Of a DNA stretch of 64,000 bases, positions 1 to 64,000 are shown piece by piece (positions within the stretch are counted from its first letter, which is position 1; each line of letters starts with the position of its first letter). The notes under the pieces are model-generated. The model made no database searches and was not told the DNA's origin. It worked only from the letters and a program-made list of their open reading frames with translations. This DNA is from Hydrogenivirga caldilitoris (lineage in GTDB: Bacteria > Aquificota > Aquificia > Aquificales > Aquificaceae), in the NCBI RefSeq assembly GCF_003664005.1, contig NZ_RCCJ01000001.1:1178001-1242000 (forward strand). The letters run 5' to 3'. A program made the translations under genes and the position numbers.

Positions 1-217
1 AGGAGCTAACCGCAAGCTCCGCTAACGCTACCGCAGTATCACCCTCCCTGAAATCTGCCAGTGAGTAAAACAGAGCCGCAATGGAACCTATGAAGGATAG
101 GGCTGTCAGCAAACCGATTCTTAAGAAAACTGTACGATATATAAGTGGATTTGTAGCCCTCTCCTCCGGAGGTATAAGCTCAGATATAAAGCGGGAAACT
201 CTTCCCCTAATCCCCAT
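1..217 (-). CDS. N-terminal part of an unidentified membrane protein
   Basis: An open frame runs leftwards from an ATG at 217 and leaves the window at base 1, so only 72 residues are visible. The protein starts with a short basic stretch (MGIRGRVSRF), has one clear hydrophobic segment at about residues 31-53 and then an acidic turn (DFREGD). It could be the start of a membrane-bound sensor or transporter, but nothing visible fixes the family. It is divergent from the gene at 257, with 39 bp between the two start codons. Confidence 0.6.
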   Translation of the reverse strand, partial: MGIRGRVSRFISELIPPEERATNPLIYRTVFLRIGLLTALSFIGSIAALFYSLADFREGDTAVALAELAVSS

Positions 218-220
218 TTA

Positions 221-249
221 TTTACTTGGACTATTTTAAGTTATATATT
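221..249 (+). promoter_or_regulatory. Promoter of the 86-aa gene
   Basis: TTTACT (221-226) and TATATT (244-249) are separated by 17 bp. The -10 hexamer ends 7 nt before the ATG at 257, and there is no Shine-Dalgarno sequence, so the message would be almost leaderless. Confidence 0.5.
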
Positions 250-256
250 TATCAGT

Positions 257-517
257 ATGGCAAAGAAGAAGGAAGAACTCAAGGTTGAGAGTTTAGAAGA
301 GGAAGTTCAAGAGTTAAGGAAAAGCCTTTTTGGTATATTTGAAGCGCTACTACCACCCAAGGAGGTCAGGGAAGAGGTTTTGAAAAACCTTTATACAATT
401 GAACTTTCCTTTTTAAAGGTCTTTAAAACCCTGCTTGATTATCAGGTTGAGAGCTTAGAGCATAAGATTGAGAAAAAGAGCTCCAGAAAGAGGGCTCAGA
501 AGATAGAAGTTGAATAG
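257..517 (+). CDS. Small Lys/Glu-rich coiled-coil protein, function unknown
   Basis: This 86-residue protein is highly charged. Residues 8-25 and 60-80 look helical and coiled-coil-prone, and the middle (about 25-60) is more hydrophobic (FGIFEALLPP and FLKVFKTLLDY). It has no signal peptide and no cysteines, so it is probably a cytosolic helical protein. I do not recognise a family. Its stop codon abuts the stop of the opposing amrS gene without a gap. The start is supported by a promoter-like pair just upstream. Confidence 0.7.
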   Translation: MAKKKEELKVESLEEEVQELRKSLFGIFEALLPPKEVREEVLKNLYTIELSFLKVFKTLLDYQVESLEHKIEKKSSRKRAQKIEVE

Positions 518-1537
518 TTAGAACCTCCCCTTTATCTCGTAGCCACATCTTCCACAGCTGCCGTTTACCAGGTCTATGTCCGTAATCAGGTAACCTCTCC
601 TCCCTATCACCTTGTTCCCACACTTTGGACAGAATGTGCTCTCGTGGTCATTTCCGAAGACGTTCCCTACAAAAACATACTCTAACCCAGCTTCCTTACC
701 TATCTGATACGCCCTTTCAAGCTCCTGTATAGGCGTTGGTGGAAGGTCCTTAGCTTTATAATGGGGGAAGAACCTTGATAAATGCCAGGGAACCCACGGA
801 GCAAGCTCATCAGCTATCCATCTGGCTATTCCCTTTAACTGCTCTTCGTCAAGATAGTTGGGAACCAAAAGGGTTGTAAGTTCAACCCACTTTCCCCTTT
901 CAAAGACATACTTTATCGTGTCTAAAACAGGTTGTAATCTACCCTTTGAATACTTTCTGTAAGAATCGTCAGAGAAAAACTTTAGGTCTATGCTGTAAGC
1001 ATCCATGTACCTGTCTATTTCCTCAAGGGGTTCACGGTTTATGTACCCAGCTGTGACCATTATGTTTTTAAGCCCTTTTTCCTTAGCGAGTTTTGCCACA
1101 TCAATCATATACTCAGCAAATATGGTGGGGTCTGAGTAAGAGTAAGATATACTCTCACATCCCTGTTCAAGGGCTTTTTCAACTACCAATTCAGGAGGGA
1201 CATTGGTACTGACGAAGAAAGTGTTCTGGATTACTTCACCCTTTGGAACCTGGGAGATCTCCCAGTTCTGGCAACCCTTACAGTGTAGGTTACATCCAGG
1301 TGTGGCTATCGTCAAAGTCCCATGTCCCGGGTAAAAGTGGAAGAGGGGCTTCTTCTCAACAGGGTCAATAGCTGCAGAGATTACAGAGCCGTACGTGTAA
1401 GTGTAAAGCTGACCCCCATGGTTTACCCTCACTCCACAGGAACCTACCTGTCCATCCTTCAACTCGCATTTTACGGGACAGAGGTAACATTCAACCTTCC
1501 CGTTTATAGGCTTCCAAAACTTGGCTACCGTTTTCAT
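518..1537 (-). CDS. amrS: Radical SAM enzyme of the AmmeMemoRadiSam type (AmrS)
   Basis: The 339-residue protein has an N-terminal cysteine pair (CYLCPVKC, about residues 18-25), then the radical SAM signature CNLHCKGC near residue 82 that binds a 4Fe-4S cluster and S-adenosylmethionine, and a C-terminal zinc-ribbon-like CPKCG...CGRCG (about residues 305-332). This layout matches the AmrS family, once annotated as pyruvate formate-lyase activating enzyme-like. Its partners AMMECR1 and Memo are not in the window and its substrate is not settled. The ATG at 1537 is preceded by TATATT (1551-1546) with an 8-nt gap and no ribosome binding site. Confidence 0.9.
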   Translation of the reverse strand: MKTVAKFWKPINGKVECYLCPVKCELKDGQVGSCGVRVNHGGQLYTYTYGSVISAAIDPVEKKPLFHFYPGHGTLTIATPGCNLHCKGCQNWEISQVPKGEVIQNTFFVSTNVPPELVVEKALEQGCESISYSYSDPTIFAEYMIDVAKLAKEKGLKNIMVTAGYINREPLEEIDRYMDAYSIDLKFFSDDSYRKYSKGRLQPVLDTIKYVFERGKWVELTTLLVPNYLDEEQLKGIARWIADELAPWVPWHLSRFFPHYKAKDLPPTPIQELERAYQIGKEAGLEYVFVGNVFGNDHESTFCPKCGNKVIGRRGYLITDIDLVNGSCGRCGYEIKGRF

Positions 1538-1677
1538 TATCTAATAATATAAAGCTTAAATAATTTTAGTCTAGTCCTATAAAAGATATGCGTTTAACCC
1601 CACCTATCTCTATAACATTCCCAAGGTTCAGCTGAGGAGCGTAGGTGGTCTCACAACTTTAATGTAAAATACTTGGC
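1538..1677. promoter_or_regulatory. Divergent intergenic region amrS / glyQ
   Basis: These 140 bp separate two divergent genes. On the minus strand TATATT (1551-1546) lies 8 nt before amrS. On the plus strand TAAAAT (1665-1670) lies 7 nt before glyQ. I see no T-box or other leader RNA before glyQ; the leader would be only a few bases long. Confidence 0.4.
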
Positions 1678-2520
1678 ATGTATTTCCAGGAGATAATCAT
1701 GAACCTGCACCGCTTTTGGGCGGACAAGGGTTGTTTGATATGGCAACCTTACGATGTAGAAGTTGGAGCCGGGACAATGAATCCCGCCACCTTCCTCAAG
1801 GTTCTCGGCAAAAAGCCCTGGAACGTAGCCTACGTTGAACCCTCCAGAAGACCTCAAGACGGCAGGTACGGGGAGAACCCAAACAGACTCCAGCACTACT
1901 ACCAGTTTCAGGTGATACTGAAGCCTGCCCCGGAAGATCCGCAGGGCATATACCTTGAGAGTCTTGAAAAACTTGGTATAAACGTTTCTGACCACGATAT
2001 AAGGTTCGTAGAGGATGACTGGGAGTCTCCAACCCTTGGGGCGTGGGGACTCGGATGGGAGGTGTGGCTTGACGGCATGGAGATAACCCAGTTTACCTAC
2101 TTCCAGCAGTCTGGAGGATTGGACCTTGACGAGATTTCAGTTGAGATAACCTACGGTTTAGAGAGGATAGCTATGTACATTCAGGAAGTAGACAGCGTGT
2201 TTGACATAGAATGGAAGGAGGGAGTAACCTACGGAGAGATATTCAAGAAGGCTGAGTGGGAATGGAGCACCTATAACTTTGAGAAGGCTGACACCGATAT
2301 GCTCTTTAACCTCTTTGAGCTTTATGAAAAGGAATCCAGAAGACTTATAGAAGAGGGACTTGTGTTGCCGGCTTACGATTACCTTCTTAAATGTTCTCAC
2401 ACCTTCAACCTCCTTGATGCTAGGGGTGCCATCTCCGTTCAAGAGAGGGCAAGGTACATAAGAAGGATGAGCAACATGGCTAAGGAAATAGCCCAGCTCT
2501 ACCTTGAGCTTATGCAGTAA
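1678..2520 (+). CDS. glyQ: Glycyl-tRNA synthetase alpha subunit
   Basis: This 280-residue protein is the catalytic alpha subunit of the bacterial tetrameric (alpha2beta2) glycyl-tRNA synthetase, which charges tRNA-Gly. Family signatures are unmistakable: [48 protein letters not shown] and [15 protein letters not shown]. Length is normal for the family. glyS follows 13 bp after the stop, so the two subunits are made from one operon. The ATG has no Shine-Dalgarno sequence but a -10-like TAAAAT 7 nt upstream. Confidence 0.97.
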
Positions 2521-2533
2521 TATATTGTTAGCG

Positions 2534-4534
2534 ATGGGTGACCTCCTCATTGAAATCGGGACAGAAGAGCTTCCCTCCTCGGTTATAGTTCCTGCACTTG
2601 ACTTTTTCAAGGGTAAGTTTTCGGAGATTTTAGGTAGAGAAGATATAGATACTTACGGTACACCCAGGAGGCTTGTGTTTCACATTAAAGACTTTACCGA
2701 TACAAAGGAAGTTAAGGAAGAGTTGGTGTTTGGTCCCCCCTGGGCAGTTGCCTTTGATGGAGAGGGAAAACCCACAAAGGCTTTGGAAGGTTTCCTGAAC
2801 AGATACGGTGTAGGTCCTGAAAGAATAGTAAAAGAGAGGAAAGGAAAGGGGGAATACGCGGCTTTAAGGATAATTCACGAAGAAAAAAGCAGGCTTGAGC
2901 GCCTTAAAGAAGAATTTGAGGAGCTTCTCCTTTCAGTACCTTTCCCGAAGCGAATGAGATGGACATCTTCAAAAAAGATTACCTTCTCAAGACCGGTGAG
3001 GTGGATTCTCGCCCTGCATGGAGACAGGGTGGTTGAGCTCAGGTTTGGAGAGTTGTCTTCAGGCAATAAGACCAAGGGGCACCGATTTCTCTCAAAAGGT
3101 TGGATAGAAGTACGGAAAGCTGAGGATTACTTCCATCTTATGGAAGACAATTTTGTAATACCGTCTCTTGATAGAAGGAAGGAGCTTATACTTAAAGGTA
3201 TAAAAGAGGAAGCCAAGAAGCTTGGAGCGGAGCCTAAATACCCTGATGGACTCCTTGATGAGGTTGCCAATCTTGTTGAATATCCCTTCGTAGTTACGGG
3301 CGGTTTTGAGGAAAAATATCTTGAACTACCTGAAATGGTGATAATAACCGTTGCAGCCCACCACCAGCGATTCTTCTGTCTGTCCAGAGAAGGGAAGCTC
3401 ATAAATCGCTTTATAGGTATAAGCAATAACACTCCCAAAACAGACCTGATAAAAAAGGGGTATGAAAAAGTTTTAAGAGCAAGACTTGAAGATGCCCTAT
3501 TCTTCTACAGAGAAGACCTGAGAACCCCCCTTGAAGAGCTTGTTCCAGCACTCAAAAACGTACTTATACACCCCAAGATAGGTACGGTTCTTGAAAAGGT
3601 TGAAAGGTTAAAGAGGATATCAAAGGAACTCTGTAGAAAGCTGGGATGCGATAAAGCTACGGAAAGAAGGGTTGAGAGGGCTGCCCTCCTATCAAAGGCT
3701 GACCTTCTCACAGAGATGGTAAAGGAGCTTGACGAGCTTCAGGGATACATGGGATACGTTTACGCCCTGAAACATGGTGAGGACGAAGAGGTTGCAAAGG
3801 CTTTATACGAGCAGTACAAGCCTAAGGGGGTGGAGGATACAGTTCCCCAGACACTCACGGGTGCAATCCTTTCCCTATCTGATAAGATTGACGACCTTAT
3901 AAGCTTCTTCTCCGCTGGAGAGATACCAAAGGGCAGTTCAGACCCGTTCGGTCTCAGAAGGGCAGCTTTTGGTGTATTTAGAATCCTTGAAGACAAAGGA
4001 TGGGATATTGACCTGAGGGAGTTCTTTCCCCTTTATCCAGAGGTTAAGAACACAGAAGAGCTGGAAAGGTTTCTTGCCCAGAGGTTGGAAAGCTATCTTG
4101 AAAGGTACGGTTACGATATCATAAGGGCGGTTCTCAAAGCTGAGAGTCCATTTAAGCCTTACAGTGTAATGAAAAAGGTTAAAGAACTGAGCAGGGTCAG
4201 GAACACCGAAGCGTTTGTGGATATATACGAAGGATACAGAAGAGTTGTTAAAATATTACCCAAGGAGTGGGAGAACTTTGAGGTGAACGAGGAGCTCTTA
4301 AAGGAAGCCCAGGAGATAAACTTATGGAGAGAGGTGAGGGAGTTGGAAGGAAGGGACTTTACCCTTGAGGAACTTGCAGGTCTCAGGAAACCCATAGATG
4401 AGCTCTTTGATAACGTCCTTATCATGGATAAGGATGAAAACATAAGAAACAACAGGCTGTCTCTACTAAACAGAGTTAAAAGACTGTTCAATAGATATGC
4501 TGACTTAAGTGAGGTAGTTTTGCAGGAGGTTTAG
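2534..4534 (+). CDS. glyS: Glycyl-tRNA synthetase beta subunit
   Basis: The 666-residue product is the beta subunit that binds tRNA in the alpha2beta2 glycyl-tRNA synthetase. It starts with the family hallmark LIEIGTEELPSS, contains PFPKRMRW and the FSRPVRWIL stretch, and ends in a helical anticodon-binding-like domain (about 560-660). The ATG at 2534 was preferred to an in-frame codon at 2504 because the hallmark begins four residues after it. A TATATT (2521-2526) lies 7 nt before it, so an extra promoter between glyQ and glyS is possible. ppsA starts 1 bp after the stop. Confidence 0.96.
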   Translation: MGDLLIEIGTEELPSSVIVPALDFFKGKFSEILGREDIDTYGTPRRLVFHIKDFTDTKEVKEELVFGPPWAVAFDGEGKPTKALEGFLNRYGVGPERIVKERKGKGEYAALRIIHEEKSRLERLKEEFEELLLSVPFPKRMRWTSSKKITFSRPVRWILALHGDRVVELRFGELSSGNKTKGHRFLSKGWIEVRKAEDYFHLMEDNFVIPSLDRRKELILKGIKEEAKKLGAEPKYPDGLLDEVANLVEYPFVVTGGFEEKYLELPEMVIITVAAHHQRFFCLSREGKLINRFIGISNNTPKTDLIKKGYEKVLRARLEDALFFYREDLRTPLEELVPALKNVLIHPKIGTVLEKVERLKRISKELCRKLGCDKATERRVERAALLSKADLLTEMVKELDELQGYMGYVYALKHGEDEEVAKALYEQYKPKGVEDTVPQTLTGAILSLSDKIDDLISFFSAGEIPKGSSDPFGLRRAAFGVFRILEDKGWDIDLREFFPLYPEVKNTEELERFLAQRLESYLERYGYDIIRAVLKAESPFKPYSVMKKVKELSRVRNTEAFVDIYEGYRRVVKILPKEWENFEVNEELLKEAQEINLWREVRELEGRDFTLEELAGLRKPIDELFDNVLIMDKDENIRNNRLSLLNRVKRLFNRYADLSEVVLQEV

Positions 4535-4535
4535 T

Positions 4536-7097
4536 ATGAACAAAGAAGCTCTCGTTCTGTGGCTTGACGAACTCACAATTGAGGACATTCCAATTGCAGG
4601 AGGCAAAAATGCATCCCTCGGAGAGATGATAAAAAACCTCAGCCCCTTAGGCATAAACATACCTTACGGTTTTGTCGTTACCTCAACCGCCTATTACAGG
4701 TTCATTGAATTCAACAACTTGAGAGATAAGATAAGAAAGACTCTTGAAGGGCTTGATGTAAATGATGTCAGAGACCTCGCTAAGAGAGGATACGCCATAA
4801 GAGAGCTGATAAAGGGCGGTGAATTCCCACCCGAGATAGAGGAGTTGATAAAAGACTACTACCACAGACTCTCGGAAAAATACAACACCCATGCGGTAGA
4901 CGTTGCCGTTCGTTCCTCCGCGACGGCAGAGGACCTTCCAGATGCATCCTTTGCGGGACAACAGGAAACCTACCTGAACGTAGTTGGAGCGGAAAACGTC
5001 CTGACAGCCATCAAAAACTGTTTCGCATCCCTCTTTACAGACAGGGCTATATCTTACAGAGAATCCTTTGGCTTTGACCACTTTAACGTAGGTATAGCGG
5101 TAGGTGTCCAAAAGATGGTCAGATCCGATATGGGAGCCTCAGGGGTTATGTTTACCCTTGATACAGAATCTGGCTTTGAGGACGTTGTGGTAATAAACGC
5201 CGCCTACGGTCTTGGTGAGCTCATAGTCCAGGGTATGGTTACACCCGATGAGTACATGGTTTTCAAGCCAACCTTTCAGAACGGTTACTCGGCGATCATA
5301 GAGAAAAAACTTGGCAAGAAAGACAGGAAAATGGTTTACGGTACTGGCGAGGAGAGGACAAAGATAGTGAACGTTCCCCTTACAGACCAGAAGAGGTTTG
5401 CCCTTGAGGACGATGAAATACTTAAGCTTGCCCAATGGGGAGTACTCATAGAAAAACATTATTCAGAGAAGAAAGGAAAATGGACTCCTATGGATGTAGA
5501 GTGGGCAAAGGATGGGCTTTTGAACGAGCTCTTCATAGTCCAGGCAAGACCTGAGACAGTTCATTCAAGAAAGGAAAAGAATGTAATAAAGGTCTACAAG
5601 ATACTTGAACCTGAATACAAGCGTGCCGAAAAGAGGATAGTTCAGGGTATAGCTGTAGGGGATAAAGTAGCCACAGGCAGGGTGAGGGTGCTCTTTGACC
5701 TTAAGGACGCAGAGAAGTTTCAGGAAGGAGAGGTTCTGGTTACAGACATAACAGACCCAGACTGGGAACCTATAATGAAAAAGGCTGCCGCAATAGTTAC
5801 AAACAGGGGAGGAAGGACAGCCCACGCCGCCATAGTAGCCAGGGAACTCGGAATTCCCGCCGTTGTGGGAACAGGAAATGCGACAGAGGTTTTAGAGACA
5901 GGTATGGAGGTAACTGTCTCCTGTGCCGAGGGAGAAACGGGGTACGTCTATAGAGGTATTTTGGAATTTGAAGTTGAAGAAGTAAACATAGAGCAACTCC
6001 CCAGACCGAAGACAAAAATAATGATGAACGTTGGAAATCCTGAATCTGCCTTCAGACATGCATCTATACCAAATGACGGAGTTGGGCTTGCAAGAGAAGA
6101 GTTTATAATAGCGAACTACATAAAGATACACCCGCTCGCCCTCATACACTACGAGGACATAAGGGAGCTTTATGAAAGGTTGGAGAAACAGGGACTCGTT
6201 GATGATAGAGGTTTTGTCACCTTCAGAGCTATATACGCGAATGCCAACGGGGCTTTGAAGGAGAAACTTTCTAAAGGAAAGGAAAAGAGAAACATAAATC
6301 TGAAGCATTTGCTTTCCGAGATAGACAAGTACACCTTTGGATACGACGACAAGAAGACTTACTACATAAAAAAGCTCTCCTACGGAATAGCAAAGATAGC
6401 AGCCGCCTTTTACCCAAATCCTGTGATAGTGAGGTTTTCAGATTTCAAATCCAACGAGTATGCAAACCTCATAGGGGGACAGCTCTTTGAACCTGAGGAA
6501 GAAAACCCTATGATAGGATGGAGGGGAGCCTCTCGTTACTACTCGCCCATATTCAAAGAAGCATTCGGTATGGAATGTCAGGCTATCCTGAGGGTCAGAA
6601 ACAAGATGGGTCTTACCAACACAAAGGTGATGATTCCCTTCTGCAGAACCCCTCAGGAAGGTGAGAGGGTTCTCTCGGTTATGGAAGAGTTCGGGTTGAG
6701 GAAGGGAGAAAATGGACTTGAAGTATACGTGATGGCAGAGCTACCAAGCAACGTTGTGTTGGCGGACGTATACGCGGACATATTTGATGGGTTCTCCATA
6801 GGCTCCAACGACCTCACCCAGCTGACTCTTGGAATAGATAGGGACTCAGAGCTTGTCGCCCATCTTTACGACGAAAGAAACGAAGCTGTTAAGAGGTTAA
6901 TAGCTCAACTCATAAAAACAGCCAAAGGAAAGAATAAGAAGGTTGGGATATGTGGACAGGCGCCTTCAGACTTTCCAGATTTTGCCCAGTTCCTTGTGGA
7001 GCAGGGTATAGACAGCATATCTCTAAACCCGGATTCCGTTCTTAAAACATTGCTCGCAGTAGCCGAAATGGAAAAGAAGATGGGGGTAGTCAAATGA
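4536..7097 (+). CDS. ppsA: Phosphoenolpyruvate synthase
   Basis: This 853-residue enzyme makes phosphoenolpyruvate from pyruvate and ATP, a gluconeogenic step expected in an autotroph using the reductive TCA cycle. An N-terminal ATP-grasp domain (about 15-345, with GGKNASLGEM and AVRSSATAEDLPDASFAGQQ) is followed by the phosphohistidine swivel domain (GGRTAHAAIVARELGIPAVV, His near residue 430) and the C-terminal TIM barrel with GSNDLTQLTLGIDRDS and GICGQAPSD. TAH replaces the commoner TCH before the catalytic His. The start follows TGCAGGAGGT, a good ribosome binding site. Its stop overlaps pilM by 4 bp (ATGA). Confidence 0.97.
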   Translation: MNKEALVLWLDELTIEDIPIAGGKNASLGEMIKNLSPLGINIPYGFVVTSTAYYRFIEFNNLRDKIRKTLEGLDVNDVRDLAKRGYAIRELIKGGEFPPEIEELIKDYYHRLSEKYNTHAVDVAVRSSATAEDLPDASFAGQQETYLNVVGAENVLTAIKNCFASLFTDRAISYRESFGFDHFNVGIAVGVQKMVRSDMGASGVMFTLDTESGFEDVVVINAAYGLGELIVQGMVTPDEYMVFKPTFQNGYSAIIEKKLGKKDRKMVYGTGEERTKIVNVPLTDQKRFALEDDEILKLAQWGVLIEKHYSEKKGKWTPMDVEWAKDGLLNELFIVQARPETVHSRKEKNVIKVYKILEPEYKRAEKRIVQGIAVGDKVATGRVRVLFDLKDAEKFQEGEVLVTDITDPDWEPIMKKAAAIVTNRGGRTAHAAIVARELGIPAVVGTGNATEVLETGMEVTVSCAEGETGYVYRGILEFEVEEVNIEQLPRPKTKIMMNVGNPESAFRHASIPNDGVGLAREEFIIANYIKIHPLALIHYEDIRELYERLEKQGLVDDRGFVTFRAIYANANGALKEKLSKGKEKRNINLKHLLSEIDKYTFGYDDKKTYYIKKLSYGIAKIAAAFYPNPVIVRFSDFKSNEYANLIGGQLFEPEEENPMIGWRGASRYYSPIFKEAFGMECQAILRVRNKMGLTNTKVMIPFCRTPQEGERVLSVMEEFGLRKGENGLEVYVMAELPSNVVLADVYADIFDGFSIGSNDLTQLTLGIDRDSELVAHLYDERNEAVKRLIAQLIKTAKGKNKKVGICGQAPSDFPDFAQFLVEQGIDSISLNPDSVLKTLLAVAEMEKKMGVVK

Positions 7098-7975
7098 AAC
7101 TGGCATTGAAAATGCCGAGTCTGGGGAGGGTTTTCAAGAAAACCAAAACGGGTGTGTCCGTGTACTTAACTGACAAGGTATTCCGGGTCCTTGAGCTCGG
7201 TGCAGACCGGAAACCTATTTTTGAGCCTGTAGAGCTGGTGTTTGAGCATGAAACCGATGAGGAAAAGAGCAAAGTCATAACTAACGTTATAGATAAACAC
7301 AAGCTCAGGGGCAAGGAAGTTGTGACCTGCTTAACCGCAGATGAGGGAATGCTGAAGTTTCAAAAATTCCCAATCGCCATGGCTAAGAAAGACCTCATGG
7401 AAGCTATTGACTGGTACATAAAGTCTGAAACCCAGCAGATCAAGGAAGAGACTATATACGACTATTACTTCCTTGAGAAGGAGCCAGATGATAAATACAT
7501 CAGGGTAGTCATAACCATAGCCCGAAAGAACTCAGTTGATAAGCTTAAAGAGAACCTGAAAAGGTTTGGACTTACACCCAAGATAATAGACTATGAGATA
7601 GTTGACATAATCAATTACGGTTTGATGAATAAGCTCCCGCTTCCCTTCTCCATACTTTACATTGATTACTATGAAGCCGTTTTAACTTACTACTCAAAGG
7701 GAGCTATATCTTACAACAAGATAGAGTTTAACTATAAACGCTTCAAGGAGGATATGGATACAACCCTACTTGACACATTCCTGATTGAGGTGAGGAACCT
7801 GCTCGTAATAAACGAGATATCAAACGTTTACCTTGCAGGACCGATAATAGCGGATGAGGAAACCCTTGAAAATATCATGATGAACTTACCGGTCCTGGGA
7901 ATACTTGACCTTGAAAACGTGCCTCCAGCCTTCTTTATACCTTACGTTCTATCGGTAAGAGGATTGGAGGAGTAG
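7094..7975 (+). CDS. pilM: PilM-like actin-fold pilus assembly ATPase
   Basis: The 293-residue protein occupies the PilM position at the head of a pilM-N-O-P-Q series. It has the alternation of beta strands and helices of the PilM/FtsA fold (VSVYLTDKVFRVLEL, EVVTCLTADEGMLKF, LPFSILYIDYYEAVLTYY), but sequence conservation is weak and phosphate-binding loops are not obvious. PilM is a cytosolic protein that binds the N-terminus of PilN at the inner membrane and helps link the alignment complex to the motor. Its ATG overlaps the ppsA stop, so pilus genes and ppsA appear co-transcribed. Confidence 0.8.
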   Translation: MKLALKMPSLGRVFKKTKTGVSVYLTDKVFRVLELGADRKPIFEPVELVFEHETDEEKSKVITNVIDKHKLRGKEVVTCLTADEGMLKFQKFPIAMAKKDLMEAIDWYIKSETQQIKEETIYDYYFLEKEPDDKYIRVVITIARKNSVDKLKENLKRFGLTPKIIDYEIVDIINYGLMNKLPLPFSILYIDYYEAVLTYYSKGAISYNKIEFNYKRFKEDMDTTLLDTFLIEVRNLLVINEISNVYLAGPIIADEETLENIMMNLPVLGILDLENVPPAFFIPYVLSVRGLEE

Positions 7976-7978
7976 GAG

Positions 7979-8623
7979 ATGATAAGGATAAACTTTATAA
8001 AGAAGGAGAAGAGGGGGTTCGCTCTCCCCAGCGTTTCCCTTGAACAGCTTAAGAAACTGGATGTAAGGGAACTCGCTAAGGACAAGGCTATACTTGCAAT
8101 TCCAGCTGTGGGTGTTGCCCTTTTAGCTGGGGAAATATTCTACAGCTTCCAGCTCAAACAGGAGATAGAATCCTTACAGAGAGAGGTTAACAACCTTACA
8201 GCCCAAAGGAACGACCTTAAAAAGAAGGCGGATGCAATTCAGGCAAGAAAAAAAGCTCTAACGGCTGAGATAAACACCGTCAAGAACAGGATAAGACAGC
8301 TTGAACTGAGCAAAGACCTTATACTCGTCTTAAAAGGCTACTATGAACCTTTTAACAGCTCGCTGGTTTATCTATACAACTTTGTCCCTTCCACGGTGTG
8401 GTTTAACAGCCTATCCCAGAATATGGACTTTCAGAGGGTGAACGTTGAGCTCTCCTTTGGTTCCTACGATATTGACTCTATTAAGAATTTCTTCACCATA
8501 GTAAAGAAGGAGTTTCCCCAGCTTACGCCGAGTGAGATAAAGAAGCAAGAAAATCCAAACGGGATAATTTATTATGTATCCTCAATAAAATTTGGAAGAA
8601 ACTTTACAAGTGGGGGAGAATAG
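7979..8623 (+). CDS. pilN: PilN-like inner-membrane alignment protein
   Basis: A 214-residue protein with the PilN plan: a short basic cytoplasmic N-terminus beginning MIRINFI (the INFLP-like PilM-binding motif of the family), one transmembrane segment at about residues 38-56, a long coiled coil (about 57-110) and a small alpha/beta periplasmic domain. It would dimerise with PilO. It lies 3 bp after pilM and abuts pilO, as in other type IV pilus operons. Confidence 0.82.
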   Translation: MIRINFIKKEKRGFALPSVSLEQLKKLDVRELAKDKAILAIPAVGVALLAGEIFYSFQLKQEIESLQREVNNLTAQRNDLKKKADAIQARKKALTAEINTVKNRIRQLELSKDLILVLKGYYEPFNSSLVYLYNFVPSTVWFNSLSQNMDFQRVNVELSFGSYDIDSIKNFFTIVKKEFPQLTPSEIKKQENPNGIIYYVSSIKFGRNFTSGGE

Positions 8624-9328
8624 ATGCCTAGCATTAAAGAACAGTGGGAAGCTACACCTCTATGGCAGAAGGCTGTAGTTTCTGTAGCGCTACCTCTCGT
8701 AGCCATAGGGGCTGTTTGGTTTTACGTTATATCCCCGGACATGGAGAAGAAGGACAAGCTCTTGAAGGAGAAAGACCAATTAAATCAGGAGATTGCAAGG
8801 TATAAAAGATTAATAAGGCCTGACGCCTTGAAATCCCTTGAAGAGCAGTTAGAAAAACTTAAAAAAGAGGAAGAGGTTAAGAAACAGGAACTTGAAAAAG
8901 TAGTCGGTAAAATACCAACCCAGGAAGAGATAGAGAAGGTCTTTGGTGAAATAAACGATATAGCTGCCTCAAAGGAGCTCATAATAACCAGGATATCCAT
9001 ATCACCGCCAAGGACACAGAGCCTGGAGCTCGTTGAGAGCGAAGGCAAGAAGTTTGTCAAAACTGCAGCACAGCCTCAGCAGCAACAAAAGAGGAGGGGA
9101 CGAGCGCCTCAAAAACAGGCTCAACCGGTCGCTGAGCGTGGTGTCCCCGTAACCACAATGGAGGTTTCCATGAACCTTGAGGGGACAACGGAAAATCTAT
9201 ACAGTTTCCTTGAAGCTATATACAAAAGGGGTCTGGTATCCTATCCTAAATCTTTGAGCATAAAGCCCGTTAGTGGTAAAGGAACAGTTGAGGCTGCCGT
9301 TACTATAGATGTAATATTGCAAAAATGA
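8624..9328 (+). CDS. pilO: PilO-like inner-membrane alignment protein
   Basis: This 234-residue protein has a cytoplasmic stretch, a transmembrane helix at about 17-37, a coiled coil (about 38-95) and a periplasmic ferredoxin-like domain. The domain is interrupted by a Gln/Arg-rich loop (about residues 147-168, AQPQQQQKRRGRAPQK) that looks disordered and is not typical of PilO. It should pair with PilN. It starts directly after the pilN stop. Confidence 0.82.
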   Translation: MPSIKEQWEATPLWQKAVVSVALPLVAIGAVWFYVISPDMEKKDKLLKEKDQLNQEIARYKRLIRPDALKSLEEQLEKLKKEEEVKKQELEKVVGKIPTQEEIEKVFGEINDIAASKELIITRISISPPRTQSLELVESEGKKFVKTAAQPQQQQKRRGRAPQKQAQPVAERGVPVTTMEVSMNLEGTTENLYSFLEAIYKRGLVSYPKSLSIKPVSGKGTVEAAVTIDVILQK

Positions 9329-9338
9329 GGTGAGAACC

Positions 9339-9569
9339 ATGAGAGGAAAGATTACCGTTCTTACAGCCGCATTGGTTATAGGTGTAATGCCCTCTCTCGG
9401 GAAGGACCCGTTTATGAATAAGGAAAACGCCGTAGGTTACATAGTGATTGACAACCAGGGAATGCCAGAGAAGTATCTGGTTCTTGAGAGTAAAGATGAA
9501 GGCGTCAAGCTTATAAGAACAGAGTACGAGCCAAAAGAAGTACTCAAGCAGGGAGGGAAAAAGAAATGA
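9339..9569 (+). CDS. pilP: Mini PilP-like periplasmic protein
   Basis: The gene sits where pilP, the PilQ-binding lipoprotein, is expected, but encodes only 76 residues against about 170 usually. It has a signal peptide (MRGKITVLTAALVIGVMPSLG) with no lipobox cysteine, followed by KDPFMNKENAVG, which resembles the DPF motif at the start of the PilP beta-sandwich. Only a few strands could follow. The ATG at 9339 was chosen over GTG at 9330 because GAGGTGA (9328-9334) is well placed for it. It overlaps pilQ by 4 bp. Confidence 0.65.
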   Translation: MRGKITVLTAALVIGVMPSLGKDPFMNKENAVGYIVIDNQGMPEKYLVLESKDEGVKLIRTEYEPKEVLKQGGKKK

Positions 9570-11293
9570 AAAGGGTTATAGTTGCTTTTCTCGTCTTGGT
9601 TTTTTCTATTTCATTCTCCCAGACAATCCAAGAGATGAAGTTTGAGGAGGTAAGCCTTGATACGGTCGTCAAAGCTCTGGCTAAAGCTGTGAAGAAGAAC
9701 ATAATAATAGATCCAGCCATAAAGGATATCCTAAGTACAAAGGCGAACATATATATACAGAAACCTGTCAGCGTCAATGAGGCTTTTAACCTGATACTTA
9801 AAGAATACGGTTTAATTGCCGTTCCGGTGAATGAAGGTATATACAAGATAACCAAGGCTGGAGAGCTTGAGATAAACGTAGGGGAGCTTGATGAATCCGA
9901 CATGGAAAAGGTCATAGACCTCCTCAAGAGACGGGTGAGCCCTTCTGCCGAGATAGTCATAGATAAAACTTTGAAAACCTTATACATAAGAGACAGTGAG
10001 AGTAACGTAAAGAAGCTGGAAGGAATTTTGAAAAAATACATAGATAAACTGCTCGCCGCAAAGACGGTGGGCATTGAAGAAAGACCTGAGGCGGTAGTAA
10101 CCAAGGTCTTTTACTTAAAAACCATAGGTATTGATGACGCAAAGCAACTCCTGGCTCCACACATATCAAAGGAGACGTTAATAACTGAAGCTCCTACTTT
10201 CAACGCCCTTGTGATAACCGACACCACAGAGAGGGTAAAGAAATACGAAGAGGTGCTCAAGGAGTTCCTTGTCTCGTCTCCTGCAGCCCGAAAACCGGTA
10301 ACGGAGATATTCTATCTCAGGTACATAAGCCCCCAGGAATTCATAAAGATGATAGAACCTATCAGGTCGGAGGCAGGGCTTATACTTACAGGTGGAGCTG
10401 TAAAGGTTGAGAAAGGAGCTGCACCAGGTCAGCAGGGGCAGGCACAGCAGAAGGAAACTGTAACCCCAGTACTTAAGGAATTCAACGCCGTCATGATTAC
10501 AGACTACCCTGAGGTCATAGAGAAGATAAAGGAGCAGTTCAGTGAGTATATAAGTGACGTTCCGCCCCAGGTAAAGATAGAGGCGAGGATTCTTGAGGTC
10601 AGGAACGAGGTCGTCAGAGAACTCGGTATAAACTGGAGTGCACTCCTCTCCAACGTCAAGGTCTCTCAGAGCTGGAGTGGAGGGGCAGGTGTTAACCTTG
10701 GAGTGGGGCAGGCAGGAGCCATAACACCAGGACTGAGTGCAACACCTGGAGGCATATTAACTTTCACCTACGCCAAAGGCGCTTTGAATGCGTTAAACCT
10801 CAGACTGTCCGCCTTTGAAAGGATAGGTAAGATAAAGAACTTGGCAAAACCAACCATAATAACCATAAACGGACAGAACGCTGTGATAAAACAGGGTCAG
10901 GAGATCCCCTATCAGACTGCTGTTATAGCAGGTGGAGCTGCCCAAGCCAACGTTCAGTTCAAGGAAGCTGTCCTTGAGCTTGACGTTCTGCCTATTATAT
11001 CCCCGGACGGAAGGATACTACTTGACATAAAGCTAAAACAGGACACACCTGGTGTTCAAACACCCCAGGGACCGGCGATAAACAAGAAAGAGGTCACTAC
11101 AAAGGTGATAGTTAACAACGGAGATACCATAGTCATAGGCGGAATTATAGATACCCAAAGCAACAAGACAAACGAAGGTGTCGCAGGGCTTGTAAGGGTT
11201 CCTATACTGAAGTGGCTGTTCGGTCAGGAGAGAATATCAAATACGGACGTTGAGTTGCTTATATTCATAACACCAAGTATCTTGACCGAATAG
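9566..11293 (+). CDS. pilQ: PilQ-type secretin of the type IV pilus
   Basis: A 575-residue outer-membrane secretin through which the pilus leaves the cell. A signal peptide (residues 1-18, ending FSQ) is followed by secretin/TonB short N-terminal strands (EVSLDTVVKALAKAV), N1-like repeats (about 170-330) and the secretin domain (about 335-575) with the family stretch VPPQVKIEARILEV and, near the C-terminus, GDTIVIGGIIDTQ and LLIFITPSIL. It lacks the N-terminal AMIN repeats of proteobacterial PilQ. Its stop lies 1 bp from the stop of the opposing pilX-like gene. Confidence 0.93.
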   Translation: MKRVIVAFLVLVFSISFSQTIQEMKFEEVSLDTVVKALAKAVKKNIIIDPAIKDILSTKANIYIQKPVSVNEAFNLILKEYGLIAVPVNEGIYKITKAGELEINVGELDESDMEKVIDLLKRRVSPSAEIVIDKTLKTLYIRDSESNVKKLEGILKKYIDKLLAAKTVGIEERPEAVVTKVFYLKTIGIDDAKQLLAPHISKETLITEAPTFNALVITDTTERVKKYEEVLKEFLVSSPAARKPVTEIFYLRYISPQEFIKMIEPIRSEAGLILTGGAVKVEKGAAPGQQGQAQQKETVTPVLKEFNAVMITDYPEVIEKIKEQFSEYISDVPPQVKIEARILEVRNEVVRELGINWSALLSNVKVSQSWSGGAGVNLGVGQAGAITPGLSATPGGILTFTYAKGALNALNLRLSAFERIGKIKNLAKPTIITINGQNAVIKQGQEIPYQTAVIAGGAAQANVQFKEAVLELDVLPIISPDGRILLDIKLKQDTPGVQTPQGPAINKKEVTTKVIVNNGDTIVIGGIIDTQSNKTNEGVAGLVRVPILKWLFGQERISNTDVELLIFITPSILTE

Positions 11294-11294
11294 G

Positions 11295-11702
11295 CTACTC
11301 AACTCTGTAAACGAATTCAACTATAGCTCTCTCTGCCGAGGTCGCACCCCGGGCTTCTACCTGTATGGCGTAGACGTATGTTCCAAATCTGTTTATGTCC
11401 CCAAGGTAGGTTGCACTAACCGTATATCCAGGAATATTTGATACATATGTTTCCAGGTCTATGGAACCTCCAGCAGAGCATACACCTCCACCATTGCAGG
11501 ATAGGGTTCCATCAAGTATCTTCTGAACTATGTATTCAGATGCGCCTTTTGCTGCTTCAAGAGCTCCGGAGTACCTTTTGCTTATACCGCTTATCTGAGT
11601 ACCTGTAACCAGCATGAACATCAAGGCAGCAATTATAACAAGAGCTATCAATCCCAAAATGAGTGTCGTTATTAAAGCTATACCCCTTTCATTGCCGCCC
11701 AT
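11295..11702 (-). CDS. PilX/GspK-like minor pilin
   Basis: This 135-residue protein has a prepilin-like N-terminus: MGGNERG then IALITTLILGLIALVI, a class III signal with cleavage after Gly7. Mature residue 5 is Thr rather than Glu, as in pilin-like proteins that cap the tip complex. A short domain with two cysteines (CNGGGVC) follows. It is the last gene of the minor-pilin operon, 11 bp after pilW. Confidence 0.75.
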   Translation of the reverse strand: MGGNERGIALITTLILGLIALVIIAALMFMLVTGTQISGISKRYSGALEAAKGASEYIVQKILDGTLSCNGGGVCSAGGSIDLETYVSNIPGYTVSATYLGDINRFGTYVYAIQVEARGATSAERAIVEFVYRVE

Positions 11703-11713
11703 ACTAAATCCTC

Positions 11714-12715
11714 CTAAAGGTTCATAGCTTTAACAAAGAGCTTTAGAACCTTCCATCTGTAATTCTGAAAGTCAACAGGCAGGTTTAGGTCCAGTGAGCC
11801 AGCTCCTGTGTCCGTCCTCACACAAGCTCCACTTGGAGACGTTCCGCAAGGCACGGTGTTTACAAAGGTAAATCCAGGGTCTATTCTCCCTTCCTGAACA
11901 AGTACGTATATGTTCACCTTCTTAAGCCCACTTCGTACTTCCTGAGAAGTGACAAGGCCATCATTGTCAAGGTCTAAGTCGTTGGTGTCCGTAGTAGAGT
12001 TAAAGACACCGTCGTAAACGTCTACGGAGCCATCTCCGTTTCTGTCTATGTCAAACCTCACTCTCCAGTCTGCTACACAGTTGAGTAACGGGTTTCCTGC
12101 ACCGTCACCAACAGCTCTAAGAAGGTTTCGTGTATTGGGGTGACACGTGCTCAAGTTCTGTGAGTTACTTAATACATAACTTATCCGGTTACAGTACTGA
12201 GTGATACACCCACCAGTAACAGTATTATCGTAGGGTATGGCTACATAGAACCCACTGCCGGGGCAGGTGCCCACTGTACCATCAGCGATATACTCCCTGT
12301 TACCGGCTCCTAAGAACACTACGTTTGTCCCTGAAGGTATATCATCACCTGCAATCCTGGTATAACCGGCACTGCAATCAACAAGATTCCACCCAACAGT
12401 GCTCTGATTAGTATTGTTCATAACGGAACGTATGGTGAGCTGCTCTTTGTTTGGATACAGGGTATCAGATGTGGCAACATTACTAACTTCAACCGGCAGG
12501 TCGGGTTGGTCTTCCCCTATACCGTAGCCTGCGTGCTCTATATCAAGCCTAAGAAGCTCCAGGCCGACCGAAGTTTCCACCTGGGTTTCTATAGATTTAC
12601 TCTCCCTCTTAAAGCCTCTGAGCAAATTCGTAAAGGCTATGTAAGCTCCCGCTAGAACTATGAATATTATTACCATAGTAACCAGAAGCTCAATTAACGT
12701 AAATCCCCTTTTCAT
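11714..12715 (-). CDS. PilW-like minor pilin with tandem EF-hand loops
   Basis: The 333-residue protein begins MKRG-FTLIELLVTM, a type IV prepilin signal with cleavage after Gly4 and Glu5 present, and continues as a hydrophobic helix. The size and position after a PilV-like gene match PilW/GspJ. The C-terminal domain contains nine cysteines and two EF-hand-type loops: D224-R-N-G-D-G-S-V-D-V-Y-D235 and D248-L-D-N-D-G-L-V-T-S-Q-E259, both with acidic or amide residues at positions 1, 3, 5 and 12 and Gly at 6. Calcium binding is inferred from those loops. It sits 3 bp after the pilV stop. Confidence 0.82.
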   Translation of the reverse strand: MKRGFTLIELLVTMVIIFIVLAGAYIAFTNLLRGFKRESKSIETQVETSVGLELLRLDIEHAGYGIGEDQPDLPVEVSNVATSDTLYPNKEQLTIRSVMNNTNQSTVGWNLVDCSAGYTRIAGDDIPSGTNVVFLGAGNREYIADGTVGTCPGSGFYVAIPYDNTVTGGCITQYCNRISYVLSNSQNLSTCHPNTRNLLRAVGDGAGNPLLNCVADWRVRFDIDRNGDGSVDVYDGVFNSTTDTNDLDLDNDGLVTSQEVRSGLKKVNIYVLVQEGRIDPGFTFVNTVPCGTSPSGACVRTDTGAGSLDLNLPVDFQNYRWKVLKLFVKAMNL

Positions 12716-12718
12716 GCT

Positions 12719-13162
12719 TTACCTTCCTATAAAAGTTCTGGTTTCGTAAGAGTAATTCCTTTCCCTATAAGTCCAGCAAACTTCCACGTATAACTCCTTT
12801 ATGTTGGTCCTATCCGTAACCGTCCATCCCACTCTGTAATTTACATTAGTATTCCTTACCTGTCTGGTAACCACGTTAGCACCGCTCGTGTCCAGGCACG
12901 GTGTAGAAACGTTTACCGTGGTGTTGTCGTTACAGTCTATATTTACGACAGGTATATTAGCAAAGGGGGTTGACCTCATATTTTCAATACACTCCTGAGC
13001 CACGCTTCCAGCTTCCTCCCTCATAAAGTTTAAGAGGTTATACTGTAACGATATAAGCAGACCAGCCAGCAGACCGAATAAAATTATAGCCAGTATGACA
13101 AGAGCAACCAGAGCTTCCACCAGGGTAAAGCCCCTATCACCTCGGATTGCAGTTAGTTCCAT
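12719..13162 (-). CDS. PilV-like minor pilin
   Basis: A 147-residue type IV pilin-like protein. The leader MELTAIRGDRG is followed by FTLVEALVALVILAI with Glu5, and the mature domain carries three cysteines, two of them flanking INIPVVNIDCN...STPCL. PilV-like proteins join the tip complex that primes pilus assembly. It overlaps the upstream pilin gene by 26 bp, indicating translational coupling. Confidence 0.8.
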   Translation of the reverse strand: MELTAIRGDRGFTLVEALVALVILAIILFGLLAGLLISLQYNLLNFMREEAGSVAQECIENMRSTPFANIPVVNIDCNDNTTVNVSTPCLDTSGANVVTRQVRNTNVNYRVGWTVTDRTNIKELYVEVCWTYRERNYSYETRTFIGR

Positions 13163-13562
13163 CGTATACCCCCATCCTTACTCTTGTAACCACTGATACA
13201 ACACAGCTGTACTGTGGGTTCACGTTCGCGGTACCGTTGTAAACTATAGAGCTGTTATTAAATACACCCCGATCTGTAATGGATATAGCACCTATAAAAG
13301 GATTCTCAAGATTTATGCAGTCTATATCTGTTGTGCCATCGTTTATACATATTACATGTCCATTAGCAACCACATTCAGATTCCTCTTCTGGGAAAAGGC
13401 TATCGCCCTCGCTTTCTGGACGAACACGTAAATGTCTTTCGTGTCAGCTTCAATTGACCACCTCACCCTCCAGTCCTTATACATAAGCGTAGCAAAGCCC
13501 AGCATCACAGCTATTATCAGGAACAGAATCAAAAGCTCTATCAGTGAAAGTCCCCTGTTCAT
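13137..13562 (-). CDS. FimU/GspH-like minor pilin
   Basis: This 141-residue pilin-like protein starts MNRG-LSLIELLILFLI, a prepilin signal with Glu5 and Leu instead of the usual Phe or Met at position 1. The following region (IEADTKDIYVFVQKARAIAF) is the helix typical of GspH/FimU. I place the start at the ATG at 13562, which overlaps the pilY1 stop as ATGA, rather than at the in-frame GTG four codons earlier. Confidence 0.78.
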   Translation of the reverse strand: MNRGLSLIELLILFLIIAVMLGFATLMYKDWRVRWSIEADTKDIYVFVQKARAIAFSQKRNLNVVANGHVICINDGTTDIDCINLENPFIGAISITDRGVFNNSSIVYNGTANVNPQYSCVVSVVTRVRMGVYDGTNCNPR

Positions 13563-16500
13563 TTCTCTATCCACAGAATAATCTTACCGGAAGCTCCACC
13601 ACCGCTTGGTAGGGTAGGAGGCGATTCCGGTGTAGTTCCTTTGAACCATTCGGTCGTACTTCCACTCTCCTGAGTGAAACTTCCCTTGCCAACAACCTCA
13701 ATATTTCCTCTGGAGAGCTGTAGCAGGACAGCCATGCTTTCCGGGACGTTAGCTATGTAATTGGGGCAGCTTGTATCAAGTAATCCTTGCCCGGTAGCAC
13801 AGTTGAGCCCCCACAGCCGCGACCTACCCCCAAAACCGCACAGATTCCCTGTTGGCTGGGTTGTTGCAAACAGAACAACGTCAAAGCTTGTCACTGCAGG
13901 GTCGGATATGAGCCTCTCCTTTGAGAAATCTGTATCCTTTGGTGCAAGCTCCCTATACCAGCTGAAGAGACCGCTTCCACCCTCAAGCTCGCTGCAAGAG
14001 TTATTGGAACTCTTTGCTGCGTTTATGTTACAGCTCCCACCAGTCAGACAATCATCAATCCTGACACCATAGAGTTTCTCCTTGTCGTTAGCATTCTGCC
14101 CAGGTTCATCGTCCTTGTAGAACCACCGACCAGTACCGAAGAATATGTAGTTCATACCGAAGCACTTCATGTATTCAACTTTTGAGGTAACAGGCTCCAC
14201 AGCACTGTTGAACACCTTTACAACATCCCAAGGATTCGTTGCGTCTGCCGGATTATCTCCAGTAACTTTAATACCCAGAACGTTACCCTGCCATGTGCTT
14301 CCAGAAAGTTTATTAACACCAAAGAAAACCATGTCCGTGTTGCCGTCCCCGTTGTAGTCTATCCCTTCTGTAAATAGACGACCGCCAAAGGAGTTGTTGA
14401 AACTTGAGAGGGTGCTATCCTCAATAACCGTATAGCCTGTTGTAACGGTCAGACGGGTAGCGTCATCAGCTACTATGTACTTGTTTGCTATCTTAAAGGA
14501 GTCATCCATTTCCAGTATAAAAAGCCTCAAGTCCTGAGCCGCATCACCACACAGGGAGGTCGGACCTGAAGCGAACATTATAAAATGCTTTCCGTTTACT
14601 TTTATATGGGCTGGTCCTGAGTATGTTAAACCCAGGTCAGGATGGGTGAACTCCCATAGAAATACGGGGTTTTGCGGGTCGGTTATATCAAGGGCGAAGT
14701 ACGAAGAGTACCCAACACAGCTACTGGGGTCTGAAGGGTCTGAACAGGTATCCGAGGGGGGATTTGTACAGCATGTTGATGATGGTGTTGTAGTGCAACT
14801 GCCGGAGCACCCGCATCCTCCACCAAGTCTCATACCGCCTATGAGTATCGCCGTTTCTGGTATACCATCTCCATTCTTATCAAGGCGCATCACATAGGGC
14901 TGCATATCAACTATGTATATGTGGTTATAGTTAGGGTCAGCGAGTTTTTTTAGGTAGGGAAGGGCGTTCTTAGGAATGAAAGCCCACTCCTCGTCACCGA
15001 GTTTGACGTCTGTACAGTTACCCGTGAGCTCATCGCAGAGTTTGACTATGTCGTTTGTGGAGAGACCGTCTGTCCTGAGGGCACCCACTCTGAAGGCGTG
15101 AAGCATACCATCGTTTGCACCCACGTAAACCATCCCGTAGTTACCATAATCCACTATCGCAGGGGTTGAGTATACTATGTCCCCCAGCTTCCATACGTTA
15201 CCCGAAGAGTCTGCACGTCTGTCTCTACAGCCGTCTACGTGCTCCCCCCTGATAAACTTGATTAGATCCTCCTCACTGCCGATACACCCAGGAAAGTCTG
15301 TCCCAAGGAGACTCTTAAACTTGTCCTTGTCAGCAACAGTAAACGTAACCATAACGTCGTTTCCGAAATTATCTTCTCCGACCGTATATATTGTTCTGTC
15401 ATCAGGGTCTTTGTTTTTCAGGATTTCTCCGGCTTCCCAGACATCGTGAACTTCATCTAAGGAGTTGTAAGTTATGTCAGGGTTCACCGTTGGTGTGGTT
15501 GGATCGTCTCCGCGTATAATCAAGTTACCGGATGTATCCACATCAAAGTCAAGTATATAATCCTCATTTACGTTCAATACCCTATCCTCAACGGTATCCT
15601 CCCTTATCTCCTGGGCTGAAGATGTGTAATAGAACCAGTAATTGTATAGGTATCCTATCCAGTTGACCTTGTATCCTCCGAGGAAAGGCTTTTCCGGGTA
15701 GAATACAGCCTGTATGACTGAGTTACCCTTTGTTCCTCTCCTTGAGAGGATTGAGACCGAGCTTGCTGAGGATGTTTTCTTAAGGATATCCCTTATGAAA
15801 GCCAAGATACTGTCCTTTATCTGTACAGCGTTCTCGGCTTTGAGAAAAGTATCGGGCAAGCCGTCGCCGTTCTTGTCCCAGTCGGAGTAGGTTGTATCTA
15901 TAATTCCGTCATCGTTCGGGTCACTCGGGAGAGGGGTGCATCCGCTACCTCTCCCGCTTCCACAGTCGTCCATTGTGCAAGTTTGCCAGGGATAGTGCGC
16001 ACCAGAGCCGTTCCAGAGTGAACCTGAAGTTCCGCCGGGCCAAGTACCTACAGCGGTATCAAAAGAACCGTATATGGCTACGTTCTGCAAGGACCTTTCC
16101 CCTGTTCCACCGAGGAACATCCCGAGAGAGTAAACACCCGAAACGTTTATGTCATAATCCTCACCAAGGGTGCTCACCGTCCTAAGCACGTCAGTGTGTA
16201 TCCTATAGGCAGGTACCACAGGGTCAACGGAGTAATTCTCATACCCAGAGCTGTCTATTGAACAACGCCAGTCGGCAGGGTTTCCTCCATAGTTCCACTG
16301 CCCATCGGAGGCGAGAATCACAAAGTTTTTTGCACAGGGTGCCAGCTGACAGTTCTGCTTCTTGTAGTCACATACGTACAGAGGGTCCTTATACTTGTCA
16401 CTTGTCCCTGCAAGGTCAAAACCATTGGCGTAGTTATGGTCGTTACTCTGTTTAAAGTAATCGTAAGCTTCCCATAGGGCAATGGCTGTCCCTGTTACAC

Positions 16501-17254
16501 CGTTTGGCTCAACCCTGTTTATAAACCTCTTCAGATAGGTATAGGGATGGTCAGGGTCAGCATCGCCTGGGTCACCGCTCCCCGTGTAAGGGTAGTCTCC
16601 TATATAGACCTTCTGGGACCTTAGCCCTGCAGAGTAAAAGAGGGCTCCGAACCTTGGCTTTGCAGGCTCGTTTTCCATAACCTGCAGTATCCCCTGTATC
16701 CTGGACTTTGGCACACGCACCCTTTCAAATAGAGGTGTAGCCTCAAGCACACAGTAGTCTCCAGTACAGACCAGGTCAGGGTCACAGTCGGTAGCAGTAA
16801 AAGCGTCACTGTAATCACACTCCCGTGGTCTTCCCCCGGTTATAGCCCACCTGAGGAGGTCTATCCTTGACATAAAGTGAAAGTTCAGACAGGAGCCCAT
16901 GTAGAGCTTGTTATTGTCTATATAGTTGTATCTCTGAGGGCACGGCTCCGGAGTTCCGGTTGTCTCCTCCCAGTAACCTGCACTGTCGTTAAATCTGTAC
17001 ACGCGGTCAGGTATAAAGTAACCTTCCTCCTGCCCTGTGTATGTCCCCCTACAGGTTTCTGAACCGTCGCAAAAGCCAACTCCATCGTCCTTAGGATTAT
17101 AGGCACTCCAGTCCATACTACCACTCACGTCTATCACGAAGAGTATGTTGGGAGAAACGGCTGTAGTCAGAAAAGGAGGCACGTTACAGGTAGCCGCACC
17201 GTAAACCAGACCAAAACTCATAAGAGTAAGTAAGGCTCCAAACAGACTTCTCAT
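13559..17254 (-). CDS. pilY1: PilY1-like pilus tip adhesin with vWA domain
   Basis: The 1231-residue protein has a signal peptide (1-20), a von Willebrand A domain with an intact metal-ion site motif D42-V-S-G-S46 and, after about residue 640, the beta-propeller of the PilY1 family. Calcium-loop candidates of DxNGDG type occur near residues 465 (DKNGDGLPD), 792 (DKNGDGIPE) and in a later DYNGDGNTD. Just after the second comes a Gly/Ser/Thr-rich insert with seven cysteines between residues 814 and 846. PilY1 sits at the pilus tip and controls retraction, adhesion and surface sensing. Here it precedes the pilins instead of following them. Confidence 0.92.
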   Translation of the reverse strand: MRSLFGALLTLMSFGLVYGAATCNVPPFLTTAVSPNILFVIDVSGSMDWSAYNPKDDGVGFCDGSETCRGTYTGQEEGYFIPDRVYRFNDSAGYWEETTGTPEPCPQRYNYIDNNKLYMGSCLNFHFMSRIDLLRWAITGGRPRECDYSDAFTATDCDPDLVCTGDYCVLEATPLFERVRVPKSRIQGILQVMENEPAKPRFGALFYSAGLRSQKVYIGDYPYTGSGDPGDADPDHPYTYLKRFINRVEPNGVTGTAIALWEAYDYFKQSNDHNYANGFDLAGTSDKYKDPLYVCDYKKQNCQLAPCAKNFVILASDGQWNYGGNPADWRCSIDSSGYENYSVDPVVPAYRIHTDVLRTVSTLGEDYDINVSGVYSLGMFLGGTGERSLQNVAIYGSFDTAVGTWPGGTSGSLWNGSGAHYPWQTCTMDDCGSGRGSGCTPLPSDPNDDGIIDTTYSDWDKNGDGLPDTFLKAENAVQIKDSILAFIRDILKKTSSASSVSILSRRGTKGNSVIQAVFYPEKPFLGGYKVNWIGYLYNYWFYYTSSAQEIREDTVEDRVLNVNEDYILDFDVDTSGNLIIRGDDPTTPTVNPDITYNSLDEVHDVWEAGEILKNKDPDDRTIYTVGEDNFGNDVMVTFTVADKDKFKSLLGTDFPGCIGSEEDLIKFIRGEHVDGCRDRRADSSGNVWKLGDIVYSTPAIVDYGNYGMVYVGANDGMLHAFRVGALRTDGLSTNDIVKLCDELTGNCTDVKLGDEEWAFIPKNALPYLKKLADPNYNHIYIVDMQPYVMRLDKNGDGIPETAILIGGMRLGGGCGCSGSCTTTPSSTCCTNPPSDTCSDPSDPSSCVGYSSYFALDITDPQNPVFLWEFTHPDLGLTYSGPAHIKVNGKHFIMFASGPTSLCGDAAQDLRLFILEMDDSFKIANKYIVADDATRLTVTTGYTVIEDSTLSSFNNSFGGRLFTEGIDYNGDGNTDMVFFGVNKLSGSTWQGNVLGIKVTGDNPADATNPWDVVKVFNSAVEPVTSKVEYMKCFGMNYIFFGTGRWFYKDDEPGQNANDKEKLYGVRIDDCLTGGSCNINAAKSSNNSCSELEGGSGLFSWYRELAPKDTDFSKERLISDPAVTSFDVVLFATTQPTGNLCGFGGRSRLWGLNCATGQGLLDTSCPNYIANVPESMAVLLQLSRGNIEVVGKGSFTQESGSTTEWFKGTTPESPPTLPSGGGASGKIILWIEK

Positions 17255-17556
17255 GGCTGCTCCCTCTCTTCCTTGTCTAACAGCTCTTCAATACCCAAGA
17301 GATGTACATCCCCGGGGTACTTACATGGGTTTGCTGTTGCCTTGAAGGCTATCTTCTTTCCAACATACAGGTCCAGCTGTTCAGGATTATTTGCAAGCAA
17401 CTCCTGGACTCCATAACAATCGTCAGCTTTCACGTATACAAGTACCTTATTTCCCTCTATACCCTTTACTATACCTGTCGCTCTGTATTCTCCAGGGTAA
17501 GCCTGCCCCACCATAAAGAGCAACACCAATACAGACAGAATAGCCAGCACCTTCAT
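17251..17556 (-). CDS. Small secreted protein heading the pilY1 operon
   Basis: A 101-residue protein with a signal peptide (about 1-21, ending GQAYPG). The mature part is beta-rich with two cysteines (DDCYG and NPCKYPG) that could form a disulfide, and it ends in a charged helix (LLDKEEREQP). Strand spacing is reminiscent of small OB-fold exported proteins, but I do not recognise the family. GGAGGTTC precedes the ATG at good spacing. Its stop overlaps the pilY1 start by 4 bp, so it is probably translated together with PilY1 and may help its folding or export; that role is a guess. Confidence 0.75.
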   Translation of the reverse strand: MKVLAILSVLVLLFMVGQAYPGEYRATGIVKGIEGNKVLVYVKADDCYGVQELLANNPEQLDLYVGKKIAFKATANPCKYPGDVHLLGIEELLDKEEREQP

Positions 17557-17615
17557 ACCTGAACCTCCACGCTTCTAAGGAAAGGATACAGAGGTTCTAT
17601 GAAAGAATCGTGAAC

Positions 17616-18572
17616 TTAAAAACAGACAACAACTGTGAATCTTCCCTTAGTTCTTATCCGCATACCAAACCCTAATTTTTCACATATATACCTCGCTATC
17701 TTTAAACCCAAGCCACTACCTTCTTCTCCTCCTTTTGGTTTCACATCATTACGAACGACCAGAATATTTCTCCTCTTATATCTGAGTAGGCGAACGTAAA
17801 CCCTATTGTCAGAGTGCTTTATGGCGTTATCTACGAGGGTATCTATCAACATATACATGTAAGTCGGGTTTCCTTTCACTCTTATGCTTGAGTTTACCTG
17901 TAATCTTATATCTTTTTTACTGGTATCACCGTAAAGAACTGTTATTTCAAGCAACATCTGGGGTAAGTTTATACTTTTTACAGCTTCCTCTTGACCAGAC
18001 TGGAGAGTCTCTATAGCATCAATGGTACTGTTGTAAGTGTTTTCAAGAACCTCTATACTTCGCCTTAGCCTCTGCTGGAGCGTTGGCTCTTTCATCAGTT
18101 CTACGTTCAGCTTGTGGGTCGCCAAGAAATTACCGAGCCTATGGGTCAAAGCAAGGAGCATAACATTTAAAAGCTCTTTGTTGTCTCTCTCTCTTCTTAT
18201 GTATCTGTAAAGAGTATAGTAGAAAAGCAGCAGTAAGATTATCAGGGAACTTGCCTCCCAAAGAACAACAAAAGTTGTATAGGATATCAGCTTATCTTTG
18301 ATATATTCATCCTTTACGAGTACATAATGTCTACCTGTATAGGCAAGAATTGAATAATCTTTTTTTAAAATCGGCTTTTCTGATAGAAGAAGGTACTCTG
18401 GATACGGTTCACTTCTGTTATAAAGAATTAATTTTGAATATATATACGCTTCTCTTATCAGATTGTCTTCAATTATAGCCTTTATATACAGGACAGTTGT
18501 TAAATTTATTATAGAAAAACTGGCAATTATAACTGTAATAAGTGTGATAATGATCTTATTTTCAAACTTCAT
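17616..18572 (-). CDS. Membrane sensor histidine kinase
   Basis: The 318-residue protein has transmembrane segments at about 8-30 and 98-120 enclosing a small extracytoplasmic loop of about 68 residues. A dimerisation region with His144 (LALTHRLGNFLATHKLN) follows, then an ATPase domain with N249 in LIDTLVDNAIKHSDN and GSGLGLKIARYI (285-296). The usual DxGxG box is replaced by VRNDVKPKGG, and there is no HAMP domain. It should phosphorylate the regulator encoded just upstream, whose coding region overlaps it by 11 bp. The signal sensed is unknown. Confidence 0.88.
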   Translation of the reverse strand: MKFENKIIITLITVIIASFSIINLTTVLYIKAIIEDNLIREAYIYSKLILYNRSEPYPEYLLLSEKPILKKDYSILAYTGRHYVLVKDEYIKDKLISYTTFVVLWEASSLIILLLLFYYTLYRYIRRERDNKELLNVMLLALTHRLGNFLATHKLNVELMKEPTLQQRLRRSIEVLENTYNSTIDAIETLQSGQEEAVKSINLPQMLLEITVLYGDTSKKDIRLQVNSSIRVKGNPTYMYMLIDTLVDNAIKHSDNRVYVRLLRYKRRNILVVRNDVKPKGGEEGSGLGLKIARYICEKLGFGMRIRTKGRFTVVVCF

Positions 18573-19218
18573 CCTGAACCAGCTTGTATCCTACACCTTT
18601 ATAGGTTTTTATATACTCAGGAGGAATCACTTTACGAAGCTCTTTTATGTATGCTCTGACTACATCCGTCCCCACGGGTTTGTCTTCCCATATGCAGTTC
18701 AGTATAGTTTGAGTGCTTACAACTCTTCCCCTATTCCTTATGAGTAGAGTTAGAAGTTCCCATGCTGTCTTGGAGATGTGGACTTCTTCACCTGACTTGC
18801 GAATTACCTTACCTCCCAAATCTATTTCAACATCTCCTATTGAAACCAAGTTATCCGTACCCCTTCTCCTGAGCAAAGCCCTGAGTCTGAGAATCAATTC
18901 CCTAGGTTCAAAGGGTTTGGTTATGTAATCATCGGCTCCAAGGTTAAAGCAAACCTCTTTATCCTGTAAGGTCCTCTTGGCAGTGAGGACAAGCACAGGA
19001 ATATCTATACCTCTTTCTCTTAAATTCTTTAGTATCTCCTCTCCGCTTCCGTATTTCAGTATCAGGTCCAAGACCAAAACGTCATAAGCTTCCGCAACGG
19101 TTGGGTCGTAAAATTCCCTGTCATCCTGTATCCACCTTACCTCGCACCCTTCTCCCTCCAGGTACTCCTTCAAACTCTCCCCAAGTATAGGGTCATCTTC
19201 TATCAACAGAACCCTCAT
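18562..19218 (-). CDS. OmpR-family response regulator
   Basis: A 218-residue DNA-binding regulator. The receiver domain (1-115) carries the acidic pocket (IEDD), phosphoacceptor Asp51 (LVLDLIL), Thr79 (LTAK) and Lys101 (ITKPF). A winged-helix output domain (about 123-218) ends TYKGVGYKL, typical of OmpR/PhoB. An open frame extends 68 codons further upstream, but the receiver starts exactly at MRVLLIEDD (ATG at 19218), preceded by GGGAG. It is followed by its kinase with an 11-bp overlap. Confidence 0.92.
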   Translation of the reverse strand: MRVLLIEDDPILGESLKEYLEGEGCEVRWIQDDREFYDPTVAEAYDVLVLDLILKYGSGEEILKNLRERGIDIPVLVLTAKRTLQDKEVCFNLGADDYITKPFEPRELILRLRALLRRRGTDNLVSIGDVEIDLGGKVIRKSGEEVHISKTAWELLTLLIRNRGRVVSTQTILNCIWEDKPVGTDVVRAYIKELRKVIPPEYIKTYKGVGYKLVQDEV

Positions 19219-19346
19219 CTCCCAAAATTCTAATATATTTGAGATACTTAAAATATAAACCCGTGACACTTGACATCTATCATAACTGGGTTGTGGCACA
19301 AACAGATATTTATACTTGTAGAATTTAAAAATTAGGAGGTGCTGAA

Positions 19347-19814
19347 ATGAGCTTTGAATACAATGAGAAGGTGCTTGACCACTTTTTAAACCCCAGGAAC
19401 GTGGGTGTTCTTGAGGATGCAAATGGTGTGGGACAGTGCGGTAACCCTGCCTGTGGAGACGCCATGCTCTTTACGATAAAGGTAAATCCCGAGAATGACA
19501 TAATAGAGGATGTCAGATTTAAGACCTTCGGATGCGGTTCCGCTATAGCGGTGAGTTCCCAGCTTACGGAGATGATAAAGGGCAAAGACATAAACTACGC
19601 CCTGAACCTGACTTACAAAGACATATTTGATGAGCTTGGAGGTCTGCCTCCCCAGAAGATACACTGCACAAACCTGGGTCTTGAAACCCTTCATGTGGCT
19701 ATAAAAGACTATCTCCTCAAGCAGGGCAGAGAAGAAGAAGCCGCTAAGATACCTGACTGCTATGAAGAGGAGGAAGAAGAAGAACAGGGCGAGTTTGAGT
19801 TTCTAAGCACGTAA
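19347..19814 (+). CDS. iscU: Iron-sulfur cluster scaffold IscU
   Basis: The 155-residue protein is an IscU-type scaffold on which 2Fe-2S clusters are built before transfer to apoproteins. Ligand positions are present: C36 (with Asp38 in ACGD), C63 (FGCGSAIA), H106 and C107 (KIHCTNLG), plus C31. The LPPQKIH stretch recognised by Hsc-type chaperones is present. The C-terminus is an unusual acidic tail (EEEEEEEQGEFEF). It strongly resembles Aquifex aeolicus IscU. AGGAGGT sits at good spacing before the ATG. It heads an operon with sulfur-transfer genes; no iscS is in the window. Confidence 0.95.
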   Translation: MSFEYNEKVLDHFLNPRNVGVLEDANGVGQCGNPACGDAMLFTIKVNPENDIIEDVRFKTFGCGSAIAVSSQLTEMIKGKDINYALNLTYKDIFDELGGLPPQKIHCTNLGLETLHVAIKDYLLKQGREEEAAKIPDCYEEEEEEEQGEFEFLST

Positions 19815-19815
19815 T

Positions 19816-20862
19816 ATGGAAAAGATAAGGGCTGTCGCTCTTCTTAGTGGAGGTTTGGATAGCAGCTTGGCTGTTCGTGTGATTCAGGAACAGGGTATTG
19901 ACGTAAAGGCGCTACACTTTTACACAGGCTTCTGTATAACGGAGCACAAGAGGCGCCTTGGTATAACTAAAGAGAACGGTCAGCACTATATGAACCCAGC
20001 ACTGAAGGCGGCAGCCCAGCTTGGAGTTCCCATTGAGATAATTGATATATCCCAAGAATACTACAACATAGTCTTAAACCCAAAATTTGGTTATGGAAGG
20101 AACGTAAATCCCTGTATAGACTGCAGGATATTTATGCTCAAAAAGGCAAAGGAGATAATGCAGAAAGAAGGTTATCACTTTGTAATTACGGGTGAAGTTC
20201 TATATCAGAGACCTATGAGCCAGACCCCAGACAGATTGAGGTTGATTGAGAAAGAGTCAGGGCTTGAGGGTTACATACTGAGACCGCTCTCAGCAAAGAG
20301 GCTATCCCCAACGATTCCAGAGATCAAAGGGTGGGTTGACAGGAGTAAACTATACGGGATAATGGGCAGAGGAAGAAAGAAACAAATGGAACTTGCCCAA
20401 AAGCTCGGTATAAAGGAGTATGAACAGCCCGCAGGTGGATGCTGTTATCTAACTGATGAAAACTACGCCTTCAGGTTCAAGGAGGCTTTCGCAAAGGAAA
20501 AGCAGATAACCAAAGATGACCTTGTTCTCTTCTCCGTGGGTCGCCACCTGAGACTCCCCTCTGGAGTGAAGCTGATAGTGGCAAGGAACGAAGGAGAGGT
20601 TAACTTCCTAAAGGGATTCAGAGGCAGATACAACTACGCTTACAGGAAGGACGGCAAGGGAACATTCGCCCTAATAAAGGGGGAACCCGAAGAAGGAGAG
20701 TTCCAAACTATAGCAAACATCATAGCAAGATACTCAAAAAGAGAAGAAAGTGATATAGAGATGAGGGTCGGAGATAAAACCCTTGTGCTTAGGGGCAAAC
20801 CCGTTGAAGACAGATTTATTGAGCAGTTTAAGATATATAACAGAGAAGGAGCGCTAAAATGA
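19816..20862 (+). CDS. PP-loop ATPase, probable Fe-S-dependent RNA thiolation enzyme
   Basis: A 348-residue adenylating enzyme. The PP-loop SGGLDSS (11-17) binds ATP, followed by C40, a CIDC pair (C100, C103) and GGCC (C209, C210). The three-cysteine-cluster plan resembles enzymes of the MnmA/ThiI/TtuA superfamily that activate a tRNA base and insert sulfur, some using a 4Fe-4S cluster. The C-terminal third (about 230-340) is an added alpha/beta domain of the kind often paired with this family. The target nucleotide is unknown. It lies between iscU and tusA genes, overlapping the latter by 4 bp, which fits a sulfur-insertion role. Confidence 0.8.
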   Translation: MEKIRAVALLSGGLDSSLAVRVIQEQGIDVKALHFYTGFCITEHKRRLGITKENGQHYMNPALKAAAQLGVPIEIIDISQEYYNIVLNPKFGYGRNVNPCIDCRIFMLKKAKEIMQKEGYHFVITGEVLYQRPMSQTPDRLRLIEKESGLEGYILRPLSAKRLSPTIPEIKGWVDRSKLYGIMGRGRKKQMELAQKLGIKEYEQPAGGCCYLTDENYAFRFKEAFAKEKQITKDDLVLFSVGRHLRLPSGVKLIVARNEGEVNFLKGFRGRYNYAYRKDGKGTFALIKGEPEEGEFQTIANIIARYSKREESDIEMRVGDKTLVLRGKPVEDRFIEQFKIYNREGALK

Positions 20863-21113
20863 AGTTGGACGATATAAAACCAGATATAGTTCATGATGTT
20901 ACCGGCACCTACTGTCCAGTTCCAATAGCTGAGACGGCAAAGCAAATTAAAGAGATGGAAATCGGGCAAATACTTGAGCTTATAGCAGATGACCCTGGGG
21001 TAGTTGAAGACATTCCCGCCTGGTGTTCTTCTACGGGGCAAGAGTTCCTCGGAATGTATGAGGAAGACGGTGAGTATCACCTCTTTGTAAAGAAGGTAAA
21101 GGAGCTAACATGA
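20859..21113 (+). CDS. TusA-family sulfur carrier
   Basis: This 84-residue protein has the TusA/SirA/YedF fold with the conserved CPVP motif (C19), the residue that carries persulfide sulfur in this family. A second cysteine (C56) lies in AWCSSTG, also common in the family. TusA proteins hand sulfur from a desulfurase or rhodanese to acceptors such as tRNA-thiolation enzymes or oxidative sulfur pathways. Its start overlaps the PP-loop gene and its stop overlaps the next gene, so it is tightly coupled to both. Confidence 0.9.
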   Translation: MKLDDIKPDIVHDVTGTYCPVPIAETAKQIKEMEIGQILELIADDPGVVEDIPAWCSSTGQEFLGMYEEDGEYHLFVKKVKELT

Positions 21114-21355
21114 CGACGGTAAAGATTACGGAGGATATACTCCTTAAGGAGCTCTTTGAACTATTCCCAGAGGCTAAGGAGCTTCTTAAGCCATACGGCT
21201 ACAGTAAGGTCGTTGACCTTGGGATTGAAGAGGTTGTGGTTGATAAGCTCTCACTTAAAGGACTTCTAAGGCTTGGAGAGGTAGAAGAGGAGAGGTTCGG
21301 TGAGGTTATAAGGGAAATCCAGTCCCTTTATAATAAAAAGCTGGAGGAGAAATGA
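21110..21355 (+). CDS. DUF1858-like small protein lacking cysteines
   Basis: An 81-residue protein whose first 55 residues (KITEDILLKELFELFPEAKELLKPYGYSKVVDLGIEEV) follow the DUF1858 pattern: a two-turn repeat on the theme of pathway level and age of the cell population, here recognised by 'I-T-x-D ... L ... P-E-A ... L ... Y-G'. Members often carry a Cys pair after the YG; here none is present. The C-terminus is helical and charged. It overlaps tusA and nfu by 4 bp each. The function is unknown; an adaptor role among sulfur proteins is inferred only from position. Confidence 0.6.
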   Translation: MTTVKITEDILLKELFELFPEAKELLKPYGYSKVVDLGIEEVVVDKLSLKGLLRLGEVEEERFGEVIREIQSLYNKKLEEK

Positions 21356-21606
21356 TGGTAGAGAAAGAGTTTGACGAGGTTGAGAAAATCCTTGAAAGGA
21401 TAAGGCCAGCTCTCAAGGATCACCAAGGGAGCTTAAAGATAGTCAATATTAAGGATGGCGTTGTGTACCTCCAGTTCGTGGGAGGTTGCTCGGACTGCCC
21501 AGTGGTTGATGTCTCTCTCAAGAACGTGGTTGACATAGCCCTTAAGGGAAACCTTAACTGGGTAAAGAAGGTTGAGATACTTCCGGCAAAGATAGAGCTT
21601 TCATGA
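21352..21606 (+). CDS. Nfu-type iron-sulfur cluster carrier (NifU C-terminal domain)
   Basis: An 84-residue Nfu domain with the CSDC motif (C46, C49) preceded by the typical VYLQFVGGCSDCP. Nfu dimers hold a 4Fe-4S cluster and pass it to target proteins. In an operon that starts with iscU, it would complete scaffold plus carrier. It may start at either of two adjacent ATGs (21352 or 21355). Its stop overlaps the aroE start by 4 bp. Confidence 0.92.
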   Translation: MMVEKEFDEVEKILERIRPALKDHQGSLKIVNIKDGVVYLQFVGGCSDCPVVDVSLKNVVDIALKGNLNWVKKVEILPAKIELS

Positions 21607-22448
21607 ACCTTAAGGGTTCATCTCAGATATACGGGGTCATAGGGTACCCTGTACACCACTCTCTATCCCCTGTGTTTCAGAATGCCGCCTTTGAATATCT
21701 GGGTCTTGATGCCGTTTACATACCTCTGGAGGTGCACCCCGATAACCTTGAAAGTTTCTTGAAGGGCTTAAAAGGTTTGGAAAATTTTGTAGGCTTGAAT
21801 GTTACAGTTCCTCACAAGGAGAAGGTTCTTAAGCTTGCAGATAGTCTCAGTGAAGAAGTTGAGAAGATAGGAGCTGCAAACACTTTGAAATTCAATAAGG
21901 GTAGGATAGAAGCCTACAACACAGACTGGCTCGGGTTCCTAAGAGCCGCTGAGCTTTTAAGTTCGTTAGAAGACAAGAGAGTCCTTGTCTTGGGGGCAGG
22001 GGGTGCTTCAAGGGCTATACTGTACGCCCTGAACAGGGTAGGCGCTCAGGTGTTCCTGTGGAACAGAAGTAAAGATAAAGCCGTCAAGCTATCTCGGGAG
22101 TTTGATGTCTCTGTAGTTGAAGACCTTGAAGAAACCCTTAGAGACAGCGACATCGTTGTAAACACAACCAGCGTGGGACTCAAGGAAGAGGATCCCCCCA
22201 TCTTTGATTACTCACTACTAAAGCCTGAACATATCGTAATAGACATAATCTACAGAGAAACACCCCTTATAAAGGCTGCCAAAGAGATAGGATGCCTATA
22301 TCAGACAGGATTTCCAATGTTGTTATACCAAGGGGCAGAGAGCTTCAAGATATGGACGGGATGCGAACCCCCACTGAAGGTTATGGAGCTTTCCTTAAAG
22401 GAGTATGGGTATCCTACAGAGAACTCCAGAACTCACCAGCAAACTTGA
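21603..22448 (+). CDS. aroE: Shikimate dehydrogenase
   Basis: The 281-residue enzyme reduces 3-dehydroshikimate with NADPH in aromatic amino acid synthesis. Visible family marks are YPVHHSLSP (substrate binding), catalytic Lys72 in NVTVPHKEK, Asp108 in NTDWLGF, the nucleotide-binding loop GAGGASRA and the NRSKDKA basic patch that favours NADP. It is the last gene of the sulfur operon, with which it shares no obvious function. Its 3' end overlaps the opposing lipoprotein gene by 35 bp. Confidence 0.95.
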   Translation: MNLKGSSQIYGVIGYPVHHSLSPVFQNAAFEYLGLDAVYIPLEVHPDNLESFLKGLKGLENFVGLNVTVPHKEKVLKLADSLSEEVEKIGAANTLKFNKGRIEAYNTDWLGFLRAAELLSSLEDKRVLVLGAGGASRAILYALNRVGAQVFLWNRSKDKAVKLSREFDVSVVEDLEETLRDSDIVVNTTSVGLKEEDPPIFDYSLLKPEHIVIDIIYRETPLIKAAKEIGCLYQTGFPMLLYQGAESFKIWTGCEPPLKVMELSLKEYGYPTENSRTHQQT

Positions 22449-23037
22449 TTCCAGCTCGCTTTATAGCTTTGAGAATGAGAGCGTCCTGAGAGGGAAGTTC
22501 ATCGGTTCTCCTTATGCCTTTGGAACATTGACGGGCTGTTGTCTCCCCATCGTAGACCCCGCCAAATATCTGACTTCCAGTCTTAGTTTCAAATACCTTT
22601 GCAGCTATGAGTACCTCAGCTCTCCGAGTTACACAGAACTCCTCACCTCTTTTAGAAGACCCTTCTGAAAAATCAACCTTCAAGGGTTCAAGAATTATAA
22701 GCGTGTTTATATCAGACTCCTCTGCGAGTTTTACCACTTCTTCAGGTGTGGAAGCGGGTATTTTCTGGACTTCTTTTCGGGTTATAAGCACGAAGTCTAT
22801 CTCTTTACCACTAAGAGTGCTCCTTATAGAGAATGTCACAGGCTTCTTCAATAGCTCGGTTTCAAATTCCCTGACGGTAGCTTTCTGGTAAGCGAAATCT
22901 ATTTTTGGGTTCTCAAGTAGAACGATTTTAGCCCTCACAACATCCGAGTTAACTATCTTGTGTATGGAGGTTCTTGTGGAAGATGCACAGCCTAATATTA
23001 ATCCGAATAACAGGAATAAATACAGAATTCTCCTCAT
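22414..23037 (-). CDS. Putative lipoprotein, function unknown
   Basis: The 207-residue protein starts MRRILYLFLLFGLILGCASS, a lipoprotein signal with lipobox LILGC, so the mature N-terminal Cys is at residue 17. The rest alternates beta strands and helices (VVRAKIVLLENPKIDFAY, DINTLIILEPLKVDF, AEVLIAAKVFETKTG), like small periplasmic proteins of the outer-membrane LptE/CsgG sort, but no family is certain. I chose the ATG at 23037 over an in-frame start 15 codons earlier because the signal peptide begins there. TAAAAT lies 10 nt before it. Confidence 0.72.
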   Translation of the reverse strand: MRRILYLFLLFGLILGCASSTRTSIHKIVNSDVVRAKIVLLENPKIDFAYQKATVREFETELLKKPVTFSIRSTLSGKEIDFVLITRKEVQKIPASTPEEVVKLAEESDINTLIILEPLKVDFSEGSSKRGEEFCVTRRAEVLIAAKVFETKTGSQIFGGVYDGETTARQCSKGIRRTDELPSQDALILKAIKRAGIKFAGEFWSSL

Positions 23038-23071
23038 CAGGATTAATATTTTAAACCTACAATGAGGAACG

Positions 23072-23101
23072 ATGACAAACAAATATCCCGAGGAATATAA
23101 T
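23072..23101 (+). promoter_or_regulatory. hemA promoter
   Basis: ATGACA (23072-23077) and a perfect TATAAT (23096-23101) are 18 bp apart. The start codon at 23112 is only 10 nt downstream of the -10 hexamer, so the transcript should begin within about 4 nt of the ATG. No Shine-Dalgarno sequence is present. Confidence 0.65.
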
Positions 23102-23111
23102 TTAAAGTGTA

Positions 23112-24335
23112 ATGGGAGACATATACGCCCTGGGGGTTAATTTTAAAACTGCCCCTGTTGAAGTGAGGGAGAGGTTAGCGTGCAATTTAGAAGAAACCAA
23201 GAAGCTCTTACCTATTTTAAAAACCGAATCTGGGGTGGAAGAGTTATGTATACTCTCAACCTGTAACAGGGTAGAGATTTACGCTTACTCCTCTCTGGAG
23301 AGCAATATTGAGCTGCTCTTAGCTCTCTTCCTGAAAGAAAAGGGTATTGAAGAGGATAGAAAGCACATCTTCTTGTACAAAGGTGAACAGGCTGTTTTCC
23401 ACGTGTTCAAGGTAGCCTCAAGCCTTGATTCAATGGTCGTAGGAGAACCACAGATAGTTGCCCAATTTAAAGAGTCTTTCGGAACAGCCCGCCAGCTTGG
23501 TGCTACAGGGAAGATACTAAACAGGCTTTTTGAGAAAGCCCTCAGAGCATCAAAGAGGGTTAGGCTTGAAACAGGCATAAGCAGAAATGCAGTTTCAGTG
23601 AGCTACGCAGCTGTTGAACTCGCGAAAAAGATATTCGGAGACCTAAAGAAGGCGAAGGTCTTGCTTGTCGGCGCAGGGGAGATGGGAGAGCTGGCTGCAA
23701 ATTATCTGAAGCGCCTTGGCTGCCAGGTCTTTATAACCAACAGGACCTATGAGAAAGCGTTGAAGTTATCTCAGGAGCTTGGCGGAAACGCCCTTCGTTT
23801 TGAGGAACTTGAAGATTACCTATCAAGCATGGATATAGTTATAGTTTCAACAGGCGCCAAAAATTACATACTTACGGAGAATATAGTCAAGAGGGCAATG
23901 AAGCAGAGAAACTACGAACCCATGTTTCTGATAGACATATCCGTCCCCAGGAACATTGAACCTTCGGTGGGTGATGTTGACGAAGTCTTTTTGTATGACA
24001 TAGATGACCTGAAAGAGGTTGTAGAGAGCAACCTCCAGGACAGGTTAAAGGAGGCAAAGAGAGGGGAAATCATCCTGTGGGATGAGGTAAAGAAGTTTAT
24101 GAACTGGCTTGAGAGCCTCAAGATAGAGCCGTTAATACTCAAGCTCAAGGAGAGGACGAGAGAAATGGAGAGGGAAAACCCCTACGTAAGAAGGCTTGTT
24201 TTCAGGGCGATAAGGGAAATGAAGAGAAACCCAGAGGCTGCGTCTATAATATTCAGAATATTCAATGAGGAGGTAAAAGATGTCAACAGAAGAGAAGGTT
24301 TATCCTATGTCTATAACAGAGCTGATGGAACTTGA
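23112..24335 (+). CDS. hemA: Glutamyl-tRNA reductase
   Basis: A 407-residue enzyme that reduces glutamyl-tRNA to glutamate-1-semialdehyde, the first committed step of heme synthesis in the C5 pathway. Catalytic Cys51 lies in LSTCNRVEIY. GEPQIVAQ, the NADPH loop GAGEMGEL (about 189-196) and the C-terminal dimerisation helices are present. hemL, the next enzyme of the pathway, begins at the right edge of the window and hemH is at 57851. The last 56 bp overlap the next gene in another frame. Confidence 0.95.
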   Translation: MGDIYALGVNFKTAPVEVRERLACNLEETKKLLPILKTESGVEELCILSTCNRVEIYAYSSLESNIELLLALFLKEKGIEEDRKHIFLYKGEQAVFHVFKVASSLDSMVVGEPQIVAQFKESFGTARQLGATGKILNRLFEKALRASKRVRLETGISRNAVSVSYAAVELAKKIFGDLKKAKVLLVGAGEMGELAANYLKRLGCQVFITNRTYEKALKLSQELGGNALRFEELEDYLSSMDIVIVSTGAKNYILTENIVKRAMKQRNYEPMFLIDISVPRNIEPSVGDVDEVFLYDIDDLKEVVESNLQDRLKEAKRGEIILWDEVKKFMNWLESLKIEPLILKLKERTREMERENPYVRRLVFRAIREMKRNPEAASIIFRIFNEEVKDVNRREGLSYVYNRADGT

Positions 24336-24575
24336 AGGAGAGAACGCCATAAGGGCTTATATACTTATAAAAGCAGATCCAAGGGAGATACCCTCCATAA
24401 TGCTCGCTTTATCCACCTTTGAAGGTGTAAGAACCGCAGACGTTGTTACAGGACCCTACGACACCATTGTATTCGTTGAAGTACCCAACCAGGATGAGCT
24501 TGGAAGGCTTGTAATAAACAAGATACACTCCCTTGAGGGGGTTAGGGAAGCTCTTACCTGTGTAGTGGTGAGGAT

Positions 24576-24579
<4 letters not shown>
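24280..24579 (+). CDS. Lrp/AsnC-type RAM-domain protein without DNA-binding domain
   Basis: The 99-residue protein consists of a lone ligand-binding RAM domain as in Lrp/AsnC regulators (AYILIKADPREIPSIMLALS, GVRTADVVTGPYDTIVFVEV, SLEGVREALTCVVV), without the helix-turn-helix. Stand-alone RAM proteins bind amino acids or modulate partner proteins. The start is fixed by a strong GAGGAGGT seven bases upstream, inside the hemA coding region, giving an unusually long 56-bp overlap. The 57-aa gene follows with a 4-bp overlap. Confidence 0.82.
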
Positions 24580-26434
<1,855 letters not shown>

Positions 26435-26542
26435 AGCTTCCACCTCCTTTACATTAGTTTTCTTATATAATTTTAGTCCATTATTATCAAATTGTCAAGA
26501 AGAAATCTCCCCTACTAAAAAGCAAGGAGTGGAAGGTTTAGA

Positions 26543-27127
26543 TCAGGTAAGTTCTTTTACTTCAACCCCTACAGCTCCCATATCAAGCATAAGCTGAATA
26601 GCTCTCTCACTGTCTCCAGGATTCACATCCACACCCTTTATACCGTCAAGCAGGAGAAAAGCCTCATAACCCAGATTTATAGCCCCCAGAACGGTGTTCT
26701 TCACGCAGTAGTCTGTCGCTACACCCCCTATGAAAACCCTTCTAATACCCCTTTCCCTGAGAAGACTATCCAGAGGGGTTCCCTGGAAACCCGAGTAAGC
26801 ATCAAAATCGGGCGATGTCCCTTTTGATATGATGAATTTGTTATCAAGGGGCATCTTGAGGTCTTTATGGAACATAGCCCCTTCTGTATTCTGAACGCAG
26901 TGAGGGGGCCACACACCACCGTGACCTTTGAAGGATATGTGGTTTTCGGGATGCCAGTCCCTTGTAAAGAATACCGGGAGACTCTTTCTCTCAAAAAGCT
27001 CTATGTACTCATTCAAACGGGGAACTATCCTATCACCCTCTGGAACAGGAAGGGCGCCCCAGGGCATAAAATCATTTTGCATGTCCACAACTATGAGAGC
27101 GTCCCTGTATCCTATCTTCACCTTCAT
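26543..27127 (-). CDS. pncA: Nicotinamidase
   Basis: The 194-residue cysteine hydrolase converts nicotinamide to nicotinate for NAD salvage. The catalytic triad is visible as Asp15 (VVDMQNDF), Lys102 (SKGTSPDFDAYSGF) and Cys141 (ATDYCVKNT); metal ligands Asp57, His59 and His63 lie in RDWHPENH. Length is normal. AGGAGGT precedes the ATG. It lies 19 bp downstream of sfsA and probably belongs to the same transcription unit. Confidence 0.93.
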   Translation of the reverse strand: MKVKIGYRDALIVVDMQNDFMPWGALPVPEGDRIVPRLNEYIELFERKSLPVFFTRDWHPENHISFKGHGGVWPPHCVQNTEGAMFHKDLKMPLDNKFIISKGTSPDFDAYSGFQGTPLDSLLRERGIRRVFIGGVATDYCVKNTVLGAINLGYEAFLLLDGIKGVDVNPGDSERAIQLMLDMGAVGVEVKELT

Positions 27128-27146
27128 AACCTACCTCCTACAGTCT

Positions 27147-27809
27147 TCAATATATAACAGGTATCTCCTCTTTTATGGTTATCTCTTCCAGATTGACCCT
27201 GCACACAAAGGCTCTGACAGTGAAACCCATACTGGAGAATCTTTTAAGGGCTTCTGAGAAAACCGGGTCCATGGTTTTGTTAGGTGTAAATCTCAGGGCG
27301 TCTTCTCTCTGGACTATAAATACAATTTCAGGTTTGTAAGTGTCAGCACTGCGTATAAGTTCCTCTACATGTTTACTACCTCTTGTAGTTGGTGCGTCCG
27401 GAAACATCGCCGTACCATCAATAACCAGGTTTACTGACTTGGTCTCCACCAAAATTCTTTTGTTTATGAGAAGGTCCAACCTTGAAGTCCCAACCCTGAA
27501 CTCGTACTTGTAGTCTAAGAGCTTCCATGGATAACCTGTTTTGAGGGCGTACTCAACTAGAAGTTTTGGCGGCAGGTGAGAGTCAACACATACAAGAGTT
27601 TTATCTAGTCTGACAAGAAGTAGCTCATATCTGTATTTGCCTCCCTCCTTATACCGCAGATATACCTCCCTGCCGGGAGTGAGTAACTCCTTCAATCTCC
27701 CTGTATTTCTTATAAGGACTTTCTCCAGTTTGTCATTCAGATTCACAAGACATACAAACCTGTTCAAACGTTCTACAAAGGTTGCAGGTGTCAGCTCTCC
27801 CAACTCCAT
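27147..27809 (-). CDS. sfsA: SfsA-family protein
   Basis: A 220-residue SfsA protein: an N-terminal OB-like part (about 12-80) followed by a PD-(D/E)XK nuclease-like domain with FRVGTSRLDLLI, ILVETKSVNLV and AMFPDAPTTRGSKHVEEL. The family was first described as a sugar fermentation stimulation protein and probably binds DNA; its role is still unclear. Its first base coincides with the last base of the upstream sigma-54 activator gene. Confidence 0.9.
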   Translation of the reverse strand: MELGELTPATFVERLNRFVCLVNLNDKLEKVLIRNTGRLKELLTPGREVYLRYKEGGKYRYELLLVRLDKTLVCVDSHLPPKLLVEYALKTGYPWKLLDYKYEFRVGTSRLDLLINKRILVETKSVNLVIDGTAMFPDAPTTRGSKHVEELIRSADTYKPEIVFIVQREDALRFTPNKTMDPVFSEALKRFSSMGFTVRAFVCRVNLEEITIKEEIPVIY

Positions 27810-29347
27810 TAAAACTTCTTTATTTCTATACCGTACTTCTTTATACGATAATCAAGCTGTCTGAGCGTGTAGCCTAGAAGCTTAGCAGCTCTGGATTTCA
27901 CATAACCTGTTGTTTCAAGGGCTTCTATTATCTTCTCTCTCTCAGAGGCTTGAAGCCTGTCGGGCAGGTTTGAAAGTCCCTCAAGGGCAGTCCGCCTACG
28001 GTAGGCGAGTATGTGGGGCGGGAGATCTTGACTTCTCACCGTGCCGTCATGCATCACGACAAGCCTCTCAACTGCGTTTTCAAGCTCCCTTATGTTTCCA
28101 GGCCAGTTATACTCTACCAGAGCTTCTACAGCGTCCGGGGATAGTCTGACCTTTTTCCCATATCTGGAGTTGTAGGTCTGGAGGAAGTGTTCCAAGAGTA
28201 AAGGAATATCTTCTTTGCGTTCTCTGAGGGGAGGCACATGGACCGGAACTACGTTAAGTCTGTAATAAAGGTCCTCTCTAAACTTTCCTTCATTCACAAG
28301 GGTATGGAGATTTTTATTTGTTGCCGCTATTATACGGACATCAACTCGTATCGTCTTTTCCCCACCAAGTTTTTCTATTTCTCTATCCTGCAAAACTCTG
28401 AGTATCTTTGCCTGTAGAGTAAGAGGCATATCTCCAATTTCATCAAGGAAGACCGTACCACCGTCTGCCAGTTCAAACTTTCCCTTCTTTGGGCTTTGAG
28501 CTCCCGTAAAGGCTCCCCTCTCATAACCAAAGAGCTCTGCCTCTAAAAGGGTCTCCGGTATAGCTGCACAGTTTATTGTTATAAAAGGTTTGTCCTTTCT
28601 GCGGCTGAGGAAGTGTATAGCTTTGGCTATCAGGCTTTTACCTGTGCCACTCTCACCAGTTATTAGTATGGTACTGTCTGTAGCAGCAGCTTTCTTCACC
28701 AATTCAACGAGATTAAGAATCGCATCACTTTGACCAACTATGCCGTGTATGCTGTAGTTTTTTTTGAGCTCCTCCCTCAGTGCCCTTTTCTCTTCCTCCC
28801 ATTCAAGCCTTTCCTCTTCCACCCTTTCGCTGAGCCTGTAAAACATACCTATGAGAGTTCCCAGTATCATAAGGGTCTCTATTCCGCTCTCAACACTCTC
28901 ACGGGATGAGAAGGTCTTGAATACGGAAAGGGTACCTACTATGTCTCCTCCTACCTTTATAGGAACAGATATAAAGGTTTCATTTCCTGTAAGTTTGCTT
29001 CCTATCTTCGTTTTATTCAAGAAAGCGGGGTTTGAAAGTACATCTGTTAAAACTACGGGTATTCCGCTCTTAAACACTTTACCTGTTATTCCCTCACCTT
29101 TTTTAAATATACCCCTCTTTATCTCCTCCTCAGAGAAGCCAAAAGCTTTCACTATTTGAAGTGCTTTCAATTCTCTGTTAAATATGGCTACAAAGCTAAG
29201 GTTCACATCCCAGAAGGAATACAGGACCTTCAATATGTCCCTAACCGCCTCCTCAAAGTCAAGAGTTCTACTGAGGACCCTTGCAACTTCGTTGACTATT
29301 GTAATCTCTTTGGTCTCTAAACTTTTTCTTCCCTTAAGGGTTTTCAT
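27809..29347 (-). CDS. NifA-like sigma-54-dependent activator
   Basis: The 512-residue regulator has a GAF domain (about 20-165), a central AAA+ domain (about 205-430) with Walker A GESGTGKS, the sigma-54 contact loop GAFTGA, Walker B GGTVFLDEIGD and the arginine-finger region, and a C-terminal Fis-type helix-turn-helix (about 470-512, AAKLLGYTLRQLDYR). It activates sigma-54 promoters by ATP hydrolysis; the GAF ligand is unknown. The start at MKTLKGRK (29347) excludes a 38-codon extension that would read through the tRNA-Ala gene. No sigma-54 promoter (GG-N10-GC) stood out nearby. Confidence 0.9.
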   Translation of the reverse strand: MKTLKGRKSLETKEITIVNEVARVLSRTLDFEEAVRDILKVLYSFWDVNLSFVAIFNRELKALQIVKAFGFSEEEIKRGIFKKGEGITGKVFKSGIPVVLTDVLSNPAFLNKTKIGSKLTGNETFISVPIKVGGDIVGTLSVFKTFSSRESVESGIETLMILGTLIGMFYRLSERVEEERLEWEEEKRALREELKKNYSIHGIVGQSDAILNLVELVKKAAATDSTILITGESGTGKSLIAKAIHFLSRRKDKPFITINCAAIPETLLEAELFGYERGAFTGAQSPKKGKFELADGGTVFLDEIGDMPLTLQAKILRVLQDREIEKLGGEKTIRVDVRIIAATNKNLHTLVNEGKFREDLYYRLNVVPVHVPPLRERKEDIPLLLEHFLQTYNSRYGKKVRLSPDAVEALVEYNWPGNIRELENAVERLVVMHDGTVRSQDLPPHILAYRRRTALEGLSNLPDRLQASEREKIIEALETTGYVKSRAAKLLGYTLRQLDYRIKKYGIEIKKF

Positions 29348-29362
29348 ACCGTACAACTTAAA

Positions 29363-29386
29363 AGTATAATTTATTATCCGTATAAA
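29363..29386. promoter_or_regulatory. Promoter of tRNA-Ala, with divergent signal for the NifA-like gene
   Basis: TATTAT (29372-29377) lies 9 nt before the mature 5' end of tRNA-Ala. On the other strand TATACT (29368-29363) lies 15 nt before the ATG of the NifA-like gene. The two genes share 39 bp. Confidence 0.35.
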
Positions 29387-29460
29387 GGGGACGTAGCTCA
29401 GACCGGGAGAGCGCCGCCCTCGCACGGCGGAGGTCGGGGGTTCAAATCCCCTCGTCTCCA
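29387..29460 (+). tRNA. tRNA-Ala (anticodon CGC)
   Basis: The 74-nt sequence folds as a standard cloverleaf. Acceptor GGGGACG pairs with CGTCTCC and contains the G3-U70 wobble that identifies alanine tRNA. The anticodon stem is CCGCC/GGCGG around loop CTCGCAC, giving CGC, which reads GCG. The T-arm is GGGGG-TTCAAAT-CCCCT. The discriminator is A73. The 3' CCA is not encoded. Confidence 0.95.
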
Positions 29461-29522
29461 TTTTCTATAGAAAACCTGAAGGTCTCTGACCAGTCTAGGA
29501 TAAAAGGGAAGTTTAATGTATC
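29461..29522. other. Spacer between convergent tRNA genes with two inverted repeats
   Basis: Directly after tRNA-Ala lies a perfect palindrome TTTTCTATAGAAAA (29461-29474), followed by a small hairpin GGTC-TCT-GACC (29481-29491). They could end transcription or mark processing of the tRNAs. Neither has a clear run of T residues after it. Confidence 0.3.
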
Positions 29523-29599
29523 TGGGGAGGGTGACGGGAGTCGAACCCGCGACATGGGGATCCACAGTCCCCCGCTCTGCCAGCTGAGCTACACCCTCC
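29523..29599 (-). tRNA. tRNA-His (anticodon GTG)
   Basis: The cloverleaf reads from 29599 leftwards. Acceptor GAGGGTG pairs with CACCCTC, and the extra G at position -1 (29599) faces C73 (29526), the histidine identity pair. The anticodon stem GGGGA/TCCCC encloses CTGTGGA, giving GTG. The T-arm is GCGGG-TTCGACT-CCCGT. The 3' CCA is present in the DNA (29525-29523), unlike the other two tRNAs here. Confidence 0.96.
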
Positions 29600-29613
29600 T
29601 TGCAGGGTTAAAA

Positions 29614-30639
29614 TTATACCACCCTGAAGGTTGGATAAGCCTTCAATGGCTTACCTTCTTTTAATTTATGCAGAAAATCGTTAGCTTGAAGCGATAATTC
29701 CCTTACATTAATGGGAAGGGGTACTTTACATCTTTCTAACTGAGGAATTGCTCTCCTTAGAACGTTTTCCGCCCTTTTCTCTTCTCCGCTCTGGTAATGG
29801 TGTAAAGCTATAGCGAAGCGTATAACCCCTTGATAACATTCCTTTTTTTCAGGCTCCTTCACAAGTTCCCACACCTCCTCAAGCACCTCATGAGCTTCGT
29901 AAAATCTTTCCTCACCCCACAACCGCTCTGCAACCTTAAGGAGTTCAAATTCCCTGTTTATACCCAACAGGTGCTCAGTACCAATCCTCTTTGAGGGCAC
30001 CCTTTCGTAAAGAAGATGTAAGAAAGCATAAGCCTCTATGGGTTTTATCCTCTTTTTTCTTGTAGCTTCTATAAGTCTAAAATAGCTCCCCGGTTCATTA
30101 AGAGACAGAGCTTCTCCTGTGCTTTTTGTAATAGGTATAAAAATATGAGGATTTATCATATAGCCAAGGTGGGTAGCTATATAAAATTTTTGGTTTTCGG
30201 GCAGGTCAACAATCTCAATCAACCTTCTCAAAAGCTCTTCTGGGTCTTTTTCTTCAAGGACACCTTCAACATCCATACTCCTAAAAAAACTTTTTAGCCA
30301 GCCAAAAGCCTGTTTCCTTCTTTCTTTATCCGATATCAAAACGTCATAAAAACTCTCCCACGAATTTATTAGAACAAAGGGAGAGAAACACTCTGCAAGG
30401 GTAAGGGTTTTTTCCTTTGCTATGTACCCAAAGTATCTCTTGTATATCTGAATTTGAGAGCTGTCCTCAAGCCACAGTGACAGGTGCTTCTTGGTTCTTT
30501 CAAGCATAGAGAGGGCGATGTTCTTAGGACCTTTACCAACACGAAAGTTAGTGAGAGCCTTTGAGGCTTCTAAAGGTAAGCTCCTCTTTTCTATATGGAT
30601 ATAAAAATACTGAGCTGCTCCTAATATTCTCTCTTCCAC
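29614..30639 (-). CDS. DUF309-containing protein with unknown N-terminal domain
   Basis: The 341-residue protein ends in a DUF309 helical domain (about 232-305) with the signature FYEAHEVLEEVWELV and GVIRFAIALHHYQ. The first 225 residues are mostly helical, without signal peptide, and I do not recognise them; stretches such as EDSSQIQIYKRYFGYI and NPHIFIPITKSTGEAL show no known motif. The start is a GTG at 30639, as no in-frame ATG lies upstream. It is downstream of atpD on the same strand with 51 bp between. Confidence 0.72.
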   Translation of the reverse strand: MEERILGAAQYFYIHIEKRSLPLEASKALTNFRVGKGPKNIALSMLERTKKHLSLWLEDSSQIQIYKRYFGYIAKEKTLTLAECFSPFVLINSWESFYDVLISDKERRKQAFGWLKSFFRSMDVEGVLEEKDPEELLRRLIEIVDLPENQKFYIATHLGYMINPHIFIPITKSTGEALSLNEPGSYFRLIEATRKKRIKPIEAYAFLHLLYERVPSKRIGTEHLLGINREFELLKVAERLWGEERFYEAHEVLEEVWELVKEPEKKECYQGVIRFAIALHHYQSGEEKRAENVLRRAIPQLERCKVPLPINVRELSLQANDFLHKLKEGKPLKAYPTFRVV

Positions 30640-30690
30640 ATAGAAAAGATTAAAGGAAAGAAGGGGGCAAGAAAAAGGAGATATATCAGG

Positions 30691-33016
<2,326 letters not shown>

Positions 33017-33062
33017 AACGGAGAGGTATTATAGCATAAGTCCTGTGGTAAAATCTTTGCTC
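33017..33062. promoter_or_regulatory. Bidirectional promoter atpG / ilvE
   Basis: Only 46 bp separate the two start codons. For atpG the minus strand reads TG-C-TATAAT (hexamer 33033-33028), an extended -10 box, 11 nt before the ATG. For ilvE the plus strand reads TG-G-TAAAAT (33049-33054), also extended, 8 nt before the ATG. Any -35 elements would lie inside the opposite gene's promoter or coding region. Confidence 0.6.
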
Positions 33063-33980
33063 ATGGAATACGCCTTCTTTGAAGGAAAATTCGTCCCCAT
33101 AGAGGAAGCAAATATAAACATAAAGACAAACTCATTCCATTACGGCACAGCTATATTTGAAGGCTTAAGGGCATACTGGAACGAGAAGCAGGAGCAGCTT
33201 TACATACTTTTTGCCCAAGAGCATTATGAGAGACTCTTAAGAAATGCAAGGGCTCTGTTCATGGAGCTTCCCTACACGGTGAAGGAGCTTGTTGATATAA
33301 CAAGAGAACTCCTGATAAAAAACAACATAAGGCAGGATGTTTACATAAGACCCATAGTTTACTTTAAGGACTTAGCTCTCACTCCTAAGCTTATAGGCTA
33401 CACACCTGAATTAGCCATGTACACTTACAACTTTGGTAGGTATCTTGACACCTCAGAAGGTATAAAGGTAAAGGTCTCCTCATGGAGGAGGAACGACGAT
33501 AACTCTATACCTTCAAGGTGGAAGGTTGCAGGTGCCTACGTGAACAGTGCCCTGGCTAAAACGGAAGCCCTCATGGCAGGATACGATGAGGCGATACTTC
33601 TCAACTCCCAAGGGTACGTTTCGGAAGGTTCTGGAGAAAACATATTCCTTATAAGGGACGGGAAGGCTATAACACCTTCGTACAACGAGCATATCCTTGA
33701 AGGGATAACAAGACGAGCCGTGATAAGTCTGCTTAGGAACGACCTTGTTGTGAAGGTTGAGGAGAGAGCAGTGGCTAGAAGTGAGCTCTACGTTGCTGAT
33801 GAGATATTCCTAACAGGTACAGCTGCGGAAGTAACTCCCGTGATTGAGGTTGACAACAGGAAAGTGGGAACAGGGAAGATAGGAGAGGTCACCAAACAGC
33901 TCCAGGAGTTGTACTTCAACGCTGTTAGGGGGAATATAGAAAGGTACAGGAGTTGGCTTACGCCGGTATATGAGAAGTGA
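33063..33980 (+). CDS. ilvE: Branched-chain amino acid aminotransferase
   Basis: A 305-residue class IV (D-amino acid-type fold) PLP enzyme that transfers the amino group to branched-chain keto acids. Marks are ANINIKTNSFHYGTAIFEGLRAY, YIRPIVYFKD, the PLP lysine in WKVAGAYVNS-ALAK region, EGSGENIFL and FLTGTAAEVTPV. The open frame extends upstream by 39 codons, but the family N-terminus MEYAFFEGKFVP begins at ATG 33063. It overlaps the peptidase gene by 11 bp. Confidence 0.94.
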   Translation: MEYAFFEGKFVPIEEANINIKTNSFHYGTAIFEGLRAYWNEKQEQLYILFAQEHYERLLRNARALFMELPYTVKELVDITRELLIKNNIRQDVYIRPIVYFKDLALTPKLIGYTPELAMYTYNFGRYLDTSEGIKVKVSSWRRNDDNSIPSRWKVAGAYVNSALAKTEALMAGYDEAILLNSQGYVSEGSGENIFLIRDGKAITPSYNEHILEGITRRAVISLLRNDLVVKVEERAVARSELYVADEIFLTGTAAEVTPVIEVDNRKVGTGKIGEVTKQLQELYFNAVRGNIERYRSWLTPVYEK

Positions 33981-35064
33981 ACTTTTAGAAGAGCTTAAAG
34001 AACTCACCTACTTCTTCTCAACACGTACCAGAGTGTCCTCATCGGAAGGGATAAAGGAGTCTCAGGACAAGGTTAGGGAATTCATAAAGAGGAAGTTAAA
34101 GCTACCTTTCATAGAGGAAAGCTTTGAGGTTGATAAGAATATACCCATTGAGGCAAGTATAAAACTTAACGGGACACAGGTGAAGGGATACCCCTTTGTA
34201 GGCAGCCTGTGGGGGGATAGGGAGGCTGAAGTTGTTAGAGAGGATGAAGATGTCAACGGGAAGATAGCCTTAGTTGAGGTCGGAGGGGAAAGGGAGGGCG
34301 AAAAGGTCAAAAAGCTCAAAGAAAGAGGAGCGGTTGGAGCGATATTTTACCTGGAAGAGCTTGAATCTCCCTACATAGGAAACGTAAGCGATGAACCCTA
34401 TATGGCTCTTTCCGTTGACAGGGAAACTGCAAAAGCCCTGTTGGGAAAAAAGGTGAGAATTGAATCAAAGGTAAGGAAGTTGAGGGTAAAAGGTAAAAAC
34501 ATATACTTTGATATAGGGAAAGGACCCTTCCTATACATAATGGCACACCTTGACTCAAAGCCTTTCGTCTATGGAGCCCTTGACAATGCTGTTGCGGTTG
34601 CGTTTTTACTGATATTGGCTAAGGAGTTAAGAGATAGTTACTACTTCCCTTTCCGGCTACGATTTTTAGTCACAGACGGGGAGGAACTGGGACTTGAAGG
34701 GGCAAAGCACCATGTGAAGAACCTCAAGCACACTTACTATGCTATAAATATTGACTCTATAGGGTGGTTGAATCCTGCCGTGATATACAAGGATTCGGAA
34801 GGTTTCAATGGGGAAAAGATTATGGAAAAGTTTTATAAGCATCTCAGAGACCTGAAGATAGACATTCCCTTCCGGGAAGGGAAAAGGGGAAGGAGCGACC
34901 ATATACCCTTTAAACAGAAGGGAGTTGAAACCCTCTTCCTGTCCTCTAACCCGTTTACCTTCAGGCACACCTTTTACGACAACTACGAGGCTATTGACTG
35001 GGACGTAATGGATATGTGGTTTGACGTTTTAAGTTCATTCCTGAGAAGATTCCACAAGCTGTGA
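33970..35064 (+). CDS. M28-family zinc aminopeptidase
   Basis: The 364-residue protein has the M28 metallopeptidase domain with candidate metal ligands His in IMAHLDSKP, Asp in YGALDNAVAVA, the catalytic/metal EE in TDGEELGLEGA, Asp in INIDSIGW and His in TFRHTFYDN. A protease-associated-like insert (about 55-150) precedes the second half. There is no signal peptide, so it is probably cytosolic. It overlaps ilvE by 11 bp and ends 12 bp before lolA. Confidence 0.88.
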   Translation: MRSELLEELKELTYFFSTRTRVSSSEGIKESQDKVREFIKRKLKLPFIEESFEVDKNIPIEASIKLNGTQVKGYPFVGSLWGDREAEVVREDEDVNGKIALVEVGGEREGEKVKKLKERGAVGAIFYLEELESPYIGNVSDEPYMALSVDRETAKALLGKKVRIESKVRKLRVKGKNIYFDIGKGPFLYIMAHLDSKPFVYGALDNAVAVAFLLILAKELRDSYYFPFRLRFLVTDGEELGLEGAKHHVKNLKHTYYAINIDSIGWLNPAVIYKDSEGFNGEKIMEKFYKHLRDLKIDIPFREGKRGRSDHIPFKQKGVETLFLSSNPFTFRHTFYDNYEAIDWDVMDMWFDVLSSFLRRFHKL

Positions 35065-35076
35065 TATATTAGGCTC

Positions 35077-35700
35077 ATGCTTCCCATAGCTATCCTGTTG
35101 TTAATGATAATACCCTTGACAGGTTTATCCTCAACTTTCAAAGAGCTGGAGAATAAGCTTCAAAACACAAAGAGTATAAGAGTTGTCTTTATCCAGAAAA
35201 CTCAGTATTCCTGGTATCCCAAACCGGAACTTAGCAAAGGTGTCTTTTATGCCACAAAGGATGGGAAGTTCAGAATAGAGTATACATATCCGGATAAAGT
35301 GGTTATGGTGTCCAATGGAAAGGAGATAATAATACTGAATGAAGAGGACAAAGAGGCAATAATTGATAACGTTGAAAACAACACGTCTCCTGTAATAGAA
35401 TCCCTCTTCTTCTTTTCCAAACCTCTCGGAGAGGTCTTTGAGCCTGTGGGCGAGCTTGAAAAGTCAGGGCTAAGAGTCCTCATACTCAAACCAAAACAGA
35501 GGGACGAAAATATAAAAGAGGTTTACGTGGAACTTGATGCGGAGCTTGAAGTGAAAAAGGTAAGGGTTGTGGACAGTGAAAATACCCAAACAACATTAGA
35601 ATTCATAGAGGTCAGGAAGAACTTTCAGCCTTCCTCTGGACTGTTTAAAATAGAGCTTCCACCGGACGTGAAGGTCAGAAGAGCAGGAAGCCTGAAATGA
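35077..35700 (+). CDS. lolA: LolA-like lipoprotein carrier
   Basis: The 207-residue periplasmic protein has a signal peptide (about 1-18) and the LolA beta-barrel pattern: an early helix (TFKELENKLQNTKSIRVVFIQ), strands SKGVFYATKDGKFRIEY and VVMVSNGKEIIIL, and the late FKIELPPDVKV. LolA ferries lipoproteins from the inner to the outer membrane. TATATT (35065-35070) lies 6 nt before the ATG with no ribosome binding site. It overlaps the GNAT gene by 4 bp. Confidence 0.85.
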   Translation: MLPIAILLLMIIPLTGLSSTFKELENKLQNTKSIRVVFIQKTQYSWYPKPELSKGVFYATKDGKFRIEYTYPDKVVMVSNGKEIIILNEEDKEAIIDNVENNTSPVIESLFFFSKPLGEVFEPVGELEKSGLRVLILKPKQRDENIKEVYVELDAELEVKKVRVVDSENTQTTLEFIEVRKNFQPSSGLFKIELPPDVKVRRAGSLK

Positions 35701-36194
35701 GAAAGGAAAAGGTTAGTTTTGAGATAGAACGGGCAAGGGAAGACCAGCTTGACGAGCTTGCACGGTTATACCTTGAAGGTTACAAGGGGCTTGAAGAGTA
35801 TTCCTACACACACCCGGATGATGTTAAGGCGTATATGGAGTGGCTCTGGAGAAGGGACCCAGAAGGGATATTCGTTGCAAAAGCAAACGGCAAGATAGTA
35901 GGTTTCGTGGCAGGAGACTCAAACTGGTTCAGCAAGAGGGAGCATAAGAAGGTTGGAGCTATACATGAAATCGTTGTCCACCCAGATTATAGAGGTATGG
36001 GCATAGGACAGGCTCTAATGAAGAGGATTCTTGAATATTTCAAGGAGAAAGGTCTTCACACAGCCGAGCTCTGGGTTGGGGATGAGAATTATAAGGCGAT
36101 TGATTTTTACAGGAAGCTTGGCTTTAAGGAAAAGGGTCAGTACAACTACTGGGTCAGAATGACCCTTGACCTCAACCACAGTAAAGCTCAATGA
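35697..36194 (+). CDS. GNAT-family N-acetyltransferase
   Basis: The 165-residue protein has the GNAT fold: IHEIVVHPDYRGMGIGQALM (acetyl-CoA pyrophosphate loop R/Q-x-x-G-x-G/A) followed by AIDFYRKLGFKEKGQ. It resembles RimI-type acetyltransferases acting on protein or small-molecule amines, but the substrate cannot be told. It overlaps lolA by 4 bp and the opposing rfaE2 gene by 23 bp. Confidence 0.88.
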   Translation: MRKEKVSFEIERAREDQLDELARLYLEGYKGLEEYSYTHPDDVKAYMEWLWRRDPEGIFVAKANGKIVGFVAGDSNWFSKREHKKVGAIHEIVVHPDYRGMGIGQALMKRILEYFKEKGLHTAELWVGDENYKAIDFYRKLGFKEKGQYNYWVRMTLDLNHSKAQ

Positions 36195-36642
36195 TCCTCT
36201 CTATTATCCTGGAGGTAGATATATCGTACTCAAAGGGTATAGTTTTCACCTCACCGCCGTAAGATTCTACGAATTCCCTACCAACGATGTTTTCAACATT
36301 CCAGTCACCACCTTTAACTAAGACATCGGGCTTCACGACCTTTATAAGCTCTAAGGGTGTATCCTCCTCAAAGACCACTACGTAATCCACCGGTTTTAAA
36401 GCCGATAAGACTTTAGCCCTGTACTCTTGAGGTATTACGGGTCTTTTATCTCCCTTTATTCTTCTTATTGAGCTGTCTGAATTCATACCGACGATCAGGA
36501 TATCTCCAAGGGACTTTGCCTTTTCAAGGTAGTCAACATGACCTGCGTGAATTATGTCAAAACATCCGTTGGTAAACACTATCCTCTTGCTACCTCTGAC
36601 AGGTATGAGGAGCTTTTCAATCTCCCTCTTTGTCACCATCAT
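36172..36642 (-). CDS. rfaE2: Heptose 1-phosphate adenylyltransferase (RfaE2/HldE C-terminal type)
   Basis: This 156-residue nucleotidyltransferase makes ADP-heptose for the lipopolysaccharide core. The cytidylyltransferase-type signature TNGCFDIIHAGHVDYLEKAK, later GMNSDSSIRRIKGDKRPVI and GREFVESYGGEV match stand-alone RfaE2. The kinase half is not adjacent. It starts with two ATG codons (36642 and 36639). TATCAT lies 6 nt before the first. Confidence 0.93.
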   Translation of the reverse strand: MMVTKREIEKLLIPVRGSKRIVFTNGCFDIIHAGHVDYLEKAKSLGDILIVGMNSDSSIRRIKGDKRPVIPQEYRAKVLSALKPVDYVVVFEEDTPLELIKVVKPDVLVKGGDWNVENIVGREFVESYGGEVKTIPFEYDISTSRIIERIIELYCG

Positions 36643-36665
36643 AGCTAAATGATAAATTTAAATCC

Positions 36666-36761
36666 ATGGGTAAGTTCCTGCGCTTTCTTTTAGCCTGTGC
36701 CGGCTGTATAGGTTTTGCTGTAATTTTGTACCTGCTCCTCCATCTGGCAGGTATAATTTAA
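36666..36761 (+). CDS. Possible 31-residue single-span membrane microprotein
   Basis: An ATG at 36666 opens a 31-codon frame to TAA at 36759-36761. It encodes a short basic start (MGKFLRF) then a continuous hydrophobic helix with two cysteines (LLACAGCIGFAVILYLLLHL). The frame fills the gap between divergent rfaE2 and the alcohol dehydrogenase gene, and its last codons overlap the -10 hexamer of that gene. No ribosome binding site is visible. A chance frame in an AT-rich spacer is a real alternative. Confidence 0.3.
   Translation: MGKFLRFLLACAGCIGFAVILYLLLHLAGII
36752..36757 (+). promoter_or_regulatory. -10 element of the Fe-alcohol dehydrogenase gene
   Basis: A perfect TATAAT at 36752-36757 lies 11 nt before the ATG at 36769. 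No Shine-Dalgarno sequence lies between. Confidence 0.5.
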
Positions 36762-36768
36762 GAATCCC

Positions 36769-37932
36769 ATGGTTGTTAACTTTTACAGACCCGTTGAGGT
36801 ATTCTTTGGAAAGGGAGCCGTTAACAGGGTAGGTGAGATTGCTCGCAGATACGGGTTTAAAGCTCTGATAGTAACGGGAAAGAAGAGCGCAAGAGAGAGT
36901 GGAGCATTAGAGAAAGTTATAAGGTCTCTCAATTCCCACGGCATACAGGAGTATATCCTCTACAACGAAGTCATTCCCAATCCGACAGACCAGGTAGTGA
37001 ACGAAGGTGCACGTATCGCGGTTGAGGAGAAGATAGACTTCATAATAGGACTTGGGGGCGGTAGCGCTCTGGATACAGCAAAGGCTATTTCTATAACTTC
37101 CTCAAACGAAGGTTCCGTATGGGACTACATGAAGTACCCTGAAGGTCCCAGGCTTGTTCCCTACCTGAACCGACCGGTGATATGTATACCCACAACTGCC
37201 GGAACTGGAAGCGAGGTTAACAAGTACTCTGTGATAACCAACTCATTAAGAAAGGAGAAGCTTGTTCTTTCCCACAGTTTGAATTACCCCAGGGTAGCCC
37301 TAATAGACCCAGAGCTATCCATTACAATGAATGCAGAGCTAACAGCCATAACTGGTTTTGACGCTCTCATCCATGCTTTAGAGTCCCTCACCAACAGGGC
37401 AGAGAACTTTATGGCTGAAGAACACTCTGTAAAGGCAATAGAGCTGATCGCAAAGTGGCTCCCGGTGGCAATAGAAGAGCCGGACAATTATAAAGCAAGG
37501 GAAGCGATGTCCTACGCTTCTATGCTGGCTGGTGTTGCCATTGACCATCTGGGTGTTGCGTTGATACATGCCATGGAGCATCCCGTTTCCGCTCACTATC
37601 CTGATGTCGCACACGGACTGGGTTTAGCTATACTTGCACCTTACGTAACAAAGTTCAACTACAAAGGAAATCCGGAGAAGTACGCTCTTTTTGCAAAGTT
37701 GATGGGCTACGAGGAAAAACCGGAACTCGCTGTTGATGCCCTCGTGGATTTTCTTGAGAGGATAGGTCTTTTAAGGACCCTAAAGGATGTGGGAGTTGAG
37801 GAGGGTATCCTTGAAAGACTGACAGAGGACGTTTACATGCTTGCAAGACACTCTTTCTTGATAAATCCCGTGGAACCCACCCTCGATGATGTGAGAAAAA
37901 TCTATCAAGAAGCCTACGAAGGAAAGCTTTAG
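36769..37932 (+). CDS. Iron-containing alcohol dehydrogenase
   Basis: The 387-residue type III alcohol dehydrogenase has the NAD(P) loop GLGGGSALDTAKAI, the PTTAGTGSEV signature and metal ligands in GFDALIHALE (Asp), DHLGVALIHAMEHPVSAHYPDVAHG (His residues). It likely interconverts an alcohol or aldehyde with NAD(P)H. The substrate is unknown. It overlaps the opposing yqhA-like gene by 4 bp. Confidence 0.93.
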   Translation: MVVNFYRPVEVFFGKGAVNRVGEIARRYGFKALIVTGKKSARESGALEKVIRSLNSHGIQEYILYNEVIPNPTDQVVNEGARIAVEEKIDFIIGLGGGSALDTAKAISITSSNEGSVWDYMKYPEGPRLVPYLNRPVICIPTTAGTGSEVNKYSVITNSLRKEKLVLSHSLNYPRVALIDPELSITMNAELTAITGFDALIHALESLTNRAENFMAEEHSVKAIELIAKWLPVAIEEPDNYKAREAMSYASMLAGVAIDHLGVALIHAMEHPVSAHYPDVAHGLGLAILAPYVTKFNYKGNPEKYALFAKLMGYEEKPELAVDALVDFLERIGLLRTLKDVGVEEGILERLTEDVYMLARHSFLINPVEPTLDDVRKIYQEAYEGKL

Positions 37933-38438
37933 TGGTTATGGCTTTCCTTATGGGTAAAGTAAAGGGCTAAAGCTATACCTAGAGCTCCTACGGAAAGGTA
38001 AAGCACATCAAGGGGTGTCTTGTACTTCATCTCTACCGCCTGCTTGAAGAAGGTAACTATGAGAACCATTATGACCACCCTGCCTAACTTCGTTTTAAGG
38101 TCCTCAAGGTTGGTTATGAATAGGACCTTAGAGCTCTTTGGGTCCTCTTCAGCCACATCTATCTTTGATATGAAGAGCTCATAGAGTCCAAGAGCAAATA
38201 TCAGAAGGAAGGTTGCTATGAGAAACATATCTATGGAAGCTATAGCAGACGCCACGAGCTTTTTGGAAAGCAGTTCATAATCAAAGCTCTTTAAAAATTT
38301 AAAGAGGGGTAAGAGGACTTCAACAAAACCGGCCAGAAAGAGGGCAAAGGCTCCTATCAGGGAACTTACAACCGCAAGGATAACTAAAAGCCTGGATTTC
38401 CACAACAGGCTTTCAAAGATATGTTCCAGCTTCTTCAT
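37929..38438 (-). CDS. YqhA/UPF0114-family membrane protein
   Basis: A 169-residue protein with three to four transmembrane segments (about 16-38, 66-87, 119-136 and 142-158) and the family stretch LFITNLEDLKTKLGRVVIMVLIVTFF. YqhA proteins are inner-membrane proteins of unknown role. A perfect TATAAT (38453-38448) lies 9 nt before the ATG, within the end of smpB, so it has its own promoter. Confidence 0.87.
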   Translation of the reverse strand: MKKLEHIFESLLWKSRLLVILAVVSSLIGAFALFLAGFVEVLLPLFKFLKSFDYELLSKKLVASAIASIDMFLIATFLLIFALGLYELFISKIDVAEEDPKSSKVLFITNLEDLKTKLGRVVIMVLIVTFFKQAVEMKYKTPLDVLYLSVGALGIALALYFTHKESHNH

Positions 38439-38448
38439 GAAGTGGATA

Positions 38449-38925
38449 TTATAGCCTTATCCTACCTTTGAACTCCCTCTCAAGCTCTCTTTTCACAGCT
38501 TTCTCTTTGAGTTCCTGTCTCCTATCATAGAGCTTTTTACCCTTCACAAGGGCTATCTCCACTTTAACCTTCCCGTTCTTCCAATAAAGCCTGAGTGGGA
38601 TTATCGTATAGCCCTTTTCCTGGGACTTACCCAGAAGCCTCATTATCTCCCTCTTATGGAGAAGAAGCTTCCTCTTCCTCAGAGGGTCTGGAGGTTTTAT
38701 GGTAGCGAATCTGTAGGGTGATATGTACAGATTATAGAGCCAAGCTTCACCGTTGTCTATACGAACAAAGCTGTCTTTAAAGGAGACGTTGGCTTTGCTT
38801 CTGAGAGACTTAACCTCAGGACCTTCAAGGGCTATACCTGCTTCATACTTCTCAATTATCTCATACTTAGCCCTTGCCTCTCTATTCTCGGCTATTGGTA
38901 CAACTTTATCCGCCTTCTTTGTCAT
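38449..38925 (-). CDS. smpB: SsrA-binding protein SmpB
   Basis: The 158-residue SmpB binds tmRNA and rescues stalled ribosomes. Marks are ENREARAKYEIIEKYEAGIALEGPEVKSLR, KDSFVRIDNGEAWL and YDRRQELKEKA near the C-terminus. The start at MTKKADK (38925) excludes a 12-codon extension that would read into tRNA-Arg. The gene lies 9 bp after the tRNA, suggesting a joint transcript. tmRNA itself was not seen. Confidence 0.95.
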   Translation of the reverse strand: MTKKADKVVPIAENREARAKYEIIEKYEAGIALEGPEVKSLRSKANVSFKDSFVRIDNGEAWLYNLYISPYRFATIKPPDPLRKRKLLLHKREIMRLLGKSQEKGYTIIPLRLYWKNGKVKVEIALVKGKKLYDRRQELKEKAVKRELEREFKGRIRL

Positions 38926-38934
38926 AGGTTTCCA

Positions 38935-39008
38935 CCGGGGCGGTGGGAGTCGAACCCACAACCTCGGGATCCGTAGTCCCGCGCTCTATCCAGTTGAGCT
39001 ACGCCCCG
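38935..39008 (-). tRNA. tRNA-Arg (anticodon ACG)
   Basis: Read from 39008 leftwards, acceptor CGGGGCG pairs perfectly with CGCCCCG, the anticodon stem CGGGA/TCCCG encloses CTACGGA giving ACG (A34 probably becomes inosine), and the T-arm is GTGGG-TTCGACT-CCCAC. The discriminator is G73. The 3' CCA is not encoded. A20 in the D-loop (AACTGGATA) fits arginine identity. Confidence 0.95.
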
Positions 39009-39055
39009 TTCCTCTTTAAGTAATTATAAGTTCTGAAGGGTTTAAAGGCAGAGGT

Positions 39056-40075
39056 TTACAACTTATTGGAAAGCTCTATAAACTCCTCCAACTTTCTCTT
39101 AGCCTTACCGCTGTCTATGGATTCTCTTGCCATTTCAAGAGCCACCTTCCTATCTTCCACTTTCCCCGAGGCAAGTATACCGAAGGTTGCGTTCAACAGA
39201 ACTATATCCCTGTGAGGACCCTCTTCTCCCTCCAGAACGGAGAACCCAACCCGGAAGCTCTCCTCTGGAGAGGTTATGCAAATCTGAGCAAGCTCTTTCC
39301 TCTGAATACCCAGTTCCTCGGGTATAAACTCGTAAAGCTTGACCTCCCCTCTGTCCACCTCACCTATGAGGGTTGCATCGGATATGGAAACCTCATCTAT
39401 GCCGTCCTTTCCATGTACAACAAAGGCTTTTATTATCCCAAGCCTGTTTAGAACCTGGGATAACTTGTCTACCAATTTATCCGAGAAGACTCCAAGTATC
39501 TGTCTCTTCGCACCGGCAGGGTTTGATAGGGGTCCAACCAGGTTAAATATTGAGCGCACACCGACCTCTCTCCTAGGACCTATGACTCTCTTCATAGCAG
39601 GATGGAAGAGAGGAGCGAACATGAAACCTATACCTATCTCCTCTATCATCCTTGCCACCTTCTCAGCAGGGAGGTCTATCTTTGCCCCTGTCTGCTCAAG
39701 GAAGTCGGCACTCCCGCATCTTGAGGACACAGAACGGTTTCCATGTTTTGCCACACGAATGCCAGCTCCGGCAACAACAAAGGCAGTCACTGTAGAAACG
39801 TTGAAGGTGCCGGACTTGTCTCCTCCGGTACCACACGTATCCACAAGCTCGTCGGGAGCTGAAACCTCTACCCTGGTTGCCCTCTCTCTGAAAAATCTCC
39901 CCGCTCCTTCAATCTCATCAATGGTCTCACCTTTCATCTTAGTGCCCATTATGAAGGCACCTATCTGGGCATCCGTAGCTCCGCCATCCACTATCTCTTC
40001 AAGAGCTCTGTACATATCCTCAGCAGAGAGGTTCTCTCCCTCTGAAATTCTGTGGAGTATTTCCCTCATATCCAT
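39056..40075 (-). CDS. trpD: Anthranilate phosphoribosyltransferase
   Basis: The 339-residue enzyme joins anthranilate to phosphoribosyl pyrophosphate in tryptophan synthesis. DTCGTGGDKSGTFNVST binds the pyrophosphate; KHGNRSVSSRCGSAD and the later GPRREVGVRSIFNLVGPLSNPA are family marks. Other trp genes are not adjacent. The start may be at 40075 or the third codon (40069). TATAAA lies 8 nt before the first. Confidence 0.95.
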   Translation of the reverse strand: MDMREILHRISEGENLSAEDMYRALEEIVDGGATDAQIGAFIMGTKMKGETIDEIEGAGRFFRERATRVEVSAPDELVDTCGTGGDKSGTFNVSTVTAFVVAGAGIRVAKHGNRSVSSRCGSADFLEQTGAKIDLPAEKVARMIEEIGIGFMFAPLFHPAMKRVIGPRREVGVRSIFNLVGPLSNPAGAKRQILGVFSDKLVDKLSQVLNRLGIIKAFVVHGKDGIDEVSISDATLIGEVDRGEVKLYEFIPEELGIQRKELAQICITSPEESFRVGFSVLEGEEGPHRDIVLLNATFGILASGKVEDRKVALEMARESIDSGKAKRKLEEFIELSNKL

Positions 40076-40091
40076 GGCTAAATTTTATAAC
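40076..40091. promoter_or_regulatory. 16-bp divergent start region trpD / coaBC
   Basis: If coaBC starts at 40092, only 16 bp separate the two start codons. The minus strand carries TATAAA (40089-40084) 8 nt before trpD, and the plus strand TAAATT (40079-40084) 7 nt before coaBC, so the two -10 candidates overlap. Confidence 0.4.
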
Positions 40092-41267
40092 ATGAAGCTT
40101 CTTGAAGGAAGAAAGGTGCTCTTAGGCATCACCGGCGGTATAGCTGCTTACAAGGTTGCTCAACTTGTAAGGGAACTGAGAAAAGCTAAGGCTGAAGTCA
40201 AAGTCATAATGACTCCCTTTGCTGAGAGGTTCGTGGGAAAGCTTACCTTCGCAACCCTCTCCGGAAACAAGGTTTACACAGACTCCAGTTGGGAAGAAGA
40301 ACCCTTAGCCCACATAAACCTCGCCCGCTGGGCTGAGGTGCTTCTTCTCGCACCCTGCACGGTGAACACCCTTTCCAAACTCGCCTTAGGTCTTGGGGAT
40401 AATCTGCTCACTACGACGGTTTTAGCTTACAACGGAACGCTACTCATAGCTCCAGCAGCCAACACGGTTATGTATAAAAACGCAGCTGTGCAGGAAAACC
40501 TCAAAAAGCTCAAGGAAAGAGGTGTGATAGTGATAGAACCGGAGTGGGGAGTCCTTGCCTGTGAAGAGGAAGGGGAGGGAAAACTCGCAAGTGAAGACAG
40601 GTTGATAGATTGGGTCATCTGGTCTTTTTACCCCAAACTACTTTTAGGTAGGAGAGTCTTGATAACCTGTGGCTCCACACGAGAGTACATTGACCCCGTC
40701 AGATTCATTTCCAACGACTCAAGCGGTGAAATGGGTTTTTCACTCGCAAGGGCGGCAAGGTGGCTGGGAGCTGAAGTGAAGGTAATAGCCGGGCATACAA
40801 CCGCCAAAGAACCCCCCGAAGTTGAAATAGAGAGGGTTGTGAGCTCGGAAGACATGCTCAAAGCCGTTCTTAGAGAATTTGAAGAAAGCGATATAGTTAT
40901 AATGAACGCCGCTGTTGCGGATTACAAGCCTAAAGAGGCAAAGAAAGGAAAGATTAAGAAACAAAGCTCCCTTACCCTTGAGCTTGAGAAAACAACCGAT
41001 ATACTCGCGGAGCTTGGGAGAAGAAAAAAGCACCAGATGCTGGTGGGATTCGCCCTTGAAAGTGAAAATCTCCTTGAGAACGCTATGGAAAAGCTAAAGA
41101 GAAAGAACCTTGACTTGATAGTTGCCAACCCGGTTGACGTCATGGGGGCAGTTCACCACAGAGGTTATCTGATAGACCCAGAGGGTTATAAGGAGTTTGA
41201 GTTCAAAACAAAGCTTGAGAGTGCAGAGTTTATCTTGAAGACTATCTCGGAGTTCATATCTTCCTAA
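40092..41267 (+). CDS. coaBC: Bifunctional CoaBC of coenzyme A synthesis
   Basis: The 391-residue protein couples phosphopantothenate to cysteine and decarboxylates the product. The flavin-binding CoaC half (1-180) starts GITGGIAAYK and carries the active-site His in AHINLARW and APCTVNTLSKLA; the CoaB half (about 185-391) has VLITCGSTREYIDPVRFISNDSSGEMG, MNAAVADYKPK and VANPVD. An in-frame ATG at 40074 is less likely since it would overlap trpD. The open frame reaches much further upstream without support. Confidence 0.95.
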   Translation: MKLLEGRKVLLGITGGIAAYKVAQLVRELRKAKAEVKVIMTPFAERFVGKLTFATLSGNKVYTDSSWEEEPLAHINLARWAEVLLLAPCTVNTLSKLALGLGDNLLTTTVLAYNGTLLIAPAANTVMYKNAAVQENLKKLKERGVIVIEPEWGVLACEEEGEGKLASEDRLIDWVIWSFYPKLLLGRRVLITCGSTREYIDPVRFISNDSSGEMGFSLARAARWLGAEVKVIAGHTTAKEPPEVEIERVVSSEDMLKAVLREFEESDIVIMNAAVADYKPKEAKKGKIKKQSSLTLELEKTTDILAELGRRKKHQMLVGFALESENLLENAMEKLKRKNLDLIVANPVDVMGAVHHRGYLIDPEGYKEFEFKTKLESAEFILKTISEFISS

Positions 41268-41940
41268 GGTCAATATAAGAGCCACTCTCAAACTCCCTTA
41301 ACTTTGGTAGGCTCTCAAATATGAGTTTTGCTGTCTCTTCAGGGGTTTTCTTTGGTGACTCAATTATCCTCTTTACAGAGGGAAAGCGCTCTGAATCCTG
41401 CTTCATAACCTCCTCAAGCATAGGTGTAAGGACCAATCCGGGAGCGAGAGCGATTATGTGGGTGCCCTCCATTTCACGGGAGTATAACTTCAGCAGGCAG
41501 TTTAGAGAAGCTTTTGATAAGGCGTAGGCGTTCCAGCCTCTGTTGCAGTTAACAGAAGCTCCTGAAGATATACCCACTATGCTTTCAACCCTTATTCCCA
41601 TAGCCATCAAAGAGTCAAGTATCACTTTGTTTGCCCAAACGTTTACGTTCATAACTTCCTGAAATCTGTGGAGGGGTACCTCATGCATATCCCCAAATTC
41701 GCCCAAAATACCGGCGTTAAGTATAACAAGGTCTAAGGAGGATGTTCCCTCAAGCAGCTTCTGTAATCTTTGGTATACCCTCTCAAGCTCTCTCAGGTCA
41801 GCCTTAACGAACTTGACCTTTCCCGTGAGCTCTTGAGGCATATGTCTGCTCAGGGCATAGACTTCATATCCCCTTTTCAGGGCTTCCTCAGCCAGTGCCT
41901 TTCCAAGACCCGAACCTATACCGGTTATTAAGAGCTTCAT
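41254..41940 (-). CDS. Short-chain dehydrogenase/reductase
   Basis: A 228-residue Rossmann-fold oxidoreductase. The nucleotide loop is TGIGSGLG (residues 5-12), NAG motif ILNAGI and active-site Y-x-x-x-K in YALSKASL are present, with Ser in GISSGASV. The substrate is unknown. It is translationally coupled to the upstream HepT-like gene (ATGA overlap) and overlaps coaBC by 14 bp at the 3' end. Confidence 0.9.
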   Translation of the reverse strand: MKLLITGIGSGLGKALAEEALKRGYEVYALSRHMPQELTGKVKFVKADLRELERVYQRLQKLLEGTSSLDLVILNAGILGEFGDMHEVPLHRFQEVMNVNVWANKVILDSLMAMGIRVESIVGISSGASVNCNRGWNAYALSKASLNCLLKLYSREMEGTHIIALAPGLVLTPMLEEVMKQDSERFPSVKRIIESPKKTPEETAKLIFESLPKLREFESGSYIDLRKI

Positions 41941-42818
41941 CCTCTAACTCCCCCCTTACTGAGCAGGTCCTTAAGGCTCTTTGATATCTCCTTAACTATG
42001 GCGTCAAACTTCGGATTGAGTTCTTTAAGGGTGCTATAGAGCTCTTCAGGTGGAACTTCCCAAGTGCTTATAAGCTTATTCTTCAAATTGGTTAGTTTAA
42101 AAACATCCATATAGTACTCCTGGGGTATGACTCCTGCCTCAACCAGCTTGGAGAGACAGTCATCTCCAAACCTCTTGACACCAAACTTAGGAGCTAGATG
42201 CTTGCATATATCAAACAGCGAATCGTAAGCAACCTGGTAGAAGTACTTTACCCTGTCGTAGTACATGGGTTTAGACTTGAACTCGGCATAACCCTGCTGC
42301 AGAACAAAGTCTATCTTCTTCACCGACTCCTTTATGAACTTGGATTTCTCATTTAACAGGTCAAAGTCTATAAGAAGGTAGTTCCCTGTTGTTTCCTTTA
42401 TGTAGTTAATAACAGCTCTAGCGTATTCCTTGAACATACTCAGGTTTTCTTTAAGAAAACGGTAGAGCTCTTCCGGAGACACTGCTTCCTTAAGGTCTCT
42501 ATATTTGAAATAGAACTCGGTAAAATCCTGAAGCTTGTCAACCTCCTCCATACCTATATGTTGAGCGAGTTTAACGAGGCAATCCTTGGAGGAGGTCTTT
42601 AAGCCTAAAACGCTGGACATGTGCCTACACACCCTCATAGAGCTTTCAAAGGCTAAGTTGAAATCAATTCTAACCCTATCAAGAACAAGCTTATTACTGA
42701 CGAATTCGTCTTCGGGCAGGGCTATATGCTTTTTCAGGTCAACGTAGGACTTCTCCAGGTTTTGAAAAGCTTCAACTATCAAACTTATCTTGAAACCCTT
42801 TTTCTTAACTCCGGACAT
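41937..42818 (-). CDS. Tandem HepT/DUF86-like protein with degenerate active sites
   Basis: The 293-residue protein consists of two related helical repeats, about 10-140 and 152-285. Residues 64-90 (CRHMSSVLGLKTSSKDCLVKL...) align with 205-230 (CKHLAPKFGVKRFGDDCLSKL...) and the PEELYRFLKEN and PEELYSTLKEL segments also align. Each repeat follows the HepT/DUF86 plan (helix, FG.K, C-L-KL, then the RN-x-LVH toxin segment, PEELY). The HepT catalytic R-x(4-6)-H is lost: FKYRDLKEAVS in repeat 1, LTNLKNKLIST in repeat 2. No MNT-type antitoxin is adjacent. The function is unknown. Confidence 0.7.
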   Translation of the reverse strand: MSGVKKKGFKISLIVEAFQNLEKSYVDLKKHIALPEDEFVSNKLVLDRVRIDFNLAFESSMRVCRHMSSVLGLKTSSKDCLVKLAQHIGMEEVDKLQDFTEFYFKYRDLKEAVSPEELYRFLKENLSMFKEYARAVINYIKETTGNYLLIDFDLLNEKSKFIKESVKKIDFVLQQGYAEFKSKPMYYDRVKYFYQVAYDSLFDICKHLAPKFGVKRFGDDCLSKLVEAGVIPQEYYMDVFKLTNLKNKLISTWEVPPEELYSTLKELNPKFDAIVKEISKSLKDLLSKGGVRG

Positions 42819-42886
42819 CGTGCTTTAGAATAAAGGAGATAAAAGAGCAAGTCAAATGATGGGGGTCAATGACCTTACGCATGGTA

Positions 42887-42932
42887 TTGTCATCACACCT
42901 CTATATTGTTATCTTATAAACTCAAGTGAGGT
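42887..42932 (+). promoter_or_regulatory. clpC promoter and ribosome binding site
   Basis: TTGTCA (42887-42892) and TATCTT (42910-42915) are 17 bp apart, and GAGGT (42928-42932) precedes the ATG at 42939 by 6 nt. This gene thus has a leader and Shine-Dalgarno site, unlike most operon heads here. No CtsR-type repeat was evident. Confidence 0.4.
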
Positions 42933-42938
42933 TAGAGC

Positions 42939-45380
42939 ATGTTTGAAAAGTTTACAGAGAGAGCAAGACAGGTAATACTCCAGGCAAGGGAAGAGGCACT
43001 TGACCTGGGGCACAGCTATCTTGGGAGTGAGCACATACTGCTCGCTCTTATAAGAGATGAGGACATTCCTACTCTTGTCATGTCAAGGTTTGGCCTTACA
43101 ACCGACAAGGTCAGGAAGGCTATAATGGGGCAGGTCAACAGGGGCTCCCATACGGGAGAGATACTCTTTGCCCCAGATGCCAAGCGTGTGATAGAGTTTG
43201 CCGTTGAGGAAGCAAGGATATTACATCATCAGTTTGTTGGACCTGAGCACCTTCTCATAGGTATAGTCAGGGAAAAAACCGGACTGGGCGGAAGGATACT
43301 CAGGGGTTTTGGTCTTGACGAGTATTCGGTTAGAAGGGAAGTACTCCAGATACTCGGTGAGCTGCCTCCTCAGGAAAGTGTCAAGTACGCCCCAACACCC
43401 AACCTGGACAGGTTCTCAAGGGACCTTACCCAGATGGCAAGAGAAGGTAAGCTTGACCCCGTAATAGGAAGGGAAAGGGAAATAGAAAGGGTTATCCAGA
43501 TTCTCGTGAGGAGAAGGAAAAACAACCCTGTTCTCCTTGGAGACCCAGGAGTTGGTAAAACGGCTATAGTTGAAGGTCTCGCCCAAAGGATCGCCAACAA
43601 GGAAGTGCCAGAACCCCTTATAAATAAAAGGGTTGTAGCCCTTGACCTTGCGGCTTTGGTTGCAGGAACCAAGTACAGAGGTCAGTTTGAAGAGAGGCTT
43701 AAGAACATCCTCAAAGAGCTTGAGAAAGCCCCTAACGTAATTCTGTTTATAGACGAGATACATACCTTGGTTGGTGCAGGTTCTGCTGAAGGCTCAATAG
43801 ACGCCTCCAATATGTTAAAACCAGCCCTCGCAAGGGGTGAGATTCAGGTCATAGGAGCAACAACCCTTGATGAGTACAGAAAGTACATTGAAAAGGACGG
43901 AGCCCTTGAGAGAAGATTCCAGCCTGTGCTCGTTGACCCGCCTTCTGAGGAAGACACCGTGCAGATACTCTACGGTCTGAAGAGGAAGTTTGAGGAGTTT
44001 CACAGTGTTGAGTACACACCCGAATCTTTGGAGAAGGCTGTAGGTCTTTCGGTTAAGTATATAACCGACAGGAACCTTCCTGATAAAGCCATAGACGTGG
44101 TTGACGAGGCAGGAGCCCTTGTCAAACTCAGAGCTATGGATTTACCTCCAGAGTTGAAGGAGCTTGAGGAAAGGATAAAGGAGCTTGAGAAGGAAAAGGA
44201 AGAGGCTGCAAACGAGCAAGATTATGAGAAGGCGGCAAACATAAGGGATGAGGAGCTAAGACTCAGAGCCAAGTTTGAAAACCTGAAATCCAAGTGGAAA
44301 CAGGATATAGAGAAGAACAGACCGAAGGTTACAGCTGAGGACGTTGCTGAAGTTGTAGCCAGGTGGACCGGAATCCCTGTAAAGAGGGTTCATGAGAGCG
44401 ACATGGAGAAGCTCCTCCACATAGAGGATGAGCTCAAGAAAAGGGTTGTAGGACAAGAAGATGCAATAAAAGCGGTTGCCAAGGCTATAAGAAGGTCAAG
44501 GGTAGGTCTAAAAGGTAAACACAGACCTATAGGTGTATTCTTGTTTTTAGGACCTACCGGTGTAGGTAAGACAGAAACCGCTAAGGCTCTGGCAGAGTAT
44601 CTCTTTGGGACAGAGGACGCTTTAATAAGGTTTGATATGTCCGAGTACATGGAGAAGCATACAGTCTCAAGACTTATCGGTGCACCACCGGGATACGTAG
44701 GGTATGAAGAAGGTGGACAGCTCACGGAAAAGGTAAGGAGGAGACCTTACTCGGTTCTTCTGTTTGATGAAATAGAGAAAGCTCATCCCGATGTCTTCAA
44801 CGTATTCCTCCAGATATTTGACGATGGAAGACTCACGGACGGGCTTGGAAGAACAATTGATTTCTCCAATACGATAATCATAATGACCTCTAACTTGGGT
44901 GCCCGTATGATAGTCCAGGGCGGCACAATGGGATTTGAGAAAAAGTTCGGAATGATAGATTTTGAGCAGATGAGAAGGAACGTGCTTGAACAGGTAAAGA
45001 GAACCTTCAACCCCGAGTTCCTGAACAGACTTGACGAGGTTATAGTTTACAGACCTCTTGAGAAGAAGGATGTTGAGAAAATCCTTGAGCTTCAGGTGAA
45101 AGAGGTAAACGAGAAACTAGAGGAATGGGAGATAAAGGTGAAACTGCACAAAAGCTTTGTGGACTGGATTATTGACAGGGAATACAAGCCCGAGTTCGGG
45201 GCGAGAAGCTTGAAACGTGCCTTACAGAAACACGTTGAAGACCTACTTGCGGAGGAACTCATAAAGGGAACTCTCAAGGACGTTGAGCTGGTTGAGATAA
45301 GGGTCAGAAACGATAAACCTTACATAAAGCCTGCTAAGAAGAAGAAAAAGTTAGAGGAGGCTCTGCTTAAGGAAACTTGA
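42939..45380 (+). CDS. clpC: ClpC-type AAA+ unfoldase
   Basis: An 813-residue Hsp100 ATPase that unfolds proteins for ClpP. The N-terminal Clp-N repeats (about 5-145, [17 protein letters not shown]), two AAA+ modules with Walker [10 protein letters not shown] (about 207) and GPTGVGKTE (about 541), and a UVR-type coiled linker ([18 protein letters not shown], about 425-442) are present, the ClpC arrangement rather than ClpB. No mcsA/mcsB/ctsR genes are adjacent. Confidence 0.96.
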
Positions 45381-45410
45381 GGGTAGAGCCTCTCCTCTCC
45401 CTTATTCTGT

Positions 45411-45416
45411 TATAAT
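45411..45416 (+). promoter_or_regulatory. -10 element of bamA
   Basis: A perfect TATAAT ends 9 nt before the GTG start of bamA. No ribosome binding site lies between; transcription would start about 2-4 nt before the GTG. Confidence 0.5.
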
Positions 45417-45425
45417 ACGTTCTCT

Positions 45426-47759
45426 GTGATAAGACTCTTCCTGAGTATCCTTTCAATTGTCCTCTGGATAAGTCTGTCCTTTTCCCAAGTTGTCAGCAGG
45501 ATAGAGGTACAGGGCAACAGATACGTCCCCGAAGACCTAATAAAGGAGATACTCTTGACCAAAGAGGGCAGTGAGTTTTCCATAGATAAGGTCCGTAAAG
45601 ATATAAGAAGACTTTTCAGCACTGGGTTCTTTAAAAGAATAGAGGTTCACAGGTTTGATGAGGATGGCAAGGTGAGACTCCTATACGTGGTTGAGGACCT
45701 TCCGGTTATATACAAGATAGAGTTTGAGGGTAACAAAGAGCTTGACGATGAAGACTTGGCGAACAAGCTCGGAATTGAAACAGAAGTCGGAAAGATGGAC
45801 GTTGATGAGCTCATAACTGGTTACACCTCAAGCCCTGCTATAGAGGAAAGGCTTGAGATACAGAGAAAGATAAAACTCGGTAGGGTTCTTTCAGAGAAAG
45901 ATATAAAGTTTCTCGTAGAAAGGATTAAAGAGATATACAGGGAAGAGGGATATCCGGACGCTGAGGTTACTTATGAGATAGTCCCTAAGAAGGGTGCCTC
46001 CAAGATAGTTTTCCACATACAGGAAAAGGAGCAGAAATACGTTGTAGATATAGTCTTTAAAGGGAACGAGACCTTCTCCAGCGGAGAACTTGAAGACCTG
46101 ATGAAAACCCAGGACAGAAACATATTCATATTCAGACTGAAACCTCCCTTCAGTGAAGGGGTCCTAAAAGAGGATATAGAGAGTATAAGAGAGTTTTACA
46201 AAAACGAGGGTTTTCTTGAGGTCAAGATTGATTACAAGGTTGAAAGGAAAGACGGTAGGCATGACATATATATATTCATAGAAGAGGGACCCAGGTACAA
46301 ACTCAAAGAGTTGAAGATTACAGGAAACACCTACTACGCCTACTCTGAGCTGGTGGGCAACTTTCTTGAAAAGAACAGGAGGAAAGGGGGGTTTTATAGG
46401 GAAAAGGTTATCCAGGACATAAAAAGGAACATCGGAGACCTTTACTCAGATATAGGCTTCGCCAACATATTCATAGAGGAGAAGAAGAGTGTAGACCCTG
46501 AGAAGAAGGAAGTCAGCGTAGTTCTGGACGTAAAGGAAGGAGAACCCGTTTACATAGAGAAGGTCAAGATAAAGGGTAACTACGAAACCAGGGATTACGT
46601 CATAAGGAGAGAGTTAAGGGTCCAGGAGCAGGAGCTGGCTGTAAAAGGAGGCATAAAGAGGTCAAGGAGCAGGATACTAAACCTCGGATACTATGAAGAT
46701 GTTCAGATACAACCTTTCCCAGCGGCGGACAACAAATGGGACCTACTGGTAAACCTAAGGGAACGTTTTACAGGTCAGTTCTCCGTTGGTCTATCTTATA
46801 ATGAAGTGACAAAGCTTTCAGGCTTTGTATCCATTAAAAAGGGGAACTTCCTTGGGACGGGAGATATCCTCGGGCTCTCCGTAAGTTACGGTTCTCAATA
46901 TAAGGACAATACCTTATCCTACACGGATAAGTGGTTTATGAACAAGCCCATTGACCTGACATGGTCAATCTTTGACAGGAGGATAGAGTACACCACCTAC
47001 ACCGTTGAGAGGCAAGGTATAAGCGCTACTTTCTCCAGGGAGTTCTGGGAGTACTGGAGATGGGCGTTGGGTGCCAGTTTTCAGAGAATAAAGTATTCGG
47101 ATATAGACCCGAGTGCCTCTTCCTTTATAAAGGAGCAGGAGGGAAAGAGAGAATCAAGGAAGCTCATATTCTCCCTGTCGCGGGACACCAGAGACTTCTT
47201 CCTCTTTCCAACGGAAGGTTCCTACGTCAACCTGAGCTACTCCGTAGCTGTTCCCGTATTGGGAGGCAGCGAAAAGTTTCACAGGGTTGAACTTACAGGT
47301 TCAAAATTCCTCAAAGATACCTACTTTGACTCGGGTTTTGTCCTGTCTACAAAGGGTACAGTTGGATTTGTAGAGCCTTATGGAGGCGAGGAAGTTCCCC
47401 TTGACGAGAGATTCTTTGTAGGCGGCGATTTCACCATAAGGGGATACGAGTACGGTATGGCTGGAGTTATTGACCAAAACAATGAGCCTATAGGTTCAAC
47501 AAAGGAGCTCATACTTAACTTTGAGCTCAATTACAAGCTTCATGAAATGCTTTACACAGGTATATTCTATGACACCGGACTTGGAGCAAACAGCTGGGGA
47601 GACTTTAACCCTAAGAACTGGAGGGGAGGTTACGGTGTAGGCATAAGGTTCATAACCCCGATGGCTCCAATAAGGCTTGACTGGGCATGGAAGACAAAGA
47701 AGGTTCCGGGCGATACCTCAAGTTCAAGGATACATTTCGTTATAGGGGGCTTCTTCTAA
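45426..47759 (+). CDS. bamA: Outer-membrane protein assembly factor BamA
   Basis: A 777-residue Omp85 protein that inserts beta-barrels into the outer membrane. A signal peptide (about 1-21, SLSFSQ) precedes a series of POTRA domains (to about residue 430, with repeats of the type I-x-F-x-G-N-x and GF/GY...I), then the 16-strand barrel. VDERFFVGGD-FTIRGYEYG is the conserved VRGF/Y motif, and the last residue is Phe (FVIGGFF), the C-terminal sorting signal. The start is GTG at 45426; no upstream ATG is available in frame. Confidence 0.94.
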   Translation: MIRLFLSILSIVLWISLSFSQVVSRIEVQGNRYVPEDLIKEILLTKEGSEFSIDKVRKDIRRLFSTGFFKRIEVHRFDEDGKVRLLYVVEDLPVIYKIEFEGNKELDDEDLANKLGIETEVGKMDVDELITGYTSSPAIEERLEIQRKIKLGRVLSEKDIKFLVERIKEIYREEGYPDAEVTYEIVPKKGASKIVFHIQEKEQKYVVDIVFKGNETFSSGELEDLMKTQDRNIFIFRLKPPFSEGVLKEDIESIREFYKNEGFLEVKIDYKVERKDGRHDIYIFIEEGPRYKLKELKITGNTYYAYSELVGNFLEKNRRKGGFYREKVIQDIKRNIGDLYSDIGFANIFIEEKKSVDPEKKEVSVVLDVKEGEPVYIEKVKIKGNYETRDYVIRRELRVQEQELAVKGGIKRSRSRILNLGYYEDVQIQPFPAADNKWDLLVNLRERFTGQFSVGLSYNEVTKLSGFVSIKKGNFLGTGDILGLSVSYGSQYKDNTLSYTDKWFMNKPIDLTWSIFDRRIEYTTYTVERQGISATFSREFWEYWRWALGASFQRIKYSDIDPSASSFIKEQEGKRESRKLIFSLSRDTRDFFLFPTEGSYVNLSYSVAVPVLGGSEKFHRVELTGSKFLKDTYFDSGFVLSTKGTVGFVEPYGGEEVPLDERFFVGGDFTIRGYEYGMAGVIDQNNEPIGSTKELILNFELNYKLHEMLYTGIFYDTGLGANSWGDFNPKNWRGGYGVGIRFITPMAPIRLDWAWKTKKVPGDTSSSRIHFVIGGFF

Positions 47760-47774
47760 CCTATATTATTCTTC

Positions 47775-48590
47775 ATGGAGAGAATTCCAAGAGCTCTTAC
47801 CATAGCCGGGTCAGACCCGAGCGGAGGTGCGGGGCTTCAAGCTGACCTGAAAACCTTTACAGCTTTAGGTGTTTACGGTATGAGTGCCGTAACATCCGTA
47901 ACTGTGCAGAACACAGAGAGGGTAGTTTACGCAAAAGAACTTCCACCAGAGCTTGTTTATGACCAGATAAAGGTTGTTGCAGAAGATATAGGTATTGATG
48001 CCGCAAAGACGGGTATGCTTTCTGGAGAGGAGGTGATACTGGCGGTTGCTAAAGCTGTTAGAGACTTCAAGATAGACCGACTGATTGTAGATACAGTTCT
48101 CAGGTCAAAGAGTGGTTATTCCCTGCTTAAAGATGAAGCTATCAGGGTACTTGTAAAGGAACTGTTTCCTCATGCCCTACTTATAACGCCAAATATTCCT
48201 GAAGCTGAAGTTCTGTGCGGTGACAGGTTGGTGAAGTTAAGGGATATTGAACTGTGCGCCAAAAAACTCCTTAGCATGGGACCTAGAGGAGTTCTAATAA
48301 AGGGAGGACACATGGAAGGGGATAAAGCCATAGACGTTCTGTACACAGGAGGAGATGAGTTTCATTACTTCGTTGGTGATAGGGTAAGGACAAAGAATCT
48401 TCATGGGACGGGATGCACCTTGTCTGCAGCCATAACCGCATTACTAGCAAAAGGCTATGAGTTTTACGAAGCTATAAAGAAAGCTAAAGACTATGTGCAG
48501 GGAGCCATAGAGAACAGCCTTCCTCTCGGAAAAGGACATGGACCTTTAAATCACATGTGGAACATAAAGGGATGCGTGGAAGACTTTTAG
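47775..48590 (+). CDS. thiD: Hydroxymethylpyrimidine (phosphate) kinase
   Basis: The 271-residue ribokinase-fold enzyme phosphorylates hydroxymethylpyrimidine twice for thiamine synthesis. AGSDPSGGAGLQADLKTFTALG begins the substrate site and LHGTGCTLSAAITALLAKG contains the catalytic GTGC. There is no room upstream for a TPP riboswitch: bamA ends 15 bp before. TATATT (47762-47767) lies 7 nt before the ATG. Confidence 0.96.
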   Translation: MERIPRALTIAGSDPSGGAGLQADLKTFTALGVYGMSAVTSVTVQNTERVVYAKELPPELVYDQIKVVAEDIGIDAAKTGMLSGEEVILAVAKAVRDFKIDRLIVDTVLRSKSGYSLLKDEAIRVLVKELFPHALLITPNIPEAEVLCGDRLVKLRDIELCAKKLLSMGPRGVLIKGGHMEGDKAIDVLYTGGDEFHYFVGDRVRTKNLHGTGCTLSAAITALLAKGYEFYEAIKKAKDYVQGAIENSLPLGKGHGPLNHMWNIKGCVEDF

Positions 48591-49099
48591 CTTACGGGGG
48601 ACTTTTAGCAGTCCTCTTCATAGCTAAACTCTCGCCCCAACTCAATCTCCTGCCTCCCCTGTACATGATCGCACCCCTCTTCCTTATACCCGAGGAGAAG
48701 CTTGGCTTCAGAAATTACGGAAAGGGAGCCCTGTACGGCTCTTTGTTCTTGCCTTTGCTTTTGATAGCACCACCGGAGCTCTCCTGTCCAGGGTGGATTT
48801 TGAACCAGCTGGGTATATCTATCTCGGAGGAGGTATTCTTCCGTGGTTTTATGATGGGTAGCCTGGGAAACCTAAAAACCTCCTTCCTCTTCTCCCTCGC
48901 TCATCTTATACACTTCCCTACACTTAACTCTCTTCTGGTTTTCTTCCCTTCCCTTATATTCGGATACGCTTATATAAAAAGTGGTTCTATCCTTACCCCG
49001 ATTCTGCTCCACTTTACGGCAAATCTATTCTATCACTCACTTGTAAAAGAGTTCCCGGAGCTTTACCACATCCTCCAGAGGCAACTGACCGGGAGCTAA
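48572..49099 (+). CDS. CPBP-family intramembrane metalloprotease
   Basis: A 175-residue hydrophobic protein with about five membrane segments. The CPBP (CAAX protease/Abi) motifs EEVFFRG, a later HLIHF and a final H-x-x-A-N (LLHFTANL) supply the metal ligands. Such proteins process prenylated or signal-peptide-like substrates; the target here is unknown. The ATG at 48572 follows AAAGG closely; an in-frame GTG 5 codons earlier is also possible. It overlaps thiD by 19 bp and the opposing aroD by 63 bp. Confidence 0.85.
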   Translation: MRGRLLAYGGLLAVLFIAKLSPQLNLLPPLYMIAPLFLIPEEKLGFRNYGKGALYGSLFLPLLLIAPPELSCPGWILNQLGISISEEVFFRGFMMGSLGNLKTSFLFSLAHLIHFPTLNSLLVFFPSLIFGYAYIKSGSILTPILLHFTANLFYHSLVKEFPELYHILQRQLTGS

Positions 49100-49693
49100 A
49101 CTTTCACCAAGGGAAGCGTAAGTTATAACCGACCCGAAGGCGTACCCGGCTATCCTGGAGACCCTACCTATATCACCCATAGCTATCAGTATCTTTTCAT
49201 ATTTCTCCTGAGCTCCAACGCACAGGAGCCTTGAAACGTCTTCATAGGAGTTTGCCTTCACGGCTAACTTTGGTATCCCTCCGTATCTGTGACCCTCTCG
49301 GAGAACCTCCCTCAATATCCAGTTAGGGGGAGTGAGCTCAAAGTTATGGAAAGAAACTATAAGTTTACCTCCATTCTTTGCAACAGCATTCCTGACAGGT
49401 ATTATCATCTCCCGGGAGGACAACTCTATATCAGCAAAATCACACAGAGGGGCAACTTTATCAAATATATCCCTTCTATTTGCCACCTCTCTACCGCCCT
49501 CTTCTGGACTCCTAACGGTAAGGATAACCTTTAAACCTTCCTCCTTTGCCTTCCTCACACAATCTTCAACGAAACCCACTTCTGTATTCTGGAACTGGTC
49601 AACTCTAAGCTCAACTATATCGGCTCCCTTTTCAGCGACCTCCCTTATCCTCTGACTGAATTCCCTGTCAGTGAGCGGTACAGCTATCAGCAT
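49037..49693 (-). CDS. aroD: Type I 3-dehydroquinate dehydratase
   Basis: The 218-residue shikimate-pathway enzyme dehydrates 3-dehydroquinate through a Schiff base. VELRVDQF, LTVRSPEEGG, SFHNFELTPP and the catalytic Lys in KLAVKANS are visible. A perfect TATAAT (49707-49702) lies 8 nt before the ATG, inside the end of the MFS gene, so it has its own promoter. Its last 63 bp overlap the CPBP gene on the other strand. Confidence 0.96.
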   Translation of the reverse strand: MLIAVPLTDREFSQRIREVAEKGADIVELRVDQFQNTEVGFVEDCVRKAKEEGLKVILTVRSPEEGGREVANRRDIFDKVAPLCDFADIELSSREMIIPVRNAVAKNGGKLIVSFHNFELTPPNWILREVLREGHRYGGIPKLAVKANSYEDVSRLLCVGAQEKYEKILIAMGDIGRVSRIAGYAFGSVITYASLGESLAPGQLPLEDVVKLRELFYK

Positions 49694-49702
49694 GGTTATT
49701 CA

Positions 49703-50824
49703 TTATATCAGGCGCTTTTTACTCGCATACCAGAACAGGATGAGTCCAAGGATAGGAAAGGCTGCCATCAGGCATGCCGATAAAGGAAAGTTATTGTCAG
49801 TCAGGAGGAGAAAGGTGCCCCAGAGAAAAAGACCGGTTGTGGACGCAACCCTTTCCGTAAGGGACAGGAAAGACAACCTGATGGAGGCTTCCCCTTCGGG
49901 GAACTCGCTCAGTATAAGTACCCGGGATGTAGTCCATACATGAGCCAGAGATAAGCCAGCCCAAAGACCCCACACGAGGAGGAGGGATTTTGGAGCTAAA
50001 GGTAAGCTTGCAAGGAAGAGGGTCCATAAAAGGAAACCTAACGGAAACACCCTCCTGACTCCGAAGAGGTCGCTCAACTTACCCCATAGCAGACCTCCTA
50101 AAATTCCGCCAAAAGCTGAAAACCCTATGACTCTGTAAATCTCAACCCTATCTAACAGGTAAACCTCTTTAAGGTACACACCCATCATGGCAACCAGCGT
50201 GTTGGCAACTTCCGTAACGGTAAGTATGGACAGTATCAGTAGCAGGAAACTCCTATCTCTGAAAACCTCTTTCACACTGACCTCACTCCTGTGGTGAGGG
50301 TTCTCCAGTCTGATTACAGAGGGGAGAAGCAGCACAAAAAATATACCAGCTACTACGAAGTAAACCTCTGGTTCTTTAAGCTTATCTGCTAGAAAGATCA
50401 GTGCGAGAGCGGAACCCACATAACCGAGGGCAACGCCGAGACCGGAGGTAAAGCCCCTATACTCAAAGTCAAGGAGTAGAGAGTTATAAAAGACGAAAGC
50501 TTGCTGATGAGCCACAGCCATAAGGAGGAAGAAGAAAAGGGCAAGTGCAGGGTAGGGTAAAGATAGCCCCACAGAGATACATAAAAGAACCACAAGGATG
50601 CCAAAAATGGTAAAGAAGGGCTTTCTAAGGGCTCTTCTGTCTGCTTCCTTGCCAAGATAAAGGGCTAACAGAAAGGAAAGGAGAAAGGAAAAGCCGTAGA
50701 AAAAGCTATAGAGGGAGGGACTTATATGTTGAGTTATGTAAAGGGGGAAGAAGGTAGAAAACACGAGGGCACCGAGGATAGTCTCCCCGGTGTCAAACAA
50801 TCCAAAGGAAAGCTTCTTTATCAC
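49703..50824 (-). CDS. Major facilitator superfamily transporter
   Basis: The 373-residue protein has about eleven or twelve transmembrane segments and the loop motif GKEADRRALRKPFF between helices 2 and 3, as well as GKLSDLFGVRRVFP in the second half. It resembles the UMF1/Atg22-like branch of MFS transporters. The substrate is unknown. It overlaps gltB by 4 bp and is translated after it, so a link to amino acid transport is possible but unproved. Confidence 0.87.
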   Translation of the reverse strand: MIKKLSFGLFDTGETILGALVFSTFFPLYITQHISPSLYSFFYGFSFLLSFLLALYLGKEADRRALRKPFFTIFGILVVLLCISVGLSLPYPALALFFFLLMAVAHQQAFVFYNSLLLDFEYRGFTSGLGVALGYVGSALALIFLADKLKEPEVYFVVAGIFFVLLLPSVIRLENPHHRSEVSVKEVFRDRSFLLLILSILTVTEVANTLVAMMGVYLKEVYLLDRVEIYRVIGFSAFGGILGGLLWGKLSDLFGVRRVFPLGFLLWTLFLASLPLAPKSLLLVWGLWAGLSLAHVWTTSRVLILSEFPEGEASIRLSFLSLTERVASTTGLFLWGTFLLLTDNNFPLSACLMAAFPILGLILFWYASKKRLI

Positions 50825-53800
50825 CTACCTAATATCTCTACCTCGCAGACGTCAGATTCCCCGTATGGGTCTCTCTTGCACTGCTCAAGGGGTATAACCT
50901 TCCAGAACTTGCCGAGGTACTCTTCAAAGTTAGCAAGTATATCCTTTGCCCTGGGGCTATTGGTGTATTCATAGTGTCTCTGAATCAGGTTTTTGAGCTC
51001 TTCTATCTCATCCTCTCCCACAAGTCTCCTGGCATACACGTATGAGTAGTTGAGTTTGTGCTCAAGAGTTCCCTTCTCATCAAGTATGTAAGCGTGTCCA
51101 CCCGTCATCCCTCCTCCAACGTTGTACCCCACATCTCCCAAGACAGCTATAACCCCACCGGTCATGTATTCACAGAGATGGTGACCTGTACCCTCAACCA
51201 CGGCAACAGCTCCACTGTTCCTCACACCGAACCTCTCTCCCGCCCTACCTGCTGCATATAGTTCTCCACCTATAGCTCCGTACAGGCATGTATTTCCCAT
51301 TATTACGTTCTCATGGCTGTTCTCAACTCCATCGGGAACAAGGATTATCTTGCCTCCCCACATACCTTTGGCAACGTAGTCATTTGCCTCACCGATAAGC
51401 CTGAGAGTCAGTCCCCTGTGGTTGAAAGCACCGAAACTCTGACCAGCTGTTCCTCTAAAAGTGAGTTTTATGGTATCCTCGGGAAGACCCTCATCCTTAT
51501 ACTTGAGAGCTATGTAGTAATTGAGTTTTGTAGGTATTGTTCTGTGGATGTTCCTTATCTGGTATTCTTTCTCAAAAGGTTCTCCCCTCTCTATATAAGG
51601 CAGCACCTCTTTGAGTATATCGTCATTAAAGTTGTGAGCCGGGTTATCATTACGCTCCACGAGGCACCTTCTCGGTCTATCTTCCGGATAGCTTTCCAGG
51701 AGAGCTTCAACTTTCATCCTCTTTGAACCAGGAAACTCATCGTAACGAACTACCTCTATGAGGTCTGTCCTGCCTATGACCTCATCTAGGCTCCTCACAC
51801 CCATCTCGGCAAGTATCTCCCTAACTTCGCGGGCAACAGCTTTGAAGTAAGCCATTACGTTCTCAACCTTCCCCTTGAACTTTGCCCTGTACTTGGGGTC
51901 CTGGGTTGCAACACCGGTTGGGCAGGTATTCAGGTGGCAGGCTCTTGCCATGACACAACCTTCCGCTATCATAGCAGCCGTTCCGAATCCGAACTCCTCC
52001 GCTCCCAGCAGCGCTCCGATTATCACATCTTTGCCCGTCCTCATGCCTCCATCAACCCTAACCCTTATCTTGTCCCTCAAGTCATTTTCCATTAGGACTC
52101 TCTGGGTCTCCATTAATCCTATTTCCCAGTAATTACCAGCGTTTTTTATAGAGGAGTAGGGAGAAGCTCCGGTACCACCTTCAGCGCCGCTTATTTGGAC
52201 TATATCGGCGTATGCCTTGGCAACACCAGCTGCTATAGTGCCAACACCATGCTCTGCAACGAGTTTCACACATATCCTTGCTTCCGGATTAGCCTGTTTG
52301 AGGTCATGTATTAGTTGAGCAAGGTCTTCTATTGAGTAGATATCGTGGTGGGGTGGAGGTGATATAAGGGTAACTCCCGGCTGGGCATGTCTCAACCTTG
52401 CTATATACTCGTTCACCTTGTGTCCGGGGAGCTGTCCTCCTTCTCCGGGTTTTGCTCCCTGGGCTATCTTTATCTCAATATCTTTTGCAGTAGCGAGATA
52501 GGTAGGCGTTACGCCGAACCTTCCGGAGGCAACCTGTTTTATAGCCGAGTTCCTTATAGTCCAGTACCTGGCTGGGTCCTCACCTCCTTCACCTGAGTTA
52601 GATTTCATACCTAACCTGTTGCAGGCTTCAGCTATCACCTCATGGGCTTCAGGTGATAGCGCACCAAGAGACATACCGCCGGTAACGAATCTCTTGAGTA
52701 TCTCCTCCTCAGGCTCCACCTCCTCAATCGGAATAGGCTTTTCAGCCTTTCTGTAAGAGAGAAGGTGTCTTATAAAGGTAGGATGTTGGGAGTTTGCAAG
52801 CCTTGAAAATTCCTTATAGTCCTCATAGTCCTTCGTATCAAGGAACTTGTGAAGTGCCCTCACAACGTGAGGTGACCAGGCATGAAACTCTCCCCCTTTC
52901 CTGAACTTCATGTCACCCCCATAATCCAGCTGGGGTTCCTCGGTTTCATAGGCTGCGTTGTGCCTTGCAAGGGTAGAGAGTTCTATCTCATCTATACCAT
53001 CAGCTTCAAGGGTTACAGGTGTTCCAGTGAAGAATCTGTCAACCACCTCCCTGTTGAGACAAATGGTGTCAAATATCTGAGCTCCATGATAAGAGTTCAA
53101 GGTAGATATACCCATCTTGGACATTATCTTTAGCAGTCCATCCTCAAGAGCCTTCTTGTAGTTGAAGACAGCCTCCTCATAGTGAATATTGAGCTTGCCG
53201 CTATCACAGAGCTCCTTTATAGTTTCGTAGGCGAGGTATGGATAAACCGCACTTGCTCCGTAACCTATAAGGCAGGCTATCTGATGGGTATCACGAGCCT
53301 CTCCCGTTTCAACTATAAAGGATACCTTTGTGGATAAGCCTTCTCTTGCAAGATGTTTAGTGCAAGCAGAGACCGCCAGCAGGCTCGGTATGGCAACCCT
53401 GTGCTTGTTAATGTATCTATCTGAAAGTATTATTATCTCAGCTCCATCCCTTACAGCCTCTTCAACCCTTCTCTGTAAGGTTTCTATACCCATCATAAGG
53501 TCGTTTATAGGTATCTCTTCGTAAAGGGCGTCCATTATAAGCTCGGAAATCCTCCTCTCTCCAGCCATGTCCTGAAGTTCAACTATGTTGTAACTCCTCT
53601 CTTTTGGGTAGCAGATGGGGATTCTCACCACCTTAAACTCGGTCTGTTCCTCTATAGCCTTGAGCTGGTAATCAAGCAGTATGGGGGAGTCTATCTGGAG
53701 ACGTCTCGCATGCTCCGGTGTTTCTTTGAGAAAGTTCCTCTTGTGTCCAAGGTTCATCTTCAGGGACATGACAAGTCTTTCCCTTATCGGGTCTATAGGC

Positions 53801-55320
53801 GGGTTAGTTACTTGGGCAAACCTCTGCTTAAAGTATCTGAAGAGGAGTTTAGGTTTCTCGGAAAGGGGAGGAAGGGGTGTGTCATCACCCATGGAGAAGG
53901 TAGGCTCCTTACCTGTCTCTGCCATGTAATGGAGAATGTTTTTTATCTCTTCCTCTGTCCAGCCAAAGGCTACGAGCTTCCTAATCCTATCCCGGTCTTC
54001 CTCAGGAAAACCCAAACTCTTTCCTTCGGTAAGCTTTGATAGTCTTAGCAGGTACTTATCAATCCAGTCCTTATACGGTTTCTGAGAGGAGAGCTCCTTG
54101 AGTATCTCTTCCGTTTTCTTTACCTCTCCCTTGCTTAGGTCAGCAACGATGGTGTCTCCAGGTCCCAGCCTCCCCTTCTCTTTAATTCTCCTATCGGACA
54201 GGTCTATCATACCCACCTCTGACCCAAGAACCAAGATACCGTCCTCAGTGAGGACGTACCTGGCTGGTCTGAGTCCGTTCCTGTCCAGGTGAGCACCTAT
54301 CTTATCCTTGTAGGTAAAGGCTATAGCGGCAGGACCATCCCAGGGCTTCATAAGAAGGGACTGGTACTCAAAGAAAGCCTTAACCTCTTCGCTTAGCTCA
54401 GGCACATGTTCCCACGCAGGAGGTATGAGCATGTTTATGGCGTGCTCAGGGGAAAAACCAACGATACACAGGAGCTCAAACACCTTGTCAAGGGAAGCTG
54501 AATCACTCTCATCAAAGGAAACCAGAGGCTTTATAAGTTCGGCTTCATCACCAAAAAGCTCATGTTCAAGCTCGTGTTGCAGCGCGTTCATCCAGTTCCT
54601 GTTGCCCTGGACTGTGTTTATCTCACCGTTGTGGGCAAGCAGTCTGAAGGGTTGAGCCAGTCTCCAGTTAGGGAGGGTGTTGGTTGAATACCTCTGGTGG
54701 AACAAGCAGTATGCACTCTCATAATCCGGGTCGTTAAGGTCCGGATAGAACTTATCAAGCTGAGGCGCCACAAGCATGCCTTTGTAAACGATAACCCTTG
54801 AGGAGAGGGAAGGTATATAAACCTTTCCAGCCCCGAACTTGTTTTCAATTCTCCTGCGTAAAAGGTAAAGTTTTACATCCCTCTGGTCCAGGGTTATATC
54901 CTCCGTATCCAGGAGGAGCTGCTTTATCTTCGGCATAACTTTTAGAGCGGATTTTCCAACCGCATCCTTGTCGGTAGGGACATCTCTCCAGCCAAGCACC
55001 TTTATACCAGACTTGGCGACCTCTGCGGTTATCTTGTCCTCAATATCCTCATAGAGGAAAAAGACACCAACAGCAAGATTATCAATATTTGAAAGCTCGT
55101 AACCGAGTTCCCTTATGACCTTTTCAAAAAACTTCTTAGGTATCTGAGTGAGAACACCTGCGCCGTCACCAGTCTTTCCATCACCACCGATGGCTCCTCT
55201 GTGTGTCAGGTTTTTGACCGCTTCCACACCCCAGCGAACTATCTGGTTATCAGCCTTCCCCTTTATGTTACAAACGAAACCAACTCCACAGGAATCGTAT
55301 TCAAGTAGCTGCATTTTCAC
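50821..55320 (-). CDS. gltB: Glutamate synthase large subunit
   Basis: The 1499-residue enzyme transfers amide nitrogen of glutamine to 2-oxoglutarate. Mature glutamine amidotransferase starts at Cys11 (YDSCGVGF), with a short propeptide of ten residues. A central domain (about 450-760), the FMN-binding synthase domain (about 800-1190) with the 3Fe-4S cysteines CHLNTCPTGVATQ, and a C-terminal beta-helix (GGxxGG repeats, about 1240-1450) complete it. GAGGTG precedes the ATG. The small subunit gene is not in the window. Confidence 0.97.
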   Translation of the reverse strand: MKMQLLEYDSCGVGFVCNIKGKADNQIVRWGVEAVKNLTHRGAIGGDGKTGDGAGVLTQIPKKFFEKVIRELGYELSNIDNLAVGVFFLYEDIEDKITAEVAKSGIKVLGWRDVPTDKDAVGKSALKVMPKIKQLLLDTEDITLDQRDVKLYLLRRRIENKFGAGKVYIPSLSSRVIVYKGMLVAPQLDKFYPDLNDPDYESAYCLFHQRYSTNTLPNWRLAQPFRLLAHNGEINTVQGNRNWMNALQHELEHELFGDEAELIKPLVSFDESDSASLDKVFELLCIVGFSPEHAINMLIPPAWEHVPELSEEVKAFFEYQSLLMKPWDGPAAIAFTYKDKIGAHLDRNGLRPARYVLTEDGILVLGSEVGMIDLSDRRIKEKGRLGPGDTIVADLSKGEVKKTEEILKELSSQKPYKDWIDKYLLRLSKLTEGKSLGFPEEDRDRIRKLVAFGWTEEEIKNILHYMAETGKEPTFSMGDDTPLPPLSEKPKLLFRYFKQRFAQVTNPPIDPIRERLVMSLKMNLGHKRNFLKETPEHARRLQIDSPILLDYQLKAIEEQTEFKVVRIPICYPKERSYNIVELQDMAGERRISELIMDALYEEIPINDLMMGIETLQRRVEEAVRDGAEIIILSDRYINKHRVAIPSLLAVSACTKHLAREGLSTKVSFIVETGEARDTHQIACLIGYGASAVYPYLAYETIKELCDSGKLNIHYEEAVFNYKKALEDGLLKIMSKMGISTLNSYHGAQIFDTICLNREVVDRFFTGTPVTLEADGIDEIELSTLARHNAAYETEEPQLDYGGDMKFRKGGEFHAWSPHVVRALHKFLDTKDYEDYKEFSRLANSQHPTFIRHLLSYRKAEKPIPIEEVEPEEEILKRFVTGGMSLGALSPEAHEVIAEACNRLGMKSNSGEGGEDPARYWTIRNSAIKQVASGRFGVTPTYLATAKDIEIKIAQGAKPGEGGQLPGHKVNEYIARLRHAQPGVTLISPPPHHDIYSIEDLAQLIHDLKQANPEARICVKLVAEHGVGTIAAGVAKAYADIVQISGAEGGTGASPYSSIKNAGNYWEIGLMETQRVLMENDLRDKIRVRVDGGMRTGKDVIIGALLGAEEFGFGTAAMIAEGCVMARACHLNTCPTGVATQDPKYRAKFKGKVENVMAYFKAVAREVREILAEMGVRSLDEVIGRTDLIEVVRYDEFPGSKRMKVEALLESYPEDRPRRCLVERNDNPAHNFNDDILKEVLPYIERGEPFEKEYQIRNIHRTIPTKLNYYIALKYKDEGLPEDTIKLTFRGTAGQSFGAFNHRGLTLRLIGEANDYVAKGMWGGKIILVPDGVENSHENVIMGNTCLYGAIGGELYAAGRAGERFGVRNSGAVAVVEGTGHHLCEYMTGGVIAVLGDVGYNVGGGMTGGHAYILDEKGTLEHKLNYSYVYARRLVGEDEIEELKNLIQRHYEYTNSPRAKDILANFEEYLGKFWKVIPLEQCKRDPYGESDVCEVEILGR

Positions 55321-55412
55321 ACCTCACGCAGAAAGTATATATAATATACTCCCTAACGCTCTTTTATGACGAAACTCCTTCCCCCTGGAACCTGAGAGTA
55401 TATTATTTTCCT
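55321..55412. promoter_or_regulatory. Divergent region gltB / MIP18 gene
   Basis: In 92 bp the minus strand carries a TATATTATATATACT stretch (about 55335-55350) upstream of a Shine-Dalgarno-bearing gltB leader, and the plus strand has TATATT (55399-55404) 8 nt before the MIP18-family gene. No operator is recognised. Confidence 0.35.
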
Positions 55413-55721
55413 ATGGAAAGAGAGATACTTCAGGCTCTTACGGAAGTGAAAGACCCTGAAATACCCATAGATATAGTTAACTTGGGGTTGATTTATGGGG
55501 TACGTGTTAGGGACGGCGTTGCATACATAGATATGACCTTGACCGTTCAAGGATGTCCTGCCAAACACTTCTTTGCAGAGCATATTAAGGAAAAGATATT
55601 AGAAAAGTTTCCTCAGCTGAAAGATGTTGTTGTAGAATTTGTATTTGAGCCTCCTTGGACGAAGGAGAAGATATCAGAAGAGGGAAAGGCTCAGCTGAGG
55701 AAGTTAGGATGGGATATCTGA
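55413..55721 (+). CDS. MIP18/SufT-type metal-sulfur cluster assembly protein
   Basis: A 102-residue DUF59 protein. VKDPEIPIDIVNLGLIYGV and MTLTVQGCPAKHFF with a conserved Cys near residue 50 are typical of SufT and PaaD-like proteins that mature Fe-S enzymes. It has no membrane segment. The V4R-domain gene begins inside its last 13 bases. Confidence 0.9.
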   Translation: MEREILQALTEVKDPEIPIDIVNLGLIYGVRVRDGVAYIDMTLTVQGCPAKHFFAEHIKEKILEKFPQLKDVVVEFVFEPPWTKEKISEEGKAQLRKLGWDI

Positions 55722-56194
55722 AGGATAACATACGAGCTCTTGCCGAAGCGATAGAACGGGAGTCTGTTCTTATACACAGGGACGCACTCATTGACGGTTA
55801 CAGAGACGTATACAAGCTCTCCAAACTTGGGATAGACCGTATCATAAAGAAAGCAGCCGAGTACGGTGGAAGGAAAGGAGCCAAGACCCTTAAAGAGAGG
55901 TACGGTGTATACACGGATAGGCTTGATGAAGCCCTTGAGCTGCTCACCATAATAGCGGAATCTTCAAGGCTCATAGACCTGCTTGAGTACGACATAGAAA
56001 GTCTGGAGATACATATAGAAGGCTCAATCCTGGTTGAAGCGATAGGTAAGAACCAGAAGCCCGTATGCAAGCCCATGGCTGGGTTCTTTAAAGGTTTCCT
56101 CAGCGACCTCTTAGACAAGAAGTATGAAGTTGAAGAGGTCACCTGTGCAGCACAGGGATATGAAAGGTGCACCTTCAAGATTAAACAGAAATAA
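55709..56194 (+). CDS. V4R-domain protein
   Basis: The 161-residue protein ends in a V4R (4-vinyl reductase-like) domain (about 95-160) with GSILVEAIG, CKPMAGFFKGFLSDLL and VEEVTCAAQGYERCTFKI; the cysteines of the TCAA and ERCTF segments are family hallmarks. V4R domains bind small hydrophobic ligands or metal. The N-terminal 90 residues are helical and unassigned. The ATG at 55709 was chosen over 55655 because AGGAAG lies before it and it overlaps the upstream gene minimally. It abuts mtnB's stop without a gap. Confidence 0.85.
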   Translation: MGYLKDNIRALAEAIERESVLIHRDALIDGYRDVYKLSKLGIDRIIKKAAEYGGRKGAKTLKERYGVYTDRLDEALELLTIIAESSRLIDLLEYDIESLEIHIEGSILVEAIGKNQKPVCKPMAGFFKGFLSDLLDKKYEVEEVTCAAQGYERCTFKIKQK

Positions 56195-56800
56195 TTACCT
56201 CATAGACATAAGTTTTATCTCACATTCAAAGAGAAATTCATAGGCTTCGGCATGGAGGATGGCTCTCTCCATACTTTCACCCCAGGTGTAAAGCCCGTGA
56301 GAACCTATTAGAAAGCCATATACATTGCTGTGCTTTTTAATGTAGCCTTCCACCTTTTCAGAGAGCCTCTTCATGTCCTGGTCGTTTTCAAAGACAGGGA
56401 CGCTCAGTCTTGTCTCGTGAGTCTTTATTTCAGGAAAAGCCTTCAAGAGTTCATAGTCCTCAAGCTCCACCCGTCCCTTGGCAATCCTTGATATAAGTGT
56501 TGCGTTTGGAGAGTGGGTGTGAACCACTGCGTTAACATTAGGAAAGGTTCTGTATACGAGAAGGTGCAAGAGAGTCTCGGCTGAGGGCTTCTTGTCGCCA
56601 AGAGCCTGTCCCTCAAGGTCTACAAGGATTATATCCTCGGGTTTGAGCCTTCCCTTATGCCTACCGGAAGCTGTTATGGCAATCTTATCTATATCAACCC
56701 TGACTGACAAGTTACCGCTGGTAGCAGGAACCCAACCCTTCGCATCAAGAAAGCGCCCTGCCTCAATTATCTCAACAATAACTTCTTCTAACTTTTTCAT
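56195..56800 (-). CDS. mtnB: Methylthioribulose-1-phosphate dehydratase
   Basis: A 201-residue class II aldolase-fold enzyme of the methionine salvage pathway. [28 protein letters not shown] and SHGLYTWG supply the substrate loop and zinc-binding histidines. Closely related aldolases (L-fuculose-phosphate) are possible, but RHKG and GLYTWG favour MtnB. It is divergent from bioB with 45 bp between starts. Confidence 0.88.
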
Positions 56801-56845
56801 TTGATAAAAAATCTTATATTATCTTCAGTTGTTTGGAGGTGTGAG

Positions 56846-57850
56846 ATGGACAGATACGAGAGCTTAATCATAGAGCTTTACGAAAAGTCTTCCCGATATG
56901 AGCCCCTTACAAGGGAAGAAGCCTTAGAGCTCTTGAAGGTGCCCGACGATTACGTGCCCTTCCTTACCCATTTTGCTCAGAAGTTGAAAAAACAGTTCTT
57001 TCCAGAGAATGAGCTTGAGTTCTGCTCAATAATAAATGCCAAGAGCGGAGCCTGTTCCGAGGACTGCAAGTTCTGTGCCCAGTCAAAGTTCTACAAGACA
57101 CCTATAAACGTCTATAACCTTGTTCCCAAGGAGGAGATAGTAGAAGGTGCCGAGAGGGGTGTTGAGTTCGGTGCAAACAGATACTGCGTGGTGCTTGCAG
57201 GAAAGCAGGCTACACCTGAAGAGGTTGAGAAGATAGCCGACGCCGTGAGAGAGGTGAAGGAGGTTGAGAAGCTCCCTATAAACGTGTGCGTTTCGGCGGG
57301 AACTATGGACGAGGAAAGTCTGAAAAAGCTCAAGGAAGCAGGCGTAAAAAGGGTAAACCATAACCTTGAAGCGAGCCGGAACTTCTTCCCGAGGATAGTT
57401 ACAACCCACAGCTGGGAGGATAGGTACGAGACCATAAAGAGGATAAAAAAGGTAGGGCTCTCCACCTGTTGTGGGGGAATATTTGGAATGGGTGAGACGG
57501 AAGAGGACAGGGTTGACCTTGCCCTAACTTACAGGGAGCTTGAGGTGGACTCTATACCCCTTAACTTTCTCATGCCCATTCAAGGGACTCCCCTTGAAAA
57601 AGCCCCCGGTATAACTCCCTTAGAAGCCCTTAAGGTCATAGCTATGTTCAGGTTCACTAACCCCAAGGCGGAGCTCAGACTGTGCGGAGGAAGAGAACAG
57701 AACCTCAGAGACTTCCACGGCATGGCTGTCCTGATGACTAACGCCATGATGGTGGGGGGATATCTGACAAGAGCCGGAAGGGACATAAAGAAGGACTACC
57801 AGCTCCTTGAAGACCTGAGAGCGAAAAGAAAGGAAGAGGTTCTAACCTGA
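56846..57850 (+). CDS. bioB: Biotin synthase
   Basis: The 334-residue radical SAM enzyme inserts sulfur into dethiobiotin. The cluster-binding CSEDCKFC (C70, C74, C77) follows NAKSGAC. CGGIFGMGET and the barrel's later FRFTNPKAELRLCGGRE match BioB. GGAGGTG (56835-56841) fixes the start at ATG 56846 rather than the in-frame codon at 56801. hemH follows directly. Confidence 0.96.
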   Translation: MDRYESLIIELYEKSSRYEPLTREEALELLKVPDDYVPFLTHFAQKLKKQFFPENELEFCSIINAKSGACSEDCKFCAQSKFYKTPINVYNLVPKEEIVEGAERGVEFGANRYCVVLAGKQATPEEVEKIADAVREVKEVEKLPINVCVSAGTMDEESLKKLKEAGVKRVNHNLEASRNFFPRIVTTHSWEDRYETIKRIKKVGLSTCCGGIFGMGETEEDRVDLALTYRELEVDSIPLNFLMPIQGTPLEKAPGITPLEALKVIAMFRFTNPKAELRLCGGREQNLRDFHGMAVLMTNAMMVGGYLTRAGRDIKKDYQLLEDLRAKRKEEVLT

Positions 57851-58822
57851 ATGGAAAGCAAAACGGGTGTTGTCCTTTTGAACATGGGTGGTCCCGACAG
57901 CCTTGAGGCTATCCAGCCTTTCCTATACAACCTCTTTTCTGACCACGACATAATAAGAATCCCGAGACCCATTCAGAAGCCGGTAGCGTGGCTCATATCA
58001 AGGATTAGAGCCAAGAAAACGAGGCACTACTACGAGGTCATGGGAGGAAAATCCCCTCAGAGAGAGCAGACCGAGGAGCAGGCGAAAGAGCTCCAGAAGC
58101 TCCTGGGAGAGGGTTACAGAGTTGTGGTTGCGATGAGATACTGGCACCCCTTCACGGAGGAAGCTCTGAAAGAACTCTTTAAAGAGGATATTGAAAGGAT
58201 AGTTCTCCTGCCCATGTATCCCCAGTTCAGCACCACCACAACAGGCTCTTCCTTTAACGAGTTTTACAGGGTTTACCAAAGGAGAAACTACCCACAGGTG
58301 CCCGTCCTTGAGATAAGGAGCTACCACAACCACCCCGAATACATAAGGGCGATGGTTGAGAACATAAAGGAGAACCTACCTAACTGGAAGGGGTTCTTCT
58401 TCCTGTTTACAGCCCACAGCCTACCTATCTATGTGATAGAGGAGGGAGACCCCTACAAGGAGCAGACCGAGGAGACAGTCAGGTTGATAATGGAGCACTT
58501 TCCCGGGGTTGAACATGCCCTCGGTTATCAGAGCAAAGTAGGACCTGTAAAGTGGCTTGAACCCATGACCGACAAGCTTATAGAGGAACTGGCACGGAAA
58601 GGAGTAAAGAACCTATGTGTGATACCGGTGTCCTTCGTATGCGAACACTCAGAGACGCTATATGAGCTTGACGTTCAGTATAGGCAGCTTGCTGAGAGTC
58701 TTGGGGTTGATAACTTCGTAAGGATACCCACTCTAAGGACACACCCAACATTCATAAAAGCCCTCAGAGATATAGTGGAGAGCAGCTTGAAACCTGAGCA
58801 AAGCAGTTTCTTAACCTCTTGA
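57851..58822 (+). CDS. hemH: Ferrochelatase
   Basis: The 323-residue enzyme inserts iron into protoporphyrin IX. LNMGGPDSLEAIQPFLYNLFSD is the N-terminal family mark, the catalytic His lies in LFTAHSLP, and the conserved Glu is in FVCEHSETLYELD. It follows bioB without a gap; both depend on iron. hemA is 33 kb away and hemL begins at the right edge of the window. Confidence 0.96.
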   Translation: MESKTGVVLLNMGGPDSLEAIQPFLYNLFSDHDIIRIPRPIQKPVAWLISRIRAKKTRHYYEVMGGKSPQREQTEEQAKELQKLLGEGYRVVVAMRYWHPFTEEALKELFKEDIERIVLLPMYPQFSTTTTGSSFNEFYRVYQRRNYPQVPVLEIRSYHNHPEYIRAMVENIKENLPNWKGFFFLFTAHSLPIYVIEEGDPYKEQTEETVRLIMEHFPGVEHALGYQSKVGPVKWLEPMTDKLIEELARKGVKNLCVIPVSFVCEHSETLYELDVQYRQLAESLGVDNFVRIPTLRTHPTFIKALRDIVESSLKPEQSSFLTS

Positions 58823-59083
58823 TAATTCTTAAAAATTTTTAAAGCTGACGAAGATCATATTTGCATTTTCAGTACATCTGCTTAAATTGTTGTGTAAGTA
58901 AGGGAGGGTTGAGATAGCCCTCATGGCTCCTTGACAACTGAATAGGGGAAAATTAGCTCAAACCCTTGTGGGACAGTCTAAATCAGAAACTCGTTGATAA
59001 CTCTGCAAAATCGTGACGTTGAGTCTAATTGAGAACAATTCGCACTCTGTCCCCCTTGAAAATCAAGGACTTTTAAAGGACCT
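58823..59083 (+). other. CRISPR leader-side intergenic region
   Basis: About 260 bp without a convincing gene. Just after hemH is a palindrome TTAAAAATTTTTAA (58830-58843). A weak hairpin GAGGG-N9-CCCTC lies at 58904-58922, and TTGACA at 58931-58936 has no matching -10 at 17 bp. The AT-rich stretch upstream of the first repeat is the likely leader of the array, given repeat orientation. Confidence 0.45.
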
Positions 59084-59415
59084 CTTGCAATGCCCTAAAG
59101 AAAGAGAGGGATTGCGACCCGTCCACGTCCTCAATCCACAGCCCCCCTACGATCCTCTTGCAATGCCCTAAAGAAATGGAGGGATTGCGACCGTATACTG
59201 CGCCCTCTTGTCTTAGGGAAATAAAACCTTGCAATGCCCTAAAGAAATGGAGGGATTGCGACATAAGAAAGTCAGCGTTTTAGCTACTGAGATAAAACAT
59301 TTAGCTTGCAATGCCCTAAAGAAATGGAGGGATTGCGACCTGAGGTTCATTTTTCTTATTTCATCAATCATATCAGAAGACTTGCAATGCCCTGAAGAAA
59401 GAGAGGGATTGTCTC
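59084..59415 (+). CRISPR. Small CRISPR array, five repeats and four spacers
   Basis: Repeats of 35 bp start at 59084, 59157, 59228, 59305 and 59381. Spacers are 59119-59156 (38), 59192-59227 (36), 59263-59304 (42) and 59340-59380 (41). The consensus has an internal dyad GCAAT-g-CCCT...AGGG-ATTGC, and ends GGGATTGCGAC. That end and the TTGCAA start match my recollection of the type III repeats of Thermus thermophilus, whose crRNA tag is ATTGCGAC. The middle three repeats are identical; the first and last share GAAAGAGAGG instead of GAAATGGAGG, and the last also loses its end. No cas gene lies in the window. Confidence 0.93.
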
Positions 59416-59443
59416 ACAGGTTTTCTTTCCTATACATAAATGA

Positions 59444-60148
59444 ATGCCTGTGAAACCTAAGATAGTTGTGAGCGCATGCCTTGCAGGTGAGAACGTCAGA
59501 TACGACGGCAAGCCTGTTGAAGATGAGTTTTCCCAGAAGCTCATAAGATACACAGAGGTCATAAAGGTATGTCCGGAGGTTGAGCTCGGTCTCGGTGTGC
59601 CGAGGGACAGGGTCATAGTTTACCTTCAAGGTACAGAACTGAGGTTGTCTCAGCCCTCAACAGGTCTGGAGCTTACCGAGAAGATGTCCCAATTTTCTAA
59701 AGGCTTCCTTGAACAACTGCCGGAGGTTGACGGCTTCCTGCTCAAATCCAAATCACCCTCCTGTGGCGTCTCACGGACAAAGACTTACGGAGACTCTAAA
59801 GGTGAACATTACAGAGGTCTGGGAAAGGGTCTCTTCGCCTCAGAGGTTCTTAAGAGGTTTCCCCATCTGCCAGTAGAAGATGAGCTTAGACTGAGGTCCT
59901 ATAGGGTCAGGCTGTTGTTCACGCTCTCGCTCTTCGCCCTCGCCTACGTCAGGGAAAGGTCAGCCGAAGAGTTTCACCGCAGGTTCGGTGAGCAACTCAG
60001 ATACTTCCTCCCTCGGCTGGAGCGTAAGCTCAGAAGAGCGGACACACACACATACAGAAAACTGCTGTTAAAAGTCTTTGGAGGACTCCCTACGGGAGTG
60101 TTAAATACCCTTGCACAGAAGCTTGTTCCCCCAAATTTGCTTCCTTAG
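59444..60148 (+). CDS. TudS/DUF523 protein with a short DUF1722-like tail
   Basis: The first 160 residues are a DUF523 (TudS, thiouracil desulfidase) domain. The three cysteines that bind a 4Fe-4S cluster in TudS are present: C12 (SACLAG), C43 (KVCPE) and C107 (SPSCG). The C-terminal 75 residues resemble a shortened DUF1722 (FHRRFGEQLRYFLPRLERKL), as in YbgA-type fusions. TudS removes sulfur from thiouracil; the physiological substrate is uncertain. The gene starts 29 bp after the CRISPR array. Confidence 0.85.
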   Translation: MPVKPKIVVSACLAGENVRYDGKPVEDEFSQKLIRYTEVIKVCPEVELGLGVPRDRVIVYLQGTELRLSQPSTGLELTEKMSQFSKGFLEQLPEVDGFLLKSKSPSCGVSRTKTYGDSKGEHYRGLGKGLFASEVLKRFPHLPVEDELRLRSYRVRLLFTLSLFALAYVRERSAEEFHRRFGEQLRYFLPRLERKLRRADTHTYRKLLLKVFGGLPTGVLNTLAQKLVPPNLLP

Positions 60149-61263
60149 AGACTGCTGAGGAAATCCTTTAAGCGTCTCACAGCCTCTCTGAGCTCCTCCG
60201 TATCCCTCGTGTAGGCAAGCCTTATATACTCGTTCGTTCTGTTTCTGCCAAAGTCTACGCCGGGTGTCACGGCAACATGTGCTTCCTCAAGAAGCTTTAA
60301 GGCAAACTCGTAGGAATCCTGCGTGTATCTGCTGACGTTAGCCCAGATGTAAAAGGCACCCTGAGGTTTTGCATCTACTTCAAATAGCTCCTTTACACCC
60401 TCGTAGAGGGTCTCTCTTCGCTCTGCAAAGGTTTCCCTCACTCTGTTCAGATACTCCCAGTCAAAGGCTTCAAAGGCGGCATACTGGCTCAGGGTGGGTG
60501 CAGAGATGAAGACGTTCTGAATCACTATCTCTGCGCTCCTAACAAGCTGTGACGGGAGTATAGCCCAGCCTATCCTGAAGCCTGGCATACAGAAGAACTT
60601 GGAGAACCCGTTTATGACTATAGCTCTATCACTGAACTCAAGGGCTGTATGCTCCTTACCCTCATAGACAAGTCCGTGGTATATCTCGTCGGATATAAGG
60701 TATATGCCTTCCCTGTCGCAGTAGTCTGCCAGCTCCTGCAGTGTCTGTGCAGAGTACAGGTTGCCTGTAGGGTTTGAGGGTGAGGATATGTGGAGAGCCT
60801 TTACATCTCTACCTTTGAGCATGTCAGGTTTAATCTCGTATTCGGTTTCCTTTGATATGGGTATAAACTCTGGCTGTATATCAAGAAGGTGAGCAAAGTT
60901 CTTGTAGCAGGGATATGAGGGGTCTCCGAGGGCGATCCTATCACCTGCGTCCATCGTTACCGCATAGGCTACAAGGAAAGCTCCGGAAGTCCCGGTCGTT
61001 ATAACAACCCTGTCGGGTGAGAGGTCAACACCATACTTTACCCTGTAAAACTCAGCCACCTTTTCCCTCAGCTCCGGAAGTCCGAGAGCGGGGGTGTAAA
61101 AGTAATTCCTGTCCTTTATAGCCTTTTCAAGAGCTTGAAGAACCTTCGGTGATGGGTCAAGGTCAGGTTCCCCTATCTCAAGGTGTATAACGTCCTCCAT
61201 CTCTTTAGCTTTGGCGAGGATGTCCATCACTATGAAGGGTGTGAGCTTATCTATTCTGTGCAC
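60145..61263 (-). CDS. Class I/II pyridoxal-phosphate aminotransferase
   Basis: The 372-residue fold-type I aminotransferase has SSPSNPTGN, DEIYHGLVY and the PLP lysine in NGFSKFFCMPGFRIGW. It resembles aspartate or alanine aminotransferases of the AspC/AlaA group; the amino acid specificity cannot be read. It overlaps the upstream FliJ-MotE-like gene by 17 bp and the opposing tudS-like gene by 4 bp. Confidence 0.9.
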   Translation of the reverse strand: MHRIDKLTPFIVMDILAKAKEMEDVIHLEIGEPDLDPSPKVLQALEKAIKDRNYFYTPALGLPELREKVAEFYRVKYGVDLSPDRVVITTGTSGAFLVAYAVTMDAGDRIALGDPSYPCYKNFAHLLDIQPEFIPISKETEYEIKPDMLKGRDVKALHISSPSNPTGNLYSAQTLQELADYCDREGIYLISDEIYHGLVYEGKEHTALEFSDRAIVINGFSKFFCMPGFRIGWAILPSQLVRSAEIVIQNVFISAPTLSQYAAFEAFDWEYLNRVRETFAERRETLYEGVKELFEVDAKPQGAFYIWANVSRYTQDSYEFALKLLEEAHVAVTPGVDFGRNRTNEYIRLAYTRDTEELREAVRRLKDFLSSL

Positions 61264-62062
61264 TCTTCTTCCTCCAGCTCATTATTATCTCCGTTACCAC
61301 AGCCGCTTTCTTTGGGTCCATTGCAGCGAGTATCTGCCCAGCTTGACGCTCCTTAAGTCTTATAAGTATCTCAGCTGCTATGTGGGGTTTGACCTCATTC
61401 AGGATAGCACCCGCTTCATCTGCCGGGGTTTTGCTGACTATACCTATAAGTTTCTCAACCTCCTTCTCCTCTTCCTCCGTTAAAGGTCTCTTTCTGAGAG
61501 CTTCAAGCCTCTCCCTCTCTTCAGTTAACTTCTTAAGTTTCTCCTCTATAACCTTCTCAAGCTCCTTTAAGCGTTTCTCCTGCTGACTGCTTTCCATCTC
61601 TTTGAGCTTCTCTTGCACGGCACTCTGGGCAAAGGTAAGGAGTGAGAATAGAAGCAGAAGCTTAAAACCCTTTTTAAATAGCTGGATTAAACCAATCTGC
61701 AGAAACTCCCTCTTCAAACTGTTGGCGTAATCCTCATAGGCTATTTTATCTTTCAGTATCTTTACGGCTCTCTCTTCCCTCTTGAGCTCCTTCAATCCCT
61801 CGGCTTCTTTCTCTTTGAGGCTTTCAAGCTCCTTTATCTTATTTTCAACACTCTCTATCTTCTGAACAAAAGCTTTCTGTTGAAAAATCAGCCTCATAGC
61901 TTCTTGAGACTTAACAAGCTGCTCCTGGCAGAGCTTTAACTCTTCCTCATACTTTCTCTTCTCTTCAAGGAGACTTCTTATCTGCTCCTCTATATCTTTC
62001 AACTTCCTTGATTTTTCCTTCTCTTCAATCTTCTTTATACGCAGAATTCTTTTCAGGTTCAT
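61247..62062 (-). CDS. FliJ-MotE-like fusion protein
   Basis: The 271-residue protein has a long N-terminal coiled coil (about 10-120) like the flagellar export chaperone FliJ, a hydrophobic span at about 133-147 (GFKLLLLFSLLTFAQSA), a second coiled coil (150-190) and a MotE/MgtE-N-type helical domain (about 198-262, with VSKTPADEAGAILNEVKP and LIRLKERQAGQILAAMDPKKAA). Topology would put FliJ in the cytosol and MotE in the periplasm. The junction looks like a former MotE signal peptide. No other flagellar gene is nearby. The N-terminal assignment is less certain than the C-terminal one. Confidence 0.68.
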   Translation of the reverse strand: MNLKRILRIKKIEEKEKSRKLKDIEEQIRSLLEEKRKYEEELKLCQEQLVKSQEAMRLIFQQKAFVQKIESVENKIKELESLKEKEAEGLKELKREERAVKILKDKIAYEDYANSLKREFLQIGLIQLFKKGFKLLLLFSLLTFAQSAVQEKLKEMESSQQEKRLKELEKVIEEKLKKLTEERERLEALRKRPLTEEEEKEVEKLIGIVSKTPADEAGAILNEVKPHIAAEILIRLKERQAGQILAAMDPKKAAVVTEIIMSWRKKSAQNR

Positions 62063-62637
62063 CTTATCTTCTCCAGCAGCAGTGAGAGGTCTTCTCTTGT
62101 GTTCATGTTTATAAAGGAAGCCAATTCTGGGTCAACAGGCTTTACACTTTCTTCGGTGATAACCTTACAGGGGACGTTTTCAAGGAAACCTACAAGACTT
62201 CTCTTGCCAAGGGCTATATACTCTTCAAGAGCCTTCAGAATTTCTGTTGAGTATATAGCCGTCAGAGGGTAAAGCTTTCCATTGATTGAAAACAAGGTGA
62301 CAGGCGAGCTATAGCTATCCATAAGCAGTTTTAATACCTCTTTCTTTACAAGAGGCATATCTCCGGTCAGTATTAGAACCTCCTTTGAACCTGAACTCTT
62401 CAGGGCTGTATAAACACCCACTATGGGTGCCTGAAAAGGAAGTAAATCCTCAAGGACAGGGATATGTAAGTCTTTAAACTTTTCCCTGTCCTTTGCAACT
62501 ATGAATACCTTATCGCATACCTTCTGAGCTTCCTCAATTATGTAATCTATAGTTCTCTTTGAACCGAGCTTATACAGAATCTTGTCCTCTCCGAACCTCC
62601 GACTCTGACCCCCTGCAAGGATAAAACACTCCATCAC
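62059..62637 (-). CDS. mobA: Molybdenum cofactor guanylyltransferase
   Basis: The 192-residue enzyme attaches GMP to molybdopterin. ILAGGQSRRFGEDK is the N-terminal nucleotide loop, and LTGDMPLVKKEVL contains the metal Asp. It would serve molybdenum or tungsten oxidoreductases. It overlaps the downstream fliJ-motE gene and the upstream transglycosylase gene by 4 bp each, so the three form one unit of unrelated functions. Confidence 0.93.
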   Translation of the reverse strand: MMECFILAGGQSRRFGEDKILYKLGSKRTIDYIIEEAQKVCDKVFIVAKDREKFKDLHIPVLEDLLPFQAPIVGVYTALKSSGSKEVLILTGDMPLVKKEVLKLLMDSYSSPVTLFSINGKLYPLTAIYSTEILKALEEYIALGKRSLVGFLENVPCKVITEESVKPVDPELASFINMNTREDLSLLLEKIR

Positions 62638-63869
62638 TCTTTAATATATAAGACCGCACCGTTACTGAGGGTAATCATCTTAGTTTTAACGTTAAAATCT
62701 TCCCCAACTCCTTTGATAACTATCCTCTCACTTCCCCTCTCAGGGGGCTTCTTATGAGTTTTTCCCTTTTTGGCTCTATTGACTTTACCTTTTAAAGTGG
62801 GTTTAGTTTTTACCTCAACCACAGGTTTAGGAGTTATAACTTTTGCAACCTTCACAGGCCTGGGCTTGGTTTCTTTACTTTCCTCTTTCACTCTCTCAGG
62901 TGGCTTTGTTTCAGTCCTCCTGGACTCAGGGAGAGGTTTAGAAAATACTCTCTGAGGTACGTCGGTAATTAAGGGAGCGCTTGCCAATTTTATATCCACC
63001 TTCTCAGGTAGGTAAACGTAAGTACCAGCGGGTATGTAAGAACCCTTGATGTGGGGGTTGAGGTCCTTGAAGGTACTCTCTTTTATGCTGAGTTTTTCAA
63101 CAAAGCTCCTGACCTTCTCCGGCTTATCAACAACCTTTTTCTGAATGTTAAGGCTATCCAGGTCAACATTTATACCGTACTTATGGGGAGACTTAGCGAT
63201 AAGAAGAGCAGCGAAGAACATCGGGACATATTTTCTCGTTTGCTCAGGTAAAGCCCACTTAGACCTCCAGAAGTCAACACCTTTTGTCCTTCTGCTTACG
63301 CAGCCCTCCCCGCAATTATACGCTGCAAGGACAAGCTCCCAGTTTCCAAAGAGCTCATGAAGGTCCTTCAGGTATTGGGCGGCAGCACGGGTGGATTTGA
63401 CAAGGTCAAAACGCTCATCAACTTTTCCGTCCACTCTAAGACCGTACCTCTTGGCGGTAAAGGGCATAAGCTGCCATATACCACCTGCTCCTGACCTTGA
63501 AAGGGCAAAGGGGTTAAAACCACTCTCTATAAAGGGGAGAAGCGCAAGCTCCTCAGGCAGACCGTACTCTTCAAGTATAGGTTTTATGTAGGGTATGTAA
63601 AGGTTTGCCCTTTTCAGAGCTATTTCCAGACTTCTCTTATCCCTCAAAAAGTAAATCAGATGTTCTTGTACCTCTTTCCTGTTGGGAAAGTTTATCCCCA
63701 ACTTCTGGGCTTCCTGGTTTATGAACCTATCTTCCTCCTCCGCAAAGAGGAACTTCCCTTCCTTAACTATGACGATATCCTTTTTCCCTTTATAGAGAGC
63801 TACCTCCTTCACCGTGGGCGTACACCCAGCAAGAAAAAACGTTCCCACCAAGAGTAAGAGTTTCTTCAT
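62634..63869 (-). CDS. MltD-like lytic transglycosylase lipoprotein
   Basis: The 411-residue protein starts MKKLLLLVGTFFLAGC, a lipoprotein signal with Cys16. The SLT domain (about 80-240) has the catalytic Glu in LPFIESGFNP and the motifs SRSGAGGIWQLMPFTAKRYGL and AAYNCGEG. A LysM-like repeat (about 248-292, FKDLNPHIKGSYIPAGTYVYLP) and a Pro/Lys-rich linker (about 310-375) follow. It cleaves peptidoglycan at the membrane. The ATG at 63869 was preferred to an in-frame TTG two codons upstream. TATAAT (63883-63878) lies 8 nt before it. Confidence 0.9.
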   Translation of the reverse strand: MKKLLLLVGTFFLAGCTPTVKEVALYKGKKDIVIVKEGKFLFAEEEDRFINQEAQKLGINFPNRKEVQEHLIYFLRDKRSLEIALKRANLYIPYIKPILEEYGLPEELALLPFIESGFNPFALSRSGAGGIWQLMPFTAKRYGLRVDGKVDERFDLVKSTRAAAQYLKDLHELFGNWELVLAAYNCGEGCVSRRTKGVDFWRSKWALPEQTRKYVPMFFAALLIAKSPHKYGINVDLDSLNIQKKVVDKPEKVRSFVEKLSIKESTFKDLNPHIKGSYIPAGTYVYLPEKVDIKLASAPLITDVPQRVFSKPLPESRRTETKPPERVKEESKETKPRPVKVAKVITPKPVVEVKTKPTLKGKVNRAKKGKTHKKPPERGSERIVIKGVGEDFNVKTKMITLSNGAVLYIKE

Positions 63870-63923
63870 CCTCAATAATTATAAGCTTCGGAAGAAAACC
63901 AAAAGTTTATAATTTTACTTACC
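63870..63923. promoter_or_regulatory. Bidirectional promoter mltD-like / hemL
   Basis: Fifty-four bp separate the divergent starts. TATAAT occurs on the minus strand (63883-63878, 8 nt before the transglycosylase ATG) and on the plus strand (63908-63913, 10 nt before hemL). Neither start codon has a usable Shine-Dalgarno sequence. Confidence 0.55.
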
Positions 63924-64000
63924 ATGAACAACCAAAAATTAATTCAGGAAGCATTAGAAGTATTACCAGGTGGTGTAAACAGCCCAGTGAGAGCCTTTAA
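63924..64000 (+). CDS. hemL: Glutamate-1-semialdehyde aminomutase, N-terminal fragment
   Basis: An ATG at 63924 opens a frame that continues past the window edge. The first 25 residues (MNNQKLIQEALEVLPGG then VNSPVRAF) match the start of HemL, which converts glutamate-1-semialdehyde to 5-aminolevulinate, the step after HemA. The gene is only partly in the window, so the rest is not checked. Confidence 0.9.
   Translation, partial: MNNQKLIQEALEVLPGGVNSPVRAF

Follow-up and report, generated by a model that had tools for sequence, protein, structure and literature searches.

A clade-limited -10-like signal directly before start codons in Hydrogenivirga caldilitoris points to leaderless transcription

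Many genes of Hydrogenivirga caldilitoris carry a hexamer resembling the -10 promoter element TATAAT directly before the start codon, lack a Shine-Dalgarno sequence, and share this arrangement with relatives up to a sharp family-level limit within the phylum, a limit that is new here. Leaderless transcription, with leaders of 0-5 nt, from sigma70-type promoters is very probably the right reading of this pattern.

The analysis started from a window of 64,000 nt (bases 1178001-1242000) of a genome in one contig of 1,753,429 bp, which was joined with 20 evenly spaced 20-kb stretches of the same genome to a sample of 464 kb (GC ~46%) with 476 called starts. A simple home-made gene caller set the starts, using only codon statistics and the type of start codon and ignoring upstream motifs, and some of the called starts are wrong. 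Genes were classed as (i) transcript-leading, where the upstream neighbour diverges or, if co-directional, ends more than 40 nt away (206 in the 464 kb), or (ii) internal, at most 15 nt behind the neighbour. The hexamer rule allowed at most one mismatch to TATAAT with A2 and T6 fixed, by which the middle positions are partly imposed; the gap was measured from the end of the hexamer to the start codon, expected counts came from dinucleotide shuffles, and a Shine-Dalgarno match of at least 5 nt was called strong.

Hexamers close to start codons in the window and across the genome

The sequence-only reading had listed 19 starts in the window at which a -10-like hexamer ends 6-11 nt before the start codon, and all 19 were located and confirmed (Table 1). 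Eight are perfect TATAAT, as it had stated (hemA, atpG, Fe-ADH, yqhA, bamA, aroD, the mltD-like gene and hemL), ten have one mismatch and one, before the HepT-like gene, has two; the gene names fit Pfam where the full gene lies inside the window. The reported lack of a Shine-Dalgarno sequence also held, with a match of at least 5 nt in none of the 18 listed genes scored. The claim that 18 of the 19 begin a transcription unit was overstated, because glyS, yqhA, thiD and aroD follow a co-directional gene at 9-15 nt (glyQ at 13 nt, smpB at 10 nt, bamA at 15 nt and an MFS gene at 9 nt, respectively).

Table 1. Hexamers close to start codons in the window; the last three are absent from the sequence-only reading
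Hexamer	Position	Strand	Gap (nt)	Gene and start codon	Remark
TATATT	244..249	+	7	86-aa protein, ATG 257	
TATTAT	1544..1549	-	6	amrS, ATG 1537	
TAAAAT	1665..1670	+	7	glyQ, ATG 1678	
TATATT	2521..2526	+	7	glyS, ATG 2534	directly after glyQ stop; same in G020
TATAAT	23096..23101	+	10	hemA, ATG 23112	kept at 7-9 nt in family homologues
TATAAT	33028..33033	-	11	atpG, ATG 33016	
TAAAAT	33049..33054	+	8	ilvE, ATG 33063	
TATATT	35065..35070	+	6	lolA, ATG 35077	
TATCAT	36649..36654	-	6	rfaE2, ATG 36642	
TATAAT	36752..36757	+	11	Fe-ADH, ATG 36769	
TATAAT	38448..38453	-	9	yqhA (UPF0114), ATG 38438	overlaps smpB stop codon
TAAAAT	40082..40087	-	6	trpD, ATG 40075	at 7-8 nt in five family homologues
TATTCT	42827..42832	-	8	HepT-like gene, ATG 42818	two mismatches
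TATAAT	45411..45416	+	9	bamA, GTG 45426	
TATATT	47762..47767	+	7	thiD, ATG 47775	
TATAAT	49702..49707	-	8	aroD, ATG 49693	overlaps/abuts stop codon of preceding MFS gene
TATTAT	55401..55406	+	6	MIP18-type gene, ATG 55413	
TATAAT	63878..63883	-	8	mltD-like gene (SLT domain), ATG 63869	
TATAAT	63908..63913	+	10	hemL, ATG 63924	gene runs off the window; name from the sequence-only reading
TAGAAT	19227..19232	-	8	response regulator, ATG 19218	
TAAAAT	23048..23053	-	10	ATG 23037	
TATATT	62643..62648	-	8	MobA-like gene, ATG 62634	inside a gene run

Counted blind to motifs, the window alone has a hexamer with at most one mismatch at 6-11 nt in 19 of 64 called starts, compared with counts of 4, 4 and 1 in adjacent 6-nt bins; these 19 overlap with the listed 19 but are not identical to them. 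For glyQ and lolA the motif-blind caller preferred a start further downstream, and homology backs the upstream starts: the alignments of GlyQ with family homologues begin at residue 1, and the LolA domain begins at residue 30 of the longer form.

Three further observations concern single loci of the window. The HepT-like protein (41937-42818, minus strand) apparently comprises two HepT-like domains in tandem, at residues ~22-133 (weak, E 1e-4, just below the Pfam cut-off) and 162-278; PADLOC gave no match for this protein. The genes trpD (minus strand) and coaBC (plus strand) diverge at 40073-40092, their start codons overlapping in CATG if coaBC starts at 40074, which would place the promoter of trpD within coaBC; coaBC has an alternative in-frame start, the ATG at 40092. 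A tRNA-Ala gene with anticodon CGC (29387-29460, plus strand) lies just upstream of, or overlaps, the start region of the opposite-strand gene at 27809-29347.

The peak at 6-11 nt that the sequence-only reading had predicted for a genome-wide count of hexamers by distance, in first and internal genes, was found. Among the 206 transcript-leading genes of the 464 kb, 66 have a hexamer with at most one mismatch at this distance against 10.4 expected (Poisson P ~1e-30), and 24 have perfect TATAAT against 1.2 expected; internal genes have 29 against 5.4 expected. The edges are sharp at 6 and ~11 nt, with gaps of 0-5 nt at or below background and counts dropping again from a gap of 12 nt; the hard lower edge fits leaderless promoters, since a promoter less than 6 nt from the start codon would begin the transcript inside the gene. 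Across the whole genome TATAATN{4,11}ATG occurs 178 times, the reversed pattern 69 times. When all ATGs near gene starts are considered independently of the called start codon, the hexamer at 6-11 nt precedes 77 of 306 in-frame ATGs (25%) and 13 of 264 out-of-frame ATGs (5%).

Promoter features, Shine-Dalgarno sites and alternative readings

Among transcript-leading genes, two position classes of -10 box can be told apart, at 6-11 nt without a Shine-Dalgarno sequence and at 24-35 nt with one, boxes being fewer at the distances in between; the farther class fits leaders of ~17-28 nt, long enough for a Shine-Dalgarno site. In the 464 kb, a strong Shine-Dalgarno match is present in 1 of the 63 transcript-leading genes with a close hexamer and in 58 of the 143 others; ~30% of transcript-leading genes have one. 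The two classes bear out the suggestion that two initiation modes coexist, with a match of at least 5 nt in none of 43 genes whose hexamer lies at 6-8 nt, compared with 33 of 40 whose hexamer lies at 24-35 nt.

Two other features of the flanking sequence fit promoters. A purine at the transcription start is usually preceded by a pyrimidine, and if the A of the ATG is the first transcribed base, a pyrimidine is expected at -1. In f1, the family taken here as Aquificaceae because the nearest relatives of hemA carry the labels Aquificaceae and Aquifex, a pyrimidine stands at -1 in 144 of 179 genes with a hexamer at 6-8 nt (80%), compared with 215 of 441 Shine-Dalgarno genes (49%; P = 1.6e-13). 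A TRTGN-like flank (extended -10) precedes the -10 box in putatively leaderless and leadered promoters of f1 alike. Counting against the promoter reading, a -35 element with at most two mismatches to TTGACA is only weakly enriched, occurring at spacings of 16-18 in 19% and at other spacings in 10-15%.

The sequence evidence as a whole suggests the following mechanism: (i) the hexamers would be -10 elements of ordinary sigma70-type promoters; (ii) with the usual 6-8 nt from the -10 box to the first base, the transcript would begin either with the start codon or 1-5 nt upstream, and the mRNAs would thus be leaderless; (iii) translation would follow the known leaderless route, in which a ribosome with initiator tRNA recognises the 5'-terminal AUG; and (iv) about a third (~30%) of transcript-leading genes would use this mode, and a minority of genes inside runs would carry a close promoter of their own, which in part reaches into the preceding gene's end or its stop codon. 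Against this account, the gaps of 9-11 nt imply either a leader of 1-4 nt or a longer discriminator. Mapped 5' ends of leaderless mRNAs are known for some members of Deinococcus-Thermus and Actinobacteria, whereas here we infer the actual 5' ends and the engagement of the ribosome from sequence. The genome-wide peak and the near-exclusion of strong Shine-Dalgarno sites both support the leaderless proposal of the sequence-only reading.

It is very unlikely that the AT-rich box is instead a translation element, an unstructured or ribosomal protein S1-binding part of a longer leader, with no promoter function. Nakagawa et al. (2017, PMC5397173) raised such an option for biases towards A and T between -20 and -10, and full-length bS1 genes are present; against it speak the specific hexamer, the flat background at 0-5 nt, the pyrimidine at -1, the promoter-type TRTGN flank and the family f2, whose bS1 matches are equally long yet come without the signal. 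Similarly improbable is a secondary role for real promoters, in which the main transcript of many of the genes would start upstream with a leader or arise mainly by read-through from the neighbour: glyS, yqhA, thiD and aroD do lie close behind co-directional genes, but most of the genes lack the Shine-Dalgarno sequence on which a leadered main transcript would presumably depend. Leaderless transcription accounts for the close hexamers better than either of these.

Distribution within the phylum and earlier predictions

The other genomes of the phylum were sampled at 35-120 kb each, the family f3 through pooled small contigs only, and two f1 genomes of genus g8 (G053 and G051) have too few genes to be judged singly. 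Presumably f2 is Hydrogenothermaceae and f5 Desulfurobacteriaceae, and we take G001, G030, G070 and G114 to be perhaps Aquifex aeolicus, Hydrogenobaculum, Persephonella marina and Thermovibrio ammonificans, all of these as leads only. In a scan of 118 phylum genomes, TATAATN{6,8}ATG outnumbers its reversed form in almost every f1 genome and in each of the nine f1 genera, weakly in some single genomes such as G003 and G004, and shows no consistent excess in f2, f3, f4 or f5. The f3 signal, missed by this perfect-TATAAT scan, was found by the one-mismatch test, its hexamers being less perfect. Transcript-leading genes carry the signal in 162 of 529 cases in f1 (30.6%), 13 of 66 in f3 (19.7%) and 14 of 329 in f2, f4 and f5 together (4.3%), with P = 7e-24 and 8e-5 for f1 and f3, respectively. 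The tree of GlyS and TrpD places f3 beside f1 and leaves f2, f4 and f5 outside, with support of 100 for the split of f1 and f3 from the rest and 85 for f1 monophyly, from two proteins only.

AT-rich intergenic DNA, start choice or the TAA stops of preceding genes are highly improbable as artefactual sources of the signal. The gene caller is home-made, and in 29 of the 64 internal f1 cases the upstream stop codon shares bases with the hexamer. Yet dinucleotide shuffles give 10.4 hexamers against the 66 found, the ATG-frame test, which is free of called starts, agrees, and the signal is rare in f2, f4 and f5 (14 of 329 leading and 5 of 260 internal genes), families that use the same stop codons and of which several have a higher AT content.

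We lean towards leaderless transcription as a clade-level trait, present throughout f1 and its sister f3 and absent from the sampled f2, f4 and f5, which belong to the same order or class; this would require one gain on that branch or one or more losses elsewhere, and no evident change of bS1 or bS21. Neither protein follows the signal: bS21 is present in all 22 genomes, while f1, f2 and f3 all have a full-length bS1. The bS1 protein is short in f5 (G097, G106 and G114), with ~340 aa covering model positions 1-341 of 516, and gave no clear match in G096 of f4.

Leaderless genes in Aquificae have been known in kind since a prediction of 2011, which answers how far they are documented in Aquificales, the question that the sequence-only reading had left. 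Zheng et al. (2011, PMC3160421) classed the genes of 953 bacteria, found leaderless genes in two of five Aquificae (20.7% and 32.4%) and used Aquifex aeolicus VF5 as a figure example; two of five would agree with the family boundary. The genes described here resemble their TA-led genes, with a TAtaaT-type signal ~10-12 bp before the start beside Shine-Dalgarno genes, but come from a different genome, sampled rather than whole, and the present analysis adds the family boundary, the two position classes of the -10 box, the pyrimidine at -1 and gene-by-gene conservation. As in Deinococcus-Thermus and Actinobacteria, a -10 box stands directly before the start of a large fraction of genes without Shine-Dalgarno sequence; the signal in those groups is a loose TAnnnT (PMC3160421), whereas here perfect TATAAT alone is found 24 times against 1.2 expected. 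Nakagawa et al. (2017, PMC5397173) reported a U/A bias near -10 in non-Shine-Dalgarno genes of Aquificae and left open whether it reflects promoters or S1 binding. In their genome comparison of Aquificales, Lechner et al. (2014, PMC4227106) describe the Shine-Dalgarno and -10 motifs of the order and acknowledge help with differential RNA-seq; the word "leaderless" is absent from the main text. No published 5'-end map for Aquificota was found in the literature.

A leaderless model is needed for annotating the start sites of Aquificaceae genes and for expressing these genes in other hosts. Close families that differ so sharply offer a natural setting for asking which ribosome, initiation-factor or promoter features accompany leaderless initiation, and likewise whether the mode is ancestral or acquired.

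Conservation of single sites and promoters inside gene runs

The signal is commoner at f1 leading genes than at internal ones (31% versus 12%) and is not exclusive to the former: 64 of 554 internal genes in f1 have it (12%), compared with 5 of 260 in f2, f4 and f5. Of these 64 hexamers, 29 overlap the stop codon of the gene before, 21 fall within its reading frame and 14 come after its stop; yqhA and aroD are examples from the window. The same stop codons occur in f2 and f5 without the signal, which is thus no by-product of TAA. Together with the clade-level trait, as one joint reading that we moderately favour, the leaderless mode in f1 would let a promoter sit in the end of the preceding gene and would make run-together genes separately transcribable.

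Gene-by-gene comparison shows conservation of the hexamer itself. The hemA TATAAT is kept in ten relatives with 65-89% protein identity, and the DNA upstream of it differs; the trpD hexamer recurs in five f1 genomes. For glyS, a close -10 box is found in its own genus and in G001, and Shine-Dalgarno-like sites in some other relatives. The genes glyQ and glyS are adjacent in the H. caldilitoris genome and ~855 kb apart in G001; the close -10 box of glyS is present in both genomes.
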